Source: a virus
Strand: one strand, 5' to 3'
IMG/VR virus record: IMGVR_UViG_3300020159_003728
Coordinates: 1-64,000 of that record
DNA: 64,000 bases
The notes under the pieces are model-generated. The model saw only the letters and a program-made list of their open reading frames with translations. It did not search any database and had not been told where the DNA came from. Below are positions 1 to 64,000 of the stretch, piece by piece. Every line of letters begins with the position of its first letter. The stretch's first letter is position 1. The position numbers and the translations under genes were made by a program.

Positions 1-512
1 AGCGAGTCAAGCCAGAGACTGTTTATCTGCCGTTCGAGTCAGACGGTCCAGCTCTTGCGTTTACCGGTGATGAAAAATCAGCACTTGGCGAATGGATTGA
101 GGAGATGCATGACTACGCGATGGGTGATGAGTCTCTTGGCGAAAAGGCAGACATCGAGGCCTTGGATGCAATTAATTCGCTACTAGCAATGGAAATCGAA
201 GAGAAGGCAGCAAAGTTTTTCGTCGGATCTAACCTCGAAAAACTAAACCAAGCCATTTCGCTGCTTAGGGAAATTGCTGCAACTGGCGGATCTCAATCCA
301 TTGAAATGAAGAAAAATGAACTCGAATTCATTATCCCAGCAGATAAAAAAGAATTATTTCATCTTCGGGCATATTTAAATCCAATCCTTACGCACTACAA
401 GGCTGAATCTGAATGTACCGCCTACGGTATTGATGTCAAGTCAATCGATGGAGATCCAGATGATTTTGAATTTGCCATCAACCGTGCCCTCGAACATTTC
501 GCAACCAAATAG
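1..512 (+). CDS. C-terminal part of an unrecognised late phage protein
   Basis: The reading frame is open from base 3, so this is the tail of a gene starting upstream of the window. About 169 residues are visible. The first ATG in the window (105) is probably internal. The visible part is acidic and helical, with no signal peptide, membrane segment or motif I recognise. It ends 8 bases before the next gene, whose Shine-Dalgarno AGGGG overlaps this stop, so the two are co-transcribed. Its place at the head of the late operon suggests a virion or assembly role, but that is only context. Confidence 0.75.
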   Translation, partial: RVKPETVYLPFESDGPALAFTGDEKSALGEWIEEMHDYAMGDESLGEKADIEALDAINSLLAMEIEEKAAKFFVGSNLEKLNQAISLLREIAATGGSQSIEMKKNELEFIIPADKKELFHLRAYLNPILTHYKAESECTAYGIDVKSIDGDPDDFEFAINRALEHFATK

Positions 513-520
513 GGGTTTTC

Positions 521-2638
521 ATGCACAATGAAATTGATGAAAACTGGATCTACGACCTTGAAGAAAAGGCCCTATTCGGTCGCGGAGGCAAGTCTCGTCG
601 TAAAGTTAGGAAGATCCTTAAGCGACCCAAATACGATGGTGACGCTGATGGATTTATTACAAATCCGCTAACTGGTCGAGATGAGATTCCCTGGTTTAAA
701 GATCGCGGTGAATCGGCGGAAGACGCGATTAAGCGGTTCTTTGGTGGCAAGCTACCAAAGGGCATATCTGGGGATATGTTGGATGATCGCAAAACTCCAT
801 TTAAGGGCAAAGCAAAGGTAAGTCAACTAAAGCGCGGTGATGTTCTTCCTGATGGTTTTGATAAGGGAATTGACCGTAATACTGGCGAAGAATATCAAGT
901 TGTCAAAATTTCAAAGCTTGGTAACGGAAAGACCCGTTTGCATGTCGTTAAGCTAGGCGACATTCAAAGAGTGGCAACACCAATGGATATCCCGGACCTC
1001 CTAGAGATTCCTAATGTAAAACGCCCCCTTGCGTCACCAATGACTCGTGAATCTGGATTCCCAGCACTCATTCCATCAACTCCTAAAAAAACCCCTACAG
1101 GCACCAATTTTGGACCTTATGATTTGCGGCCAGAAGATCGTCAAAAATTTCCAGGCATTGTGCCGACAGCGCAAAAACCCACAAAACCTGCTCAGGCGAC
1201 AGAATCACCAAAACCAGATCCAATTGCCTACACCTGGCCAAAGGGTGACGATGGGCGACTAAAGCCAGTTGACAGCATGTCAGACGGTGAACTTACTGAG
1301 GCTAAAAAGTTCTTTGATGGGCTCGCTCAAGCAGATAGTTCAAAACCTGCTGTTTCAAAAATGGCGTCATTGGTTAATGACGAAGTTAATAAGCGGAAAG
1401 TTGCTAAAGCGGATTCTGCCTGGCGCTGGCCCAAGGATGATAAAGGCCGAGATCTGGAGATTCTCAATCTTACGGATTCTCAACTTGATGAGGCAATTGC
1501 TGCATTTCAGAAATTCGAAGATGACGGCCAACTCCAAGGCGGACTAAAATATGTAAAATATGAGCTTGGAAAAGAGCGTGATTCCAGGCGATCCAATGCT
1601 TCTCAGGCTGAACTTGCAGAAGATGCCAGAGTACAAAACATCATTAAAAGAGCAGAAATAGGCGAATATGAAGACGCTAGACGCTCAATGTGGGACAAAT
1701 TCAAGCAGTGGATGCCCCATAGAAGATGGAAGGGCGGACGCGACGAGTCGTACTTCGATCCATCAAAAGAAGCATTTGATAGATGGCGTACCGACAATAT
1801 AAAGGTTGACATTGTCCAGTCTGACGACGACCCTGACAAAGTTGCTCTTGTTGGCCACATATATAATCCAGCCACAGGAGAATGGGTGCCAGACTTCTGG
1901 GATGGCTACGGCGGTGAAGAGGGCAATTTTGATAGCGTTGAAGACGCAATGAAATACATTGAAGATCTTGAGGATCTTTTAGATGATCCTGCTAACGAAG
2001 ACTTTGATGTTTATGACGCTGATTTCCCATGGCCGGAAGAAAATGTAATTTCTAAGAATATGCCCGAGGAAGATGGTCCTTCTGGAAATGACTGGAAAAC
2101 TCCGTTAGGCCCGAATGATCCTGCACGCTCTGGTAAAACTCGTGGAAAATTACTCGGACAGCGTTCTCGGACTCACAACTTAATTCCGGAATCTTTAATC
2201 GAAGCAAGAGAGTGGTTTAAGGAACGCTGGAATGATCGACGCACGAATGCCAATTTGGGGGATCGCATTTCTTTTGCTAAAGATCGTCGTATTGAGTTAC
2301 ATGAACTCAACGACAAGATATTCAGAGAATGGGAATATCACTTTGGCGGAGAAGATGTAATGAATAAAGCCTGGCATTCAAGCGCGGACTTTTTTGCCAA
2401 GTGGGCGGTCGAGAACAACATAGTTGACTCCCGGGCAGAGGGAATTACTCTCCATGAAGAAATTATGGATGGTTGGGATCAATTAGGCGCCGATCAACAA
2501 GAACTCGCAGAAATGTTAAGTGTAATCGAAGATGAAATTGACAGGCTTAAAAAACAGTGGAATGACAAGCATGCCCGAAGTGTTCCAGGATTTGAAGAGT
2601 CTTTTGACGAATGGCAAAAGAGCCATCCCTGGATGTAA
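521..2638 (+). CDS. Late protein with DxDxDGF/NPxTGRDE module and WPK repeats
   Basis: This 705-residue protein is not recognised as a whole. It starts at ATG 521 behind AGGGG. A basic stretch (residues 24-37) leads into a Ca-loop-like D39-D41-D43-G-F, followed by NPLTGRDEIPW (48-58). The same module recurs in at least three other large late proteins here. The middle has two helical repeats, each opening with a WPK-x-DD-x-GR segment (near residues 239 and 303) and continuing with an S/T-D-x-x-L-x-E-A helix. The C-terminal third is acidic and Trp-rich. A virion-associated or packaged protein is likely from context; no enzymatic motif is visible. Confidence 0.85.
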   Translation: MHNEIDENWIYDLEEKALFGRGGKSRRKVRKILKRPKYDGDADGFITNPLTGRDEIPWFKDRGESAEDAIKRFFGGKLPKGISGDMLDDRKTPFKGKAKVSQLKRGDVLPDGFDKGIDRNTGEEYQVVKISKLGNGKTRLHVVKLGDIQRVATPMDIPDLLEIPNVKRPLASPMTRESGFPALIPSTPKKTPTGTNFGPYDLRPEDRQKFPGIVPTAQKPTKPAQATESPKPDPIAYTWPKGDDGRLKPVDSMSDGELTEAKKFFDGLAQADSSKPAVSKMASLVNDEVNKRKVAKADSAWRWPKDDKGRDLEILNLTDSQLDEAIAAFQKFEDDGQLQGGLKYVKYELGKERDSRRSNASQAELAEDARVQNIIKRAEIGEYEDARRSMWDKFKQWMPHRRWKGGRDESYFDPSKEAFDRWRTDNIKVDIVQSDDDPDKVALVGHIYNPATGEWVPDFWDGYGGEEGNFDSVEDAMKYIEDLEDLLDDPANEDFDVYDADFPWPEENVISKNMPEEDGPSGNDWKTPLGPNDPARSGKTRGKLLGQRSRTHNLIPESLIEAREWFKERWNDRRTNANLGDRISFAKDRRIELHELNDKIFREWEYHFGGEDVMNKAWHSSADFFAKWAVENNIVDSRAEGITLHEEIMDGWDQLGADQQELAEMLSVIEDEIDRLKKQWNDKHARSVPGFEESFDEWQKSHPWM

Positions 2639-2687
2639 GTTCCGTCAAGTACATTAACGATCGTCTAAACTTTGTGAGGAGACTGTC

Positions 2688-4211
2688 TTGAGAAACGAAA
2701 AATCTCTGACTAAGATTACAAACAAATATCACTGCATGGTTTCGGGTGAAAAACTAATGAAACCGTGCAGCGATTGCGATAACCCCAAAGGCTGTCTTTC
2801 TAGAGGCATGCAATACAAGGAGACTGAAGAAAAAATGGACGAACAAGCAGCTCTTAAGGTTTCTTCCGACGGAAGTGTCGTTTCATGCGCCAAGGGCGAT
2901 GTCTCCGCATGTGGATATAAAGGCGGATCTGTCTGCGGCGCCTGTGGTGCACCTGCCCTCAAGTTAAAGGGACAGGCCATGATGGAAGACGGCGAAGAAG
3001 AGATGATGGAAGATGGCGAAGAAGAAATGATGTCGCCAGTCAAGAAGTCATCACGCAAAAAGGGCGGCATGATGATGGATGCCGAAATGTCTGAAGATGA
3101 AGATGAGGATGAGGAATACATGCCATCCAAGTCAAAGAAGCGCAGTATGCCGATGGTCGCTGCAGCTGACGACGAAGAAGACATGGAAGACGAAGACGAA
3201 ATGGACGAAGAAGACGAGGATGAGGCCGAAGAAGAGGCCATGACATCCGAGCGTCTCCGCATGCGTAATCGTCGTATGGCCACAATGGGCATCAAGTCAG
3301 CTGACTATGACGAAGAAGCTTTTGTTTGCTCATTTGAACGCAAGGTATACCCCGGTGCTTCCGGAGTGTGCGAAAACTGCCCTGGTGGCTGTGCGCCAGA
3401 AGGAAATCTCCCCGGTCTCCTGGAAGTAGAAGGAATTGCCGAAGACATGTTCTTGGGTAAGGTTCTTGACTCCGGTTACTCGGACGAGGCTGATCTTTAT
3501 GTGATCGATGTTGAGCGCAAGGACGGTCGAGTAATTGAAGCATTCTTTGAAGGAACTTCAGCAGACTGCCTTGGCTGGCATCTCCTGGAAAATGACCCAA
3601 TGGCTCAAAAATCAATTGAAGATCATTCAAATGAGATTGTGACATTCAGCGAAGCTGCAGAAATTGCGGTTAAGGCAATTAACGGAAATGTTATTGGCGT
3701 TGACCCGGATATTTTTGAAGGCTTTGACTCGTATGCAGTTGAAATTGAGGGCAAGGACGGTAAGTCCTACGATGTTTATGTAAGCCTTGATGGCGAAGTA
3801 CTTGGTTATGACGAGTACTCGGCTCAAGAAGCTGAAGAGATCGAAGCCGAAGCTGCAGAGATTGCCCTTAAGCGTGCGTACTCAGAAGAAGCACGAGGCG
3901 AATTGGCTAGTAAAGGTATGGCCATGCCCGATGGTTCCTTCCCTATCAAGGATGAAGCAGACTTGCGCAATGCAATCCAAGCCTACGGTCGTGCTAAGGA
4001 TAAGGAAGCCGCAAAGGCTCACATTATCAAGCGCGCGATGAAGCTGGGTCGAGAAGATCTAATTCCGATGAATTGGGTACCCAAGAAAGTTCAAGAAGAA
4101 TTCTCTGAAGGCATGAAAAAGGATGCATCTGATGAATTCCTCGCTAATTTGATGGAGTTTGAACTGTTTACCGTAGAAGAAGACTCTCGCGAACTATTCA
4201 ATAAAGACTGA
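2688..4211 (+). CDS. Cys-rich acidic late protein with PepSY-like domains and phage C-terminal domain
   Basis: The best start is TTG 2688, preceded by GAGGAG with good spacing; the first ATG is 2736. The 507-residue protein has three parts. The N-terminus is Cys-rich, with CxxC pairs suggesting metal binding. A very acidic low-complexity stretch (about residues 98-185) includes tandem MMEDGEEE repeats. Then come another Cys cluster and two PepSY-like segments (near 250-290 and 325-375). The last 110 residues contain a GSFPIKDEADLRNAIQAYGR-type segment ending in an IIKRAMKLGREDLIP helix, a conserved C-terminal domain of phage structural and maturation proteins (I believe DUF6582). A scaffold or capsid-assembly role is inferred from the acidic region and position. 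Confidence 0.8.
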   Translation: MRNEKSLTKITNKYHCMVSGEKLMKPCSDCDNPKGCLSRGMQYKETEEKMDEQAALKVSSDGSVVSCAKGDVSACGYKGGSVCGACGAPALKLKGQAMMEDGEEEMMEDGEEEMMSPVKKSSRKKGGMMMDAEMSEDEDEDEEYMPSKSKKRSMPMVAAADDEEDMEDEDEMDEEDEDEAEEEAMTSERLRMRNRRMATMGIKSADYDEEAFVCSFERKVYPGASGVCENCPGGCAPEGNLPGLLEVEGIAEDMFLGKVLDSGYSDEADLYVIDVERKDGRVIEAFFEGTSADCLGWHLLENDPMAQKSIEDHSNEIVTFSEAAEIAVKAINGNVIGVDPDIFEGFDSYAVEIEGKDGKSYDVYVSLDGEVLGYDEYSAQEAEEIEAEAAEIALKRAYSEEARGELASKGMAMPDGSFPIKDEADLRNAIQAYGRAKDKEAAKAHIIKRAMKLGREDLIPMNWVPKKVQEEFSEGMKKDASDEFLANLMEFELFTVEEDSRELFNKD

Positions 4212-4225
4212 ATTTGGGGGTTCAG

Positions 4226-7200
4226 GTGAGCCCTGATCAGCAAGAGGTAAAACCTCTCAAACTAAACGACATCCTTGGAAATAGATCAATCGTTCTATGC
4301 CCAGGTCTAGGTAGCGATCAAGACTCCAAGATCAGAACAGGCTTAGTTGATTCTGATTATGTAAGTCGGCTACTCGTAGATGACGACGATCAACAGTTTG
4401 GATATAAAGGATTTCTCGGAAGAACAATTCGAGAAAACCGTAGTCTCGCGTCAATTGGCGACCGTGTTGCGCGCTCCATGGGCGTTGTCGTTGATGATTT
4501 AGGTAAGCTTCGCTGCCCACCAGGAACACCTAACGCCAATCAATTTACAGATTTGCAAATGACCGGCTGCATGGACGCTCCATCTGCTGGCCAAATTGTT
4601 AATGGTGTTGCTGATGCTTCAGATTCGCTAATGAACGGCCTTGCCGGTAGGCGTAATAAGGGTATTGTTGAAAGAACTCAACGGGTTATCGACAAATATG
4701 GGCCACTCGACACAATCGATCAACAAAAAGAAGCTCTGTCTAAAGCATTCCCGAATGCTCAGGTCTTTTTTAAAGATCGATTCCTGAACAGAATCACTCC
4801 TACCGGACGAAGAAAAATCACTGAAGCTAGGCGTGCTTTCGCAGTTTCTCTACTAGCTGAAGCTGATGAGTTTCCAGATGTTGCAGAATCAGTTGGCCTA
4901 ATAAGTGACCGACTTGGATTTGTAAACGGACAATCATCTATTGCAATGGTTTCATACGAACCCAACCATGCGATAAGTGGAGTTCATATACACATGTCTC
5001 AGTGGTCCGTTACATCCTTGGGAGAAAGAGTTGCGCGTCGTGCCGCAGATTCTACTTCCAAAAGAGAAGGACTCCCTAGCATTTCTTCTAATGGCATAAA
5101 TAAAGATACTTCTATTAATGATCGAATGCACCACTATGCATCTCATGAGTTTGGTCATGTAGTCGACCTTAACTCTCAAATGAAATCATGGGGATTTGAT
5201 CCTAAGAAATCCAATGGCAGAATAGACTTTGTTAAGACACGCCCAGCAAATGACGCACTTATTGAGGCTGAACTAGCAGGAGCGTTGGACGAACTACAAA
5301 AAGCAGATCCGAAATCAGCAAAACAAGCTCAAAAACAATTTTCTGACTTCTTTGAAGGGCTTATGAAAAATGAATGGTTTGGGCGCAAATTAGATTCTGC
5401 AGAATTGGAAATGCTAGACGAGGTGCTCGGAAGCGCCTATGCGTCGGCTCACTTTCAACAAACAGATGATGTTATTGAATACATAGCCGAACTATTCGCT
5501 CAAATTCGTATTTCAGGATATGGAAGCGAAATACCAAACTCGAGCGGGGATTTAGTCGTTAGACAGCCACGAGAGATTCTTCGTGATTTCCTTAGTCGAG
5601 ACATACCTGGTGCTGATGATGCTGCTGGTGGTAGACAAATTGGCGAAATCAAATCATCAATTGGTGGTCATGAAATGATGGAAGAAAAAGGAATGCGTCG
5701 CCGTTTGGCTCGCCGGCTAGAACGATTTATACCGGTAAACATGCGCGAAGATGGTGACGGGGATGGGTTTGTCAACAACCCCCTAACTGGGCGTGACGAT
5801 GTGCCCGTTGCTCGAGGCCAGGCAGCAATAGCAAATACTCGCGCTCAAGCCATATATCGATCTAGAAAGCCAAAAGACACAAACATAGTTCGCATGTCAT
5901 CAATAGATGATGACGATCCAGACGAATTGTTTAGAAGTTTGGGACTACCTATAGGCAAGCCGATAAAAAGAACTGATCGTTGGGGTTCAATTTCTGCACC
6001 CAAGCCAGAGAATAAACCGTCATCTGCTCAAGAACAGGCAGAACAGTCGTTGGGAATTCAAGAACAAAAAGTTCGCCGCGCGACTTTAAAAAATATCAAC
6101 ATGTATAAACTCACGCAACTTTCAGATCAGTTGCTTGATCTTAATGAAGATCTCCAAAAGCGCCGAACGGTCACATCAAGCAGCGATGAGGAATCAGACT
6201 CGGATGATGTTGGCGAACGCGCTTTTAAGCGAATTAACAAAATTCACTTGCGTTTACTTCAAATCCTCAAAGAAAAACGAGCCAGAGACATAGAATCTGG
6301 CATAGAGCTTGATGTCACAGAGGACAACATTAAACGCCTATACAAAGGCCTTGAAAGTCTTCGCAACATACGCGATGATATTGATGATGACTACGACATC
6401 CTAAAGTCACCATTGATTGATGATCTGTATGCTCAAATAAGGAAACTATATAAAGAGCAATTTGATTCACTGCCAGAAGTTGAGAAAAAATCGTTTAGCA
6501 ATGATTTTGAAGTTAAGGCGATTGGAAAGAAACTTGGTCGGCGCGGCAAAAATGCGGTACGCAGGATCTTTAAAAAACCAGACTTTGACGGCGATGGTGA
6601 TGGTTTTGTTACAAACCCAGCAACCGGTCGTGATGATCTTCCATTTGTTCAGGCGCCAAGTGCCCCAGATGTCGCACCAAAAAAACGATCACTATTTGCA
6701 TCAATGGTTCGTAAAGGAAAGAACGAAACTCCCCTTGCAAGAATGGAGTGGACTGAAGCTGACCCAGACCCATCTTCGCCTTCGTCATGGGCTGGACGGT
6801 TTGCGGTATACAAAGAAATGATGATGGGTCAAAATGTCAAGGCCCGACCATGGGCACCCATTGCTATGCGTGTTGCCGAAATTGAAAGCCTTGTCGAGGC
6901 TCGGTTTGGAAAGCTTGAAACACCTGAGGAAATAAAAAAAGCTCTCAAAAGCGCAGTACCAACAGCTCAGGTAAAGGTCAAATTAAGCAAAGAAAAACTT
7001 AATGATCCGGGAATTAGAGCAGAAATAATCGGATATCTATACATGATGTCGAGACTTCCAGAGCACTTCGGTTCTGCACGAAAAATTGAAATTCACGAAA
7101 GAGACGCGCGTCCTTTGGTTAGTTCTAGCGCAACAGAAACTGTACTTCAGTCAAAGTGGAGAGAGCATGGTGGAAAATTAATAAATCACCTATCTCGTGG

Positions 7201-8404
7201 GACAAAGCTAGATGTTATGTTTGCGCCAAATCAAATGGTCTTTCGCGATGATGGAACTATTCTTGCGGCCCAAGCAAAAGACACTGTTGGCACTCAGATA
7301 GTAAAATCCTATCTACGCCACCTAGAAGAGACTAATGCAATAGAAGAAGGGATACTCACAGAAGAAGAAGCTTTAAGGACGGCAATCCTGCTCCAGGGTC
7401 TTTCTACTGGGGTTCATGAAGCCGGGCATGCTATTCACCATACAAGGTCGTCAATGTGGACAGGCAAAGAAAATCCACAAGAAATAGTAGAAAAAATTAA
7501 TGACATTCTTACTAATCGACCAGATGATATTAAAACAACCATATTCCGTAGTTGGTTTTCAAAAGATATTCTAAATGGGATCCAGCTATCTTTGATGGTA
7601 CAAGCGGGTTATGGCGGCGACATTAATAACCTCGCCGCAGCAGCACAGAACCAGCAGGACCCCAATTTAAAAAAGATGCTGTCACAACTATTAGATGATT
7701 GGAAAAATAACCCTTTTACAGACGACGGTTTAATACCTGGCTACTTGTTTAGCGAGTATGAATCAGAAGAAAAAATAGATCTAATGCAACAAATAGTGAC
7801 CGGTGGGTTGGACAAAACCGAGTGGGCAAAATTTATTTGGGGCGAGGATGCTCAGTCTGACATCGCTGAACGCCTATTTGATGACATGATGAAATTTGCA
7901 AATGACGCAGGAATTGAACAAACAACCGCCGACGAAATACGCGAGGAAATGTTTTCTGATCAAGATAGTGCGCTTTCCGCAGCGTTGGGAATTTTGCTTG
8001 CCGGCCGAATGTGGGATGATCTAAGCAGTAAAGAAATTTCTACACTCAGGCGGAGCTGGAAACATATCTCGAGTTACGCAAAAGATAAAAACAGTTCTTA
8101 TTCTGAGCGGTATGGATCAAACAGGCCTTCGCTCGAAGGTGTTGCCGAGGCAATAACAGCTCGTATTTTTGGGTTTTCGTTCATCAAAGACAACCCAGAT
8201 GCTGAAGCTGCGCTAGATAAATTAATTGCATGGATTTATTCATCGCCAGAACCGTCAATAGCAATTGCATTTGACAAAATTATTGAATTGTTTGGCGATT
8301 TTGATGTTCCCGACGATGAAGATGGAACAAAATCTTTGTATGATGGGCTTGCTGGAGCTAGTAAAGATCTGTACCTACTACTTGGGCTAAAGGAGCCACA
8401 ATGA
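4226..8404 (+). CDS. Large late protein with two HExxH metallopeptidase-like domains
   Basis: About 1,392 residues from GTG 4226, chosen because GGGGG lies 5 bases upstream; TTG 4214 would add four residues. Near the N-terminus is an RCPPG...TD...GC cysteine module (nt about 4510-4580). Two zincin signatures follow: HEFGH (nt 5144-5158), with a downstream IAELFA glutamate as possible third ligand, and HEAGH (nt 7415-7429), with a later GVAEAITAR glutamate. Two copies of the DxDxDGF/NPxTGRDDxP module lie at nt 5750-5810 and 6587-6649, each after a basic stretch. The protein therefore looks like two related halves in tandem. The zincin fold and peptidase activity are inferred. ATGA overlap with the next gene shows translational coupling. 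Confidence 0.85.
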   Translation: MSPDQQEVKPLKLNDILGNRSIVLCPGLGSDQDSKIRTGLVDSDYVSRLLVDDDDQQFGYKGFLGRTIRENRSLASIGDRVARSMGVVVDDLGKLRCPPGTPNANQFTDLQMTGCMDAPSAGQIVNGVADASDSLMNGLAGRRNKGIVERTQRVIDKYGPLDTIDQQKEALSKAFPNAQVFFKDRFLNRITPTGRRKITEARRAFAVSLLAEADEFPDVAESVGLISDRLGFVNGQSSIAMVSYEPNHAISGVHIHMSQWSVTSLGERVARRAADSTSKREGLPSISSNGINKDTSINDRMHHYASHEFGHVVDLNSQMKSWGFDPKKSNGRIDFVKTRPANDALIEAELAGALDELQKADPKSAKQAQKQFSDFFEGLMKNEWFGRKLDSAELEMLDEVLGSAYASAHFQQTDDVIEYIAELFAQIRISGYGSEIPNSSGDLVVRQPREILRDFLSRDIPGADDAAGGRQIGEIKSSIGGHEMMEEKGMRRRLARRLERFIPVNMREDGDGDGFVNNPLTGRDDVPVARGQAAIANTRAQAIYRSRKPKDTNIVRMSSIDDDDPDELFRSLGLPIGKPIKRTDRWGSISAPKPENKPSSAQEQAEQSLGIQEQKVRRATLKNINMYKLTQLSDQLLDLNEDLQKRRTVTSSSDEESDSDDVGERAFKRINKIHLRLLQILKEKRARDIESGIELDVTEDNIKRLYKGLESLRNIRDDIDDDYDILKSPLIDDLYAQIRKLYKEQFDSLPEVEKKSFSNDFEVKAIGKKLGRRGKNAVRRIFKKPDFDGDGDGFVTNPATGRDDLPFVQAPSAPDVAPKKRSLFASMVRKGKNETPLARMEWTEADPDPSSPSSWAGRFAVYKEMMMGQNVKARPWAPIAMRVAEIESLVEARFGKLETPEEIKKALKSAVPTAQVKVKLSKEKLNDPGIRAEIIGYLYMMSRLPEHFGSARKIEIHERDARPLVSSSATETVLQSKWREHGGKLINHLSRGTKLDVMFAPNQMVFRDDGTILAAQAKDTVGTQIVKSYLRHLEETNAIEEGILTEEEALRTAILLQGLSTGVHEAGHAIHHTRSSMWTGKENPQEIVEKINDILTNRPDDIKTTIFRSWFSKDILNGIQLSLMVQAGYGGDINNLAAAAQNQQDPNLKKMLSQLLDDWKNNPFTDDGLIPGYLFSEYESEEKIDLMQQIVTGGLDKTEWAKFIWGEDAQSDIAERLFDDMMKFANDAGIEQTTADEIREEMFSDQDSALSAALGILLAGRMWDDLSSKEISTLRRSWKHISSYAKDKNSSYSERYGSNRPSLEGVAEAITARIFGFSFIKDNPDAEAALDKLIAWIYSSPEPSIAIAFDKIIELFGDFDVPDDEDGTKSLYDGLAGASKDLYLLLGLKEPQ

Positions 8405-8739
8405 CAGACAAATCTCAACTTTTATCGGATCAGCTGCACTATCTTGCTAATGAGCGATCTCTGGCCGGAAACACAATCACGGATCGTGCTAGGGAAATCT
8501 TGCTCGACGATCTAAAATATAATCCACCGGCACCAGAAATGATGGATAATCCATTCACAAAAATCGACCCCTCCGTATTTGAGAAACCATCTATATCTAG
8601 TGATGAGATATCCAAGTTCTGGGTTCTTAAAAACAATCAAATCGAATCATTATCTGATAGTAAAATTACTACCGGCCGGCGTGGAGTGACAAAACGGCGT
8701 GTAGTAGTTGAGAAAGAGAGCGGCAATGACAACGAATAA
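8401..8739 (+). CDS. Small late protein of unknown function
   Basis: A 112-residue protein starting in an ATGA overlap with the upstream zincin-like gene. It is charged and hydrophilic, with a basic patch (GRRGVTKRRVVVEK) near the C-terminus. No membrane segment or known motif is seen. Tight coupling on both sides suggests it is made in proportion to its large neighbours, perhaps as a chaperone or assembly partner, but nothing in the sequence proves this. Confidence 0.75.
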   Translation: MTDKSQLLSDQLHYLANERSLAGNTITDRAREILLDDLKYNPPAPEMMDNPFTKIDPSVFEKPSISSDEISKFWVLKNNQIESLSDSKITTGRRGVTKRRVVVEKESGNDNE

Positions 8740-9340
8740 CAATGAACAGATTGAGCAAAAAGCACCTGTTCCGGCGGACGCAATCCCTCAAGAAAGAATT
8801 ACTGGAGATGTGCTTCGTGGTTATGGCCCGCGCCGGGGAAATCTTGAAAGACTCCTTCGCTACTGGCGACCAATTATGCGCAAAGAGGGCGGTTTTAGAC
8901 GCTGTCGAGTGATCCTTGCAGACCATCCTGAACTGTACCCTCTCAACAATATTTGCGCCTGGCTTCATCATGAAACAACTGGGCTTTGGCCCAACGAGGG
9001 ATGCCATCACCCGGGAATGAAGAATTGCCGGAAAAAACTCAAGAATGTTGTCAAAGGCTCACTCTGGAGTGACCGTCAGTTCGATGATCGGATTGCTAAA
9101 CTTAGAAGTGCTGGCAAAAAGGCAGATCCAATGGGTATGTCCTCTGGTTATGTAGTGACCGAAGACGACATCAAACACGCTAATTTAGTCTTGCGTGACT
9201 TTGCGGACATGGAGCCAGCTTTCATGCGCGCTATCAGCGATGAGAATAACTGGGTACATGAAGGTCTCGACGAGAATGACGATTGGTCAGAACATGAATG
9301 GTCTAAGCCGTCAAAAGGATGTAATTGCGGGTGTGGCTGA
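8726..9340 (+). CDS. Conserved phage hypothetical protein, Cys/His-rich
   Basis: ATG 8726 is chosen over the upstream in-frame TTG 8708; it lies 14 bases inside the previous gene. The 204-residue product has a basic N-terminal RRGNLERLLRYWRP helix, then an ICAWLHHETTGLWPNEGCHH region rich in Cys and His that could bind metal, and a C-terminal GCNCGCG. I believe similar proteins occur in marine and freshwater phage structural clusters, but no function is known to me. Confidence 0.8.
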   Translation: MTTNNNEQIEQKAPVPADAIPQERITGDVLRGYGPRRGNLERLLRYWRPIMRKEGGFRRCRVILADHPELYPLNNICAWLHHETTGLWPNEGCHHPGMKNCRKKLKNVVKGSLWSDRQFDDRIAKLRSAGKKADPMGMSSGYVVTEDDIKHANLVLRDFADMEPAFMRAISDENNWVHEGLDENDDWSEHEWSKPSKGCNCGCG

Positions 9341-9341
9341 A

Positions 9342-11333
9342 ATGCGCACGCCCAGACATACTTTTACTCGAGTTGTTCTAACTGCTCGCACCGAATCAAC
9401 TTCTCATTTTGCTCTTCCGTTAAATGGCTCCCCATCTCTTGTATCTTTCAAGGCGTTACTTCGACGATCTAGTAATTTTTATTCAGTCAAAGTTGGGTTA
9501 TTTGGATCACAGGGCCGCATTGGCCAGGGCCTCCAGGCCGTAGGTACGGGAGTTATTCCTGGCGATACATCTGGTTTAAGAAGCCCAATTAGATCTGGTG
9601 TCTTCACTGCCCTGACGCCCGGAGGCCTTCTTCCAAGTGGAGGAGTTTCAGCAAGTCGCGAATCTCGTGGTTATCGTTGTCCTGAAGGTTTCCAGTACGG
9701 AGGGCGTTTCACTGACAATCGTTTTTCTACATGTGGACAAATGCTTTTTGACATTTTCCCGCTTGGTGCTGCGCTCGGACAACTACTTAAACCAATAAAA
9801 GCTCCATTAACTGTCGCTGGAACTGGAGGCTCAGTCTCTCCGATCCCGGGATTGAGCGCACAAGATCAACAAATTGTTATCGCTCGAGCTGCACAAATTC
9901 CTAAAATTGGCGCAGAAAATCCAGCTAAAAAGAAACTTGCCTTAGATAGTGCCCGCACTGCACTCGGCGCCGCAGAAGATGGCGTTACCCTCTTAGTTCG
10001 CCGCGATGGATTTGCACTTCGTCCAGTAGTACCAACTTCTATTCTTCGAACCGTTCCAGATAACCGCAATATGGAAGGCGCAACTTTCTTAGTTTCTGCC
10101 AAATCCCCAAAATCGCTGGGTGGCGAAGAGCTTGGCATGTTGTCAAATACTGGAATTTCTGAACTCAACTATCTTGGTAATAGCGGCACAATGTTGTCTT
10201 TGCGCAAAACTCGCCCTCTTACAGTTGGTGAGCGTCGCCGGCTTGGGCGACTAGTTGCAAAAGTCGCTGGCACAGAATCAGAAACAGATCCAGCAATTAA
10301 ACTACGCCAGGTTGCAGAAAACTCAAATGGCGCAATTGAGTACCGTGAAGATTTTGGGTCTATTAACGACCCCAACGACATGATCTCTGTTGTTATTGGC
10401 GGAAGCAAGAAGCAAATTAGGCGCTGGGTCTACGAAAACTTCGTACGGCAAAATACTCGCAAGAAACCCGCAGCAGTATTGGAAGAAACGCCGACGACCG
10501 AGCCGGTTGCAGGTGGCAAAATTGCAAACCTTGCCCAAGCAATTAAGCATCTTGACACAGGTGGGGATCCGTCAAAGATTCTTGCATCTATTCTTCCGCA
10601 GGCACTTCAAAGAGCGCGAGGTTACTCTTTGCAAAAAGAACAGCGAGGAACAAAGCTCTACAGCAGGCGTGGGTCATACAAGGTTAGAGAGTTCTCTGCG
10701 CAAAATGATTTTGAACACTTAAATGCAAAAGTTACATCTGATATCCAAAGATTAATTGGACTGAATCCAGAACCGGTAATTTTTGAAGGTGGCGGCCGTC
10801 GTCAACCATATTTTTCCTATGAAAAACTTGATGCTGATTTTTCAATTACGGCAGCAGACAATCTTGACAACCTTGACCCAGAACAAATTCTTGCGTTAGC
10901 CATGTCGGATTTTGTTCTTGACAATCGGTCACACACTGCGTCAACGACACGCATCGTCACTATTAAAGGCAAGAAATATATTCGTTCTGCCGACAACTCC
11001 CTAACACTACTGGCCGGAATCTCAAAATCGAAAAATGCATCACGGATGCGGATGTTTGCAGACGAAGCTATTAATTCATCTGCGAGGGAGATGTATCGAA
11101 AGTACTTCACAGAATTGACGGACCAGCAGCGTCGTCTTGTACTAATTCAGCTTGACAGAATCCTTGGCCGTTTAACTGAATTCTCATGGGACGAGTACCT
11201 ACAGCGATTGAATATCGATGGTAAATTAAGTACTTCGGAAAAGACTCACCTGAACATAGTACGGTCAATCATTGACACGCGAGTAAAAGCTCTCAAAGCC
11301 AGTAAAAAATCTTTTGCGGATCTTCTTTTCTAA
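9342..11333 (+). CDS. Late protein with RCPxG module and degenerate kinase-like region
   Basis: The frame is open from 9195, but the first 49 codons overlap the preceding gene and look like read-through of another frame. ATG 9342, two bases after that stop, is preferred (663 residues). An RCPEG...GGRFTD...TCG module sits at nt about 9676-9740, matching those in the genes on either side. The C-terminal half has a lysine segment (SYKVREF, nt about 10675), then LDNRSHTAST (about 10920) and SADNSL (about 10990). These align in order with the Lys / Asp-x4-Asn / Asp elements of HipA- or PI4K-like kinases, but the catalytic residues are imperfect, so an inactive relative is possible. The next gene starts 6 bases downstream. 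Confidence 0.8.
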   Translation: MRTPRHTFTRVVLTARTESTSHFALPLNGSPSLVSFKALLRRSSNFYSVKVGLFGSQGRIGQGLQAVGTGVIPGDTSGLRSPIRSGVFTALTPGGLLPSGGVSASRESRGYRCPEGFQYGGRFTDNRFSTCGQMLFDIFPLGAALGQLLKPIKAPLTVAGTGGSVSPIPGLSAQDQQIVIARAAQIPKIGAENPAKKKLALDSARTALGAAEDGVTLLVRRDGFALRPVVPTSILRTVPDNRNMEGATFLVSAKSPKSLGGEELGMLSNTGISELNYLGNSGTMLSLRKTRPLTVGERRRLGRLVAKVAGTESETDPAIKLRQVAENSNGAIEYREDFGSINDPNDMISVVIGGSKKQIRRWVYENFVRQNTRKKPAAVLEETPTTEPVAGGKIANLAQAIKHLDTGGDPSKILASILPQALQRARGYSLQKEQRGTKLYSRRGSYKVREFSAQNDFEHLNAKVTSDIQRLIGLNPEPVIFEGGGRRQPYFSYEKLDADFSITAADNLDNLDPEQILALAMSDFVLDNRSHTASTTRIVTIKGKKYIRSADNSLTLLAGISKSKNASRMRMFADEAINSSAREMYRKYFTELTDQQRRLVLIQLDRILGRLTEFSWDEYLQRLNIDGKLSTSEKTHLNIVRSIIDTRVKALKASKKSFADLLF

Positions 11334-11339
11334 CAAACT

Positions 11340-14300
11340 ATGCAAACCACGGATGCTCATATGATCGAAACAAAGGGATACATTTCCGTACCCGCAATTA
11401 CGCATATCGAGATCTCACGCCTTCCAAAAGATAAGCGCGTACAGCTTATTCACTACAAGGCGCTAGCATTTAATGCTGACCGCAAAAATGCTGCACTTTC
11501 GCGCGATACAACTTTCGTTATTGAAACTAAGGGCCTGAAGCCAGATTGGGATCCAGGTCTTGGACCTGGCGGAGGCTGGCGTTGTCCGCAAGGTTCTCGT
11601 TATGGTGGCTACATTACCGACAAATTTGGTCGCGGTTGTGGTGGCGGAATTCTTCGCCGTTTAGGAGATGCACTAGGTCAACTTAACAATAACTTGGCTT
11701 CGACTACGGGCGCAGGATTGGCCGCTACCGGCGAGCGCAGAGATATGCGACGCCTTGCTCGCGCAGCAGCACGGCAGCGTTACCGTGATGATACAAACCT
11801 TGCTCGAAGTTTGTATCCAAGCCTTGGGTCAAGAGCATTAGATCGACTTGGGTTTGGGTACAGGCGAACAACCTATGGTTTGCCGCCATTTTATGGACCA
11901 CCTCAGCCAAAGCGGCGGAATCGCGGAGCAAACCCTAATAAGCCCCCGATTGTTACGCGAGTACTTGATAGAACTGGCGATCGCTATAACGACATGCTTG
12001 ATCGCATTCTTTATGGAAAAAATCGTCCAAAGAAAAAGACTCCCAGCAAGCGAACAGTTGTTACTGGCAAAGTTTCACAAAAACGAAAGAAAAAGAGCCC
12101 CACGGCAAAAAAACCTTCAATTATTACTCGGCTTCTCGACAACACTGGCGATAAATACAACACCTTGATTGACCGCGTTCTATATGGTCGCAATAAGAAA
12201 GGTCGTAGTGGTCGGCGCTCAATTCCGCAAGCTACAAAACAGCCAGTTAAAAAAGTAACAACGCCGCGTGCTAAGAAAAAGAAGGCCGTAGTTAAAAAAG
12301 CTACGCCAAAGCCAGTTCTTCCCAAGAAAAAAATTGGCACAGTTGGAAAATTTGATCCAGTATCACTTTCTCCAAAAAATCGCACTCTTCTGGCAAAACT
12401 AGCTCAAGACGATCTTGATGATCTCGAGACATTCTGGCGCAAAATGCTCAATCTTGGCCCTGCCGATCCGCTTGAACAAACAGAGATTGATGATTTTATT
12501 GAAAACAAAATTAAACAGTACAAACCTGGGGATAAATCTGCAGGGGCGTATATTGGTTTCCTTAAGGCTCAATCAAATGATTATCAGGCTCTTAAAGCAT
12601 GGAAAGACGAGTATTCAAACGATGCAAACGGTGACGCTTGGATAGGGGAGCTAAATAAACTTGGGCCCACCCGCCGCAAAAAGTTTCTCGACGCTCTTAA
12701 TGCCTCTGCCCCACCCAAGAAGAAGGCACCGGCTAAAAAAGTACCGGCCAAGAAAAAGCCCGCTCCAGCTAAACCTGCAGCGAAAAAGCCCGTTGCTCCA
12801 ACACCGCAGGCTCCAGCTCCGCAAGCTCCTACGCCAGCTAAGCCTGCCCCAACGCCTAAGCCTGCACCAGCACCTAAGCCCGTCCCAGTGCCGCAAGTCC
12901 CTACACCTAACATCACTCCAGAAGTAGATGAAATTGAGCCAATTGACGATACTCCAGTAGATGTTGATGAAGACGGCAAGCCAGAAACATTACCCTCATG
13001 GCTAAAGCCAGTCGAAGACGATCCAGAAAAAGAACTTCCGCTTCCTTCTTTCTTGCTTCCGAAACCAGAAGAACCAGAGCCAGAAAAGCCTGAGTTCCCC
13101 GCATGGCTGAAGCCCAAGGAGCCAGAAGCAGAAATTGTTCCAGAAGCAGAAATTATTCCGGAACCTGTATCTCCTCTAGAAGCAGAACTAGAAGAAATTC
13201 CGATAGTCGAACCTGAAGTTGCTCAAGAATCTAATGCTGAGTATCTCGAATGGTTGGCCGAACAACAAAAACTTCTGTCGGAAAGCCCTAAGAAGTCTCC
13301 TGAGTTAGATTCGCTTCTTGGTGCAATTAATGTCAAAAACGACGGCTTCTATACGCTTGGAGAATTTGAAGATACTCCTGACGGCATTAATGATGCGCTC
13401 AAGTTTATACAAGACACATCAAAGATAGCCGATGCCCTTAATTACAAGGGCTGGATTGGCCTCTACAAAAATCAAGATACCGGCAAGTTTATTGCTCGAC
13501 CAGTTGAGTACATTAATCCGGATGATGTTGACGGTTCGCTTATTCTTGCCAAGAAAGACGAACTTTACGGAACAGTTGATTTAGATAGCTTTTTGATCAA
13601 GGATTTAATTGGTACTTCACTTCCGGAACCAAAAATCAAAAAAGATAAACCGGAAAAAATATTTGTTCCAGCATCAGTAACAGAGATAGCAATCAAAACT
13701 GCCGGTATTAGCGGTAAAGATTCACGAGATTTGATCAAAGGTCTAATAGCGAAAGCAGAAGAATCAGGCGAAGACCAGGTTTGGGTTGCTTTAATCGATG
13801 GAAAAAATGCAACATCTTTTCATGGTCCAGTAAGCGAAATCGAAAAAATTGTCAAGAAGTCTTTAAAGGCTAATTTCAAGCAGCAGATTTATTTTCTAGG
13901 CCATGTTTCAGGAAAAGACGGATTTTCTCAATTTGCCCGCGATAGTTATCATTGGTATCAAGAAATAGGCAAACACAATGGTGTACCTCTTAAGTACAGG
14001 CCAAATCATACATTTGAAATGGATGCTGGTGAACTTGACGATGATGGACCAGACGCGTGGATTACTGCCTTCTTAAATCCAAATTATGACGGCATAAAAG
14101 AAATGTTTAAACAGAATCCTTCCGCTACTCCTTACCACCTAAGTGGTAACGACAAAGTGGAAATGACTAACGCAGCACTTCTAAATTATCTAGGTACTCT
14201 ACCTGACGGTCATGAAGCATACAAAATCCGTCGTCGCCCGGCTAGCGCATCTAAAAGCCGAATCGCCTTTGCTGAACTACCATGGTTCGGTCACCTCGGC

Positions 14301-17300
14301 AAACAAACTGGCAAGTCAGTTGGTCAAAGGTACAAAGTACTTAAAGATGGATTCTATGACGATCCAATGTTTGGGCCTGATCAAACAAAACTTACGGGAA
14401 TGTTGCATAGTGCACTAGCTGACGCACGAGCACTTGCATATTCACAAAGTAAAGATATGTTCATCATCGATGTGGCACCATCTGATGGTGATCCGATAAT
14501 GAACATTGTTGACCTTGATCGCTTGCAGTTTCTTATTAGTAATGGAAACAAATTTCGCATAATTGCACAAGTCGAACAAACTGGCGGTACATGGAACAAG
14601 ACATATAACATTAGTATTAACTCTGACTACAAAAAAGTTGCGCCAGATACGCCGCTTAAGTTCAGTTCATGGCTTGGCGCACGAAAGGTCGTATCCCAGA
14701 AGCCTCCTGACGACGATGATGAAACTGATCCCGTAGGTGAGGTAAACAAATTTATCAACGGAGTTCTCGGAACTACACTTCCAGAACCAAAACCAGTAGC
14801 AGCATTTAACTTTGTTATCGAAGCAATTGATTCTGGTGATGATGTAGATTCAACAATTCCAGAAGTTGAACCGATATTTGCCACTAAGACTGATGAAGAA
14901 CTTGCTGATGTTTTAAACGGTGTTGACACTATTGACTGGTGGAAGGCTAATTCACCGTTCGAAAAATCTGATCTTGATGAATTTGTAATTCAGGCAAAGC
15001 AATCTGCAAAAAATGCCGCTTCTACCGATGGTATCCCAACTGTAAAGAAAGTTGATTCAGCACTCGGAATAGTTAACGAGCAGATAGCAAAACTTGAAAA
15101 AGGTATTCCACTAAATAAAGGAAATGACGCAAAATGGGATACTCTTCGTTCGCTGTTCATTGCTAGAATTCAGAAAAAGCACCTCGAGTATTTGCGTAAA
15201 ATTGCCAAAACAAAAGAAGATCTTGATACCACGGCCGGTCTCGCTGCTGCTGACATCGGCTATAAATCACTGCCGGCTGATGTTGCAGTAACCGTAGATG
15301 TTGATCAGGTTCTCAATGATGAGACGATCACCCTTGGCGAAGCACTTGACTTAATTGGCTCAGCAAAACCAATAAAAGAAGTTCTTGAAGAAAAACTAAA
15401 AACAGCAACCGGAGTTGTTCAGTTTGGGTCTTTGCCCGAACAGATGGAAACATTGACCGGAATACCAATGTCGAATATTGACAATCTAACTACATGGAGT
15501 GGAGGAAAAACTTCAGCCACACTCGATTCAATATTGGCAGCTTTGCAAAATAATAAGCCAGTGACAACATCGGCTAACAATGAAATAAAAGAATTAGAAT
15601 GGGACCTAAACAATCTCGAGTTTGTTGTTAAGGAATTGACCGTTGAGGCGACAAAGGAACTTGAACTCAGAATCAAGGCACAGCTTCAATTGATGAATGT
15701 AAATCTTTTGAACATATTGGCAGAAAAGGGAATTTCGACACCAGCCAAATTTCTTAATAAAGACATGACTGGTGTAAATGGCGATTATTTAAAGTCACTA
15801 TCAAACCTTTTCGAATTATCATATGACACATTGGGGACAAATAGTTACATAAGTTGGGCCGCTGCAAATGATGTTCTTGTGATGGCAAAAGAACTTAAAC
15901 GGCTGAAAAAAGCGGATCCAAACAAGACAGCTAAGGGAATCTTGTACGCCATTGCCAGTAAACCAGGAGCTAGTGTCCCTGAAATTATTGACCCAGCTCC
16001 ACCCGTAGCTAAAAAAATCAAAATGTCACTCAATGATCAAATATCATTTAGCGACATTGGAGCACTAGACCTTGTGGACACCCTTGGCGTCCTTATGGAT
16101 CAGGCCATGGTGAATAAACAACGAATCATGATCTGGGTAACAAATGATTCAGATGAGAAAATTACTATTGGAACATATAAGAAAATTATTGTTGGAACAT
16201 ACGAAGAGATGAGTGCCAATTGGTCCAATGTAGGGAGCGTTATTGCTGGCGTTATGCCTAATGGCGCAATTTATGTTTCTGCTTCAAGTACGGCAAATCA
16301 ATCTAAATGGCTCTCTAAGGTTGGCAAGTACGGCACTGGTGGGTGGGATGTCCCATTGGGTGCGGCATACAAATTCGAAGGCGAAAGTGAATTTGAAGTA
16401 CTAGATAAACTCTATGACGCTAAAGACAATCTAATCATTAGCAAGGATACAAATGATGGCGGATGGTCTATTGGGGCCGCTGCTCCTCCAAAATCAATGT
16501 TCACGCCTTCTAAAGATGCTCCGCCGACAACAAACATGGCCGGCTTTGAGTCACCTGACGCAGCAAATTACATATCGCTGCCTGGACGAATTAAAAAATC
16601 ACATTCATTAGTTCTGAATAATCTCCCCGAGGCAGCAGAGGCAAATCTCCAAGGTACCCCAATCAAAAATTCGGATTGGGCCAATATTTATGACACTGTT
16701 ATCTCTCCTGGGGTTGATATTCCGCTCCTGGACAGCGAAGATGCTGATTGGTTCAATGCTGCCTTTTTCACAACGGAGAATTTGCGAGACCTGCTTAATT
16801 CTGTTGCAAAATCGGGTGTTCCCGATGGGGCAGAAGTTCACTTTTATGTTGGACCAGAAGGAAAAATATTAGTTCGTGTTCTCCCATACCAACCAAGTTG
16901 GGCTAGTGAAGATGTTGTAACCAAGAAAAAGGGATACAAACTTATTGCTGTTGCCTCACTAGACACGCCATTTCTCGCAAGTGGCAAAAACTCAGGCGGA
17001 GAGCCAGGCATCAATCAATTCTGGATTGCGTCAAATATTGGAGACACTTCCGATTTAGATTACATACCCAATACTCTAAAGACCAACTCAGCAGCAGAAT
17101 TTAAAAAATTAGGATTTAAGAGTTGGTCAGATATTAATGGAGGAAATTTTAAAAAAATTGCCCCACTCCTTGATGCTGCCTTAAAAGAAATACTTCCGTC
17201 AGCAGCGGATATACCTTTTGACGATAATACTTTTGAATCAATGACACCAGATTCTGCTCCTCAATGGATTTCCCCAAGTGCTCCTCTGGACATTGAAAAT

Positions 17301-20300
17301 ACCGTTTATACAATGTTGGATTTTGCAGCGGCAAAGGTATATCAAAACAATATTGGCGTTCCTGTTGGTTCTGATGTTGATTTTGGTGAATACCTATGGC
17401 TTGTTCAAAAAGCAAACGGTGAAGTTGGCCTAGTTAAAACTTCTGATTTAATTCCACTTGTCACCAAAGGAGTTAGCAAATCAGAACCAGATATTTATAT
17501 CCTTGGAGCAGCCGGCGCCATAAATGACGGAACTTCATCTTATCTAAGTAAACTATGGATGGCTTCAGTCCCCATTAATGCTACGATCGTCACTTCAAAA
17601 CTTGGGTCTGGTGTCGACTCTGAAGAGATTGTTGACAATCTATCCGGAGGTAAGCCGTTTTCAGGTTGGAGTGGCAACTTTGCAATAATGCAATTCCCCG
17701 CCTCTCTTCTGGGTGCAGCCGATATTGATGGCCACCGAGGGTATGTGTGGGAAGGTGAATTCGACGAATTCCTTAGTGAGGGAGCTAAAGAAGACCTTGA
17801 TGACACAATAAAACACATAAAGGAAGGCATTGCAGGAGAACACGCGCCTAGTGCTGCCGCGTATGTTGGATTTAAACAACTTTATGACGGGTTCATGGAA
17901 ATCGAGTCTTCTAGTTCACTCAGCACTGCGCTTTCAGACTGGGATGGATTTGAGGCAATTCCAGGACCGCTCGCTATTGCTGCCGTTATGGGTCGTTTAT
18001 ACAACAAAGAAGAGGGCGACAAGCACCCATGGGTAGTTGATGTTTTGGGTGGTGATCCCGGCAAGACACTCTTCTTAGTTCGCAATACAGAGACTGGTCG
18101 CTATCACTTTATGTGGGCCCCACCTGAGTCCCTTGACGCAGAAGGATGGCTATTCAAGCCACATTTGAGCAATGGCATATTTGATCCAAATAACAGTGAT
18201 TTAGCCATAAGTAAAGCTGGTACAACAAATATTCCAAAATTCGAAATCGTTGCTCATCGAGTCGGAAACATGACATATTTTGAGTCAGATTTGGGTTTTG
18301 CGCTGCCAGAAAATTCTGAAGAGTGGCGTCGGATTGTTATTGCTGATCCAACTGGAGGCGGGCCGCGCGATCTGTGGGCTCAGAGGTCCATAACTGGTTC
18401 TGAAACTCAGCCGCCGTTATCTTTATATAAGCTGCCAAACTTTACTGATGCTCAAATTGCAACCGGAGCTCCAGATGTTTCCTTGATGCCATTGCTGCAT
18501 AAGTATAAGTTTGGCTACAAACCAACAGACAGTTTGCCGGTTGCGAAAATTCAAACCGCCAAAACAGTTCCTCCTAGCAAGAAAGTTCTTTTATCGGATA
18601 TTGCTGATGGTATTAATAGTGGAGAACTTCAGATCGGCGTAGGAGATCCCGTCTCATTTAATGATGTTTCAGATGGATCCCCAATGAGCGAAATTGCCAA
18701 GGTGCTTAATATTGCCCTACGAAGAACTGGTTTTTACAATAGTGTCTCAAAGGACACGAAAATTTTAGTTCCTTCAATGGGTGTATGGGAAAATATTTCT
18801 GATCATATCACCGTTGCAATTCCGGCAATCTCCGCACTGATGCGTCACATGTTGCAAAATGGAATCAGTGTCACTGATTTAATGCCATCGATTAGTAATT
18901 TGTATCAGCTAGATATAGCCAAGAAAGAAGATAGTTCATTTGGGCTAATGACTCACGGAGTTCTTTCGAAATTAGCAGTCGCTATTGCAAATGATCCTGA
19001 TTTTAAATTTGAATTCACAGACCCAACAAAGTTCACACTTGAAAAGATACTGAGTTATTTTAAACCTACGCAAGATGGTAGCTTTTTTATTGAGTCTTCA
19101 GAGGGCCCGTTTGATACTTCTCCTGCCGGCCTGGTAGTTCTCGCTAAATTACTAGCTAGGGAAATTCATGTTGCTTCTTTTGGGCACGATGTTGATTTGT
19201 CTCAAATTAAGCAGATGATCGATCCGCCGCTAATTTCGTCTACTGGTGAACCATACCCCAAAAATTCATTTAACTACGACACTGTATTTAGACATGGATT
19301 TAATGACTTAGATAATGGTTCCATTGACCAAAGTGACACCATAGAAGTGTCAGAGCATATTGATGGACTAATCAGTCATGAGTTTGATTTACTTTCTACA
19401 TCACTAAATGAATTTGCAGAGGCTGGATTCCCTACATTGGCTAGTTCGCCAGCATTACAACTTCAGACACTTGGTGCGCGCCGAACATCAATTGCGATGG
19501 TGCGACAGCTCATGGGAATGATCATAGATGCTGAAAACGAGCATGATCATAAGCGCGCTAAGCAACTACGAGCTATTGGTGATCAATACATAAAGCTTTC
19601 TCCAATGATTGGCGCTCTCCCAGAACCAATTCGCGCTCGCTTCAATCAATTTTTTAAAACTGGCGGATTCCCACCAGCGCCAAAACTCGCTAAAGTTCTC
19701 GGCCATAAGTCTGGAAGCATCGTTCCGAAGCATGGTGGTTTCGACGGTACCGCACTTGGCTCGGTATCAGCAAACGGCAAGGCTATTGCTCCTCATGTTG
19801 GGGCCTCGGCGCTCCTTCAGTCAGTAGAAGATGCAACAGCTCATCTTGCTAATGGCGGCTCTTTGGCGGAAGTGCCAGACATGTTCTTGCTTGCAGCAAT
19901 TAAGGAAAACATTCAATCTACTGACGGTGATGGCAAACGCTTCAGGATCGATAAAAGCATCTCAGAAGGATACAATAAGGGCACTTTTGGTGTAATTGAT
20001 ACTTTGTCACCGCTCGTTCACAGTGATGGTCCGAATGCCTTTAGGCGTTACATCATCAAAGATGCTCATCGCAATGCGGCAGAACATCTTCAGGAGATAC
20101 TCGGTAGTGCCATCGAACATGAATTATCTATTCCTGCACTAGGCCATCGCATTGCCGGTCCAATGAAGATGAAGAAAGACAAGAATGGCGTTTCTCAAAT
20201 TCAACGCCCCATTGTCATGGAGCATATTGCAAACCTCTTTGACAAGCCAGGCTGGACGGTTGTGGGCCACACGACAGACTTGCCTGCCGGAACAAAATGG

Positions 20301-22328
20301 AACCCGGAAAGCCTCGCCAAATTTATCGCACTTAACCGTTTTATCAACCACTATGACAGAACTCCACAAAACCTAGTTGTTGTGCTCGATCCGCAGGGAG
20401 AGGCACACTTGGTCCCAATTGATGACGGCAATGCGTTCTACGGATACAAGTTAAAAACGGAAGGGCCTTTGTCTCTTTTGACTGGAGATACAGCTCAAGA
20501 AAGTTTGGATGGATTTAAAACGATTGACGGCGTTGGTCATCAGTGGTTTAAGGAAACACAAAGTTTATCTACAGAAGATAAATTGAAGTTTGCTGTTGCA
20601 CTCCGCGAAACAGTTGCTCGCATAAAAGGCCTTGATCTCGACGATGTTCGAATGCAGTTACTTAAAGAATCCGGCTGGTCAGAGGAAGAAATTTCACATA
20701 TTGGAGCAAAACTGACATTACTTGGCAATCGCCGGGAAGCTCTTGAGTGGGAAAAAATGTATCAGCGTGCTGTGAAGGCTATTGGGCTTGAAGTTGCTGA
20801 TGTTGAAGCGGAAGTTAAAAAACAAAAAGAGGCAGCTGCCACCAAGAAGGTTGACCTGTCCTCGACGGGTGCACAAACTGCTTACAATGCACTAGCAAAA
20901 ATTGGTAAAGGCCGCAATACTGGGGCGAAATTCCTTTGGGACGGTGAAAACATCCTCGAGCGTGAAGTCGTCCTAAGTAATGCACAGATTGCAAATAGCA
21001 CTACTGGAATTGATGGCCAGGCGCTAATTCTTCAATTCCGTGCAACTGGTAATGCCTATGCAGAAGCAAAAAAGAAAGCACAGTCTGGACAAGATGGGTG
21101 GAAAGCACTTCCAGGACGAGACCAGCCAATGCTTCCACGGTATAGTGCTCCATCAAAAACGGGCGATCAAGTGGGTCCGGGGAATAAGAAAGATCCGATG
21201 GGTAATGGCAAGATCCGTTATTTTGATTTCCATCAATCTGGCCTAGACTCAATCGGTGGGAACGGTCAGCTGTACGAAAAAACATTAGAAGATGGGACTG
21301 TTATCCAAATGTTTGTTGCAGTCTTGTCACAATCTAGTTATGGCAAGCACTCCTATGATGGACATGTTGTTGTAATTAAGCCAACAGAAAATGCAGACAA
21401 AACGGTGTTGAGTATTGCGAATATGGATCAGGTTCTCGATCCCGCACTCACCGAACTTGGGATTACTTCAACCCCACCCCTACAAGAAGAATTAAACATG
21501 CTCGGAATGCGCAACCTTGCAGTATCGCTTTTTGGCAATGATGCTCGAAGCTGGAACGATCAGAAAGTTATTGACAAGCTAAATGAAAAAGGCGTTGAGT
21601 TGGACGACATTGCGGTATCCGCTACGGCTCATCATCAACCATATATTCACTTAACTCGCGATGTTCGAGATGCCCTTTCGTCACAAATTAAAAGAATTGG
21701 CATCCTTCATGGATATAAGGCCGGCGACACATTGACCTCATTTGTGCAGGCAATGGAAAATGGTGGGGTAACAGGCGCTTACCGTCGCGTAACTAACGGA
21801 TTCCCGAAGGCGGGTATATCTACATCGGCAGATACGCAGCGCGGAAGTAACGACTGGTCCTATCATGGTTGGGCTGCCGATGGAATGAACACCGCACCCA
21901 ATGAATCAATGTTTACGGCTCCAGATGACAGCCTTGCCACCATGTTGTACCTTGGCGGCGGAAGTATGACTAGCTCAAAAATTCAAACCATAACGCCATT
22001 GGAGTTTGCCCTTGAGCGAGTTGATACTGCATGGACTCAGGCTGACTCTTACGGTGATCCGGATACTCAAACAGGAATTTTATCGATGAGTCTTGCGAGC
22101 AATAATCAACCGTTAATTCGTGGTCAGATGCCACCTTCTCGATCCTTTCATGTATTTCAAAGTAAATCTGACCTAGAGTCAGCAATATCCCAGCTCAAAG
22201 AAAAAGGAATTACAGAATTCGATGGTATTCCGATCGAAAACCTCTTTTTCCACAGAGAAGACCCAAATATTGCTTCTAAAGCTAAACTCCTCATCGACCT
22301 ATGGAGAGCTAGAGGGTGGGTAGCATGA
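11340..22328 (+). CDS. Giant multidomain late protein with kinase-like domain
   Basis: At up to 3,662 residues this is the largest protein of the window. ATG 11340 has no clear ribosome site, and ATG 11361 is an alternative. Domains in order: an RCPQG...GGYITD...GCG module (nt about 11580-11645); a Lys-rich stretch with two copies of a LLDxTGDxYNxLIDRxLYGxN unit (nt 11950-12200); a Pro/Ala/Lys linker and an acidic stretch with short L/FPxWLKP repeats (nt 12710-13250); a long alpha/beta region of several diverged domains; and a kinase-like domain. That domain has Lys2907, a YDRTPQN catalytic loop (Asp3006, Asn3011) and IDDG (Asp3028/3029), the pattern of HipA/PI3-4-kinase-type folds. Its size suggests a tape-measure-like or packaged effector protein, but no tail context is present. 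An unusual, possibly ejected kinase is inference. Confidence 0.85.
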   Translation: MQTTDAHMIETKGYISVPAITHIEISRLPKDKRVQLIHYKALAFNADRKNAALSRDTTFVIETKGLKPDWDPGLGPGGGWRCPQGSRYGGYITDKFGRGCGGGILRRLGDALGQLNNNLASTTGAGLAATGERRDMRRLARAAARQRYRDDTNLARSLYPSLGSRALDRLGFGYRRTTYGLPPFYGPPQPKRRNRGANPNKPPIVTRVLDRTGDRYNDMLDRILYGKNRPKKKTPSKRTVVTGKVSQKRKKKSPTAKKPSIITRLLDNTGDKYNTLIDRVLYGRNKKGRSGRRSIPQATKQPVKKVTTPRAKKKKAVVKKATPKPVLPKKKIGTVGKFDPVSLSPKNRTLLAKLAQDDLDDLETFWRKMLNLGPADPLEQTEIDDFIENKIKQYKPGDKSAGAYIGFLKAQSNDYQALKAWKDEYSNDANGDAWIGELNKLGPTRRKKFLDALNASAPPKKKAPAKKVPAKKKPAPAKPAAKKPVAPTPQAPAPQAPTPAKPAPTPKPAPAPKPVPVPQVPTPNITPEVDEIEPIDDTPVDVDEDGKPETLPSWLKPVEDDPEKELPLPSFLLPKPEEPEPEKPEFPAWLKPKEPEAEIVPEAEIIPEPVSPLEAELEEIPIVEPEVAQESNAEYLEWLAEQQKLLSESPKKSPELDSLLGAINVKNDGFYTLGEFEDTPDGINDALKFIQDTSKIADALNYKGWIGLYKNQDTGKFIARPVEYINPDDVDGSLILAKKDELYGTVDLDSFLIKDLIGTSLPEPKIKKDKPEKIFVPASVTEIAIKTAGISGKDSRDLIKGLIAKAEESGEDQVWVALIDGKNATSFHGPVSEIEKIVKKSLKANFKQQIYFLGHVSGKDGFSQFARDSYHWYQEIGKHNGVPLKYRPNHTFEMDAGELDDDGPDAWITAFLNPNYDGIKEMFKQNPSATPYHLSGNDKVEMTNAALLNYLGTLPDGHEAYKIRRRPASASKSRIAFAELPWFGHLGKQTGKSVGQRYKVLKDGFYDDPMFGPDQTKLTGMLHSALADARALAYSQSKDMFIIDVAPSDGDPIMNIVDLDRLQFLISNGNKFRIIAQVEQTGGTWNKTYNISINSDYKKVAPDTPLKFSSWLGARKVVSQKPPDDDDETDPVGEVNKFINGVLGTTLPEPKPVAAFNFVIEAIDSGDDVDSTIPEVEPIFATKTDEELADVLNGVDTIDWWKANSPFEKSDLDEFVIQAKQSAKNAASTDGIPTVKKVDSALGIVNEQIAKLEKGIPLNKGNDAKWDTLRSLFIARIQKKHLEYLRKIAKTKEDLDTTAGLAAADIGYKSLPADVAVTVDVDQVLNDETITLGEALDLIGSAKPIKEVLEEKLKTATGVVQFGSLPEQMETLTGIPMSNIDNLTTWSGGKTSATLDSILAALQNNKPVTTSANNEIKELEWDLNNLEFVVKELTVEATKELELRIKAQLQLMNVNLLNILAEKGISTPAKFLNKDMTGVNGDYLKSLSNLFELSYDTLGTNSYISWAAANDVLVMAKELKRLKKADPNKTAKGILYAIASKPGASVPEIIDPAPPVAKKIKMSLNDQISFSDIGALDLVDTLGVLMDQAMVNKQRIMIWVTNDSDEKITIGTYKKIIVGTYEEMSANWSNVGSVIAGVMPNGAIYVSASSTANQSKWLSKVGKYGTGGWDVPLGAAYKFEGESEFEVLDKLYDAKDNLIISKDTNDGGWSIGAAAPPKSMFTPSKDAPPTTNMAGFESPDAANYISLPGRIKKSHSLVLNNLPEAAEANLQGTPIKNSDWANIYDTVISPGVDIPLLDSEDADWFNAAFFTTENLRDLLNSVAKSGVPDGAEVHFYVGPEGKILVRVLPYQPSWASEDVVTKKKGYKLIAVASLDTPFLASGKNSGGEPGINQFWIASNIGDTSDLDYIPNTLKTNSAAEFKKLGFKSWSDINGGNFKKIAPLLDAALKEILPSAADIPFDDNTFESMTPDSAPQWISPSAPLDIENTVYTMLDFAAAKVYQNNIGVPVGSDVDFGEYLWLVQKANGEVGLVKTSDLIPLVTKGVSKSEPDIYILGAAGAINDGTSSYLSKLWMASVPINATIVTSKLGSGVDSEEIVDNLSGGKPFSGWSGNFAIMQFPASLLGAADIDGHRGYVWEGEFDEFLSEGAKEDLDDTIKHIKEGIAGEHAPSAAAYVGFKQLYDGFMEIESSSSLSTALSDWDGFEAIPGPLAIAAVMGRLYNKEEGDKHPWVVDVLGGDPGKTLFLVRNTETGRYHFMWAPPESLDAEGWLFKPHLSNGIFDPNNSDLAISKAGTTNIPKFEIVAHRVGNMTYFESDLGFALPENSEEWRRIVIADPTGGGPRDLWAQRSITGSETQPPLSLYKLPNFTDAQIATGAPDVSLMPLLHKYKFGYKPTDSLPVAKIQTAKTVPPSKKVLLSDIADGINSGELQIGVGDPVSFNDVSDGSPMSEIAKVLNIALRRTGFYNSVSKDTKILVPSMGVWENISDHITVAIPAISALMRHMLQNGISVTDLMPSISNLYQLDIAKKEDSSFGLMTHGVLSKLAVAIANDPDFKFEFTDPTKFTLEKILSYFKPTQDGSFFIESSEGPFDTSPAGLVVLAKLLAREIHVASFGHDVDLSQIKQMIDPPLISSTGEPYPKNSFNYDTVFRHGFNDLDNGSIDQSDTIEVSEHIDGLISHEFDLLSTSLNEFAEAGFPTLASSPALQLQTLGARRTSIAMVRQLMGMIIDAENEHDHKRAKQLRAIGDQYIKLSPMIGALPEPIRARFNQFFKTGGFPPAPKLAKVLGHKSGSIVPKHGGFDGTALGSVSANGKAIAPHVGASALLQSVEDATAHLANGGSLAEVPDMFLLAAIKENIQSTDGDGKRFRIDKSISEGYNKGTFGVIDTLSPLVHSDGPNAFRRYIIKDAHRNAAEHLQEILGSAIEHELSIPALGHRIAGPMKMKKDKNGVSQIQRPIVMEHIANLFDKPGWTVVGHTTDLPAGTKWNPESLAKFIALNRFINHYDRTPQNLVVVLDPQGEAHLVPIDDGNAFYGYKLKTEGPLSLLTGDTAQESLDGFKTIDGVGHQWFKETQSLSTEDKLKFAVALRETVARIKGLDLDDVRMQLLKESGWSEEEISHIGAKLTLLGNRREALEWEKMYQRAVKAIGLEVADVEAEVKKQKEAAATKKVDLSSTGAQTAYNALAKIGKGRNTGAKFLWDGENILEREVVLSNAQIANSTTGIDGQALILQFRATGNAYAEAKKKAQSGQDGWKALPGRDQPMLPRYSAPSKTGDQVGPGNKKDPMGNGKIRYFDFHQSGLDSIGGNGQLYEKTLEDGTVIQMFVAVLSQSSYGKHSYDGHVVVIKPTENADKTVLSIANMDQVLDPALTELGITSTPPLQEELNMLGMRNLAVSLFGNDARSWNDQKVIDKLNEKGVELDDIAVSATAHHQPYIHLTRDVRDALSSQIKRIGILHGYKAGDTLTSFVQAMENGGVTGAYRRVTNGFPKAGISTSADTQRGSNDWSYHGWAADGMNTAPNESMFTAPDDSLATMLYLGGGSMTSSKIQTITPLEFALERVDTAWTQADSYGDPDTQTGILSMSLASNNQPLIRGQMPPSRSFHVFQSKSDLESAISQLKEKGITEFDGIPIENLFFHREDPNIASKAKLLIDLWRARGWVA

Positions 22329-22777
22329 AACCAGTAATTCCAAAGTGGCTTGGCATAACACAAAAAGAACTTTCAAAACTCGATCTTGGTGCTGCAATTA
22401 AGCCACTAACAAAAGAAGAGGTTGAGGCTGGCATTGTTATTCGAGGACCGGTAATTATGATGTCAACACCTTCAACCCCAAAACAATTTACCAAATTGCT
22501 TCCGTTGGTGTGCCACGATGTGCGTTTTGCCGAAGAGGGCAAGGATATGTATATGGAGTATTACCTTGGAACGAATGAGCGCCGAATTGAAAAGATCTCA
22601 AAAGTCACTGTTACCGATATATCAAATCGTCTACTTATTGAGACCGCCAATCGTGGGATGATCAAATTCCGAGCATTCAAAATGGGCGATAAAGGCTTGT
22701 ATATGATGGGCCCCAACCAAGATGCAGAAGATATTTCATCATTCATAAAAAGCATCTGGAAGATCGGATTAATTTGA
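22325..22777 (+). CDS. Late protein of unknown function
   Basis: A 150-residue protein from ATG 22325, inside an ATGA overlap with the giant gene; an in-frame GTG at 22316 is less likely. It is predicted mixed alpha/beta with no cysteine cluster, signal or membrane segment. It is coupled again by ATGA overlap to the next gene, forming a string of four genes made from one message. Confidence 0.75.
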   Translation: MKPVIPKWLGITQKELSKLDLGAAIKPLTKEEVEAGIVIRGPVIMMSTPSTPKQFTKLLPLVCHDVRFAEEGKDMYMEYYLGTNERRIEKISKVTVTDISNRLLIETANRGMIKFRAFKMGDKGLYMMGPNQDAEDISSFIKSIWKIGLI

Positions 22778-23133
22778 TGGAAGAAATGGCTTTAGTAATA
22801 AAAGGATATGACGCTAAAAAGAATGCCCTAACACCACGAATGATTGTCGTTTTTACTAACTCTCGAATTGTTGCATTTGGTGACCCGGCAACATTTGCTG
22901 GCCACGAAGCTGACGAAATTACAAAACGCTATGCGATGTTAGAGGCTAGCGAAATACCGGCAATTCTTGACGCGTACAAAGATCGTTACATCGGTGAAAC
23001 TTATGCTTATGGGGGTAAGGCCGATATGGTCCCCTATTCGGGCAAAGATAAGAAGAAGATTGATACAATTAAAGACGGCTTCGCAAATACGGAATTTAGT
23101 CCGACACTTGAGCGCACCCAGGGATCAAAATGA
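22774..23133 (+). CDS. Small late protein of unknown function
   Basis: A 119-residue soluble protein starting in an ATGA overlap with the upstream gene and ending in an ATGA overlap with the downstream large gene. The N-terminal half looks like a compact beta sheet (ALVIKGYDAKKNALTP, then MIVVFTNSRIVAF). The C-terminus is lysine-rich. No family is recognised. Confidence 0.7.
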   Translation: MMEEMALVIKGYDAKKNALTPRMIVVFTNSRIVAFGDPATFAGHEADEITKRYAMLEASEIPAILDAYKDRYIGETYAYGGKADMVPYSGKDKKKIDTIKDGFANTEFSPTLERTQGSK

Positions 23134-26100
23134 AGCGTACGGCAATGACAACAAGAGCAGAAGCGCTCAAAATTGCTCGATATATGGGCTGCAGTGGCGC
23201 TCATGAGACAGAAAATGGCTGGATGCCATGTTCTTCGCATTCCATTTTAATGGATATTTCAAATCGGGCAGAAAAAAGTCTTGCTCGGCAGGTCGTCAGT
23301 AAAAGAAAAAAACGAGCCAAAAAGCCACCAGCTAATCAGTGGGAAGACTTAACCGAAAGCCCTGTTACCAGTATTGATACGCTCTCCGATGGCTCTTTAG
23401 TTTCTGGCGTAGTTGGCACAAAAGCAGCAAAACAGAAATGCCCAGAGGCAACACAAAGCGTTGTCGTCAATTTGAAAAATCGTCAAAAAGCAATTCGTGA
23501 CGCAAAATACGGACCCATGAATCCCAATGAGCCAAGCACAGAATATTGGAAAGATATTGCCGATCTCTGGGATGTGTCGATACCCGAAGCTAAAAAGCAA
23601 CGCTGCGGTAATTGTGCAGCATTTGTCAAAACTCCAGAAATGCTCAGCTGTATAAATACTGGTATTGGAAATGACAAAGATAGCTGGAGCGTTATTGCTG
23701 CCGGCGATCTTGGATACTGTGAATTTTTTGACTTTAAATGTGCGTCCAAGCGGACTTGCAAGGCCTGGGTTGTTGGTGGTCCAATCACCGGAAATGAAAC
23801 CAAGCAGTTAAGCGAAAGAACAGTTCGTCGTTCTGATATAGATGTTTTTGGCTCCCCCGAGTCAGCGAGGGCACGAGCTCGACAGATTGGATGTATTGGC
23901 ATTCGCCGCTATTCGTCCGATAATGGCAAGCCAGCATTTATGCCGTGCACAAATGAATCTGATTACCGTCGACGCATGGGAACATCCGAACAGGGTCGGA
24001 TTGATATTGCTAAGCGACAAATGCGCGAGATGCGTTTAGCAATAGGCAAAATGCGCTCAAAATCTGCAGCAAGCACGCCAGCTCCCAAGAAAGACCAAAT
24101 CTTTGGGTCTGACAAAAATCAATCTGGCAGTGCTTCATCTCGATCTTCAGCGAGCGGAATTAACCTATCTGAATCGACTGTTGCTGGCCTAAAACGCTCA
24201 CTCCAAGCACATAACCGACGAATGTCGGAACTGAATAAGCCGTCTTGGACAACCGCAAATCTAGACGCATTAAAGGCTGTTTATCGCCGCGGTGCGGGGG
24301 CATACAGCATTTCTCACCGACCCAATGTCACAAGATCACAATGGGCGATGGGCCGAGTTAGGGCATTTCTATGGATGCTCGAACACGGCAAGCCAAAGAA
24401 ATTGGCATACATCACAGACAACGATCTATTACCTGAAAAGCACCCCTTTAGGCAGAACAAGAAAACTGTGAATTTAATTTTGCAGGATCTAGATTTCGAT
24501 AGTCTCGAATACAAGGGTCTTGGCGGTTGGTTCCGTGGAGTGAAGCCGTCGCGCATAGGGGCCCGTCGCAAGTTACGAAATGCGGCTCCCAAGCGCCCCA
24601 AGTCGTCATACGATGGCGATAGCGATGGGTTTATTTGGAATCCACTTACTGGCCGTGATGATTTGCCGTTTAATGCACCAAAGATCCCAGGTGCTGGCGG
24701 AACCACACCTGGCGCAAAGCCGCAAAAAATGCGTACCGTGCTTGCTCGAATTGCTGGCAAGAAGCGACAAAAACCAAAACGCGAAAACTTATTTGTAAAG
24801 CCGGATATTCGCAAAACGAGCAATACTGTTCGTTCGGATTCATTTGACTTTGACGATGAAGATTTCGCCCTTGATTTTGGTCTTGGTGCAACTAAATTCC
24901 CGAGTCGCATACCAATAGTCGATACTATTGATTTTCAGGGTTTTGTTCAAAATCCGTACTGGATTCGAGATGAGTTTGCTCAAAAACTAGGTGACTACTG
25001 GATTGCTGGTCGCGATGTTCGAGGTATCAGACCAGTACCATCAATTATTCCATTCTCGCTTCGTCAATGGAATGGCCTTCACAGCGCAGAACGGCATGCA
25101 ATCCTTGAATTTTACAAAAGGCAAGAGGCCAAAAAAAGATTACTTCAAGGAATATTTGATGCTGAAGAAGCTGAAGAAATAGCAGCTAAACAGCTTACTA
25201 ATCTTCCTAAAAACCCGCAGCAAGCGCAAGAATATCTAAATCAACGAACACACAGGAAACTCGCAGCAATATTTCCTCATCTTCGCGATGGCCTAGACGC
25301 TGATGGTAAGCCAATAAGTACCCCCAAGCCCGGGGAGCCTTTAATTGCCTCAATAGATGACACTAAAGAGTTTTTAAAGAATACGCCATCCCCTAGAAAA
25401 TTCAGCACTTCGGATAATTTTGATTATGTCCTTGATCTACTTCAACCAATTGATAAATTTGCGATACAGGCTCACTTTTTCCAGAGAGATAGGAACTTAG
25501 AAAATCCAAATCGGAACCACGGTTATGCTCCATTTCTTTCTGACCGTGAATTTTGGGATTTTGTTTCAATTAACATTGGAAGCATTCTTGGTAGAGCTGA
25601 AGAAGAAAATCCAGGATTGTCCATGGATCGACTAACTCGTGATCAAATTGATAAATATGCAAACCGAGAACTCGAATCTAATGCCGGTCAGTTGCCAGTA
25701 GCAAATGATGTTTTCGCGCTTAGTCGGGCTATTTATTCATTGCTATTCCCGTCCTCTGACAAAGAGACTGAAGATAATATTCGCGATATGGCCGAATATA
25801 ACGGTGATCGAGAAAAGCCTATCGAAGAAAAAATCGCAGAAATTCGCGTAGCTATTGCTAGTGGGTTTAATAAAGATTACGCAGAACTATATATGGCCAC
25901 GGCACTCAGCCCTGATGAAAAAGATACAGAAGCAAAGAAAGACCTAAATCCGCTTTATGAGCAGTTCCTTGACGCTGAACCCCCAATGCCGGCCGATATG
26001 CCAAACGCAACAAATGATCCAGATTTCCGCCCTTATGTTCATCCAATGCAGGCTGAACATACTGGCATATTTGAAGATGAGGAAGATGTTGCTGCCCGTA

Positions 26101-26549
26101 GTGCTTTAACAGCAGCAGAGCGCGCGGCAGGAATGCTTGATAGAAACCCTGATGATGCTGGAATAAATCAGCTGTATGTTCCTGCGGGTCTAGAGCAAAT
26201 GTATCCAGCAGACACGATCGGCGATTCTTTTAGAGAAATGGCGACAGATATTGCCGAATGGTACGAACAAATCTTGAATCAATATGAAAACCTCTTAAAA
26301 TCTACAGATTCATTGACATCGCTGAGTACTCCAGATCCAACTACTGCTAGTGGAAGAATGACATATTTGCTATCAGCTATCTCATTTATGCCATCAAAAC
26401 TTAAATTCTTAGGTCTTGAGGACGCAATCAAAGAAGCAGTCGATGATGATGATCCGTTTTCTGGAGGCAATTTATTGCCAATGATGTTTCAGAATATGCT
26501 CGCATCCATGTATTGGGAAGAAGTTAGAAAGCGAGGACTTCTCGACTAG
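23130..26549 (+). CDS. Large Cys-rich late protein with DxDxDGF/NPxTGRDD module
   Basis: This 1,139-residue protein starts in an ATGA overlap. It begins with an A-x-x-MGCSGAH...GWMPCSSH module, a two-cysteine element I have seen in other phage virion proteins. A second related copy (IGCIGIRR...AFMPCTNES) lies at nt about 23885-23955. Between them is a four/five-cysteine cluster (RCGNCAAF ... GYCEFFDFKC ... TCKAW, nt about 23600-23770) that could hold Zn or an Fe-S centre. A basic linker leads to DGDSDGFIWNPLTGRDDLPF (nt 24612-24671). The last 500 residues are acidic and helical. It lies directly upstream of the major capsid gene. A virion role is inferred; no catalytic site is visible. Confidence 0.85.
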   Translation: MKRTAMTTRAEALKIARYMGCSGAHETENGWMPCSSHSILMDISNRAEKSLARQVVSKRKKRAKKPPANQWEDLTESPVTSIDTLSDGSLVSGVVGTKAAKQKCPEATQSVVVNLKNRQKAIRDAKYGPMNPNEPSTEYWKDIADLWDVSIPEAKKQRCGNCAAFVKTPEMLSCINTGIGNDKDSWSVIAAGDLGYCEFFDFKCASKRTCKAWVVGGPITGNETKQLSERTVRRSDIDVFGSPESARARARQIGCIGIRRYSSDNGKPAFMPCTNESDYRRRMGTSEQGRIDIAKRQMREMRLAIGKMRSKSAASTPAPKKDQIFGSDKNQSGSASSRSSASGINLSESTVAGLKRSLQAHNRRMSELNKPSWTTANLDALKAVYRRGAGAYSISHRPNVTRSQWAMGRVRAFLWMLEHGKPKKLAYITDNDLLPEKHPFRQNKKTVNLILQDLDFDSLEYKGLGGWFRGVKPSRIGARRKLRNAAPKRPKSSYDGDSDGFIWNPLTGRDDLPFNAPKIPGAGGTTPGAKPQKMRTVLARIAGKKRQKPKRENLFVKPDIRKTSNTVRSDSFDFDDEDFALDFGLGATKFPSRIPIVDTIDFQGFVQNPYWIRDEFAQKLGDYWIAGRDVRGIRPVPSIIPFSLRQWNGLHSAERHAILEFYKRQEAKKRLLQGIFDAEEAEEIAAKQLTNLPKNPQQAQEYLNQRTHRKLAAIFPHLRDGLDADGKPISTPKPGEPLIASIDDTKEFLKNTPSPRKFSTSDNFDYVLDLLQPIDKFAIQAHFFQRDRNLENPNRNHGYAPFLSDREFWDFVSINIGSILGRAEEENPGLSMDRLTRDQIDKYANRELESNAGQLPVANDVFALSRAIYSLLFPSSDKETEDNIRDMAEYNGDREKPIEEKIAEIRVAIASGFNKDYAELYMATALSPDEKDTEAKKDLNPLYEQFLDAEPPMPADMPNATNDPDFRPYVHPMQAEHTGIFEDEEDVAARSALTAAERAAGMLDRNPDDAGINQLYVPAGLEQMYPADTIGDSFREMATDIAEWYEQILNQYENLLKSTDSLTSLSTPDPTTASGRMTYLLSAISFMPSKLKFLGLEDAIKEAVDDDDPFSGGNLLPMMFQNMLASMYWEEVRKRGLLD

Positions 26550-26608
26550 TAAAGATAAATACTTTAAGTAGTTCCACTATAGAAACCCATCCCATGTTAC
26601 ATTTAGAA

Positions 26609-26637
26609 TTGACTTTGGGCTGGGTGCTTACCTAAGT
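26609..26637 (+). promoter_or_regulatory. Possible promoter before the major capsid gene
   Basis: In the 140-base gap between the long late operon and the capsid gene there is TTGACT (26609-26614), followed after 17 bases by CTAAGT (26632-26637), a weak -10. A separate promoter here would allow extra expression of the capsid protein. The match is only moderate. Confidence 0.35.
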
Positions 26638-26689
26638 GGCCAAATCAAATATCCGCATCCACAACAAAACCAAACTCTTAGGAGATCAA

Positions 26690-28033
26690 ATGTCAACCGA
26701 CGAATCCCGTCTTTCCGAACTTCAGTCAGCACTCCGTACAAAGATGGCTGACAACAAGTCCATTGCCGACTCATTCAAAATTGAAGAAGGCACCGTAGTT
26801 GTTAGCACTGAACAAAAGAGTGCTTTCGACAAGAACATGCGCGACATCAAGGAAATCAAGAGCCTTATCGAAGGCATTGAATCCATGCGCGATGTTGAGC
26901 GCTGGGGAAGTGAACCAACTTCTGATTCACTGGCCGTCAAGGCTCTCGCTGCCGGCGGCACGGTCAATGGTTACTCAGCCAAGTCAATCGGTGAACTGTT
27001 CCTTGATTCTGAAGAATTCAAGTCACTTGCCGGTGGCCGTAATGGTGCCAACATGCCAAGCCCCTTCGTCCTTCAAAAGAGCGATGTCACCTCAGGCATG
27101 CTTTTCAAGGATGTCTACTCGGCTCTGCCCAGTGGCACTCCCGGTTCATTCGGTCGCATCGATCGTGACGCGATGGTTACCCAGCCCACACGGACCCGTC
27201 GTGTTCGCGACCTCTTCCCGAGCCGCACCACCACTGCAGCCGTGATTGAGTACTTCCGTATGCTCGGTTTCACAACTCCCGGCACCACCGCCACGAATGC
27301 CGCTTCTTCGGTTGCTGAACGCGCCGCTAACAACGGTAGTTTCGCACAGAAGCCGCAGTCGTCATTCCAGTTCGTTGGTCAACAGGCTCCGGTGCGCACC
27401 CTCGCTCACTGGGAAGCTGCCCACCGCAATGTTTTGGCCGACGAGCCGCAACTCCGTAGCATCATCGACAACGAATTGATGTACGGTCTGCGCCTCCAGG
27501 AAGATGCTCAGATCCTCAACGGTAACGGTCAAGGCGAGAACTTGACTGGAATCTTGAACACTTCAGGCATCCAGAACTACGCATGGTCAGACGGCCAGAA
27601 TGGAGCCGGCGACTTCACCGCCGATACCAAGGCTGACGCTCTTCGTCGCGCTGCGACCCTCTCGTTCCTTGCTTACTACGAGCCAACCGGCATCGTTATG
27701 CACCCGAACGACTGGGAAGACATCGAATTGACCAAGGACCTCAACGGTCAGTACTTGGTCGCTGTGAGCGTCGCTATGGGTGGCGAACCCCGCATCTGGC
27801 GTATCCCGATCGTCGAAACTCCCGCCATTGCAGAAGGCACCGCTCTCGTTGGCGCATTCGGTACCGGCGCTCAGTTGTACGACCGCGAGCAGGCAAGCAT
27901 TCGCATCAGCGAACAGCACGCAGACTTCTTCGTGCGCAACGCCATTGTCATCTTGGCTGAACAGCGTCTCGCTCTCGCTGTTAAGCGTCCAGAGGCATTC
28001 GTCGAAGTCACATTCGACAACGCTCCCACCTGA
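26690..28033 (+). CDS. HK97-type major capsid protein
   Basis: ATG 26690 is preferred (447 residues): GGAG lies 5 bases upstream, and the upstream in-frame codons from 26636 fall in the leader. The protein follows the HK97-fold phage major capsid pattern: a helical charged N-terminal arm of about 110 residues, a flexible Gly/Ser stretch, then the core with RTRRVRDLFP, the E-loop/spine helix region (LRSIIDNELMYGLRLQEDAQ) and the family's diagnostic ILNGNGQGENLTGIL segment, ending in a beta-rich P domain. The N-terminal arm may be removed on maturation; no protease gene is recognised in the window. Codon use is visibly richer in C-ending codons than in neighbours, as expected for very high expression. 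A strong terminator follows. Confidence 0.95.
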   Translation: MSTDESRLSELQSALRTKMADNKSIADSFKIEEGTVVVSTEQKSAFDKNMRDIKEIKSLIEGIESMRDVERWGSEPTSDSLAVKALAAGGTVNGYSAKSIGELFLDSEEFKSLAGGRNGANMPSPFVLQKSDVTSGMLFKDVYSALPSGTPGSFGRIDRDAMVTQPTRTRRVRDLFPSRTTTAAVIEYFRMLGFTTPGTTATNAASSVAERAANNGSFAQKPQSSFQFVGQQAPVRTLAHWEAAHRNVLADEPQLRSIIDNELMYGLRLQEDAQILNGNGQGENLTGILNTSGIQNYAWSDGQNGAGDFTADTKADALRRAATLSFLAYYEPTGIVMHPNDWEDIELTKDLNGQYLVAVSVAMGGEPRIWRIPIVETPAIAEGTALVGAFGTGAQLYDREQASIRISEQHADFFVRNAIVILAEQRLALAVKRPEAFVEVTFDNAPT

Positions 28034-28056
28034 TCCAATACCCGACAAGGTAATAG

Positions 28057-28088
28057 AAACCCCCCGCTCGTCATTGAGCGGGGGGTTT
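28057..28088 (+). terminator. Strong intrinsic terminator after the capsid gene
   Basis: A 13-base-pair perfect stem (AAACCCCCCGCTC / GAGCGGGGGGTTT) with a 6-base loop is followed by TTTCTCC. It ends the late operon. The AAA on the 5' arm would also give a U-run on the other strand, so it may work in both directions. Confidence 0.93.
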
Positions 28089-28156
28089 CTCCTTTCTACG
28101 GCTAAAAATGCAACTATTATTACTACAAAACAAGCCTTACATTGCAAGGAGAAACA

Positions 28157-29365
28157 ATGGACCTATTTAGTTTAGGAAATCTACACCTTTCTGATTTTTT
28201 GGCAGAAGGTGAAGAGCCTCGGTGCGAGCCTGTTGATTTAGGTCTTGAGTGGGACGAGACTCTGGGGTGTGCTCGCCTAAAGCAGGCAGCCGACTCAGAG
28301 TTTATGTATGGCCGTTACTGGTACCGATCAGGAACTAATCAGACGATGAAGGATGAGCTCGCAGGAATTGTTTCATCGGCAATTCATATCAAGGGCAAGC
28401 AGAACATTCATCTATGGCTTGACATCGCATGCAATGACGGAACTTTGCTTTCAAATGTGCCGAAGAATATCTACAGGGTCGGCATTGACCCAGCAGACGA
28501 GACTTTTACCAATGAGGCAAAGCAACACGCAGACAAGGTAGTGCGTGACTATTTCTCTGCCGAGGCATACCCCGCGGGAACACCTAAGGCAGACATCATC
28601 ACATGCATTGCCATGTTTTACGACCTAGATGATCCGCGGCCCTTTTTGAAAGATGCGTACTCTGTCCTTGATGATGATGGTGTATTCATTCTACAAATGA
28701 GTTACACGCCCCTAATGTTGGCCCAGACAGCGTTTGACAACATTTGCCACGAACATATTTATTATTACAGCCTTGAGTCAATTACCAAACTGTTCAACTC
28801 TTGCGGGTTCCAAATCATGGACTGCCAACTGAACGATGTGAATGGCGGAAGTTTCCGAATCTATGCAATGAAGGATGTTGCCGACAAGACGAAGTTCGGA
28901 ACCCAGCCCCATCGAGATGTATGTAAATTCAGGGTCGAATCGGTGCTAGCGCACGAGAAGGAAACAGGAGTAAATACACCCGAGGTGTGGAACGACTTCT
29001 TTGCAAAGATCGAAAACCTAAAGGCACAAACTCTTGAGTTCCTCAAGAACGCCAAAGAAGAGGGTAAGACGGTGTGGGGCTACGGCGCTTCTACAAAGGG
29101 TAACACCCTTCTGCAATACTTTGGTATTGACGAAACCTTAATTGATGCAATTGCTGAGCGTTCGCCATATAAGTTTGGTCTTCGTACAATTGGAACCAAC
29201 ATTCCTATTAAGTCGGAAGAGGAAATGCGTGAAGCAAATCCAGATTACCTACTTGTGCTTCCTTGGCATTTCCGCGCCGAGTTCCTTGTCCGTGAAAAGG
29301 CATTTATCGAGAATGGTGGCAGGTTTGTATTCCCTTGTCCAGTATTTGATGTAGTTGGTTCATGA
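28157..29365 (+). CDS. Class I SAM-dependent C-methyltransferase (sugar type)
   Basis: 402 residues from ATG 28157, with AAGGAG upstream. The middle carries a Rossmann methyltransferase fold: LDIACNDGTLL as motif I, then VGIDPAD, IITCIAMFYDLDDP and a HEHIYYYSL segment. The C-terminal half, with WGYGASTKGNTLLQYFGI and ending LPWHFRAEF...FPCPVFDVV, is the C-methyltransferase C-terminal domain found in NDP-hexose C-methyltransferases. The usual N-terminal zinc-binding Cys cluster is absent or degenerate. It starts a three-gene chain with overlapping stops and starts. The probable role is to build a branched or methylated sugar for a virion or host-surface glycan. Confidence 0.87.
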   Translation: MDLFSLGNLHLSDFLAEGEEPRCEPVDLGLEWDETLGCARLKQAADSEFMYGRYWYRSGTNQTMKDELAGIVSSAIHIKGKQNIHLWLDIACNDGTLLSNVPKNIYRVGIDPADETFTNEAKQHADKVVRDYFSAEAYPAGTPKADIITCIAMFYDLDDPRPFLKDAYSVLDDDGVFILQMSYTPLMLAQTAFDNICHEHIYYYSLESITKLFNSCGFQIMDCQLNDVNGGSFRIYAMKDVADKTKFGTQPHRDVCKFRVESVLAHEKETGVNTPEVWNDFFAKIENLKAQTLEFLKNAKEEGKTVWGYGASTKGNTLLQYFGIDETLIDAIAERSPYKFGLRTIGTNIPIKSEEEMREANPDYLLVLPWHFRAEFLVREKAFIENGGRFVFPCPVFDVVGS

Positions 29366-30309
29366 GAGTTCTCTATGTAAACCATGGTCTTGGTACTCAA
29401 TGTGGCGTTCATGACTTCGGCAAGAGACAGTTCAGCGAGCTAGCTACGAGTTCACTTTTCGAATCATTTTATGAAGAGTGTAATTCTGCCGAAGACTATG
29501 CAAGCGCCTATTCACGACATCAGCCAGAAATTGTATTTTTTAACTACATGCCTGTAGTTATGCCGTGGATGTCAGTAGCTGCAGTGGCGCATTTGCCGGC
29601 AAAAAGAATTGTTGTACAACATCTGTTTGATCCAACAACAGTAGTTGCAATCATGAATAGCTATTCAGGGATTTTTGATTACATGATCTGCAATGACCCC
29701 ACACTAAAGGTTTCTGATAAACGAATTTTTCCCGTAGCTAGGACTATTCAAAAATATGAGTTTTTGCACACTGGCCCAAGTCATGAGGAAATCAAAATAG
29801 GTAGTTTTGGATTTGGTCTTCCTCACAAAAATTTCCATCTCATTATGAGAGAAATAAACAAACATTTTGATAATGCGGTATTCAATCTTCATATGACTAT
29901 TGGTTCATTTACCGGCGATTATACAGAGTCGCTAATTCAGTCGATTCGTGCCGAAATTACAAAGCCAAATATTCGCCTAAACCATACCTACGACTATCGT
30001 TCAGAATACGAAATTATTGAGATGCTCGCGTCAAATGATATAAATGCACTGTTCTATGAGATTCCTCCAAGTAATGCTGGAATCTCTTCATCTGCTGATT
30101 ATTTGATTGCATCTGGGAAACCAATGCTTTTAACGGATTGTGCATTATTTAGGCATATCGATTCGAGTGTTCCTCGTTATCCAGAAACTACTTTCCGGGC
30201 AATTATTGATAGTTATGACAGCTACTCACAAAATGCATTAACAACCAGAGACAAATATGCCAATCAGTTTGTATCAGATATTGAAAATATGTTTAAGGAC
30301 ATAGCATGA
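29362..30309 (+). CDS. Glycosyltransferase, GT-B-like
   Basis: A 315-residue protein overlapping the methyltransferase stop by 4 bases. It opens MRVLYVNHGLGTQCGVHDFG, a GT4-like N-terminal strand and glycine loop. A second Rossmann half starts at IKIGSFGFGLPHKNFHLI. The stretch ending in NAGISSSADYLIASGKPMLLTD is where GT-B enzymes bind the sugar nucleotide. The canonical E-x7-E is not clear. Its neighbours are two methyltransferases, so it probably transfers a modified sugar. Confidence 0.72.
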   Translation: MRVLYVNHGLGTQCGVHDFGKRQFSELATSSLFESFYEECNSAEDYASAYSRHQPEIVFFNYMPVVMPWMSVAAVAHLPAKRIVVQHLFDPTTVVAIMNSYSGIFDYMICNDPTLKVSDKRIFPVARTIQKYEFLHTGPSHEEIKIGSFGFGLPHKNFHLIMREINKHFDNAVFNLHMTIGSFTGDYTESLIQSIRAEITKPNIRLNHTYDYRSEYEIIEMLASNDINALFYEIPPSNAGISSSADYLIASGKPMLLTDCALFRHIDSSVPRYPETTFRAIIDSYDSYSQNALTTRDKYANQFVSDIENMFKDIA

Positions 30310-30929
30310 ATTTTTATTCTCAGGCAGGCCAAGACAAATGGGTTCTTGATGTTACAAAAAACAAAAAATCCAAAAAGTTTTTTGTTGATATTGGAGCATA
30401 CGATGGAATTAATACAAGCAACACAATGGCACTCGAAGAAAGTGGCTGGACTGGCCTATGCGTAGAAGCAAGTCCTGAGGTGTTTATATCTCTGGCTCAA
30501 AATCGGCCAGCAGCTACCAATCTTCATATGGCCGCAGCATCATTTAATGGTCAGCTAAATTTTTCAGGATTCTCATCTACATCTGATAAGTCCGCACCGC
30601 TTATTCCTTGCGCAACCCTTGATGCAATTCTGGAAATGACTGATTGTCCTCAAGTAATCGACTATTTATCAATGGATATTGAAGGCATGGAGCCAGATGT
30701 TCTGGAAGTATTTGATTTTTCAAAATATCAAATCAATACTGCAACAATTGAACATAATCTATACATGAATGGCTCTGAGAATAAAGACAAGATATTTAAC
30801 ATCATGTCAAAAAATGGATTTATTCGTGTCGTAGAAGACGCACCGTGCCTTGACACAAATCCACTGTATTACATGAAGCCATATGAGGATTGGTATGTGC
30901 GAGAAGAGTTTCTACTTTCCGAAAGTTGA
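30306..30929 (+). CDS. FkbM-family methyltransferase
   Basis: 207 residues, overlapping the upstream gene by 4 bases. It has the FkbM family order: SQAGQDKWVLD at the start, FFVDIGAYDGINTSNT as the SAM-binding glycine loop, GLCVEASPE with the acidic residue for SAM ribose, and YLSMDIEGMEPDVLEVF. FkbM enzymes O-methylate sugars and polyketides, and many phage copies sit in glycan cassettes. It ends in an 18-base convergent overlap with the next minus-strand gene. Confidence 0.87.
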   Translation: MNFYSQAGQDKWVLDVTKNKKSKKFFVDIGAYDGINTSNTMALEESGWTGLCVEASPEVFISLAQNRPAATNLHMAAASFNGQLNFSGFSSTSDKSAPLIPCATLDAILEMTDCPQVIDYLSMDIEGMEPDVLEVFDFSKYQINTATIEHNLYMNGSENKDKIFNIMSKNGFIRVVEDAPCLDTNPLYYMKPYEDWYVREEFLLSES

Positions 30930-31646
30930 TACTTTCTGATTATAGGAATCAATATTCCCCATAATCAGATCCTTTGTTCCATGACAATCAAGTGATTCGT
31001 GGGATACGGAACCAGGCAAATATCCGGCCGTTAAATTATTTGCCATAAGATATGGCTGAATCATTCGCTCTGCCAGGTGACCGGCAAAGACATGCTCTTT
31101 AAACGAATCAAATGCTGGTTCAAACCATCTCATAAAGTTACAAAAATCAGCAGTTCTCCATGCCACCCCCTGTGTGGTCGGCCAGATTTCAAACGGCACA
31201 TTGGCCTTTAGGTCTTCCCAGTTCTCGCCACAAGCGCGTATTCCGGCAACCTGATGTTCGTAAAAATTAGGCAGAGCAAGTGTCCAGAGTTCTGGTCCTG
31301 CCGGCGAGTATCCGACCATGTGATTGCTCTGTAGTGCCTCTTGGGTTTTGCCTTCAATGTCCTCAGTAATGATTGAATGATCGTACTGTAGGAAAATTGC
31401 ATTATCTGCATCAATCATCTCATTGACAGCAAGGACAAACCAACCAGTAAAGTCATAAAACTGTGGCAAATGTTCATAATTCGGATGACTATCTTTGCAA
31501 ACTATAACCTTTATCCCTGGATCTATATCGAGATTTCGTGGTCCAACAAATAGGTATGTGTGACTGACCAGGTCAAACTTCCCCGATTGTTCGCATTCTC
31601 GAATTAGTGTTGAGTCATGAACAGTTATGTATGTCTCTATTGACAC
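30912..31646 (-). CDS. Glycosyltransferase-like protein on the opposite strand
   Basis: GTG 31646 is the best start, with GGAGG 5 bases upstream (244 residues); an upstream TTG at 31658 is less likely. Strands of a GT-A-like fold are suggested by YLFVGPRNLDI, GWFVLAVNEMI and IFLQYDHSII, where the YDH may take the place of a DxD metal site. The C-terminal half is aromatic-rich. The assignment rests on these patterns and on position inside the glycan cassette; it could be another nucleotide-sugar protein. It is divergent from the next gene and their ribosome sites overlap. Confidence 0.6.
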   Translation of the reverse strand: MSIETYITVHDSTLIRECEQSGKFDLVSHTYLFVGPRNLDIDPGIKVIVCKDSHPNYEHLPQFYDFTGWFVLAVNEMIDADNAIFLQYDHSIITEDIEGKTQEALQSNHMVGYSPAGPELWTLALPNFYEHQVAGIRACGENWEDLKANVPFEIWPTTQGVAWRTADFCNFMRWFEPAFDSFKEHVFAGHLAERMIQPYLMANNLTAGYLPGSVSHESLDCHGTKDLIMGNIDSYNQKVSTFGK

Positions 31647-31659
31647 AAGGACCTCCAAA

Positions 31660-32316
31660 TTGAACTTACATCATTTTTATCACATATACGCTGACGGGGA
31701 TTGGATGGAACCAGTCTCTGATCATTTAATCGCACTAACCAGACGGTCGTTCGATAAACAATTATCCTCACTCAATATAGGATTTGTTGGCTCTAAGGAA
31801 AATATTGAATCAGTTAAGATATTTTTGAGCGATAATGGCATTGTTTACAACTCAATTGCCGAAGAAGAATCTGGGTGGGAGCAAGTTACCCTAGAGTATG
31901 TCCACAAATTCTCTAAAGAGAATGATGGGATTGTCATTTATTCACATTCGAAAGGCTCAGCGCACCCTAGTAAAATAAATACTTCCTGGAGACGAAGTAT
32001 GGAATATTACAATTTTGTCAAGTGGGAGCGACCGCTAAATGCGCTTATGGATGGAATGTATCTTGCTGGGTGCCACTGGCTGATTGTTAGCCCCAACTCG
32101 GAAGATGAGGCTCAGTTTTACGGTGGAACATACTGGTGGGCTCGATGTGACGCACTAAGACTTAATCACCCACTGGAGTATGTTAATAGGTACTACGCCG
32201 AACACTGGATTGGTCAGTTAAGAACAGTTCTCCCATTGACAGTTGGCAAGACAATTCTTGACATGACAGAAGATAGCCCAATAGCCATTGGGTATCTGAA
32301 GGACGACTGGATTTAG
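31660..32316 (+). CDS. Putative glycan-cassette protein, glycosyltransferase-like
   Basis: The frame is open from ATG 31627, but TTG 31660 with AGGA upstream avoids overlap with the divergent gene and is preferred (218 residues). The protein contains DGIVIYSHSKGSAHP and a WWARCDALRLNHPLEY segment, patterns I associate with small capsular-type glycosyltransferases, but no certain DxD is seen. An 11-base inverted repeat follows the stop. Confidence 0.6.
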   Translation: MNLHHFYHIYADGDWMEPVSDHLIALTRRSFDKQLSSLNIGFVGSKENIESVKIFLSDNGIVYNSIAEEESGWEQVTLEYVHKFSKENDGIVIYSHSKGSAHPSKINTSWRRSMEYYNFVKWERPLNALMDGMYLAGCHWLIVSPNSEDEAQFYGGTYWWARCDALRLNHPLEYVNRYYAEHWIGQLRTVLPLTVGKTILDMTEDSPIAIGYLKDDWI

Positions 32317-32323
32317 ATAATGT

Positions 32324-32359
32324 TTAGGTAGTTTTTGACTACTGAGCCAAACTACCTAA
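32324..32359 (+). terminator. Perfect 11-bp inverted repeat, possible terminator
   Basis: TTAGGTAGTTT (32324-32334) and AAACTACCTAA (32349-32359) are exact inverted copies with a 14-base loop. The site sits just after the glycan cassette and before a promoter-like box. There is no U-run after the stem, so it may be a factor-dependent terminator, a processing site or an operator. Confidence 0.45.
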
Positions 32360-32381
32360 CTAGATCTTCATATTCCTAGAG

Positions 32382-32390
32382 TAAAATTGA
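32382..32390 (+). promoter_or_regulatory. GTAAAATTGA promoter-like box, copy 1
   Basis: TAAAATTGA, preceded by G, lies 15 bases upstream of the start at 32406. The same ten bases occur before the start at 33805. TAAAAT fits a -10 element, but no good -35 sits 16-18 bases upstream in either copy. It may be a late-type promoter using a phage factor. Confidence 0.45.
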
Positions 32391-32405
32391 AGACTAAGGA
32401 GCATT

Positions 32406-33554
32406 ATGAACCGTCGTGTTTTAGCTGGAAAAGCCCTAGGTGAGCGTATCGGTGACATGGGTAAACCCATGCGCGATGGCGACGGCGACGGTAAATGCCG
32501 TGAGGTTGGCGGTAAGTTCATTCCATGTCCCCCAGGGATTGATGCCGATACAATTCTAGGCAATCTCACTGACCCGATTGACATATTTGACGGCGTAGAT
32601 CTTGATCTATTTGATGACGAGTATGAACTCGAGCGCAGCGCGGTAGTTGAAGATTGGCAACAGTGGGAAGAGTGTCGTTCAATTCGACAAGAAGCTTACA
32701 AAATTGTTAGCGGGTCAGAATCTGTCGCTGATCCATACCTTCGTCGATCTGAACCAAATTTCTTTGGTGATCCGACAATTGCAAAAAGCAAACCCAGTCA
32801 CAGCCAAGAAGTTTCTAGGTCCGAGGCTAGGTACCTCTTAAACCGGCTTGTAGAGAATGTACAGCAAGGTGAAGTACGAAATTCCCCACTTTATAGAGCA
32901 ATGGAATTACCAAGTGACCCAGAAGCTGTGCTATCAAGCCTTGAGGAAGGCAAAATTGTGGACATTCCATTAATGGCAACTGCAACAGAAGCTCGCCAAG
33001 GAACAAATAATTTTTTAGCTAAGTACGGGCAGGATATTTTATTAAAAATAGACGGCCCTAGTGTTGGAATAGGCGGTGATGCTCTGGCCACCCTGGCATC
33101 TGAACAAGATGAAGATGAGCTGCTTAATTACTTAGAGATGTTGGCAAATGACTGGATTAATTTTCCCTCAGATGAGGGTTCTTTGACAGACTCGGCAGAT
33201 CAACTACTTGAACTAATACAACAATACGAAGAAGCACGCCGTCTTCAAAATTACAAAAATCTTGCTAAAACCAAGAAAGAACTTCTTGAAATGATGGAAG
33301 AATACGACTTGCATCCCGTCGGGATGCATTTCGCTGGCGATGAATTGGACGAAAGTCATCCTGACTTTTACGAGCGGATCGAAGATCCATCTACAAACCC
33401 ATTACGAGAGGTTATTACTGGTGGTCGATTCAAGGTGTCTAAAGTTGAGGACGACCCCTCTGGGACTTACAAGCGTATTGTGACAATGTCGCATATTGGG
33501 GTATTTGATCCCCGTCAGCCAGGTTCACTAACACCAATCAAGGGAGCTCGTTAA
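32406..33554 (+). CDS. ADP-ribosyltransferase-like protein with DGDGDG module
   Basis: A 382-residue protein with AAGGAG upstream of ATG 32406. Near residue 23 is RDGDGDGKCREVGGKFIPCPPG, which combines an acidic Ca-loop-like motif with a Cys-x(n)-CPPG element like those of the large late proteins. The C-terminal two-thirds fit the order of mono-ADP-ribosyltransferases: SPLYRAME (conserved Arg), IPLMATATE (in place of STS), then LREVITGGRFKV, where the family has ExE before a GTxFxV strand. The second catalytic Glu position is not clean, so activity is uncertain. The last base of its stop overlaps the ATG of a small gene. Confidence 0.65.
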   Translation: MNRRVLAGKALGERIGDMGKPMRDGDGDGKCREVGGKFIPCPPGIDADTILGNLTDPIDIFDGVDLDLFDDEYELERSAVVEDWQQWEECRSIRQEAYKIVSGSESVADPYLRRSEPNFFGDPTIAKSKPSHSQEVSRSEARYLLNRLVENVQQGEVRNSPLYRAMELPSDPEAVLSSLEEGKIVDIPLMATATEARQGTNNFLAKYGQDILLKIDGPSVGIGGDALATLASEQDEDELLNYLEMLANDWINFPSDEGSLTDSADQLLELIQQYEEARRLQNYKNLAKTKKELLEMMEEYDLHPVGMHFAGDELDESHPDFYERIEDPSTNPLREVITGGRFKVSKVEDDPSGTYKRIVTMSHIGVFDPRQPGSLTPIKGAR

Positions 33555-33733
33555 TGAAATTATTTTTCCTCGATTTTGATGGACTATCAGAACCACAAAA
33601 GCGTCAAATACCAAGACCGAAGCGACGCCGCAAAGGAAAGCAAACTAAGCGCCGAAACAATAAAGTTCAATCTATTAAGGTTCCGCTAGTTCCAGCTAAG
33701 ACGAACTCACGGCAGAAAAAACGACATATTTAA
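33554..33733 (+). CDS. Small basic protein
   Basis: A 59-residue ORF whose ATG overlaps the previous stop by one base. After a hydrophobic-acidic start (MKLFFLDFDGLSEP) it is very rich in Arg, Lys and Gln. It could bind nucleic acid or an acidic partner; no family is recognised. The same pattern, a tiny charged gene after a large effector-like gene, recurs at 37749-37898. Confidence 0.6.
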   Translation: MKLFFLDFDGLSEPQKRQIPRPKRRRKGKQTKRRNNKVQSIKVPLVPAKTNSRQKKRHI

Positions 33734-33771
33734 CCTATTGTCAAGTCAATTTATCCTTATTCTTTATGGGG

Positions 33772-33780
33772 TAAAATTGA
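33772..33780 (+). promoter_or_regulatory. GTAAAATTGA promoter-like box, copy 2
   Basis: The same ten bases as at 32381-32390, here 24 bases upstream of the start at 33805 and after an AT-rich stretch. As in the first copy, the TAAAAT could be a -10 but the -35 is poor. Sharing by two effector-like genes suggests joint regulation. Confidence 0.45.
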
Positions 33781-33804
33781 TAGAGTTATGGAAGGTTCCT
33801 TTTA

Positions 33805-36800
33805 ATGGACAAGCATTCACTCACATTTAAACTGATTAATCAGATTGTCGACGCAGGCATCAACATCGTCCAATTTGATGTGAATCAAAAAGCCGCAGAC
33901 GACCTCCCAAATAAGCCGTCTGTATCCAAAATACGAAGAAAAATAAAATTCCGCCGCCTTGATGGTGATGGCGATCAAATGACCAGTATCTTGTCTCCAA
34001 CAGGGGAGGACAATGTGCCGGTGGCAAATGTCGTTGCCCGGTATGCCTCTCTCGGGGTTGAACTGGTCGACCGAGATATTCTCGAGGATCGACTTAACGG
34101 ATTAAGCCTTGAGCAGGCGGCCGAAAAATACAAAATGGATCAAGCCGAAATTAGCAAACGCGAAGTGCGTGTTGCGGCGGCAATGCGTCAGCTTGGTGAA
34201 GAGATACCGTCCAGCACTTCACCCGCTCAAAAAATTGGACCAACGATTGGTAGTTCTCGTCGTTCCCGAGTTGGATCATTATCTAAACCAGCATCACCCT
34301 CAATCACGGCAACCGAAGCACCAAAGAAGCGCGGACGACCTCCTTTGTCAGAAGTTGTCCAGGCCGAGCGTCGTGCCGCTCACCAGGCTGCCAAAGAAAA
34401 AAAGAAGCGCGAACGCAAGCTCTTGTCAGAGGCCGCCCAAGCCGAGCGTCGTGCTGCTCAGGGTCCAGTAAGAGCCAAGCGTGGCCGCAAGAAGCTTACC
34501 GAGGCGGAACGAAATGGCATAATTTCGGACTTGCAGTCGGGCATGCCATTGGCAGAAATCGTCAGTAAATATTCAATATCAGAAACCACCCTTTCTAAAA
34601 TCAGCAAAGAGTCTGGCTTGTCTGGAAAAATCAAAAGAGGCCCGGGTAGGCCGATTCCACCACAAACACGAGACGCAATTTTCAAAGATCACGACGCCAA
34701 TCCAAATATGACGGTCATGGAGCTTGCTGCAAAATACTCTGTAGATCCAAAGTCTGTTCTTAGGGCTTTTAAAAACAGTTCCGTTGGCGCAGATGGTAAA
34801 AGAACAAGTACGGATAGTGCCAAGGCAAACGCAATAGCCGACCGGCTCATCAATACAAATGACAATTTGCAAGATATTGCAAAAGATTTTGGCGTTAGTA
34901 GACAGTATGTCGACATGCTCGGTAAAAAACTTGGTTTACGAACAACAAAACGCACACGAAAGCCAATGCCATCGCAGCCGGAGCCAGCCAATTTGCCGGA
35001 AATGCGCGACTTTATTCGTAGCAATCCATCGACCACAATAAGAAAAATACAAAACGAGTTCCCGGGTATCGGGGAAGTGAGAATTAGGAAAGAACGAAAC
35101 GCGATTCTTGGCGTTGATAAAGATACGCGCATGACTTCAACCATAAATCAAGTGACTAAAATTTATGACGAGTTAGCATACGAGGGTATGACAGAACAGG
35201 ATCGCACTGCTCTAGTAGGTGTAATTGCCGAAAAACTCGGAATACCAGTCACTCGTGCAAGTCTGCTTGTTTCACGAATCTCTACTGGCGTCAAATCAAA
35301 AAGAGGCAATAAGATTTCTAATGCGGTTCGCGCATATGAAACGGCTGTGCGAAAAAATCCATCTGCGAAGAAGGGTCAATTACTTATTGACATTGCAAAA
35401 AAATATGACACCACACCGCAATCTATTTTGGCATCAATTCAAGCTCGCAATTCAGGTGAGGGCAAGGGTCCGGGGGCTGCAATAATTGCAGCTTTCACCA
35501 AGCGGGCCGAGGCAGAGGACTTTTTCATGAGAAGGCGCGCCGATGTATACGAGGAAATCGCCAAAGAACTAGGGCGTTCACCATCGAGTGTTCAGACTAT
35601 CATTTCTCGATATTCTCGAGTGAAGTATCCAGATAAAAAAGCAAGAGCTGATTTTGCAAAAGCTAATATCGTTAAACGAGATTATGAAATGCTCAAGTCA
35701 CTTCTTTCAGGTACGGATATTAAAAAGATTGCACAGTCTAATAAATTAACCGAAAAGGAAGTTCTAAAACGAACAGAACTTCTTAAAGGTCTATTGCGAA
35801 AGCATAATAAACCACTGATGCAGTGGTCTGCGCGCGATACTGATGCCCCAACCCCACTGCCGCTCCCACCATCTCGTAGACGCTTCTGGTCAGAAATGGG
35901 CCGACTGAGAGACGACGAGAACCCAGATGAGGTCATTGCTAAGGGTATTGCTGCGTCTCCGGGAACTGCTGTTGGGAAGGTGTACTTCACTACTGAAGAG
36001 GCGATCACTGCTTCGGAGCGCGGCGAAAAAGTCATCTTAGTGCAAAACGAAACAAGACCTGAAGATGTTCAGGGAATAATGGCGGCCGAAGGTGTTTTGA
36101 CGGCCCGCGGTGGTCTTGTGAGTCACGCAGCGATATCTGCTCGCGGCGAAGGAAAGCCAGCAGTTGTAGGAGTAGAAGCCGTCAAGATTGATGGAAAAAA
36201 GTTTACCGTTGGCGACATTGTTGTCAAAGAAGGCGATGTCATTTCGCTTGATGGAACAACTGGCGAAATCTTCCTTGGAAAATTACCATCTCGATCTACT
36301 TCACCGGGTGAGAGCACTGTTCCTAAAAAATCTAAACCGACGACAACAAGAAAAAAAGTAGGGGGATACCCATTTAAGGGCATGACTCAAAAGGATCTTG
36401 CGGCTGAGTATGCAATTCAGAAAGAATCTGCACAAAAAATATTAGATGACGAAAGAAGTAAGCGTCTTAAACAGAATCAACCGTTGCAAAACATTCTTTC
36501 ATCCCTGCTTGATATTGAGGATTATGAATTGACCGACGACAAAGACAAGGACTCTCTTTCTAGGGATATTCAATTAGTGAAAACATTCGTTGATGAAAAA
36601 TTAAAATTTGACAGTACTGACAATCCATTAGTCGTTGGTTACGCCACCCAGTTGGTTGCAATATCAAAATTACTAAAACTTCGGAGCAAGCAGCGTGCAC
36701 TAACTGCAGATGAAACGAAGCTAATGAATGATCTTTCTGTTATCTTTGAGGATGATAGTGATTTTCGAGGTGGCAATGATCGCCCCTTGATGATGAATCG

Positions 36801-37746
36801 CATATCGGCAAATGATTTTATTAGCAGCTCTTTTGATTCTGCATGGATTTATCCAGACGGAACAATTTATCCAGTTCGGCTTACACACGAAAATGAATTT
36901 GATTATGACGATGCGTGGGAAGATGGTTTGGTTCGTTTAGCAATGAATCGCGGTCGCCTTTGGAAAAATGTGAACGGTGAATTCGAAATTATTACTGGAG
37001 ACATAAACTTTGAAGTGCGTCGCGACTTAACCGACGAACAGAAGGGAACTCTCAACACGCTCTTTGGCAACATTCCACACGCATCCGTATTTATGGCCAC
37101 TGATGCTGATCCGGCAATTACGCCCGGGGGTGGCGGCCGATTCTCTGATGGAAAAACTGCACTAAAAGCGTTGAAGAGTTTTTTCTCTGCTAAAAAATCC
37201 AAGTCGGTTGCACCAAGTGTAAAAATGAATCAGACTCGTATAAAATCCGTATATGGCGCAGTAAGCCCTGAAGGGTCGGGCAACTGTTATGAGGCTGCGA
37301 TGACCACTGCTGAAACAATCGGCAAAAGAATAGGTGTTCCGGACAGTTCAATACGGATTGCACATGGTGTGCCACTTGGTACCGGTGGTGATGCTCAAGG
37401 TATTAGATACAACCATGCCTGGGTTGAGGTCGCTCGCAATGGATGGGATGAGTACGATCGTGTAAGTACTGCACTAGACAAACTTGTTGACGAGTCGAAA
37501 AATGTAAAAGATCCCGCACGAGCTGCAGAGCTGCGAAAGCAATACAATGAACTTGTTCAGAAATTGATTCAGATTGAAGTCGAAGATATTCAGGTATATG
37601 ACTATTCCAACGGCAAAAGAATTGTTTTAGATCGCATGCTTTATTATGGAATTGGAAATATTGAGCGTCAGCACGCTTTGTATTACTCAATCGGTGATGC
37701 TCGAAAAGAAATTGTAAATAATAGTCACTTTGGACCGTGGGGCTGA
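33805..37746 (+). CDS. Chimeric protein: AT-hooks, HTH array, PPDK phosphohistidine domain, Cys-His-Asp domain
   Basis: 1,313 residues from ATG 33805 (GGAAGG upstream). The N-terminus has a DGDGDQ...PTGEDNVPV variant of the shared acidic module (nt 33961-34020). Two AT-hook-type stretches (KKRGRPP near residue 175 and KRGRKK near 226) and a GPGRP follow. About eight or nine helix-turn-helix-like repeats span nt 34030-35800. Residues 713-830 closely match the swivelling phosphohistidine domain of pyruvate phosphate dikinase, including EGVLTARGGLVSHAA with His774, but the ATP-grasp and PEP-binding domains are missing. The C-terminus has a Cys1161 (GNCYEAA), His1204 (NHAWVEV), Asp1266 (VYDYSNG) order like papain or transglutaminase-type enzymes or deamidase toxins. 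A DNA-binding effector carried in the virion is inferred. Confidence 0.82.
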   Translation: MDKHSLTFKLINQIVDAGINIVQFDVNQKAADDLPNKPSVSKIRRKIKFRRLDGDGDQMTSILSPTGEDNVPVANVVARYASLGVELVDRDILEDRLNGLSLEQAAEKYKMDQAEISKREVRVAAAMRQLGEEIPSSTSPAQKIGPTIGSSRRSRVGSLSKPASPSITATEAPKKRGRPPLSEVVQAERRAAHQAAKEKKKRERKLLSEAAQAERRAAQGPVRAKRGRKKLTEAERNGIISDLQSGMPLAEIVSKYSISETTLSKISKESGLSGKIKRGPGRPIPPQTRDAIFKDHDANPNMTVMELAAKYSVDPKSVLRAFKNSSVGADGKRTSTDSAKANAIADRLINTNDNLQDIAKDFGVSRQYVDMLGKKLGLRTTKRTRKPMPSQPEPANLPEMRDFIRSNPSTTIRKIQNEFPGIGEVRIRKERNAILGVDKDTRMTSTINQVTKIYDELAYEGMTEQDRTALVGVIAEKLGIPVTRASLLVSRISTGVKSKRGNKISNAVRAYETAVRKNPSAKKGQLLIDIAKKYDTTPQSILASIQARNSGEGKGPGAAIIAAFTKRAEAEDFFMRRRADVYEEIAKELGRSPSSVQTIISRYSRVKYPDKKARADFAKANIVKRDYEMLKSLLSGTDIKKIAQSNKLTEKEVLKRTELLKGLLRKHNKPLMQWSARDTDAPTPLPLPPSRRRFWSEMGRLRDDENPDEVIAKGIAASPGTAVGKVYFTTEEAITASERGEKVILVQNETRPEDVQGIMAAEGVLTARGGLVSHAAISARGEGKPAVVGVEAVKIDGKKFTVGDIVVKEGDVISLDGTTGEIFLGKLPSRSTSPGESTVPKKSKPTTTRKKVGGYPFKGMTQKDLAAEYAIQKESAQKILDDERSKRLKQNQPLQNILSSLLDIEDYELTDDKDKDSLSRDIQLVKTFVDEKLKFDSTDNPLVVGYATQLVAISKLLKLRSKQRALTADETKLMNDLSVIFEDDSDFRGGNDRPLMMNRISANDFISSSFDSAWIYPDGTIYPVRLTHENEFDYDDAWEDGLVRLAMNRGRLWKNVNGEFEIITGDINFEVRRDLTDEQKGTLNTLFGNIPHASVFMATDADPAITPGGGGRFSDGKTALKALKSFFSAKKSKSVAPSVKMNQTRIKSVYGAVSPEGSGNCYEAAMTTAETIGKRIGVPDSSIRIAHGVPLGTGGDAQGIRYNHAWVEVARNGWDEYDRVSTALDKLVDESKNVKDPARAAELRKQYNELVQKLIQIEVEDIQVYDYSNGKRIVLDRMLYYGIGNIERQHALYYSIGDARKEIVNNSHFGPWG

Positions 37747-37748
37747 TT

Positions 37749-37898
37749 ATGAAAAAAGAAGACAATGATATCTTTTCGATTTCGTTTGATGAAATTGGCA
37801 AGACCGCGGTTCCGGCAACGGACTATATCAAGAGCAGCGATAATGTTGTTAAATCCAAAAACTCAAGAACTAAAATTGGCGCAAAAAAGAAGAACTAA
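37749..37898 (+). CDS. Small Lys-rich protein
   Basis: A 49-residue ORF two bases after the large chimeric gene. It has an acidic-hydrophobic first half and a Lys/Ser-rich tail. It overlaps the stop of the convergent minus-strand gene by 4 bases. Unknown function; possibly a partner of the upstream protein. Confidence 0.6.
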   Translation: MKKEDNDIFSISFDEIGKTAVPATDYIKSSDNVVKSKNSRTKIGAKKKN

Positions 37899-38611
37899 TT
37901 ATTTAACACAGCTTCTTCAATAGAGGAAACCATTGTTCTTACTGGTTTCATATTCTTTGATATTCCGCAAATTTTACGCACAGGTTTTCCCCAAGTTTCA
38001 TGCCAGGCCTGTTCTGTAAATGTTAGTAATCCTGGATTTGCAAGTGACGCAAAAAAGAATGCCGGCTGCTGTAGGGATATTCCAAGGATATAAGAATTAG
38101 AGGATTCTCCGCTGTTTATTTTGCTGTAGCGCATATCGCATGTATTAGTTCGTGACCAATAGTTTGAATAGTCGGTAACTACTTCTAGACCTATTGCGTG
38201 TTCGCCGGTCGAAACAACAATGTCCTGATCTGTTGTTATTTTATCAGCCGCTAGAAAATCACGAAACTTATCACTGCCGGCGAGGTGTGCCGAGGTTGTT
38301 TCATTGCTCAAGGCGAAACACAAAGCATCTTCAACAATCCATCCAAGCATCAGCTCAGTTGCGTATTGTTCTGCCGATCTATTATCTCTAAAGGAAGACA
38401 ATTTTGAGTCGGCACACATTGTGCCCAGTTCTGTAATTACCTCATCGCTGACCGAGTCATTGATTAGGAAATCGCGAAATGCGACCTGTTTGGATAGGCC
38501 AGAAAAAAACAATTGACCGACATATTGATCATGAATGTCGAGTGGATCAACATTTAGATGTCGGAGAAATCGCCGTACTAGGAATACCCGTGTAGCAATT
38601 GTTTCGTTCAT
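37895..38611 (-). CDS. Protein of unknown function downstream of ribonucleotide reductase
   Basis: A 238-residue protein starting at ATG 38611, one base after the reductase stop; the longer frame to 38824 only overlaps the reductase and is rejected. It is all-soluble, with a helical first half (TELMLGWIVEDALCFAL) and a beta-rich second half, DQDIVVSTGEHAIGLEVVTD. The Asp-x(n)-Glu spacing there recalls PD-(D/E)xK nucleases, but the Lys is missing, so I make no functional call. Confidence 0.7.
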   Translation of the reverse strand: MNETIATRVFLVRRFLRHLNVDPLDIHDQYVGQLFFSGLSKQVAFRDFLINDSVSDEVITELGTMCADSKLSSFRDNRSAEQYATELMLGWIVEDALCFALSNETTSAHLAGSDKFRDFLAADKITTDQDIVVSTGEHAIGLEVVTDYSNYWSRTNTCDMRYSKINSGESSNSYILGISLQQPAFFFASLANPGLLTFTEQAWHETWGKPVRKICGISKNMKPVRTMVSSIEEAVLNN

Positions 38612-38612
38612 G

Positions 38613-40541
38613 TTATTTAATCGGGCAGGCTCCAGTAGCGCATGACGGGTCGTCAAAATCATCACCGAGTACATTGGGCGCAATTTCAACTGCCATGTCG
38701 ATCTTTGAGAGCAACTTGCCATAGACCTCTGCCGAAATCTCTTCGTATGGAGGTAGCGGGAAGTTGTGGTCTGAGTGCAACAAGAACGAGACAGACTTGA
38801 TGTTCTTATCGTAATTGCTTGCAAGCCAATCCTTGATCTGCTGCAGTTCTTCCTTGCGGTAGTACACCGTTACGGAAACAGCATTGTCGGCCCAGTCTGC
38901 CTGCATGCGCTTGACCCATTCAAGCTGTTCGATTGCAGTCATATCAGCTGCGAGAACTGCATTGTCTGGTGACTTGCATGGAAATTCAACAACCCACTTG
39001 GTATGGTCTTCCCGACCATCAATCAGGATTTCTGGGACAACTCGATAACCACGCTTGCGGCATGAGTCAACCAATGGATCTGCACTACTAAAACGCACAC
39101 GACGAATGTAGTAGCGAGCATACGCTGGGTGGATGCCGGGCGTTACTCCAGGAAGAAGTGACAAAGTTCCGGATGGTTGAACGGTAGTCAATCGAACCGA
39201 ACGAGGAATGTTATTTTTTTCTGAGAACTCACGGTCAAATGCGTCAAGATACTCGTATCCATCGCGAAGCCAGCTGAGTTGCTCTTCGGAAGACTGAAGG
39301 ACTCCGGTAATCGACTGGCCAAGACGACGATTTTTACGCACAATCGTGGTTGTCTTTTCGTACGGATAATCGAGATTTGTAATCTGCTTCTGAATTAAGT
39401 AAAGCAAACGCGATATCTCTTTGAACTGCTCAAACGATTCAATATTTGGTAGGAAAAGTGTGGCTAAATTGCATGACTCACCGTCACCAAGGCCAATCTC
39501 GGCGCATGGGTTAAAACCCTCAATCGATGGATCTGCACGGCGCTCGCCAACTCGACCCATGGTACGCGCAAGCTTTCGGTTCAATAGGCCGTACGGCTCT
39601 CCGGAGCCATCGTAACCCTTCCACAACTCTGGCATAATTTCATCAAAAGCATCCGCATAGATGCTGTTGTTTGAATTAGCGCGCCATCCTGGAACATTTC
39701 CGGATCCCCAGTTTTTTGCCCGCAAGAATAAGATGTCATCAGGGTCACCAATTGCAATTTGAGCAGAACGACGAGATGAGCCAGAAACAACAATCCGGCC
39801 AATGATATTACAAATATCAAGAACATCAATCGAGCGCAATTTTTTGCCGATTCGGTTATCCATTACTTTGCAGATGTCCGCGACACCTTCGATTAGTGCA
39901 CCAGGACCAGAGGCCGTTCCGCCAAAACTATTAAGGGGAGCACCAAATTCACGAACTAAAATTGTCGAATAAGAGAACGACTTCCCGGTCTCGAAGTATG
40001 ACTTTAAAACTGCATGAAGAAGACGACGCCACCCTTGACGACTGTCCGGAACGATGATGTCTGCATCATTCGATCGATCATGTGTGATGTGAGCGCCACC
40101 CTTTATTTTTGGCAATTCATGAATCTTTGATCGCTCAACAGAGAATCCAACTCCTCCACCAAGCATCAAGTAGTCAAAAAGAAACTCGAAGTCTTCAATT
40201 GTTTCGATATTAACGAAATAGCAGTTATTCAATGATGCAGCATTGAACTTCTTGACGAGCGGAGTACCGAGCTGCCACAGGGCTCGACCAGAAAATGAAC
40301 AACGCAAATTAAACATGTGATCAAACAGGATCTGCGCTTCTTCTTCTGTGTAATCAACACCAATCTCAACAGCGCCGTTGACTACGCGCTCAAGTGTCTC
40401 GACCCATGTTTCGTTACGGCCTTCTTCTTCAATTCGCCGGCTATATGTACGGAGATAAACAATTTCTCCCAATCCACCAAAGCCCCAAGGAGCAACTTTT
40501 CCTTTGTAGGAATCAACAAATTCACGGCTAAGAATTGACAC
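38613..40541 (-). CDS. nrdJ: Adenosylcobalamin-dependent (class II) ribonucleotide reductase
   Basis: 642 residues from GTG 40541, with AAAGG upstream. It reduces ribonucleotides to deoxyribonucleotides using a cobalamin-generated thiyl radical. The monomeric (Lactobacillus RTPR-like) class II signature is clear: NNCYF with Cys107 as the first redox cysteine, FNPCAEIGLGDGESCNLA with Cys346-x-Glu348 and Cys357 (the same 2/11 spacing as C408/E410/C419 of RTPR), GGGVGFS, TTVQPSGTLSLLPGVTPGIHPAY, and a C-terminal CATGACP tail for reductant exchange. It is about 100 residues shorter than RTPR. It needs host or environmental B12 but no small subunit or oxygen. Together with ThyX it supplies dNTPs for phage DNA synthesis. 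Confidence 0.96.
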   Translation of the reverse strand: MSILSREFVDSYKGKVAPWGFGGLGEIVYLRTYSRRIEEEGRNETWVETLERVVNGAVEIGVDYTEEEAQILFDHMFNLRCSFSGRALWQLGTPLVKKFNAASLNNCYFVNIETIEDFEFLFDYLMLGGGVGFSVERSKIHELPKIKGGAHITHDRSNDADIIVPDSRQGWRRLLHAVLKSYFETGKSFSYSTILVREFGAPLNSFGGTASGPGALIEGVADICKVMDNRIGKKLRSIDVLDICNIIGRIVVSGSSRRSAQIAIGDPDDILFLRAKNWGSGNVPGWRANSNNSIYADAFDEIMPELWKGYDGSGEPYGLLNRKLARTMGRVGERRADPSIEGFNPCAEIGLGDGESCNLATLFLPNIESFEQFKEISRLLYLIQKQITNLDYPYEKTTTIVRKNRRLGQSITGVLQSSEEQLSWLRDGYEYLDAFDREFSEKNNIPRSVRLTTVQPSGTLSLLPGVTPGIHPAYARYYIRRVRFSSADPLVDSCRKRGYRVVPEILIDGREDHTKWVVEFPCKSPDNAVLAADMTAIEQLEWVKRMQADWADNAVSVTVYYRKEELQQIKDWLASNYDKNIKSVSFLLHSDHNFPLPPYEEISAEVYGKLLSKIDMAVEIAPNVLGDDFDDPSCATGACPIK

Positions 40542-40607
40542 GATAAATACCTTTCTAGGTGGGTAGAGGACAAGGATACAGCATCCGAAAATACGGAAAC
40601 CGTCTAG

Positions 40608-40958
40608 TTAATCTGTAGTTGGATTTTCTTTGCTCCAAGATCCATCAGGAAGGATACCTAGCTGTTTCGCCTTCTCAAATGAAATCTTTGAGCCTTTTCT
40701 AGCAATCAAAAACCGCGCTTTGGTTAATTCACCAATCTGGCGTTCTTCATAAATATCTTCTTCTACCAGAACCTGTTGCTCGTCTTGTAGTGATGGGGTT
40801 GTGCCATGTAACAAGATTCTACCTATGGGCATTTGTTCTTCACCTTGACAGTCCCCGGTCGGATGTCCACATATCAAACATGGCTCCTGAGTTGATCGAA
40901 TAAGACGAACATTACCAAGGATGTATTGATCTTGTCCATTCGTAGAGTAGAAAGTCAT
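40608..40958 (-). CDS. Conserved small phage protein with CxxC
   Basis: A 116-residue protein upstream of the reductase on the same strand. ATG 40958 is the first Met; TAGGAG lies very close to it. It contains a CLICGHPTGDC segment that could bind Zn, and a C-terminal SKISFEKAKQLGILPDGSW helix-turn region. No function is recognised. The shared strand and position suggest co-transcription with the reductase. Confidence 0.72.
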   Translation of the reverse strand: MTFYSTNGQDQYILGNVRLIRSTQEPCLICGHPTGDCQGEEQMPIGRILLHGTTPSLQDEQQVLVEEDIYEERQIGELTKARFLIARKGSKISFEKAKQLGILPDGSWSKENPTTD

Positions 40959-41033
40959 GCTCCTATGTTACACCCCTATTTTCCTGGGTATTTATGCTAA
41001 TCTTGTATTAAATCCATTATTTAGGGGGGGGCC

Positions 41034-41276
41034 TTGAAACAGCTTAAAACTGTATGTATGCGAATTATTGCAGTATTCGCCAGAGATGGCCTGAAAGTTG
41101 TTGGCGCCGGCGCTATTGCTGGTGTTTCATTGTGGCTCGCTGTAGTGACAGCTGGAATAGCCGGTGTATTTAAAGTAGTCGAGAAGCTTGCAGAGGCATA
41201 TTTGGATGACGGCAAGCTCGATACTGACGAAATTAATGATGCTTTTATTGCACCAACAAATACAACCACCCAATAA
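41034..41276 (+). CDS. Small membrane protein, holin candidate
   Basis: An 80-residue protein starting with TTG 41034 after a purine-rich AGGGGGGGG. One strong hydrophobic segment (about residues 21-47, VVGAGAIAGVSLWLAVVTAG...) is followed by an amphipathic helix and a DDGKLDTDEINDAF tail. Small phage proteins with this layout, including a DGKL-x-x-x-EIN tail, are often annotated as holins. A holin would let the transglycosylase reach the wall. The lysin candidate is far away (58.2 kb), so the call is tentative. Confidence 0.6.
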   Translation: MKQLKTVCMRIIAVFARDGLKVVGAGAIAGVSLWLAVVTAGIAGVFKVVEKLAEAYLDDGKLDTDEINDAFIAPTNTTTQ

Positions 41277-41280
41277 GGTT

Positions 41281-41439
41281 TTAGCTTCGTCTTACAATAT
41301 CTAAAGAATTCAAAATAGTGTTGTAGATTTTGATATCTCGCCGTGCTCGCCGTTTTGAACTGTAGTCGCCGCACTTTAATCCGTCTGGGAGCATAATCTG
41401 CCACGAAAACATGCGGCCCACAATCTTTACTTCATTCAC
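41281..41439 (-). CDS. Small basic protein of unknown function
   Basis: GTG 41439 overlaps the upstream gene's stop (GTGA) and has GGAG upstream, giving 52 residues. The longer frame to 41541 only overlaps the upstream coding region. It is basic, with a SKRRARRDIKIYNTI region. No family is recognised. Confidence 0.6.
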   Translation of the reverse strand: MNEVKIVGRMFSWQIMLPDGLKCGDYSSKRRARRDIKIYNTILNSLDIVRRS

Positions 41440-41741
41440 CAGGCTACTCCTTGCGCTGCTTCTTTGCAATTTGCGTACTCTGCATTTGCGTACTCTTTTT
41501 TGCCAAGTTCGCCAGCTAAGTTTTCTGCTGTTTCTTTCCACAAATCGCGGTCGGATCGCATTTTTATAAACATAGCGTAGAGCGTATTAAAATCTTGGTT
41601 GCAGTCCTTGAGTAAATCCTCAAGACGCTCAAATTTGTCAAGAGCGTCACGATCAAGTATGCAGTTTGTGCAGGGATTGGGATTGTCACTACAACATTGC
41701 CCAATTCGCTCCCGTAGTTCTGTTTCAGTAGTGTCAGTCAT
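41436..41741 (-). CDS. Small Cys-containing coiled-coil-like protein
   Basis: 101 residues, starting at ATG 41741. Four N-terminal cysteines in CCSDNPNPCTNC suggest a metal site. This is followed by a long charged helix (LDKFERLEDLLKD onward) and an EYANAEYAN duplication near the C-terminus. No family is recognised. It is followed by a translationally coupled 52-residue gene. Confidence 0.65.
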   Translation of the reverse strand: MTDTTETELRERIGQCCSDNPNPCTNCILDRDALDKFERLEDLLKDCNQDFNTLYAMFIKMRSDRDLWKETAENLAGELGKKEYANAEYANCKEAAQGVAW

Positions 41742-41757
41742 TAAGCCTCATTAAATC

Positions 41758-41898
41758 AAGCAAGCAGTTTGGCGACATGCTTAGGTCGTTGAGTTGGCAA
41801 CCTTCACTCCCCACCCACACAGGAGATACGCAGGCGTTGCCTACCGGACATGCTTCACCAGCATGCTAAGCGAGTAGTTTGACGACATGCTCAGGTCG
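41758..41898. repeat. Pair of 31-bp imperfect direct repeats
   Basis: The 31 bases at 41758-41788 recur at 41868-41898 with four differences. Each unit begins AAGC-R-AG-Y-AGTTT and ends in CGACATGCT-Y-AGGTCG, whose ends CGAC/GTCG are inverted. The 79-base interval holds further GCATGC/ACATGC words. It lies in the gap between two minus-strand genes and may be a regulator binding site or a recombination scar. Confidence 0.7.
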
Positions 41899-41903
41899 GC
41901 GGA

Positions 41904-42164
41904 TCAGAATCCGAACTTCAGGAGCTCTTCCTTAAGAAGCTCGTTGAACTCATTATCGTGCCGGGCCGAAAGAATCGACAATGCGCGACGACGGGCATCT
42001 TGCTTCTTGCGGTTTGTGGCAGCCTGGGCAGCACGACGCTCGGTCCGGACAGCCTCAGGGAGTGGCTTACGGCCGCGCTTCTTTGGTGCTTCGGTTGCCG
42101 TAATTTCCGTATTGATGTTATGGGTAGCCTCCGCCTGAGCGGTCGGCATTTCGGTGTTTAGCAT
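41904..42164 (-). CDS. AT-hook DNA-binding protein
   Basis: An 86-residue basic protein. Residues 22-45 carry ATEAPKKRGRKPL followed by an ERRAA helix. The same stretch occurs with few changes near residue 170 of the large chimeric protein at 33805-37746, so the two are related. The KRGRKP core is an AT-hook that inserts into the minor groove of AT-rich DNA. The ATG lies 7 bases after a near-perfect -10 box, so the message is probably leaderless. It may be a regulator or nucleoid-type protein. Confidence 0.78.
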   Translation of the reverse strand: MLNTEMPTAQAEATHNINTEITATEAPKKRGRKPLPEAVRTERRAAQAATNRKKQDARRRALSILSARHDNEFNELLKEELLKFGF

Positions 42165-42171
42165 GTCGGTG

Positions 42172-42200
42172 AATATAAGACACTCCTGCTTTTATTGCAA
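42172..42200 (-). promoter_or_regulatory. Leaderless promoter of the AT-hook gene
   Basis: On the minus strand, TTGCAA (42195-42200), a 17-base spacer and TATATT (42172-42177). The ATG at 42164 begins about where transcription should start. The elements and spacing are close to the housekeeping sigma consensus. Confidence 0.7.
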
Positions 42201-42312
42201 CCCGAATAGCAAAATTTTTCAAAATATATTCACTAGCAGGGATTTTGCAATTTTGATATATATCATTGGCCTTCGATTTTGATGACTAAACTAGCCATGG
42301 CAAGGAGGACTA

Positions 42313-43125
42313 ATGAGTTTGACTAAAATACGGCACTACACACTAGATTCGCAGCATGCGAGGTCTATCTGGGCAATACTCAGAGACATAGATACGCCCT
42401 CCTCAATGGCCGAATTAGACGATGCATATCGCGATAAGTTCGGTATGAATTTTCTTGACCATGTAGCAATAGATGAAGCCCTTAATTTTGGTACTCCATT
42501 TAGTTTTACTTTCGAACAAAACGGCGCACTCGTACAGAATATTTTTCCTATACAAAAACTCGAGGGTGAACAAATCTCTTCTTCATCAAAAGCAGAGTTA
42601 GCGTTACATACAGAAGCCGCCTTCTACGAAAATAGGCCTGACATCCTTTTACTATTTTGTGTTCGTGCTGACGAAAATGCCGGAACAACATATTCAGAAA
42701 TGCATGAAATTTTACGATCTCTTCCCCGATGGGCAATCGAGCAGCTCAAGCAGCCAAACTTTTTATTTCATCCTGATTTAAGCTTTACGATGAATGGTGC
42801 ATCAAAAGAACCACGGCTTCAGGCAATCTTTACTGAGAATCTTTCAGAAATGACATATGACATGACTGCAGTAAAAGCAATAACTGACGATGCTGCAACA
42901 GCACTTGATTTTCTAGAGACAGCAATTGAATACTGTAAAAAAACTATTTATCTGCGTCCCGGAGATTTTTTGGCAATTCCAAATCGCCGTACAGTTCATG
43001 GCCGTACTCACTTCTCCCCTCGCTTCGACGGCAGGGATAGGTGGCTAAAACGAATTATCTGTCGTGACAATTCTCGCCCGGCATATAATGACCCGTTAGT
43101 AAATGAATTTTCCCCGTCGCTGTAG
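42313..43125 (+). CDS. TauD/clavaminate-synthase-like 2-oxoglutarate Fe(II) oxygenase
   Basis: 270 residues with an excellent AAGGAGG before ATG 42313. The family's iron site is visible: LHTEAAFYENRPD gives the His-x-Glu pair (about residue 98), and the distal His is in NRRTVHGR. The Arg for 2-oxoglutarate follows in RWLKRIICR. RPGDFLAIPNRR before the distal His is typical of the clavaminate synthase/AsnO branch, which hydroxylates amino acids or peptides. The phage substrate is unknown; it could be a modified base, a virion residue or a host metabolite. Confidence 0.82.
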   Translation: MSLTKIRHYTLDSQHARSIWAILRDIDTPSSMAELDDAYRDKFGMNFLDHVAIDEALNFGTPFSFTFEQNGALVQNIFPIQKLEGEQISSSSKAELALHTEAAFYENRPDILLLFCVRADENAGTTYSEMHEILRSLPRWAIEQLKQPNFLFHPDLSFTMNGASKEPRLQAIFTENLSEMTYDMTAVKAITDDAATALDFLETAIEYCKKTIYLRPGDFLAIPNRRTVHGRTHFSPRFDGRDRWLKRIICRDNSRPAYNDPLVNEFSPSL

Positions 43126-43135
43126 TTAGGAAATT

Positions 43136-43534
43136 ATGCCCACTCGAAATGATCTATACGCCCTACTTGAAAGTCACTGGACTAAAGGGTGGCCATTAAG
43201 TATTGATTTCAATAATGGATGGGTTGAAATTGCCTTTAATGGTGTTGAACGCATGATTAAAGTGGATCCCGATATTAAATTTGAACAGGTGAAAGAAAAA
43301 TTTGGAGTTATGCGTATTTATTACGCCACAAGCAAACCAAAATATGCAAAAAAGTTGCGGGCGATTATGGATGAGGTTGAAAAACAGTCAGCTACAACTT
43401 GTGAAGAAACGGGCCAGCCAGGTGTCCTGATGCGTCGAAGCGGAGCTTATAGAACTCTGAATTCCTCATTTGTTAATGATGGCTGGGTTCCGGTACAAAA
43501 TGGCCCCTTCACAACTTTTATTACGCAATACTAG
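43136..43534 (+). CDS. Conserved phage hypothetical protein
   Basis: A 132-residue protein 10 bases after the oxygenase. It contains FEQVKEKFGVMRIYY and later a TTCEETGQPGVLMRRSGAYRTL segment, an arrangement I know from a widespread uncharacterised phage family whose members usually have a CxxCG zinc site there. Here the second cysteine is replaced, so metal binding is probably lost. Probably co-transcribed with the oxygenase. Confidence 0.75.
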   Translation: MPTRNDLYALLESHWTKGWPLSIDFNNGWVEIAFNGVERMIKVDPDIKFEQVKEKFGVMRIYYATSKPKYAKKLRAIMDEVEKQSATTCEETGQPGVLMRRSGAYRTLNSSFVNDGWVPVQNGPFTTFITQY

Positions 43535-43591
43535 ACAGAAGGATTTTTTCTGTGTATCGTTATGGCAACTTAACGATTGGAGCTAAATAAA

Positions 43592-43798
43592 ATGACCAAT
43601 AGAGACACTTACGACATTCTGGCCTACGAAGAAGAACAGAAACAATCAAAAAATGGAATCAACATTCAGGTCAACACACTGATTGACGCGATGATGGATG
43701 CGGAACGGTGTTTATTTCGTAACTCCAAGTCAAACTTAATGCCCGTCACTCATTTGAATATCAAAGACATTACTTGCTCTGAGGTCGATAAAAAATGA
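43592..43798 (+). CDS. Small protein of unknown function
   Basis: A 68-residue protein from ATG 43592; the in-frame TTG at 43577 is less likely. Acidic and helical at the N-terminus, with a central IQVNTLIDAMMDAERC helix. Its end overlaps the start of the lipoprotein gene (ATGA). Confidence 0.6.
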   Translation: MTNRDTYDILAYEEEQKQSKNGINIQVNTLIDAMMDAERCLFRNSKSNLMPVTHLNIKDITCSEVDKK

Positions 43799-44226
43799 AA
43801 CTTATTACTAAGCTTGTGCTATTGGCTCCATTACTTACCGCGTGTAGTTCAACTATGAGCAGCGAGATAACAACTCTTCAGCCGCTACCAACAACTACTA
43901 ACATCCCTAGTATCAATATAATTCCGTCATTAGACGGGGAGCCATATACCGACGAAGAGTTTGCATTTTTTGATGATGTGACTTACTTCTACGGAAGCGG
44001 CACTGACTTAAGTGATGAGGATCTTCTTGAGTTTGGTGTTTTATGGTGTCAATTAATGATCGGTGGAATGACCGACACTGATGTGGTGGCTCGTATCAAC
44101 GAGGGAGCGAGCGACAACGCTGATGCCAAGATGCATTTTGCTGTTGTTCTCGCCGGCATTGATAACTTGTGCCCGTCACAGGCCGAAAAGTCAGAATACA
44201 TCGCGCTCAATACACCGCTGCCATAA
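43795..44226 (+). CDS. Secreted lipoprotein, DUF732-like
   Basis: 143 residues with a lipoprotein signal: MKLITK, a hydrophobic core and the lipobox LLTAC (Cys17). A Thr/Pro linker leads to a domain with LSDEDLLEFGVLWCQLM and DNLCPSQ, the two-cysteine helical pattern of DUF732, a family of small exported proteins mostly found in actinobacteria and their phages. It would be anchored outside the membrane; a superinfection-exclusion role is possible but not shown. It is coupled to the preceding small gene. Confidence 0.8.
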   Translation: MKLITKLVLLAPLLTACSSTMSSEITTLQPLPTTTNIPSINIIPSLDGEPYTDEEFAFFDDVTYFYGSGTDLSDEDLLEFGVLWCQLMIGGMTDTDVVARINEGASDNADAKMHFAVVLAGIDNLCPSQAEKSEYIALNTPLP

Positions 44227-44289
44227 ACCAAGCGCAATACAGATAAATTTACCCGGACATTTACTCAGCATGTATAAATAGTAGGTGGA

Positions 44290-44553
44290 ATGAATACACG
44301 AGAAATAACCGTTTATGGCATTGCGATCAAATCATTCGATGATGCAATGAAAGCAATCCTTGAAAATGCAAAGAATGAACTTGGATTTACGGATCCGCGA
44401 TACATCTCCTATGATGACAAGCATCAAGTAATCAAGTTCGTAGTCCAGGCCGGCGGCCTCAGCTTGCGCAATGCAGTTAACGAGATGGCGGCATATCTAA
44501 AAATGTCACGAACAGCTGTCTATAAAATAGTTAATCAGGAACTCAACGGATAG
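44290..44553 (+). CDS. Small HTH DNA-binding protein
   Basis: 87 residues with AGGTGG upstream. The C-terminal half, RNAVNEMAAYLKMSRTAVYKIVNQEL, fits a helix-turn-helix (recognition helix RTAVYKIV). The N-terminal half looks like a small alpha/beta domain. A TATAAAT 18 bases upstream of the start could be a -10. A local regulator is likely. Confidence 0.7.
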   Translation: MNTREITVYGIAIKSFDDAMKAILENAKNELGFTDPRYISYDDKHQVIKFVVQAGGLSLRNAVNEMAAYLKMSRTAVYKIVNQELNG

Positions 44554-44635
44554 ATGTACCTCTATAGAATCTCTAAGGTTCTGCTAAATTTAACCGACAA
44601 GTAGCTAAATCGCTTATTTTTTTTGGAGCCCCGAT

Positions 44636-44869
44636 ATGGATCATTATGGAATGCGAGCTGCAATGAACAGAGCACTGGGTCTTCCCGAGCCAACTGAAAC
44701 TGTTGGGATGCCGGCTCAAATTACAATTCGATCGAGCCGCGATTACTATCTCCACGATCTAATCCAGCGTTTAAATGACCGCCATGCCACTAACTATGAT
44801 CCGCTATGCAAAGAGGCAGCAGATGTAATTGCGGAGCTCACAACGCCTCCTGGACAGACATATGCTTGA
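44636..44869 (+). CDS. Small protein of unknown function
   Basis: 77 residues from ATG 44636; GGAG lies upstream, and the first CGGGRCT copy (44627-44633) sits between it and the start codon. Helical, with no known motif. It begins a chain of four tiny overlapping genes. Confidence 0.6.
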   Translation: MDHYGMRAAMNRALGLPEPTETVGMPAQITIRSSRDYYLHDLIQRLNDRHATNYDPLCKEAADVIAELTTPPGQTYA

Positions 44870-45017
44870 CGGTAGACCAACGATGTGCGATCACTGCGGA
44901 GAAATGACAGCAACGCTTACAGTATGGTCTAAAGAGGTCATAAATGCATGCTCCTGCTGGTGTCACACTCGACGAAAAGAAGGTAATGAAGTGAAAAAGA
45001 AAAAGGGCCGTAAATGA
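44862..45017 (+). CDS. Small zinc-ribbon-like protein
   Basis: 51 residues from ATG 44862, overlapping the previous gene by 8 bases. MCDHCGEM near the N-terminus and ACSCWCH in the middle provide two Cys pairs with the spacing of a small zinc ribbon. The tail is KKKKGRK. Probably nucleic-acid or protein binding. Confidence 0.62.
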   Translation: MLDGRPTMCDHCGEMTATLTVWSKEVINACSCWCHTRRKEGNEVKKKKGRK

Positions 45018-45181
45018 TCACTCCACAAACAAATCCGATGGTGTGCATAGAACATCTAGAATTCGTTCCCTGCCCACAATGCGAAAAACCACATCCGGAG
45101 TGGTATAGCAGCGATCTCGTTGCCTGGGGTATCGTCAACACTTATCGAACAAACAAAAATGAGGAAGAGGAAACAAAATGA
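45014..45181 (+). CDS. Small CxxC protein
   Basis: 55 residues from ATG 45014 in an ATGA overlap. It contains VCIEH...VPCPQCEKPHPEW, a three-cysteine, two-histidine cluster that could bind zinc, and an acidic tail. It overlaps the next gene by ATGA. Confidence 0.6.
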   Translation: MITPQTNPMVCIEHLEFVPCPQCEKPHPEWYSSDLVAWGIVNTYRTNKNEEEETK

Positions 45182-45345
45182 CCACACATCAAACACGAAC
45201 CTGGTATCCGTTGCCACAGTCCTTCAAGATTGAGAACAAAAAGACCATCTATACCGTCGTCGCATTTGCCTTCGAACGAGATGGGGTTCTCTGGCTGACG
45301 ATGGAAGGCGCAATCTTCGCAGCAGAAGCCGTCGAGGCCAACTGA
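45178..45345 (+). CDS. Small protein of unknown function
   Basis: 55 residues from ATG 45178 in an ATGA overlap, the last of the tiny-gene chain. It looks like one small beta sheet (FKIENKKTIYTVVAFAFERD, then VLWLTME). No signal or membrane helix. Confidence 0.58.
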   Translation: MTTHQTRTWYPLPQSFKIENKKTIYTVVAFAFERDGVLWLTMEGAIFAAEAVEAN

Positions 45346-45511
45346 GGTCGGAAGCCCGTGTGAGAGAGCTGTCGGCTAAATCTATCTGAGAAGTGGCCTA
45401 TAGCAGTGTCTTACAGGTGCCCCCCACCCCCAGAATGGGCAAAAAAAAAGCAAAACAGCCCCGCCCGATAGGGCGAACAAACATAACAAGCGATGACCAG
45501 ACAAAGAAAAA

Positions 45512-45536
45512 ACCCCACGCTTGTCAGGCGTGGGGT
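45512..45536 (-). terminator. Intrinsic terminator for leftward transcription
   Basis: CCCCACGC (45513-45520) and GCGTGGGG (45528-45535) form a perfect 8-base-pair stem with a 7-base loop. On the minus strand it is followed by TTTTTTC. It lies just downstream of the two small minus-strand membrane genes. A weaker pyrimidine stretch on the other side may allow rightward use. Confidence 0.85.
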
Positions 45537-45558
45537 CTCTCGTTCTCTTTGCGATTGT

Positions 45559-45705
45559 CTAGCGTCGTCTTGCCTTGACGATGAGCATAGTGACGATAGC
45601 AACGATGCCCACGACAGCACCTATGGCGTATGAGTCCCATTCAGTGACCTTTTCACACCAACCCTCAGCACAACGATAGGCATTGCCCTCAGCGATAAGC
45701 CTCAT
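45559..45705 (-). CDS. Small single-span membrane protein
   Basis: 48 residues: a soluble N-terminus with two cysteines (YRCAEGWCEK), one membrane span (about residues 26-43) and a KARRR end that would stay in the cytoplasm. Its ATG overlaps the stop of an even smaller upstream ORF, and a terminator follows directly. Function unknown. Confidence 0.6.
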   Translation of the reverse strand: MRLIAEGNAYRCAEGWCEKVTEWDSYAIGAVVGIVAIVTMLIVKARRR

Positions 45706-45773
45706 CGTGTCACCATCGCCATAAGAACCATCGGCAGAACGATTACTGCGATTACCCCAATAATGCTTAGCAT
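45702..45773 (-). CDS. Tiny hydrophobic peptide
   Basis: A 23-residue ORF with a strong AAGGAG 5 bases before ATG 45773. It is almost entirely hydrophobic (MLSIIGVIAVIVLPMVLMAM...), one membrane span. The good ribosome site and ATGA overlap with the following membrane gene support translation. It could be a membrane peptide or a leader coupling translation of the next gene. Confidence 0.55.
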   Translation of the reverse strand: MLSIIGVIAVIVLPMVLMAMVTR

Positions 45774-45889
45774 TTTCACTCCTTGTGTTTCTCAGGCTTG
45801 TTCCTGATAGAGATAAGCCTATAGACCTACTAGACCAGTGTCAAGTGTTTCCGTGTTACGGTATTGTTACAACATTTGACATGCCATAC

Positions 45890-45929
45890 CGAACGAATGT
45901 TCGCCATAGATAGACCGAACGAGTGTTCG
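45890..45929. promoter_or_regulatory. Two LexA-type SOS boxes
   Basis: CGAACGAATGTTCG (45890-45903) and CGAACGAGTGTTCG (45916-45929) are both CGAAC-N4-GTTCG, the core of the actinobacterial LexA box. They are 26 bases apart, so they sit on roughly the same DNA face. TTGACA (45876-45881) lies just upstream. DnaA boxes start 21 bases downstream. Host LexA probably represses transcription or replication start here until DNA damage. Confidence 0.75.
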
Positions 45930-45949
45930 ATTGTGTCCCCCCAATAGAC

Positions 45950-46029
45950 TTATCCACACCCTGTGTATAAACCTGTGGATAACCTCAATGGTTACCTGTG
46001 GATAACACTGTGTAAAAACCTGTGGATAA
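45950..46029. other. Cluster of DnaA boxes, candidate replication origin
   Basis: In 80 bases there are five DnaA-box matches: TTATCCACA (45950-45958), TGTGTATAA (45962-45970), and TGTGGATAA at 45974-45982, 45997-46005 and 46021-46029. A degenerate sixth (TGTGTAAAA) is at 46009. Four of the five good copies point the same way. Two LexA boxes lie just left, and the regular CGGGRCT array begins at 46045. This is the arrangement of a DnaA-dependent origin, as in a chromosome or plasmid. Origin activity is inferred. Confidence 0.75.
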
Positions 46030-46132
46030 CCTCATTACTCAAATAGTCCCGTAGAAAGAGAATGACCAATACTGCTCACGGGTGGCTTACGGGTGATTAC
46101 TCAGGGTGAATAGCAGGACTAGACTCTCACCT

Positions 46133-46345
46133 ATGAACGACACAACCATCACCTCACTAGACGGGGCTATGAAGGACTTGGAAACAATACTGCTCACGGG
46201 GTATGTCCTGGGTGTTCCAGGCTGCGCGGAGTTTCGAGAGAAGCACTATCCAACCCTCAACAGAATCCGGGACTTACTGGAAGAGGTCGATGACCTTCGA
46301 ACGGAGAAAGAACGACTCGAGCGCGTAGCTGGCTGGTCGTACTAA
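46133..46345 (+). CDS. Small helical protein next to the candidate origin
   Basis: ATG 46133 is preferred over the upstream GTG 46106 (70 residues). Helical, ending in a coiled-coil-like LLEEVDDLRTEKERLERV. It contains a CGGGGCT and a CGGGACT copy in its coding sequence. It overlaps the convergent membrane-protein gene by 4 bases. First rightward gene after the DnaA boxes; function unknown. Confidence 0.62.
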   Translation: MNDTTITSLDGAMKDLETILLTGYVLGVPGCAEFREKHYPTLNRIRDLLEEVDDLRTEKERLERVAGWSY

Positions 46346-46503
46346 CGCTTACGGGAGTCGCATCTCCAAGCAGCGACACCAATAGCAGTCATCCCAAGAG
46401 CCCCGACAATGTACCCGAAGGTCGCAGCACCAACGGCCATGGGTATAACAATCAGTACCTTACCAAGGACCCCAGCATTTTCCCAAGCGTTATTCAGTTT
46501 CAC
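46342..46503 (-). CDS. Small membrane protein
   Basis: A 53-residue ORF from GTG 46503, which directly abuts a CGGGRCT copy. It has a hydrophobic stretch of about 30 residues (VLIVIPMAVGAATFGYIVG...), one long or two short spans, and a basic end. It overlaps the upstream gene by 14 bases. No strong ribosome site, so expression by coupling is likely. Confidence 0.5.
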   Translation of the reverse strand: MKLNNAWENAGVLGKVLIVIPMAVGAATFGYIVGALGMTAIGVAAWRCDSRKR

Positions 46504-46687
46504 GGGACTGCCTGCCCTTTAAGACTGGACCACGGAGGTCATGCGTACGCAATGGGTGACCTGGAGGCAGCATCTGGCGATTCTTGCCAGCCTTCGTACC
46601 GGATCGATCCTCGCTCAGCCCCGTGAGTGGGTTGACGATCGTACGACCAATGCCTTTCGACTGAGATCCCTTGTTCTTTTTGCCCAT
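46490..46687 (-). CDS. Small basic protein with an NPLTG segment
   Basis: 65 residues, strongly basic, with TIVNPLTGLSEDRSGTKAG in the middle. The NPLTG followed by acidic residues resembles the second half of the DxDxDGF/NPxTGRDD module of the late proteins, but without the acidic loop. TAAAAT ends 5 bases before ATG 46687 and no ribosome site is seen, so the message may be leaderless. Confidence 0.58.
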   Translation of the reverse strand: MGKKNKGSQSKGIGRTIVNPLTGLSEDRSGTKAGKNRQMLPPGHPLRTHDLRGPVLKGRQSRETE

Positions 46688-46725
46688 TCTTTATTTTACA
46701 CGAGCATGATTTGGCTCTGTGTTAA

Positions 46726-47106
46726 CTAACGGGACTCCCAGGGTGCTACCGGATTACCGGCACTGCTTACCGGAGCCTGGCCGCGGGTATCGCCATCGCC
46801 ACCGAGGAGACCCTGAGTCTTTCGAGCATTGAGCTTGGAGAGGTTCATAGCCCCGATATCGTTTAGGTCGTAGCCAATCTCCGCCGCTAGTCGTGCGCAG
46901 TACCAGAGGACATCACCGATCTCGTGAGCTAGGGCTTCTCTACGCTCGGGGCTGATGACGCCGCCTTCATCACGGATGGCTTTCTTGACCTTGCCAGCTA
47001 CCTCGCCTGCTTCGGAAGCAAGACCTAACGCGGTGTACACCAAGCCTTGCTCGGGGGGATAGATCGCAGTCGGGGCTGTTGCTGCCTGATAAATAGACAG
47101 ATCCAC
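46726..47106 (-). CDS. MazG-like nucleotide pyrophosphohydrolase
   Basis: GTG 47106 is preferred (126 residues), since the longer frame to 47175 runs into the upstream gene. The MazG/all-alpha NTP pyrophosphatase pattern is visible: GLASEAGEVAGKVKKAI for the first Glu-x-x-Glu helix and EALAHEIGDVLWYCARL for the ExxD metal-binding helix. Such enzymes hydrolyse NTPs/dNTPs to monophosphates, clean up modified nucleotides or lower ppGpp. It fits with ThyX and the ribonucleotide reductase in nucleotide control. Confidence 0.83.
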   Translation of the reverse strand: MDLSIYQAATAPTAIYPPEQGLVYTALGLASEAGEVAGKVKKAIRDEGGVISPERREALAHEIGDVLWYCARLAAEIGYDLNDIGAMNLSKLNARKTQGLLGGDGDTRGQAPVSSAGNPVAPWESR

Positions 47107-47110
47107 TGGT

Positions 47111-47422
47111 TTACTCTTTCTCCTGCTCGGGGGCAGTTTCTTCGATCTCTTTTTGGAGTCGATCAAACGCTTCACCTGCTTCGGGCGGGGTCTGGAAGAC
47201 TTGCGGGGCTCCCTCTGCCTCCCATTTGTTGATCGGACACGAGGAGTGTGGGAGCATTACCTTCGCCGGCATGAAGCATCCGCATAACGCGCATCGCTCG
47301 AGCCCAGTGAAGTATTGGCAATCCTTGCAAATGTCTAAACGGGACTTACGGACCATCCTGGCCACACGAGGAATCGTTGGGTTGAGCAAGTCGTAAGGTT
47401 TTGCTTCGCGTTCTGGAATCAC
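47111..47422 (-). CDS. Conserved small phage zinc-binding protein
   Basis: 103 residues from GTG 47422 with AAAAGGAG upstream. The core CKDCQYFTGLERCALCGCFM, then HSSCPINKW, carries six or seven cysteines. This matches a small phage family with a C-x2-C...C-x2-C-G-C...SCP-x-x-KW pattern. It likely binds one or two zinc ions. Its function is unknown. The 150-base leader contains a TCGAGGG/CCCTCGA hairpin (47492-47512). Confidence 0.76.
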   Translation of the reverse strand: MIPEREAKPYDLLNPTIPRVARMVRKSRLDICKDCQYFTGLERCALCGCFMPAKVMLPHSSCPINKWEAEGAPQVFQTPPEAGEAFDRLQKEIEETAPEQEKE

Positions 47423-47575
47423 TTTTGTCTCCTTTTCAGTGGTGGCGGGCGACCATCAAGGTGGGTCTATGAGTCCCGTTTTGTTAACGCCCTCGAGGGG
47501 ACAGGACCCTCGACGGACGCTGATCGCCCTTCACTGGGAAAGGATCCAGCTAGCCACCGTGTTCAGCATAGCAAA

Positions 47576-48199
47576 TCAATCAAAGTCCCATTGAGTTCCG
47601 AAGCCCTCTTTCTCTAGCCCCGCAGCGAGTGTCTTGAAGTAGATATCCTTGTGACTCTCTGGTTCGACCTCTTTTGGCATCTCGAGGGCCTTCTGGATTA
47701 CTGCTGGGTACGCAGCATCACGAAGGCTGGAAGAGTCCCGTGTTCTCATCAGGGAGCCCCATTCCACGACCCTCCCCAGTCCAACATGGTACGGAGCAGT
47801 GACGACCTCGTAGTCAGTTGGGGTAACAAAAGTCAAGGTCAAACACTCTGATACGGGGCTGTCTTCTTCGATAAAAAGCTCACGAAGATCCCTCCCTGCG
47901 CTGCGTTCGCTGTCCACGGATACAAATCCCTCCGCCATGAATACAAACTCGTCGATACCCCAGCCTCGACGCAAGATCGATGCTGCCTGCGCCACCCGCT
48001 TGATTCGTCGGGGCTGCGAGTCGTTCATAAAGGCTGATCCCATAGTCGCAATGACCGCTAGTCGGTCGCCGCGCCAACCAAACAGAGAGAAGGTGAGATC
48101 CTCACCAACGCCATATTCCTTAATGCCCTCGACTTTGGCGGTTTTTCCTGACTCAAGACATAGTGCCAGCTTGTAGTCCCGGGTTGGGTATTCTTCCAT
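47576..48199 (-). CDS. Hypothetical protein
   Basis: 207 residues from ATG 48199. Mixed alpha/beta: TFSLFGWRGDRLAVIATMG and IDEFVFMAEGFVSVD look like sheet strands of one compact domain, followed by a helical tail. No catalytic motif or family recognised. It carries four CGGGRCT copies in its coding sequence at near-regular spacing. Confidence 0.72.
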   Translation of the reverse strand: MEEYPTRDYKLALCLESGKTAKVEGIKEYGVGEDLTFSLFGWRGDRLAVIATMGSAFMNDSQPRRIKRVAQAASILRRGWGIDEFVFMAEGFVSVDSERSAGRDLRELFIEEDSPVSECLTLTFVTPTDYEVVTAPYHVGLGRVVEWGSLMRTRDSSSLRDAAYPAVIQKALEMPKEVEPESHKDIYFKTLAAGLEKEGFGTQWDFD

Positions 48200-48244
48200 C
48201 TCGACAGTCTTTCATACCTGAGTGAACCCCAGGGTATCGTCCGG

Positions 48245-48379
48245 TTACCACTCTTCAGATCGCCAGGCCCGGTTCTCTCGACGCCGGAGAAGCCCCGACC
48301 AAGCACTCGTCTTGCTGCGACGAAGGGTTCGACAGCAGCCGTACGGGCACTGACGCTCAGCTCGCTTGTTGTGAAGCAC
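48245..48379 (-). CDS. Small Arg-rich CPYGC protein
   Basis: A 44-residue ORF from GTG 48379, with a strong AGGAGGT 6 bases upstream. It has one CPYGCC cluster and is then very rich in Arg and Trp (RRRENRAWRSEEW). The strong ribosome site argues that it is translated. It fills most of the otherwise empty gap between 48199 and 48445. Small nucleic-acid-binding phage proteins look like this; no family is named. Confidence 0.6.
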   Translation of the reverse strand: MLHNKRAERQCPYGCCRTLRRSKTSAWSGLLRRRENRAWRSEEW

Positions 48380-48444
48380 CTTGTACCTCCTGTGGTAGCC
48401 CCGTGGTTCCGCCACGAACGCTTTTTTTAGGGTAGCCTGCGGGT

Positions 48445-48786
48445 ATGAGCAACTCTAACCCATCACCCAAAAAGAAGGCTGCAGCCAAGAAGCCTGTTGC
48501 CAAGAAGACTGCGCCGAAGAAGGCCTCTTCCGGGGCTAAGAAAGAACCCGCCAAGCGTGGTCGACCCCCAAAGAAGAAGGTCGAGCAAGCTCGCGTTTAC
48601 GATCCCCTTGCGGATACGGTCGAGGACATCACCAATGCGGTCGAAGCAATGTTCGAGGAAGTTAAAGACGGGGCTGCTGAAGTGGCTGAGACAATCAAGG
48701 AAACGGTCGACAATGTGATCCGTGCCAGTGATGTCATCAAGCCCAGTCTCCGCAAGAGAATGCTCGCCTGGTTCAAACGCAAGTAA
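48445..48786 (+). CDS. Histone-H1-like Lys/Ala/Pro protein with AT-hook
   Basis: 113 residues. The first 50 are Lys/Ala/Pro-rich, like the tail of H1-type or HupB-type nucleoid proteins, and include an AT-hook core (AKRGRPPKKK). The rest is an acidic amphipathic helix (VEDITNAVEAMFEEV...) and a basic end (RKRMLAWFKRK). It is a rightward gene inside a leftward block and sits in the middle of the densest CGGGRCT region. It is a candidate architectural protein for that DNA, but AT-hooks prefer AT-rich sites, so any link is speculation. Confidence 0.75.
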   Translation: MSNSNPSPKKKAAAKKPVAKKTAPKKASSGAKKEPAKRGRPPKKKVEQARVYDPLADTVEDITNAVEAMFEEVKDGAAEVAETIKETVDNVIRASDVIKPSLRKRMLAWFKRK

Positions 48787-48805
48787 TCGGGGCTATTATG
48801 GTCGT

Positions 48806-48943
48806 ATGAAACGACCTAAATGGAATGAAGAAGATCGCTTCCTCTTTACTACTCAGCGTCTACGCGCGCATACCAGCATCAATCGTCAGAAAGAAGGCCG
48901 TCGACGAGCTTGTCGTCAGCGTTTTATCGCGGATGAGTACTAA
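48806..48943 (+). CDS. Small basic protein, probably leaderless
   Basis: 45 residues from ATG 48806, very rich in Arg (RLRAHTSINRQKEGRRRACRQR). TATTAT ends 6 bases before the ATG and overlaps the last bases of a CGGGGCT copy (48788-48794), so this copy sits in a promoter. No family recognised. It meets a convergent minus-strand gene at its stop. Confidence 0.55.
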   Translation: MKRPKWNEEDRFLFTTQRLRAHTSINRQKEGRRRACRQRFIADEY

Positions 48944-49293
48944 CGGGGCTTCTTGGTCTTTGGAAGCGGTTGACTGCGAAGTCGCTGCCCACACGCCAGA
49001 CACATCTCTGACCACGGATACCACCGGCGCTGATTTAGCGGGTGCGAACAGTCGAGTAGTTCTGTAGCTTTGGCGTTGAGACAGTCCCGTATGAATTCCG
49101 AAAGAGATACGCCCTGACTCTGAGCTGCTTGTTTCCAACGCTCGTGGTCGGCAACGCTTGCGCGGATCAGAACTTGTCTTCCAGCAGGCTCGCCAGGGTC
49201 ACTCCCCGTGTTCTTCGAACGACCGGTTGAGGTCGTCTCCGCCACCTTCTCCATTGCTGCTTCCAAATTGTCCGGGACTTCTTCTGTCGACAT
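48940..49293 (-). CDS. Ribbon-helix-helix-like protein with zinc-finger-like tail
   Basis: 117 residues, with AGGTG before ATG 49293. RQVLIRASVADHERWKQAAQ...SLSEFIRDCLN fits a ribbon-helix-helix DNA-binding core (CopG/MobC-like). The tail has CSH...MCLACGQRL, a probable Cys/His metal site. It starts 95 bases inside the end of the upstream gene in another frame, a long overlap. A repressor or an accessory DNA-binding protein is likely. Confidence 0.68.
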   Translation of the reverse strand: MSTEEVPDNLEAAMEKVAETTSTGRSKNTGSDPGEPAGRQVLIRASVADHERWKQAAQSQGVSLSEFIRDCLNAKATELLDCSHPLNQRRWYPWSEMCLACGQRLRSQPLPKTKKPR

Positions 49294-49903
49294 CTAGGAT
49301 CACCTCTTCCTCTACCGTAGCAGAGGAAGGAAGGGCTAATTGGATACCCAGCATCTCGTTCACCGTTGCTTGTGGCAAAACCCCAGATCGACCCATCAGT
49401 TCGAGTAGCTTGCGTGCCTCTGCTTCTGGATCGAATGTCTCCTTCGGGGAAGCCCCGGCTGCCGTGCCAGCAAGAACAGCGCGCGGCTCGTGACCTATTC
49501 CGACCTGCTCGACCGTCATATTGAGGTTGTTTTGCTCCATTCCAAGGAGCTTTGACCGTTGGTTCATTATCGCTAAGACCGACTGAATTGCCTTGAGATC
49601 AGGCTCAACATTGACTTCAGTCCCGTCATCAAGGGTGATCTTGCGATGTTGAGTCATTGGCCAAATCGCTTGCTGAAGTGCGTCAAGTCGCTCAAGCTCG
49701 AGACGAAGCACCTCTGGGTAGCTCGATACAGCTTCGGAATTCATTCGAGAAAGCTGCCGACCAAGGGCGGAGTTCACTGCTCGAGTGGTCATCTGGAAGC
49801 GTCGAGCTATGTCTCCGGGGGAGACGCCAGCTTTACGCATAGCAAAGATGCGTAAGTCCCGTTCAGCAAGGAACTCCTTGGTTAATCCTTCTCGTGATGC
49901 CAT
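49199..49903 (-). CDS. HTH protein, small-terminase-like
   Basis: 234 residues from ATG 49903, whose ATG overlaps the primase-helicase stop. The N-terminus has a helix-turn-helix (IFAMRKAGVSPGDIARRFQMTTRAVNSAL), followed by an oligomerising helical region (EVLRLELERLDALQQAIWP...) and SVLAIMNQRSKLLGM. This order is seen in phage small terminase subunits, which mark DNA for packaging. No large terminase is in the window, so a plain HTH regulator remains possible. The C-terminal 95 bases overlap the next gene. Confidence 0.62.
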   Translation of the reverse strand: MASREGLTKEFLAERDLRIFAMRKAGVSPGDIARRFQMTTRAVNSALGRQLSRMNSEAVSSYPEVLRLELERLDALQQAIWPMTQHRKITLDDGTEVNVEPDLKAIQSVLAIMNQRSKLLGMEQNNLNMTVEQVGIGHEPRAVLAGTAAGASPKETFDPEAEARKLLELMGRSGVLPQATVNEMLGIQLALPSSATVEEEVILDVDRRSPGQFGSSNGEGGGDDLNRSFEEHGE

Positions 49904-51618
49904 TATTCGACCTTTCGGAACTCCAGGACCTCGAATGGAAAGGTCGTGCCCCTCTTCATTTTAGTCGGAAATTCACGAACATCTCGCTCACCTCGGAAAT
50001 GCTTTACCTGATAAACGAACCCCTCTGTACTTAGTGGATCAGGCATCAGGGCCAGACCGAACTCTGGCCATCGTGACCAGACAGCCGAACCGAATGGTCG
50101 TAAGTCCCGTTGACCGGCAGTCCCAAGTGGAGCGTGGTGTTCCAGCCAGAGAGCGCAGTTGTAGACATCGCGAAGCATATCAAGGTACTTTGCTACCTCG
50201 ACAGCTAGTGCTTCACTAGTGCGGCCACCTGGATCAACGAATGCCTTGTACAAAGGACCAATACAGATCAAATCGGGGCTCACTGATTCGATTGCCTTTT
50301 CGATGAACTGCCTATCAGATGCCTTGAGGAGATCGATACCCGAGGGTTGGATCAGGATATGGGCATTAATCTTTTCCGTATGTCCGTACTTCTGGGCATT
50401 AAGCATGATCGAGCGGCTGGTGCGTCGAATGATCCGCTCTGGGTTCTCAAGGTCAATAGTCAATGTTGTGAGCGGCTTCATGTGGGTCATCTTAAATGGA
50501 TGTAGTCCCGCAGCAGAACAGATAGCGACTTGGCGTGCGAGCATCGTCTTTCCGACGCCTTCGGAGGCAACGACAATGACTCGTTCTTGCCGCTCGAGCA
50601 CTCCTGGGATAACCCAATCGTAGGAGTCGTCATACTCTTGAGTTACAAATTCTTGCCAATCTAATAGACGGCCATTCGGGACTACCTGAGGGTTGCCAAA
50701 GCTTCCAATGAGCATTGATGCTCGACTGAGCTTCTGTGTATCGGTCAGGTCATCTCGAGTCAGGACTTCGTTGATCTCATCTGCGAGTTCACCAAGCGGA
50801 TCTGCTTCTTTGATGTTCTCAATGACCACGGGGGTCATTTCATCGGCAACCTCAAGTGCGACTACTTCTTTAGGGCTGCCACCGTCGTGGAGAAAATCAG
50901 CAATGTCTTTGCCTCGTGGGGTGCGCCAAGCTCGCACGGGTATGCCAGCTTCCTCAAGTACCCCAACCACCTTCCAAGCGTGCTGACGACCGGGCTCGTC
51001 ATTGTCTGCGATGATCTCGACCTTTGCCCCAACAAGGGCATCAGTGTGAATTTGTAACCACTTACCAGCCCCGCCCGGCATTGTCGTGGCAACATACCCA
51101 AGTCCGATCAAGACATCTGCGTCTTTCTCGCCCTCGACCAGATACACCTTCTGACCAGAAATGGCTGCCTGTCTAACGGCGGGCAGGTTGTAGAGAACCT
51201 TTGGAGTATCACCAAGTTTGTAGTCCCAACCCCCGTTGCCGTCTGGCTTGCGCTGTCGGAAAGTCTTGCGCCCAGACTCATCAAGAAATCGTTGCTTCTG
51301 GAAAAGAAGAGTGCCATCTTCGTCGCAATACTTGTATGTAGCGACCAGCGTAAGTTTTTCTTTCTCGTGCTTTGGTTGCTTCGGGAATAGATCATTCATC
51401 TGTAATCCCACTGCTTCGCAAATCTCACCTACACCGCACCCACCACCGCGATGACAAGTCACTAAAACGCGCCCATCTATACCCTGACTAATAGAGAGTG
51501 ATGGATTGTCGTCGTCGTTACGGCAAGGGCAAGATGCTGTCCACCCCTCACCACTCGACTTGACGCGGTTGAGTCGACCTAGGAAGTTATCTATTTCTGG
51601 TGAAGTCGCTTTCGTCAC
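49903..51618 (-). CDS. Primase-helicase (zinc finger, TOPRIM, RecA-like ATPase)
   Basis: 571 residues. It probably primes and unwinds DNA at the phage fork. A primase zinc finger is at the N-terminus (Cys30, Cys32, Cys55, His56, Cys61). The TOPRIM domain has YLVEGEKDADVL (Glu162) and IIADNDEPG (Asp205, Asp207). A RecA-like domain has Walker A ASEGVGKTML (351-360), a Walker B-like TLTIDLE (385-391), and LICIGPLYKAF further on. This order is typical of bifunctional phage and mobile-element primase/helicases. It is coupled to thyX upstream (4-base overlap) and to the HTH gene downstream. Confidence 0.87.
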   Translation of the reverse strand: MTKATSPEIDNFLGRLNRVKSSGEGWTASCPCRNDDDNPSLSISQGIDGRVLVTCHRGGGCGVGEICEAVGLQMNDLFPKQPKHEKEKLTLVATYKYCDEDGTLLFQKQRFLDESGRKTFRQRKPDGNGGWDYKLGDTPKVLYNLPAVRQAAISGQKVYLVEGEKDADVLIGLGYVATTMPGGAGKWLQIHTDALVGAKVEIIADNDEPGRQHAWKVVGVLEEAGIPVRAWRTPRGKDIADFLHDGGSPKEVVALEVADEMTPVVIENIKEADPLGELADEINEVLTRDDLTDTQKLSRASMLIGSFGNPQVVPNGRLLDWQEFVTQEYDDSYDWVIPGVLERQERVIVVASEGVGKTMLARQVAICSAAGLHPFKMTHMKPLTTLTIDLENPERIIRRTSRSIMLNAQKYGHTEKINAHILIQPSGIDLLKASDRQFIEKAIESVSPDLICIGPLYKAFVDPGGRTSEALAVEVAKYLDMLRDVYNCALWLEHHAPLGTAGQRDLRPFGSAVWSRWPEFGLALMPDPLSTEGFVYQVKHFRGERDVREFPTKMKRGTTFPFEVLEFRKVE

Positions 51619-52292
51619 GGGGCAACTCTACCCGCACTGATCCACGCTTCGTAAGTCACGGGCATCACCGCTGCGAATACTTCCTCAACCTTCTGCGCCA
51701 ACACACGGATCTCGTATTGTGCTGCGGGGTGATTTCGCAAACCTAAGAAGTTCATCAAGCTGCGAGCGTTTACTGTCCAATAAAACTCAGTGAATGTCGC
51801 AAGTGGAATTACCGTGCGAGCAAGCTCTTTGGCTACTCCGAGTTCTATTAGTTGGTGGTAAACATCAAACGAATGATAAACGGCTTCGCTTATGAAGTTC
51901 TGTGCTGTTTCAGCATCTTCGGCATTCATCTGTTCGAATGTGTAAGCACCTGGCTTACCAACCTGTGTTCGAACTGCGTCTTCCGACGGAACATAGAGGC
52001 GCTCCTCAATTACGGAGTACCGGCCGGAGTACTCGTTAAATGATCCGATGCGATGCCGGAACCACTCACGCGCAACAAACAACGGGGCTTCGACTTTAAA
52101 GATGAAGCAGTTATGTTCGAATGGCGTTCCGTGATGTTCGCGCATCAAGAACTTGATGAGTCCTTTATCAGCATCAGCAAGTGTCTCTGACATTCGACCG
52201 AATGATACGCGGGCAGCGTTGACAACCATTAGGTCGTCAGCAAGAGAGTCAATTAGTGTTACTCGGCCTGGTTCATTAGAAAACTTAGTCAT
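51615..52292 (-). CDS. thyX: FAD-dependent thymidylate synthase
   Basis: 225 residues. It makes dTMP from dUMP using methylene-tetrahydrofolate and FAD. The ThyX signature RHRIGSFNEYSGRYS (RHRxxSxNExSGRYS) is perfect. Other conserved pieces are EHNCFIFKVEAPLFVAREWFRHR and the C-terminal SLMNFLGLRNHPAAQYEIR, which holds the dUMP-binding Arg. ThyX is the usual thymidylate synthase of actinobacteria and their phages. It overlaps both neighbours by a few bases, so it forms one operon with whiB and the primase-helicase. Confidence 0.97.
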   Translation of the reverse strand: MTKFSNEPGRVTLIDSLADDLMVVNAARVSFGRMSETLADADKGLIKFLMREHHGTPFEHNCFIFKVEAPLFVAREWFRHRIGSFNEYSGRYSVIEERLYVPSEDAVRTQVGKPGAYTFEQMNAEDAETAQNFISEAVYHSFDVYHQLIELGVAKELARTVIPLATFTEFYWTVNARSLMNFLGLRNHPAAQYEIRVLAQKVEEVFAAVMPVTYEAWISAGRVAP

Positions 52293-52617
52293 TTTGCTTC
52301 ACCTTCATTGACTTGATTGCGAATGTTGCTTTGCGTAACTTGATGCGCTCCTGCTCGATGATTACTTTCTCTGGTCGTTGTACGACAATGTTCATATCTC
52401 GTCTCAAGTATGATCGTTGCTTCTCTGAAGTGCCACCCCAGATGCCATAGTCCTCGTGAGCAAGTGCGTAGTCCCGGCATTCAGTTAGGTGAGGACAAAT
52501 CAAACAGAGCTGCTTGGCTAGCTTCTCTTTCGTTCGTTCCTCTGCCGTGTATGGCAAGTTGATAAAGAACAACTCAGCGTGACCAATACACGCAGCGTTC
52601 GGCATTTCTGGTTTCAT
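52285..52617 (-). CDS. WhiB-like iron-sulfur transcription regulator
   Basis: 110 residues. Four cysteines at 10, 38, 41 and 47 (AAC...LCLICPHLTECR) have the C-x(n)-C-x2-C-x5-C spacing that holds the WhiB [4Fe-4S] cluster, followed by the GIWGGTSEKQR turn diagnostic of the family. The basic tail would bind DNA. WhiB proteins occur only in actinobacteria and their phages and act with the sigma factor. Its presence is the clearest host clue in the window. Confidence 0.95.
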   Translation of the reverse strand: MKPEMPNAACIGHAELFFINLPYTAEERTKEKLAKQLCLICPHLTECRDYALAHEDYGIWGGTSEKQRSYLRRDMNIVVQRPEKVIIEQERIKLRKATFAIKSMKVKQND

Positions 52618-52627
52618 AGCATTCCTT

Positions 52628-53104
52628 TCAGGATCGTGATTCTGTTAGATCTCGCACTCGCCAAGTTCCACGCTTGACTTGCTCAAAGATCAAAGATGTA
52701 GTTAGGTACTTCAGCATTGTTGATGTAGAAAATCCAGTCACCTCTACGAGTTGCGAGGTAGTAAACAGCTCATTCTGATGTGTCCTTGCCCACAACTCAA
52801 ATGTCGCATAGCGAGAAGCGCGGGTTGCCTTCTCGGTATTCTCCTCGTCAAGCACTGCGGTCGGTCGCCAGCCCGGGAGATGACATCGCTCAATACGGAA
52901 GTTGCGCCACGACTCGTGACCTTTCGTTCCGCCCCAACAGGTGAGTGAACCGTCTGGACCTATGTAGCGAAAGAAGTATGACCCTTCTTCTTTTTCGACG
53001 ACTATCTGTTGGCCGACATCGATTACCGTGCCATCAACTTCTGATTTAGTAAACACGGGAACTTCTGATTTAGTAGAGGCGGAAACTTTTGATTTAGTAG
53101 GCAC
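52628..53104 (-). CDS. Winged-helix-like protein with repeated N-terminus
   Basis: 158 residues. The N-terminus is built from three 24-base tandem repeats that encode TKSEV-like units. A central beta domain (VEKEEGSYFFRYIGPDGSL) follows. The C-terminal NELFTTSQLVEVTGFSTSTMLKYL plus EQVKRGTWRV fits a winged helix-turn-helix. It could regulate the adjacent operon. The start codon lies next to a CGGGGCT copy. Confidence 0.68.
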   Translation of the reverse strand: MPTKSKVSASTKSEVPVFTKSEVDGTVIDVGQQIVVEKEEGSYFFRYIGPDGSLTCWGGTKGHESWRNFRIERCHLPGWRPTAVLDEENTEKATRASRYATFELWARTHQNELFTTSQLVEVTGFSTSTMLKYLTTSLIFEQVKRGTWRVRDLTESRS

Positions 53105-53108
53105 GGGG
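53037..53108. repeat. Three 24-bp tandem repeats
   Basis: Units at 53037-53060, 53061-53084 and 53085-53108 share ACTT-Y-TGATTTAGTA at their start with small changes in the last third. They are in frame in the N-terminus of the winged-helix-like gene, so the copy number changes only the length of a flexible tail. The third unit runs into a CGGGGCT copy. Confidence 0.85.
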
Positions 53109-53113
53109 CTAAC

Positions 53114-53608
53114 TTACTCACTTTCGATAGTGATATCAATGATTGATGGAAGATTTTTTGTTGTTATTCGTTTTGCATCTGCTGCGCTAAGAAAAACAAG
53201 AGCATACGCAACTGTGAGCGTGCCGTCAACATCTTCGAGCACAACATCAATAGAATCACTTGGAATTTTTAGTGCAGACGCAAGCGAGCCCTGAAGTCGC
53301 ATTGCATCTTGATCACTCTGAAGGTCGTCGTTAGCATCATCAATAAAATCTGCAACATCTACGAATACTTGCTGTGTTGGTCGAGTGCCTATTAGCGAAC
53401 GGAGATCAGCTCCCTTTTCTTCGGCAACCACACACCAAGTACACGCCATTTGTCCGGCCGGCGCAATACGCTTTCGCGACTCAGTATGGCCGCACGATAG
53501 ACGGTGCAGATACTTGATGCCGTCACCCTGGCCCCACTGACCAATTTTGATCACCTCGAGAACATCACGCTTCGGGGCTTTCTTCCTACTGATCCCATCG
53601 TTTGCCAC
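53114..53608 (-). CDS. Hypothetical zinc-binding-like protein
   Basis: 164 residues. Near the N-terminus, LSCGHTESRKRIAPAG...ACTWCVVAEE has the C-x-H...C-x2-C spacing of a small zinc ribbon. The C-terminal half is acidic and mixed alpha/beta. No family recognised. Same strand and near-contiguous with the winged-helix-like gene. Confidence 0.68.
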   Translation of the reverse strand: MANDGISRKKAPKRDVLEVIKIGQWGQGDGIKYLHRLSCGHTESRKRIAPAGQMACTWCVVAEEKGADLRSLIGTRPTQQVFVDVADFIDDANDDLQSDQDAMRLQGSLASALKIPSDSIDVVLEDVDGTLTVAYALVFLSAADAKRITTKNLPSIIDITIESE

Positions 53609-53670
53609 AAAGCTCGCCTATTCCCCTGATGTACTGTGTGTTGCTCTAACACTACAAGGTTCGTGGAACT

Positions 53671-53940
53671 TTACGCGTTCAGTGACCTGACGATGATTGG
53701 GGTTCGCTCACCTATCCACGCACCGACGCAGTTGTACTCAATAAATTCCATTGCTTCTTCGTCATCCATACCATCGCGAGTCATAAGGACTTCGACCATC
53801 TTGTCGTATGAGTAAACAGCAAGGACTGGTTCGTTGATGCGTTGTGAGTGACCGATACAGGCTTCGTCAAAACCATCCATAAGGAGTATGTCCTCGTCTA
53901 TCTCTTCGAGGTATCCGGTGAGTTCTTCTCTAGTAATCAT
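53671..53940 (-). CDS. Conserved small phage protein
   Basis: 89 residues, coupled to the upstream gene by ATGA overlap. GFDEACIGHSQR...VLAVYSYDKMVEVLM and EFIEYNCVGAWIGERTPIIV match a widespread uncharacterised phage family with a GFDxAxIG motif. No activity is known. Confidence 0.8.
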   Translation of the reverse strand: MITREELTGYLEEIDEDILLMDGFDEACIGHSQRINEPVLAVYSYDKMVEVLMTRDGMDDEEAMEFIEYNCVGAWIGERTPIIVRSLNA

Positions 53941-54197
53941 TGTAGACCCGTGACTTCTTCTTTCTTGGTTTCGACAGTTAGATCGGTTTCGATCCAGACC
54001 TGAGCTCCACAGGAAAGTGGAGTCTCCGGCTGGTACACAATGCGAGCGACAACAGATCCGTCATCGCCAATAATGTTCACTTCGTAGGCATACTCGGCTT
54101 TGCTTGATCGCGTACGGCGAACGCTAAGCGGCGGATCCTGACGATCGTGCTTACGGTTTGACCGAATGGTGTTGCTGTTTACATGAATGATTGTCAT
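53937..54197 (-). CDS. Small beta-rich protein of unknown function
   Basis: 86 residues from ATG 54197. A basic N-terminus (RSNRKHDRQDPPLSVRRTRSS) precedes a beta-sheet-like domain (YAYEVNIIGDDGSVVARIVYQ). No family recognised. It overlaps the next gene by 4 bases. Confidence 0.65.
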   Translation of the reverse strand: MTIIHVNSNTIRSNRKHDRQDPPLSVRRTRSSKAEYAYEVNIIGDDGSVVARIVYQPETPLSCGAQVWIETDLTVETKKEEVTGLQ

Positions 54198-54221
54198 TGT
54201 TGGGGAGTTTCGCAGCGTCGA

Positions 54222-54305
54222 CTACTTGCGACGATTTGTTATTCCCCACACAACGAGCCCTGTCACCGCAAAGTAGAGCAGGAACAGCTTCATGTCTTCG
54301 GCCAT
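54222..54305 (-). CDS. Tiny single-span membrane peptide
   Basis: A 27-residue ORF whose ATG overlaps the SSB stop codon by one base. It has one membrane span (FLLYFAVTGLVVWGI) and a TNRRK end. The coupling to ssb and the positive-inside end support a real gene. Function unknown. Confidence 0.5.
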   Translation of the reverse strand: MAEDMKLFLLYFAVTGLVVWGITNRRK

Positions 54306-54763
54306 CAGAACGGTTCTGTGTCTTCTTGCACGGTCGGCACCGTTGCACGGGGCTTAGCAGCTTGCTTAGGCTGCTGGTTTGAACGCTGAGCGGTTCCGCC
54401 ATTAGCGGCGCGCTCCTTGCGCTGAACCGAGGAGATACCACGAGCCGACGGGCCAACATCTTCGACAACAATCTCGATGATCTGACGATCTTTGCCTTCT
54501 TTGTCCTGGTATGTGCGCTGCTCGAGGCGGCCGCTAACAATAACGCGCATTCCCTTTTCGAGAACGGCAGCTGCGTCTTCGGCAATCTGCTTCCAAGCTA
54601 CGCAGTTGAAGAATGAAGTGCGCTCTTGACGAGCCCCGTCTTGATCATTCCAGAAGTAATTGACAGCAACTCCGAACGACAGCTTTGCTGCTCCGGCACC
54701 TGTGAAGGTGAGCTGCGGATCGGCAGTAAGATTGCCGATTGCGGTAATACCTGATTGGGACAT
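54305..54763 (-). CDS. ssb: Single-stranded DNA-binding protein
   Basis: 152 residues from ATG 54763, with AAAGGAG upstream; longer frames to 54847 run through the promoter. The OB-fold is clear: ITAIGNLTADPQLTF, SFGVAVNYFWND, TSFFNCVAWKQIAEDAA, KGMRVIVSGRLEQRTYQDKEGKDR and IEIVVEDVG. A low-complexity linker rich in Gln/Pro/Ala ends in an acidic tip (VQEDTEPF), the usual partner-binding tail. It coats single-stranded DNA at the replication fork. A divergent promoter lies upstream, and a CCGACT-A-AGTCGG palindrome (54782-54794) lies in its leader. Confidence 0.95.
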   Translation of the reverse strand: MSQSGITAIGNLTADPQLTFTGAGAAKLSFGVAVNYFWNDQDGARQERTSFFNCVAWKQIAEDAAAVLEKGMRVIVSGRLEQRTYQDKEGKDRQIIEIVVEDVGPSARGISSVQRKERAANGGTAQRSNQQPKQAAKPRATVPTVQEDTEPF

Positions 54764-54807
54764 TTTGGTTTCTCCTTTACGCCGACTAAGTCGGGATGTT
54801 TCACTAG

Positions 54808-54837
54808 ATCCTACACCGCGTCGGCTACTATCGTCAA
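54808..54837 (-). promoter_or_regulatory. Promoter of ssb
   Basis: On the minus strand, TTGACG (54832-54837), an 18-base spacer and TAGGAT (54808-54813), about 45 bases before the ssb start. A rightward -10-like TACTAT (54826-54831) for the divergent gene lies in the spacer, so the two promoters overlap. Confidence 0.6.
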
Positions 54838-54839
54838 GT

Positions 54840-55100
54840 ATGACCAAAGAATTTTCTCTCGACCTGTCCGGACCGAACGATCATTTTGATACTTATCTGC
54901 GTGTTGTAACAACTATTGCTGATTTATTGATCGATAGCGCAGATGCTGACAAGCTTGACGAAGCAGAACGAGAACTTCTTAGAGGCTCGATGGATGAGAT
55001 TGCCACGATTATTCTTGCTGAGATCGGCCTAACAATTGTTAGCGTCGAGAATGACGGGACTATCAATGCAACTCTCGACCTAGGGGAGTTTAGTGAGTAA
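54840..55100 (+). CDS. Small acidic protein, probably leaderless
   Basis: 86 residues from ATG 54840, eight bases after a TACTAT -10-like box and with no ribosome site, so a leaderless message is likely. Acidic and mainly helical; the end (GLTIVSVENDGTINATLDL) is beta-like. Divergent from ssb. No family recognised. Confidence 0.65.
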   Translation: MTKEFSLDLSGPNDHFDTYLRVVTTIADLLIDSADADKLDEAERELLRGSMDEIATIILAEIGLTIVSVENDGTINATLDLGEFSE

Positions 55101-55254
55101 AGGAACACGCGTTCGCTGCCAATACTGCAGCCAAATGTATGACGCAAACCGAGAAGAACATGAGCCCGTCGAGGATTTTTCTGAAGGATTTACTGAGTGT
55201 CTAGTAGTTCCTCATGAACAACCTCGTCTACGGCTGCAGCGAGATACCTTCTAG
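55093..55254 (+). CDS. Small CxxC protein, uncertain
   Basis: A 53-residue ORF from GTG 55093 that overlaps the previous gene by 8 bases. It has RCQYCSQMY near the start and a later single Cys. It runs 65 bases into the end of the convergent minus-strand gene. The CxxC and the coupled start support it, but the overlap is long, so it could be a chance ORF. Confidence 0.45.
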   Translation: MSKGTRVRCQYCSQMYDANREEHEPVEDFSEGFTECLVVPHEQPRLRLQRDTF

Positions 55255-55597
55255 TCATCTTGTAGACTTGCCGGTGCATTTTTGCCCACGCCTTAGTGTC
55301 TTGGACCTTGACCCAAATGTGTTGATCAAAAGATCCATGGTTCTCTAATAACAGATCGTCTACTTCGTGCCGATTGGCAAGGATCTCCGAGGACCAACCC
55401 ATGTTTCGGTCAATGGCGAATAGCAAATCCATAATCGCATCATCGCCAAAATCTTCGATCAATTTTTTAACGATGTAATTACAAAAAGCGATGCCGAACA
55501 TCACCTCTCGATCCATCGCCGGCAGGTCTTCTAATGAGAGATCGTCCTCGTCAAATTCGAAGTCGTCATCATCGTGATCATCATTAGTCCCGCTCAT
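55190..55597 (-). CDS. Acidic helical protein of unknown function
   Basis: 135 residues. The first 28 are almost all Asp/Glu, which could mimic DNA charge. The rest is helical (MFGIAFCNYIVKKLIEDF...). A DNA-mimic or anti-host role is possible from composition only. A CGGGRCT copy lies within its first five codons. Confidence 0.68.
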   Translation of the reverse strand: MSGTNDDHDDDDFEFDEDDLSLEDLPAMDREVMFGIAFCNYIVKKLIEDFGDDAIMDLLFAIDRNMGWSSEILANRHEVDDLLLENHGSFDQHIWVKVQDTKAWAKMHRQVYKMTRRYLAAAVDEVVHEELLDTQ

Positions 55598-55640
55598 TCG
55601 ACCTCCCGAATTGCCCTGGCTCTACAAGTGTAGTGCCTAA

Positions 55641-56663
55641 TTAGATAAGTGAGAGAAGGCTGTGATGTGCGGTTACTTTAGTTCGAGTTACCCATGAATT
55701 CTCATCAAGTGATGCCATGGCCTTGTCGTCATCCGGGGCTTCACGGCCATGATCTAGGTACTCTGTTATCGCATTCAGTAACGACCAGCCGTTGTAACCG
55801 TAGCCACCGGCATTGCGTTCGTTCCCGTATAGTGAGCGGATCGTTCCAACTATTTCTGTGTGGTTTCGCTTTTGTCGATCCGTTGCCATCTTGTCGAGTG
55901 GGAAAACTTGATCCAACACTTTATTGATATTTGGCGATGAGGGTGGCAATGAAATCCGCAGCAGATGTTCAGCTTCTTGTTTAAACTGCTTTGCCCACGC
56001 AGTAGATATTTTTAACACTTCTTGGGCATCTTCGATTGCGGTATCAACATTCCGTGTATGGCGAGCTGTGAATACGCGCTTTGCTTGCTTTACCCCCATC
56101 ACAACTGTGTTGTTGCAGACAGCTCTGATTTCGGTGTTCGCATACCGGATCGGCCAAACTCCATCATGGCCGCACGATACAACTAGATAACGCGCAATCT
56201 TGTCGTTGATTCCAGCTGGATCAATAATGAGAGCCCCGAGGTCGATAGTCATGAAGAATCGTCGCCCTTCACGAAGGACTCCACAAGTCTCGATCACTGC
56301 ATCGCCGCCCGATGCACCAACAACAGCTAGTGCCCGCTCGGCAACTTCCCTGTTCTGGCGCACTTCGTACCGGGTTCCAACAGTCGCCAGGTCATTAAAT
56401 GACCCATCCAGGTCCTTGCGGATTGTTGCACGACTGTCCTGAATAATCACGGGGCTGCCGTCGGCATTTCGAATAAGGTTTCCCTCGTCGTCGATAGCTG
56501 CGACTTTTGTTGCTAACACCTCGTAGTCGGCCGATGCTGCCTGGAGCATTGCGTCGACATTTGCTAGGCCGCCGACTTTTACCCCAAGCCTATGCCAGGG
56601 GATCTCTCTAGCATAGGCAAACCGAGCAGTCCCGTCTTTAGTAAAATCAAGTTCGTGTGCCAT
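55641..56663 (-). CDS. DUF932 phage/plasmid protein
   Basis: 340 residues. The family order is clear: a PWHRLGVKV near the N-terminus, YEVRQNREVAERAL, a long beta region with FFMTIDL, RYLVVSCGHDG...IRAVCNNTVVMG in the middle, and GGYGYNGWSLLNAITEYLDH near the C-terminus. DUF932 (phage/plasmid-like protein, TIGR03299 type) is common on phages and plasmids. Its biochemical role is not settled; some members affect DNA repair or replication. Confidence 0.88.
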   Translation of the reverse strand: MAHELDFTKDGTARFAYAREIPWHRLGVKVGGLANVDAMLQAASADYEVLATKVAAIDDEGNLIRNADGSPVIIQDSRATIRKDLDGSFNDLATVGTRYEVRQNREVAERALAVVGASGGDAVIETCGVLREGRRFFMTIDLGALIIDPAGINDKIARYLVVSCGHDGVWPIRYANTEIRAVCNNTVVMGVKQAKRVFTARHTRNVDTAIEDAQEVLKISTAWAKQFKQEAEHLLRISLPPSSPNINKVLDQVFPLDKMATDRQKRNHTEIVGTIRSLYGNERNAGGYGYNGWSLLNAITEYLDHGREAPDDDKAMASLDENSWVTRTKVTAHHSLLSLI

Positions 56664-56694
56664 CTCAACTCCTTTAGTTAGATTTATCTAAACA

Positions 56695-58134
56695 CTACCC
56701 GACAACAAGCGTGTCTGCGTGGAATTCGTCTAAATACCGAACGAAGGCTTTGTTGCGAGGTGAGTAATACTTCCATTTGCTCGTCAGGCTCTCGTGGGCT
56801 TCCTTGTGCGAGTAGCCCATAGCCGACATTAGCCACGCCTTTGCGATTAGCCCTGTTCGGCTCTCGCCTGCGTGACAGTGAACAAGAACATCGCGACCAT
56901 TAAATAGTGCTTCATTTATTTCAGCAATAGCATCACGAACAACGCTGTCTATTGCTGGATTTGCTTCATCTTCTTGTTCGTCAAGCAAATAGAACGAACG
57001 ACGATACTCATAATGCTCGGTGTCATCGAAGGTGCGACAGAACGACATACACGCATAGTTCTCCTCTGCGTTGCGTGCGCCGGCGAGGTTTGTGACGAAC
57101 ACCTGCTGTCCATACAAACCACCAATAGCAACCGGCTTTGGTGCGCCGTTATAGTCGGGTGATTTTGGTCGCCACGCTTGTTCTACTAATCGTGTTGCCA
57201 GCGACTCCAAGTCCTCTAGGTCGTATCGCTCCACCTTGCCATTCATCTGAACAAACCCGTGAATAGGTGTTGTCAGGCGAGCGGGAATGTTCTGAATACC
57301 ATACCAAGCACCTGCGAGTGCGCCAGCGACACAAGCAACCGTGTCGGTGTCGTTACCACCATCTATCGCATAGCGAATAGTGTCCTCAAAGTTCGTATTC
57401 TTTCTAATGGCATACACGGCCTCTGCGAGACAAATGTCCCCATAGCCATTGCTCTCACTCAATGGTAAAGAGTCAGTAAATAGCAACTCTTCGAAGTATG
57501 TGCGAAGTTTACTATCGCAATGGTCCTGTACTGCCAAGCGCATTGCGCTATCAAAAGTACGACGCCCACTAACCATCTCAGCAAGTGCGACTGCCATAAT
57601 CACCGCAGCCTCAACTGTTCGTGGATCCGTATGAGTAATCATCGCCTGTTCACGGGCGACACGCTCTGTCCACTGTGCGTCTTTCATTGCGCCTTTGATA
57701 CCTACGGGCGCAACTCGCATCACGGCACCATTGCCTCGACCATTGCGAACGCGCCGAGTTAATGACTCTTCGTATGTGCGTGCCACTAATGGTGGGCGAG
57801 TAGTTGTGCCGACATCTTTTGCTGTCTGCACCCACTCTTTCCAAAGCTCCCACTGCGCAACTGGATTCCATCGCGTAATTAGGTTTTCACCAAGCAACAC
57901 TGCCATTTGTGTGTCGTCGGTAAATTCGCCAAGACGCCAACCGAATGAACCGCCACCAATATGGCGACACGGCACGCCTTTCGGAAACTGCTTTGAGATT
58001 TCTCCCGGGGGACCAAACTCGTAGCGAGCGCCAAGCGCATCACCAACCGCTTGTCCAACAAGTGCACCAAGTGCACGATTTCTAATCTCAAAGTCATCTC
58101 TAGTGGAACGGTACTGGCTGTTATCAAACATCAT
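56695..58134 (-). CDS. Fusion of ADP-ribosylglycohydrolase and dual-specificity phosphatase
   Basis: 479 residues from ATG 58134, eight bases after TAGACT; TTGCGT is 16 bases farther upstream, so the message may be leaderless. The N-terminal 320 residues are an ADP-ribosylglycohydrolase (DraG/ARH type): GQAVGDALGARYEFG, EFTDDTQMAV with the metal Asp pair, and GGNDTDTVACVAGALAGA with the second Asp pair. These enzymes remove ADP-ribose from proteins or nucleic acids. The C-terminus is a Cys-phosphatase with P-loop HCHAGESRTG. The joint substrate is unknown. It is the only long gene of the right block with no CGGGRCT copy, which hints at late acquisition. Confidence 0.9.
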   Translation of the reverse strand: MMFDNSQYRSTRDDFEIRNRALGALVGQAVGDALGARYEFGPPGEISKQFPKGVPCRHIGGGSFGWRLGEFTDDTQMAVLLGENLITRWNPVAQWELWKEWVQTAKDVGTTTRPPLVARTYEESLTRRVRNGRGNGAVMRVAPVGIKGAMKDAQWTERVAREQAMITHTDPRTVEAAVIMAVALAEMVSGRRTFDSAMRLAVQDHCDSKLRTYFEELLFTDSLPLSESNGYGDICLAEAVYAIRKNTNFEDTIRYAIDGGNDTDTVACVAGALAGAWYGIQNIPARLTTPIHGFVQMNGKVERYDLEDLESLATRLVEQAWRPKSPDYNGAPKPVAIGGLYGQQVFVTNLAGARNAEENYACMSFCRTFDDTEHYEYRRSFYLLDEQEDEANPAIDSVVRDAIAEINEALFNGRDVLVHCHAGESRTGLIAKAWLMSAMGYSHKEAHESLTSKWKYYSPRNKAFVRYLDEFHADTLVVG

Positions 58135-58211
58135 AACGAGCAAGTCTACCCGTAATCAAGAGATACGCAACTCCCAACTACAGTTTCCTATCGTTGGGTT
58201 AGCGGAAAGAT

Positions 58212-58784
58212 TTATTCGGGAACGGGCCCACTAAAGCGCCACGGCTTCCAGCCAGATGTTTCCCATAGACGGAAAGCAAAAGTCAAGTTCTTCTCAGCGT
58301 CGAACATATCCTCGGGGTGATTCCAGCCCATATCGGATAGCCACTTTCTATGGACCTTGTTGATTTGGGTCAGCCCCGCATCCGCTCCATTCCAGGCATC
58401 GACCTGGCAACGACTTTCACGCCAGATGACTTGACTCAGGAATCCCCATTCCTCTTCGGGCCAGCCAACCTGAATAGCTAGATCATGCCATTCTCCGCAT
58501 TTGCCGTAAGTCTCCTGCGCAAGAGCGACCCAATCAACTCCCGAAAGATCAGGCATTGTTGTTGTTGTCGTAGCCGGCAGCGTTGACTCGACCACCGGAA
58601 CAGTTGTTTCTATACTCGGGGTTGGCGCAGTCGTGGTTAGATCCGGAGCAATTATGCCAATGGATGGTTGCTCGCTGGTGTTGCCACTATTCTCTTGGAC
58701 TGTGGCTAGGTGGAAGACCCCGATAGATAGCAAGATAAAAACGACAGATAGCACAAAGACGGTATTTTTCATTGTTTTATTCAT
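58212..58784 (-). CDS. Membrane-anchored lytic transglycosylase-like enzyme
   Basis: 190 residues with AAGGA before ATG 58784. An N-terminal signal or anchor (residues 7-27) is followed by a Thr/Pro-rich linker (about 45-85), then an SLT-type domain: IWRESRCQVDAWN with the catalytic Glu, AGLTQIN, and FAFRLWETSGWKPW. It would cut the glycan strands of peptidoglycan, either for host lysis or during DNA entry. The anchor and linker fit an exported lysin that does not strictly need a holin. No membrane partner lies beside it. Confidence 0.85.
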   Translation of the reverse strand: MNKTMKNTVFVLSVVFILLSIGVFHLATVQENSGNTSEQPSIGIIAPDLTTTAPTPSIETTVPVVESTLPATTTTTMPDLSGVDWVALAQETYGKCGEWHDLAIQVGWPEEEWGFLSQVIWRESRCQVDAWNGADAGLTQINKVHRKWLSDMGWNHPEDMFDAEKNLTFAFRLWETSGWKPWRFSGPVPE

Positions 58785-58983
58785 TGAGAATCCTTCTCTA
58801 GATGGATGAGGCTATTGGGCTGAAGGGGTAGATGCCCAAGTACGGCAGTAGGTCATGTTTTTATTTTAGGAGACTCAAACTGCGAAATCTTGCCATGACC
58901 GTCAATATTGCTTTTTTTCTGTGTTTACTTAAATAACACAGCAGGTTAACGGGCTATTCTTGTTCGTGTGCCATTTGTCACAA

Positions 58984-60948
58984 TTATGTCATTTTGGCGA
59001 ATAATAGGACCAGTTCTGCAGCTCCTCGCGCGCTCGAGTCCATGAGTACCCCATCGATAGCGGCGTTTACTACGAGCCGTTTTTCCTCGATCATGTCTAT
59101 GATTTGCATGTCTATAGTGTCCTCGGCAAGCATGTATGTTGCAGTGACTGATCCAGTTTGGCCAAGTCGATGGCATCGCGAATATGTCTGGTCGACATCG
59201 CTTGGGGTCCATGGCAGTTCCACGAATAAAACATTCTGAGCAGCAGTTAAGGTATGTCCTGTCTTCGCTGCTTGGATCGACAAAACTATTGTGGGTGCAT
59301 CCTCGACGGATAGCTTCTGGAAAGATTCTTTGTGGGCTTCCACCGTTGAGACATCCATGCCTCCCTGGATCTTTAGCCCGCCATAGAGCATTGCAAGCTC
59401 GTCGACAATCTCTCGATGATGAGCAGCAACAACAACTTTCTGCCCAGCATCTATCCGGGACTGTATCCATTCCTTGATGGCTGGCATTTTTGCCTGCGCA
59501 GCAAGCTTTCGAAGTACTCCGATGCGCACTAGATGCTCACTGGCCTCGGCTTTCATTCGAGCTCGCACGGCCGCCGATCGAGGAGATTGTCCAAGCTCAA
59601 GTGCGATCTGACTGGCTCGATCAGCAAGATATTGGACAATATCGGCCTCAGCTTTTCGATATTCTGCCATTCCTTTTTCGGTGCCTTCCACGATGACCCT
59701 ACTGTGGATAACCGGAGGTAAATCTTTGAGTACTTGATCCTTTGTCCGCCGGATGTAGCACTCACCGCGCAGGCGATCATTGAGCTCATCCAGGTTTGAA
59801 TTGCCATCGATGTGCCATTGACCGTACCGATCACGGAAAGCCCCGCAGTATCGTCGATAGAAGCCCCATAGTCCGCCAAATTTATCGAGCTTTCCAATGA
59901 TGTCGAGCTGTGGTGCGTACTCCGCTGGCTTGTTTGTGATCGGCGTGCCCGTTAAACACAAAACCATTCCTTCGGACTTGACTGTTCGGGCAATCTTGAT
60001 CGCTGCCTTTGTTCGCTGCGCCGTCGGGGTTTTAGCAAAATGGCTCTCATCGAAAATGTACGAACCCATCTTGGTCAATTTGGTTTTCCAGTGATCAATG
60101 TTTGACCAGCCAACAATCAATACATCGAATGGCTCATCAGGAAAATCTTTTCGATTGGTTACGCAAACAACTTTTTTCTCGGGGAGCCACTTGGAATATT
60201 CTTTTTGCCAGTTGAGTACAAGTGTGGGTGGGCAAATAACAACTGCTGGATATGTTGCTGATTGCTGATTTCCCATCTCGATTGCAAGCATCGACTGAAG
60301 TGTTTTGCCGAGACCCATGTCGTCTGCAATAAAACAACGCCGCGCCTGTACTGCATAAGCAATGCCAGCTTTTTGATACGGCATCAAAGTTCCAGTAAAT
60401 CCAGGGACATCCATGTCCGCATCAACTGAACGCGAAGAGGAGATGAGCTTCTCGTGTCGTTCGCGTATTTCCTGCGCTTCATCACGCATTACTTCCGGGA
60501 CTTGTTCCCCGAACTTATCTGCCCACATAATGGCCTCAAAGATTGATGTCTCTGGAACTCGCCAGGCCTTTGATGGTGCGTGCCAAGTAATCCCCGGGAT
60601 CGACTTTACTGAGCGGACCTTGACTGGGTCATAGCGAAATGATAAGTAAATCCACTGATTTTCCCTAGTTACCCCAGTTGTTTCGTTGTCCGGAGCCGGC
60701 AGATCAAAAATCAATACATCATTGTCGACCCAGAAGTCTCGAGCGGCAGCGAAAGCACGAGCTTCTTCGATGCTGGACATTGGAACTCGCCATACTCGAG
60801 CAAGCTTGTCCCACTTAGCCCCGTTGATCTTCTTTACGGCAGCTACATCTTCCTGGTCGTACGGGAATATGAGTGCGAGATGATCATCAACAAGAGTTAA
60901 TGATTTTGACTCGGGGCTTTTGCCATGGATGTAAATGCTGTCGTTCAC
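58984..60948 (-). CDS. SNF2-family helicase/ATPase with two HARP-like repeats
   Basis: 654 residues. Two N-terminal repeats of a HARP-like unit (INGAKWDKLARVWRVP at 41-56 and IPGITWHAPSKAWRVP at 118-133) resemble those of SMARCAL1-type annealing helicases. The SNF2 core follows: motif I DDMGLGKT (209-216), DESH (300-303), LCLTGTPI, and motif VI SRCHRLGQTGSV near the C-terminus. It probably remodels DNA-protein complexes or anneals single strands at stalled forks, and could work with the SSB. The start overlaps nothing on its strand; a divergent zincin-like gene begins 36 bases away. Confidence 0.93.
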   Translation of the reverse strand: MNDSIYIHGKSPESKSLTLVDDHLALIFPYDQEDVAAVKKINGAKWDKLARVWRVPMSSIEEARAFAAARDFWVDNDVLIFDLPAPDNETTGVTRENQWIYLSFRYDPVKVRSVKSIPGITWHAPSKAWRVPETSIFEAIMWADKFGEQVPEVMRDEAQEIRERHEKLISSSRSVDADMDVPGFTGTLMPYQKAGIAYAVQARRCFIADDMGLGKTLQSMLAIEMGNQQSATYPAVVICPPTLVLNWQKEYSKWLPEKKVVCVTNRKDFPDEPFDVLIVGWSNIDHWKTKLTKMGSYIFDESHFAKTPTAQRTKAAIKIARTVKSEGMVLCLTGTPITNKPAEYAPQLDIIGKLDKFGGLWGFYRRYCGAFRDRYGQWHIDGNSNLDELNDRLRGECYIRRTKDQVLKDLPPVIHSRVIVEGTEKGMAEYRKAEADIVQYLADRASQIALELGQSPRSAAVRARMKAEASEHLVRIGVLRKLAAQAKMPAIKEWIQSRIDAGQKVVVAAHHREIVDELAMLYGGLKIQGGMDVSTVEAHKESFQKLSVEDAPTIVLSIQAAKTGHTLTAAQNVLFVELPWTPSDVDQTYSRCHRLGQTGSVTATYMLAEDTIDMQIIDMIEEKRLVVNAAIDGVLMDSSARGAAELVLLFAKMT

Positions 60949-60984
60949 CTGATCGATCCGTTATTCTCTGCTACTGTTCTGCGA

Positions 60985-61428
60985 ATGGCGGCCTACAAAG
61001 ACCGACAATATAGAACCTACAGGGCCGAGTGGAACACATTTACCTCCAAGAAGGTAAATCTTCCGTTCGGGTTGCCGGCGGCTAAGCGTCTTATTGCAGA
61101 GTACCTTCCAAAATGGGAACTACGATCCAGCAAAAACAATACTACCGCTGTCTGTTATGCCGTAGAAAAGAAGATTGTTCTAAATAAAACGAGCCCTTTG
61201 TGGATTGTTTGCCACGAGATAGCACATGGTCTAGTTGAGGAAAAGTGCCTTCCGCCTGGGCATCACGAAGTATTTCGTCGTTATTACATAGATGTCTGCG
61301 AAGATGCGATGAGTCCGTACTGGGCGCATAAGCTATCGAAGAGTTTTGACGCGGGGAGACTCGACTACAGGTACCCACATGAGCAGCCTTTGAGTCTTGT
61401 TGACAGAATTTACCAAATATTTAGATAA
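60985..61428 (+). CDS. Small HExxH metallopeptidase-like protein
   Basis: 147 residues from ATG 60985, which follows a TACTGT -10-like box by 7 bases. The frame is open to 60925, but that part overlaps the divergent helicase gene. VCHEIAHGLVE is a zincin motif, and a second His-rich stretch (PPGHHEVFRRYY) lies 15 residues on. SprT-like or plasmid-type (ImmA-like) peptidases are the nearest guesses. It might cut a repressor or clear proteins from DNA. Confidence 0.72.
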   Translation: MAAYKDRQYRTYRAEWNTFTSKKVNLPFGLPAAKRLIAEYLPKWELRSSKNNTTAVCYAVEKKIVLNKTSPLWIVCHEIAHGLVEEKCLPPGHHEVFRRYYIDVCEDAMSPYWAHKLSKSFDAGRLDYRYPHEQPLSLVDRIYQIFR

Positions 61429-61429
61429 C

Positions 61430-61459
61430 AGCCCCGTAGGGAAAATACACAGCGGGGCT
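61430..61459. repeat. Inverted CGGGGCT pair, hairpin copy 1
   Basis: AGCCCCG (61430-61436) and CGGGGCT (61453-61459) face each other across 16 bases. The pair starts two bases after the zincin gene's stop. The downstream 60 bases (GACGGTGGCGGATGA and flanks) recur next to copies 3 and 4. No U-run follows, so it is not a normal terminator. Confidence 0.75.
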
Positions 61460-61821
61460 CGCTTGCGTGCTGAGATGAATGACGGTGGCGGATGAACTAT
61501 GCAACTGATCAGCAGCGAACCAGCAGCGAGTACCAGCAGCGAACGCGGCCGACTGATTACCATTCGCGCCAAACACGACCCCATCGTGGGCTGGTTGATC
61601 GCAAATAGCACGCCAGGATGGGCGCACGCCGAAAGATGATCTCAGGGATGACTAGATGAACGATCAAGTCAATTGTGCGCACGAACCGACACGGCGATCC
61701 GAACCAGTATCGAGACACTGCTCGTGCCTCGCAAGACATAAGTCTTTCCCAAATTGTTGGCTCAATTAGTCGGCTTAGTAGTAATTCCATACACGCACAT
61801 TATGCCATAGTCCTACCCTTG
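61460..61821. other. Gap without a gene
   Basis: No convincing gene is seen. It contains three near-identical CAGCAGCGA-type units at about 61508-61543, a TGACGGTGGCGGATGA word shared with 63110 and 63800, and no tRNA or clear promoter before 61822. Short frames exist on both strands but lack ribosome sites. Confidence 0.5.
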
Positions 61822-61861
61822 TCAAGTATTACTTGACTACTGCTACGAATTGCCCTATGCT
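61822..61861 (+). promoter_or_regulatory. Promoter with TCAAG-N5-CTTGA operator, copy 1
   Basis: TTGACT (61833-61838), a 17-base spacer and TATGCT (61856-61861). The inverted repeat TCAAGTATTACTTGA (61822-61836) overlaps the -35. ATG 61868 follows the -10 by 6 bases, so the message is leaderless. The same operator lies at 63256-63270. Confidence 0.75.
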
Positions 61862-61867
61862 CAAGGT

Positions 61868-62080
61868 ATGGAGATGAACCGCAATGACATCGCACGAGTA
61901 TTAGTGGTCGTCGAGAATAGTTACAAGCGTCTAGTCGCTGAGGTTGGCGAAAAGATGACATGGAACGATCCTCGTCGTGCAACAGCGTGGGCGACTGCGC
62001 TTGCTGAGGCCGAAAAGATTATCGGCCGACCGCTAACTGGAGTTGAGGTCACCAAGGCAACTTTCCTAATCCCACTATGA
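61868..62080 (+). CDS. Small helical protein, leaderless
   Basis: 70 residues from ATG 61868 (ATG 61874 also possible), placed by the upstream promoter. Helical (VLVVVENSYKRLVAEVG, then ATAWATALAEAEKIIG). Such small helical proteins are common in phage early regions; no family recognised. First of three genes in a rightward operon. Confidence 0.65.
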   Translation: MEMNRNDIARVLVVVENSYKRLVAEVGEKMTWNDPRRATAWATALAEAEKIIGRPLTGVEVTKATFLIPL

Positions 62081-62096
62081 CTGAAAGGTAAAAATT

Positions 62097-62354
62097 ATGA
62101 ACACCATTCCAGCCGAGCGCGCAGCGCAGGCAAATCTAAGTCCAATTGCCGAAGCTATCTTGGATGGTTACTACACTCTCTGTTCGGGTGGAGAAACCAT
62201 CGAGTATGTCATTAGCGACTATCTCTCGCGCACGCCCGAGAGCGGTATGCTCCCTTGGGGTATTGACGGGGAGACGCCAGTTAGTCCGTTGGAATTTCTC
62301 TCAGCCATCGAGGAACTCATCATGTGGTTTCGAGAGAAGGGCGAGGTTTTGTAA
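62097..62354 (+). CDS. Small acidic protein of unknown function
   Basis: 85 residues with AAAGG before ATG 62097. Helical with a conserved-looking WGIDGETPVSPLEFLSAIEEL. It lies 16 bases after the first gene of the operon. No family recognised. Confidence 0.65.
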   Translation: MNTIPAERAAQANLSPIAEAILDGYYTLCSGGETIEYVISDYLSRTPESGMLPWGIDGETPVSPLEFLSAIEELIMWFREKGEVL

Positions 62355-62358
62355 GCCA

Positions 62359-62772
62359 ATGAAAAAAACATTTACAGACAAAATCGGGAAAAAGTGGGAT
62401 GTCACACTCACCACCAAGTTGATCAATGGCCGACAGGAAATCGTATCCGTCAAAATTGAAACAACTGACTCAAAGCCCGTCTCACGAAAAGCACTATCCA
62501 GCATCTCACTTGAAGAAATCTTACGAGATGAACTAAAAGAAAAGTCGCCAGCCTTATCCCGAATACTGAAACAGCGTGAAAAAACTTCACACCAAGGGCG
62601 AGCACACTCCGATGACGACCTACAAGCAGTCGCAGACATCTATATGGCGGCTCACATGGCACGAGTACCAGTACAGCGGGCAGTGGCAAATGCTCAAGGG
62701 ATAAGTGTGTCTACCGCCTCAAAGCGTATTATGGCGGCTCGAAAAGCTGGAATGATCAAGTCTTCGGATTGA
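62359..62772 (+). CDS. HTH DNA-binding protein
   Basis: 137 residues from ATG 62359, 4 bases after the upstream stop. The first 60 residues form a beta-rich domain. The C-terminus, RVPVQRAVANAQGISVSTASKRIMAARKAGMI, is a clear helix-turn-helix with recognition helix VSTASKRIMAAR. It is the best local candidate for the protein that binds the TCAAG-N5-CTTGA operator of its own promoter. Confidence 0.72.
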   Translation: MKKTFTDKIGKKWDVTLTTKLINGRQEIVSVKIETTDSKPVSRKALSSISLEEILRDELKEKSPALSRILKQREKTSHQGRAHSDDDLQAVADIYMAAHMARVPVQRAVANAQGISVSTASKRIMAARKAGMIKSSD

Positions 62773-62813
62773 ATAGTTTTATCCGGTTCTATTCCTCCGT
62801 CAGAGAGAGTTGG

Positions 62814-62847
62814 GAGCCCCGTAGGGATCTAGACAAGAACGGGGCTC
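62814..62847. repeat. Inverted CGGGGCT pair, hairpin copy 2
   Basis: GAGCCCCGT and ACGGGGCTC form a perfect 9-base-pair stem across 16 bases, 41 bases after the HTH gene. The flanks differ from the other copies. No U-run follows. Confidence 0.78.
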
Positions 62848-63041
62848 GCGAGCCAGGCAATCTTTGTTGACGCTGCCTGGGAGAAGTTTTTGCTTTACCG
62901 GCCCGCGAAGATCCAGAAAACCAGCTTCCAGGGGCCCAGATCTGAACTTTTTTGCTGAATTATCATGCGGCCGCACCGATGTCAAGCTCTCGACGGGTAA
63001 ATTTTAGCCATCGAGTCCGCCATCTTTGGCCTTTGAAGGGG
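62848..63041. other. Gap without a gene
   Basis: No gene is visible. The stretch holds several short GC-rich palindromic words (for example TGCCTGG/CCAGGCA around 62855-62880). Frames on the minus strand lack starts with ribosome sites. Confidence 0.45.
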
Positions 63042-63140
63042 GATGCGAGGACATTTCTGGAATTAGCCCCGTGGGTTGATTTACCTAGCGGGGCTTGCGT
63101 GCTTACTGAGATGACTGACGGCGGCGGATGAGTCAAGTCA
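63042..63140. repeat. About 100-bp repeat with inverted CGGGGCT pair, copy 3
   Basis: ATTTCTGGAATTAGCCCCGT at 63053-63072 is identical in the copy at 63733. The inverted pair is at 63065-63071 and 63089-63095. TGACGGCGGCGGATGAGT follows. Alignment with 63726-63825 extends over about 100 bases with gaps. Confidence 0.8.
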
Positions 63141-63190
63141 ATGATCTGCTCGAGCGGCGGATGAGTCAAGTCAATGATCTGCTCGAGCGG
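63125..63190. repeat. Exact 33-bp tandem duplication
   Basis: 63125-63157 is repeated without a change at 63158-63190. Each unit contains GAGTCAAGTCAATGATC and CTCGAG. The GTCAAGTCAA words are similar to half of the nearby TCAAG operator. Confidence 0.9.
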
Positions 63191-63255
63191 AACCTGCATC
63201 CGCACATTGACGGCCGATCTTGATCTAGACGACCAAACTTATCGTTTACTACTTG

Positions 63256-63296
63256 TCAAGCATTACTTGACTATTGCCATAGAGCTGGCCTATCAT
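63256..63296 (+). promoter_or_regulatory. Promoter with TCAAG-N5-CTTGA operator, copy 2
   Basis: TCAAGCATTACTTGA (63256-63270) overlaps TTGACT (63267-63272); TATCAT follows after 18 bases (63291-63296). The layout matches the promoter at 61822-61861 with one base changed in the operator. Here a 42-base leader with AAAGGAG precedes the gene. The leader begins with GATAGTG/CACTATC (63300-63320), a perfect 7-base inverted repeat near the transcript start. Confidence 0.75.
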
Positions 63297-63338
63297 CGGG
63301 ATAGTGAAGTTATCACTATCAACATCAAAGGAGTATCG

Positions 63339-63602
63339 ATGAGTATCGGATATAAGGTATGTGCAGAAATGAATTACCCGTCGGGTCTAAGGATCCACGA
63401 ATGGAATTACTACTTAGTCAATGACGCAACACTCTTACCGTTGGCCTGGGTAACAATGTCAGACGACGAGAAGGCTACTTATCTCAATGAGGACTCTAAC
63501 TGTCATTGGGTCAAAGGTTGGATCACCGGTGACGATCTCGAAGTTACTGACGACGAGGCTGGCCTTCAGGATTACAATGTCGTAGAAGTGGGAGAGTGGT
63601 AG
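63339..63602 (+). CDS. Small acidic protein of unknown function
   Basis: 87 residues from ATG 63339 with AAAGGAG upstream. Acidic, Trp- and Tyr-rich, and predicted beta. Controlled by the same type of operator as the operon at 61868, so probably made at the same time. No family recognised. Confidence 0.7.
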   Translation: MSIGYKVCAEMNYPSGLRIHEWNYYLVNDATLLPLAWVTMSDDEKATYLNEDSNCHWVKGWITGDDLEVTDDEAGLQDYNVVEVGEW

Positions 63603-63725
63603 TCCATCCGATGAGGACCTGCTCATCGTGGCTGTCGTAGATGCGGAGATTCGCAATCGAGTGGGGCAAGATCACCCCGTCGGTTTGGCGAGTCTTCTCG
63701 CCCCCCGCCCCTGATGCAATTAGAG
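63603..63725. other. Gap without a gene
   Basis: No gene is visible in these 123 bases. A GATGAGGACCTGCTCATC palindrome-like word lies at 63609-63626, just after the stop, and could be a weak terminator or operator. Confidence 0.4.
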
Positions 63726-63825
63726 GTGATGCAGGAACATTTCTGGAATTAGCCCCGTGGGTAAATTTCCTAGTCGGGGCTCACCTCAAGTATCACTCAT
63801 CGACGGTGGCGTATGAGTCGAGTGA
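63726..63825. repeat. About 100-bp repeat with inverted CGGGGCT pair, copy 4
   Basis: Second copy of the block at 63042-63140: ATTTCTGGAATTAGCCCCGT at 63739-63758, inverted pair at 63751-63757 and 63775-63781, then CGACGGTGGCGTATGAGTCG. Together with the copy at 61430 this shows a mobile or amplified intergenic element. Confidence 0.8.
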
Positions 63826-63872
63826 ATGGAGCGAGTTAGTGCGCCGGCCACCCTGACCAGCGCACCATCTTC

Positions 63873-64000
63873 TCAGTCAAATACTTTTACCCCGTACAAC
63901 TTGGTGATGTCCTTGCGGAGCGGAGTCAAGCCCTTCAGCGTTCCGTGAGTGTGGTACTTCTGCTGGCACGAGTTGCTTTTTGGGGGAACGATCACCCAAC
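63873..64000 (-). CDS. Possible C-terminal end of a minus-strand gene
   Basis: The minus-strand frame is open from the window edge to a TGA at 63873-63875, giving 41 residues: VPPKSNSC, then KYHTHGTLKGLTPLRKDI and LYGVKVFD. It looks like real protein, with a SCQQKYH Cys/His group, but too little is visible to name it. Confidence 0.45.
   Translation of the reverse strand, partial: WVIVPPKSNSCQQKYHTHGTLKGLTPLRKDITKLYGVKVFD

Follow-up and report, generated by a model that had tools for sequence, protein, structure and literature searches.

The seven-base word CGGGRCT is concentrated around a probable replication origin and in the early-gene zone of a family of uncultured freshwater phages (IMG/VR), where it is under selection, obeys rules of spacing and orientation, and co-occurs with a small phage protein that may read it. 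The window analysed here, which comprises the first 64,000 bases of the 66,395-base IMG/VR record IMGVR_UViG_3300020159_003728, holds exactly 62 copies (41 CGGGGCT and 21 CGGGACT; 31 per strand), the last of them at 63775-63781, and the remaining 2.4 kb of the record add three more, giving 65 in all. The initial annotation had counted the same 62, confined to 44.6-63.8 kb with none seen by eye to the left, and had put the chance expectation there at about four. The exact count agrees, with zero in 1-44626, and an order-2 Markov model predicts ~4.2 copies (2.2 + 2.0) in 44.6-64 kb (Poisson P for 62 = 2e-49) and about 5 in the first 44.6 kb. The further contention that coding bias could not explain the sites is borne out by a codon shuffle that keeps proteins and per-gene codons unchanged, in which genic sites averaged 6.1 over 300 shuffles and never exceeded 14, against 47 observed, as well as by conservation of the sites in relatives. 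Of all one-base variants of the word, enrichment is confined to the G/A switch at position 5; the word is asymmetric and lacks a conserved flank. By rough ORF calling, nearly all window sites lie within ORFs, with every frame represented, and 34 are sense and 26 antisense to the gene. A literature search found nothing on the word CGGGRCT.

The gene content of the phage is of actinobacterial type, including WhiB, Thy1 and a primase-helicase ~30% related to Arthrobacter phages (Tank, for example). Genes for replication and small early genes occupy the right third of the window, and structural genes the left 44 kb. Also encoded in the window (56695-58143) is a fusion of ADP-ribosylglycohydrolase and dual-specificity phosphatase domains, the target of which is possibly host ADP-ribose signalling. 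Scanning with the primase returned 79 loci, many bearing the same word, and whole records were then examined. CGGGRCT is common to phages whose proteins differ by half, and selection on the sites is demonstrated by their retention at 70-75% DNA identity, which reaches 74% vs 13% for permuted control words (in aligned pairs that are non-independent). Conservation is restricted to the 7 bp, and the aligned pairs include 164 G/A switches at conserved sites. Outside the origin/early zone the word is avoided, with 12 copies seen in ten genomes vs 40 (order 3) to 64 (order 2) expected (P 1.7e-7). One further word cluster, in locus L074, proved to be a strand-biased low-complexity stretch.

Within the zone, spacing is far from random. 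Over the 23 sites in 46045-48788, gaps average 125 bp and never fall below 98 bp; their coefficient of variation, 0.13, compares with 0.94 for random placement and 0.20 when sites are packed at random under a 90-95 bp exclusion. Gaps grow with distance from 46.0 kb, from 119 through 134 and 195 to about 350-1000 bp (Spearman 0.76); no helical phasing was detected among the window sites, and their spacing is independent of orientation. Across seven array genomes, only 17 gaps are shorter than 90 bp, vs 75 expected. The dense end of the window lattice adjoins a cluster of DnaA boxes (Table 1), the probable replication origin, and in 11/11 array genomes examined the distance between the site-density peak and a perfect DnaA box is 0.2-2.9 kb. 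Most array genomes contain several to 18 perfect boxes, vs about 0.2-1 expected, and in genomes that have compact pairs alone (described below) such boxes are mostly absent or single. The 128.6-kb genome G131, in which the primase spans the contig ends, carries all 61 of its sites in 84-120 kb, adjoining its single DnaA-box cluster at 94-102 kb.

Other elements accompany the boxes. In the window, palindromes CGAACGAATGTTCG and CGAACGAGTGTTCG (45890-45903 and 45916-45929), which we take to resemble actinobacterial LexA (SOS) boxes, lie beside them. An element of the form GGTARAAACAACAACCT...GTTATCCACAGNTTTATCCACAG, with DnaA boxes 12 bp apart, recurs several times per genome in G001, G005, G007 and G009, as if each had many origin-like or DnaA-regulated spots.

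Orientation is also constrained, in two forms. In most relatives, neighbouring sites within 150 bp of each other have opposite orientations (124:6 overall; inverted:same 13:0 in G001, 9:0 in G003, 8:0 in G005, 21:0 in G009 and 24:1 in G130), and beyond 300 bp neighbour orientation is random. Minimum distances, with few exceptions, are ~42 bp for outward neighbours, 80 bp for inward neighbours and ~142 bp for sites of the same orientation. The window lattice does not alternate (13:10). The second form comprises compact outward pairs, 24-26 bp apart, in G014, G017, G019, G020 and partly G126 and G131; at the right end of the present record, 10 of the 65 sites form five inverted pairs 23-25 bp apart, four of them inside the window, and these are located between genes, unlike the single-site lattice. 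An element of the intergenic regions that carries ACGGTGGCGGAWGA or ACGGTGGCGGAAAGG also lies near compact pairs and DnaA boxes (at 61482, 63118 and 63803 in the window, and in G001, G009, G019 and others), present in at most 13 copies per genome and mostly in one orientation.

Table 1. Coordinates of features in the 64,000-base window.
Feature	Position	Strand	Remarks
Structural-gene part	1..44626		CGGGRCT absent, about 3-5 expected
Zone with all 62 CGGGRCT of the window	44627..63781		exact count
Five DnaA boxes	45950..46029		four perfect TTATCCACA, 12-24 bp apart; lattice starts 16 bp rightward
Quasi-regular lattice of 33 single CGGGRCT	46045..50683		gaps 98-166 bp to 48.8 kb, then up to ~240 bp by 50.7 kb
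Two ACGGGTG words	46078..46095	+	11 bp apart, beside DnaA boxes; second word of the phage family
Alternative candidate reader	48940..49293	-	conserved; C-terminal Cys/His motif; sequence matches ribbon-helix-helix families weakly
Alternative candidate reader, conserved helix-turn-helix protein	49199..49903	-	recognition helix variable
DNA primase-helicase	49903..51618	-	query by which relatives were found
Best candidate reader, 158 aa	52628..53104	-	N-terminal DUF7246/phrog_1338 domain; C-terminal winged-helix-like (residues ~95-152)
Inverted outward CGGGRCT pair	61430..61459		offset 23 bp; intergenic
Inverted outward CGGGRCT pair	62815..62846		offset 25 bp
Inverted outward CGGGRCT pair	63065..63095		offset 24 bp; then GACGGCGGCGGATGA
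Inverted outward CGGGRCT pair	63751..63781		offset 24 bp; then GACGGTGGCGTATGA

This arrangement likely reflects a nucleoprotein array that covers the origin/early zone, and we put at roughly 0.45 the probability that CGGGRCT is a duplex site of a phage protein, likeliest the product of 52628-53104, which forms a lattice over that zone with bridging or silencing as the outcome. The analysis demonstrates the sites themselves, the selection on them, their zoning, their rules of spacing and orientation and their co-occurrence with the protein, and from these we infer binding, bridging and the function of the array. The phage-encoded protein, with that of 52628-53104 favoured, would recognise CGGGRCT in duplex DNA; the sites tile the origin/early-gene zone, most densely at the DnaA boxes, and selection clears them elsewhere. 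Bound proteins would meet pairwise. In most relatives neighbours are inverted, either as compact 24-26 bp outward intergenic pairs or as single sites that lie 42-200 bp from each other across genes, and most single sites keep at least ~90-100 bp apart. The resulting lattice would mark the origin/early zone and hold it in a state unlike that of the late genes, most likely through bridging or silencing; condensing or segregating the DNA are further possible roles. The more elaborate proposal, whereby the winged-helix protein reads each 7-bp site, its N-terminal domain sets neighbour distances and orientations, and the array physically separates the origin/early zone from the late genes, is tentative and more doubtful as a whole.

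The initial annotation had named four DNA-binding proteins of the window, among which that of 52628-53104 is now the best candidate and most likely the reader. Its ~58-residue C-terminal domain is present in array genomes, and a scan with this domain returned 46 contigs, 40 of which are enriched for CGGGRCT (659 vs 122); among the non-enriched contigs, in at least one case (G131) the word occurs elsewhere in the same record. No such protein was found in the incomplete word-bearing records G006, G016, G017, G019, G020, G021, G144 and G145, and the link between word and protein is strong but not exclusive because some word-bearing records, nearly all incomplete, are without the gene. The match of the C-terminal domain to AbiEi_4 is weak (E 0.014; 16 bits vs a curated cut-off of 25). 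The N-terminal part is of the DUF7246/phrog_1338 type in the window and G131 and a different domain in others, and N-terminal type correlates with neighbour orientation (17:15 for the DUF7246 type, 124:6 for the other; Fisher 3e-8, or 9e-7 in a reduced set), a correlation that amounts to one contrast because only two genomes have the DUF7246 type.

Two of the other named proteins, the helix-turn-helix protein (49199-49903) and the ribbon-helix-helix-like protein (48940-49293), fail as sole readers, both being present also in records without the array; predicted structure models for both are weak. Searching cultured phages by tblastn gave no homologue of any of the three candidates. The fourth protein (48445-48786), encoded in the densest part of the lattice, is lysine-rich and histone-H1-like with a KRGRPPKKK AT-hook-like motif, and has homologues in G006, G019, G021 and G022. 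Altered words were also considered as a guide to the reader, namely GGGGGCT in the L243 group and TGGGGCT in L257/L258; the first is part of an intergenic repeat and the second is in part that of a 21-24 bp repeat, and both were dropped as recognition-helix evidence because these repeats confound them. The almost exclusive use of CGGGACT in L237 may still be a hint of this kind.

The sites could instead act as bidirectional, stoperator-like roadblocks, at which a bound repressor halts elongation one way and the two orientations together silence the early zone. Exclusion of the word from late genes and the location of sites inside genes would suit such a role, as would the separation of same-orientation sites by at least ~142 bp with opposite ones closer, as though there were a separate lattice for each direction. 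We nonetheless regard it as unlikely, given that site and gene direction are unlinked, that spacing in the window ignores orientation, that density tracks DnaA boxes and not promoters, and that a search of 12 mostly incomplete records found no phage integrase domain.

It is likewise improbable, to a shade greater degree, that the array is a replication or segregation device, working as a centromere-like region or as a replication factory where a DnaA-dependent origin lies. The position of the density peaks, the widening of gaps away from 46.0 kb and the excess of DnaA boxes in array genomes all speak for it, but most genomes with compact pairs alone are without those boxes, the window record has no ParB_N domain, and a ParA-like protein occurs in only 1/12 records. 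ParAB partition and lysogeny genes were looked for in the window record and not found. Lagging-strand priming does not account for the sites because their numbers are equal on both strands, and primase priming sites are rejected because neither strand is preferred and no sites occur in the late half.

There is a very small chance that a host protein reads the word, whether Chi-like, translocase-guiding or regulatory, or that it serves a modification system. Its presence in such diverged phages would suit this, and its form, an asymmetric 7-mer with one degenerate base, resembles such motifs; against this, both orientations are equally frequent, the window proteins searched include no DNA methyltransferase, and in 60 Actinomycetota genomes the word is no more enriched than its reversal, with its pairs at chance level in 100. 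Slighter still is the prospect that inverted copies pair as stems in RNA or single-stranded DNA, which the inverted neighbours of most relatives and the ability of compact pairs to form hairpins, in some relatives with long inner stems, might suggest, but which sits poorly with the non-alternating window neighbours, the want of any Rfam match and the absence of covarying pairs at single sites. Since the G/A identities of neighbouring single sites vary independently of one another (odds ratio 1.2) and inverted complementarity stops at the 7 bp, each single site appears to be read singly; on these grounds the single CGGGRCT is a duplex-DNA site and not an RNA stem. A stem role is possible for compact pairs alone.

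Other dispersed words occur in these phages. ACGGGTR forms a strand-fixed array with a mean spacing of ~530 bp over ~10 kb, independent of gene direction and often with tandem copies 9-11 bp apart at its end; its carriers are G019-G022, G002, G017 and G018 (L066, L081, L104-L105 and others), and it seems to be linked with replication or some other polar process. A dispersed intergenic word, TTATCTAC or AGTTATC, is found in G014 (L110-L117), G018, L243 and L248, with more than 100 matches over 151 kb in G014.

CGGGRCT is a clear case of a DNA-level code, composed of word, spacing, orientation and zone, which overlies coding sequence and is selected across diverged phages. This kind of genome organisation is previously undescribed. 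If the more elaborate proposal is true, it would amount to a phage equivalent of positioned chromatin, embedded in coding sequence. The analysis yields a few candidate proteins and a 7-bp target that are immediately testable, and bears on the organisation of replication and the early-to-late switch in phages with host-type origins.

Among known systems, the partition site parS, to which ParB binds, is palindromic and ~16 bp long. The CGGGRCT array is like parS/ParB and other origin-proximal organising sites in clustering near a DnaA-box origin and being absent elsewhere; the word is, however, asymmetric, and ParB_N domains occur in 4/12 relatives but not in the window record. Chi and KOPS are host words, polar along the entire chromosome. 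CGGGRCT resembles them as a short exact word selected inside genes, but is neither polar, with its equal numbers per strand, nor enriched in the 60 Actinomycetota genomes, in nearly all of which it falls below its reversed control. The initial annotation had likened the copies to dispersed sites of DNA-binding proteins, which stands as a general description, and specifically to stoperators, which does not; its nucleoid-protein parallel is possible. Stoperators of cluster A mycobacteriophages (L5, TipsytheTRex) are 13 bp long, occupy short intergenic spaces, follow the direction of transcription and serve a temperate immunity repressor (PMC9283540). Like the present array, they are dozens of short, asymmetric, near-invariant sites across a phage genome, read by a single small phage DNA-binding protein (PMC9283540), which here is a candidate. 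CGGGRCT, too, is a short asymmetric site in more than 20 copies, but one of 7 bp that is mostly genic rather than at promoters or in short intergenic spaces, in both orientations irrespective of transcription, lattice-spaced, origin-centred and avoided in late genes. Nearest in spirit are the 17-bp repeats of cluster O mycobacteriophages (Corndog), compact palindromes of 7 + 3 + 7 bp with invariant 7-bp arms at 34 sites, which are genic and intergenic, denser toward the right genome end and without orientation bias, in phages with no integrase, and the function of which is unknown (PMC4351075). Unlike these, CGGGRCT occurs as the 7-mer alone, as at most sites, or in pairs offset by 23-26 bp (24-26 bp in relatives) in place of a 3 bp spacer, and it has spacing and orientation rules and is centred on an origin.
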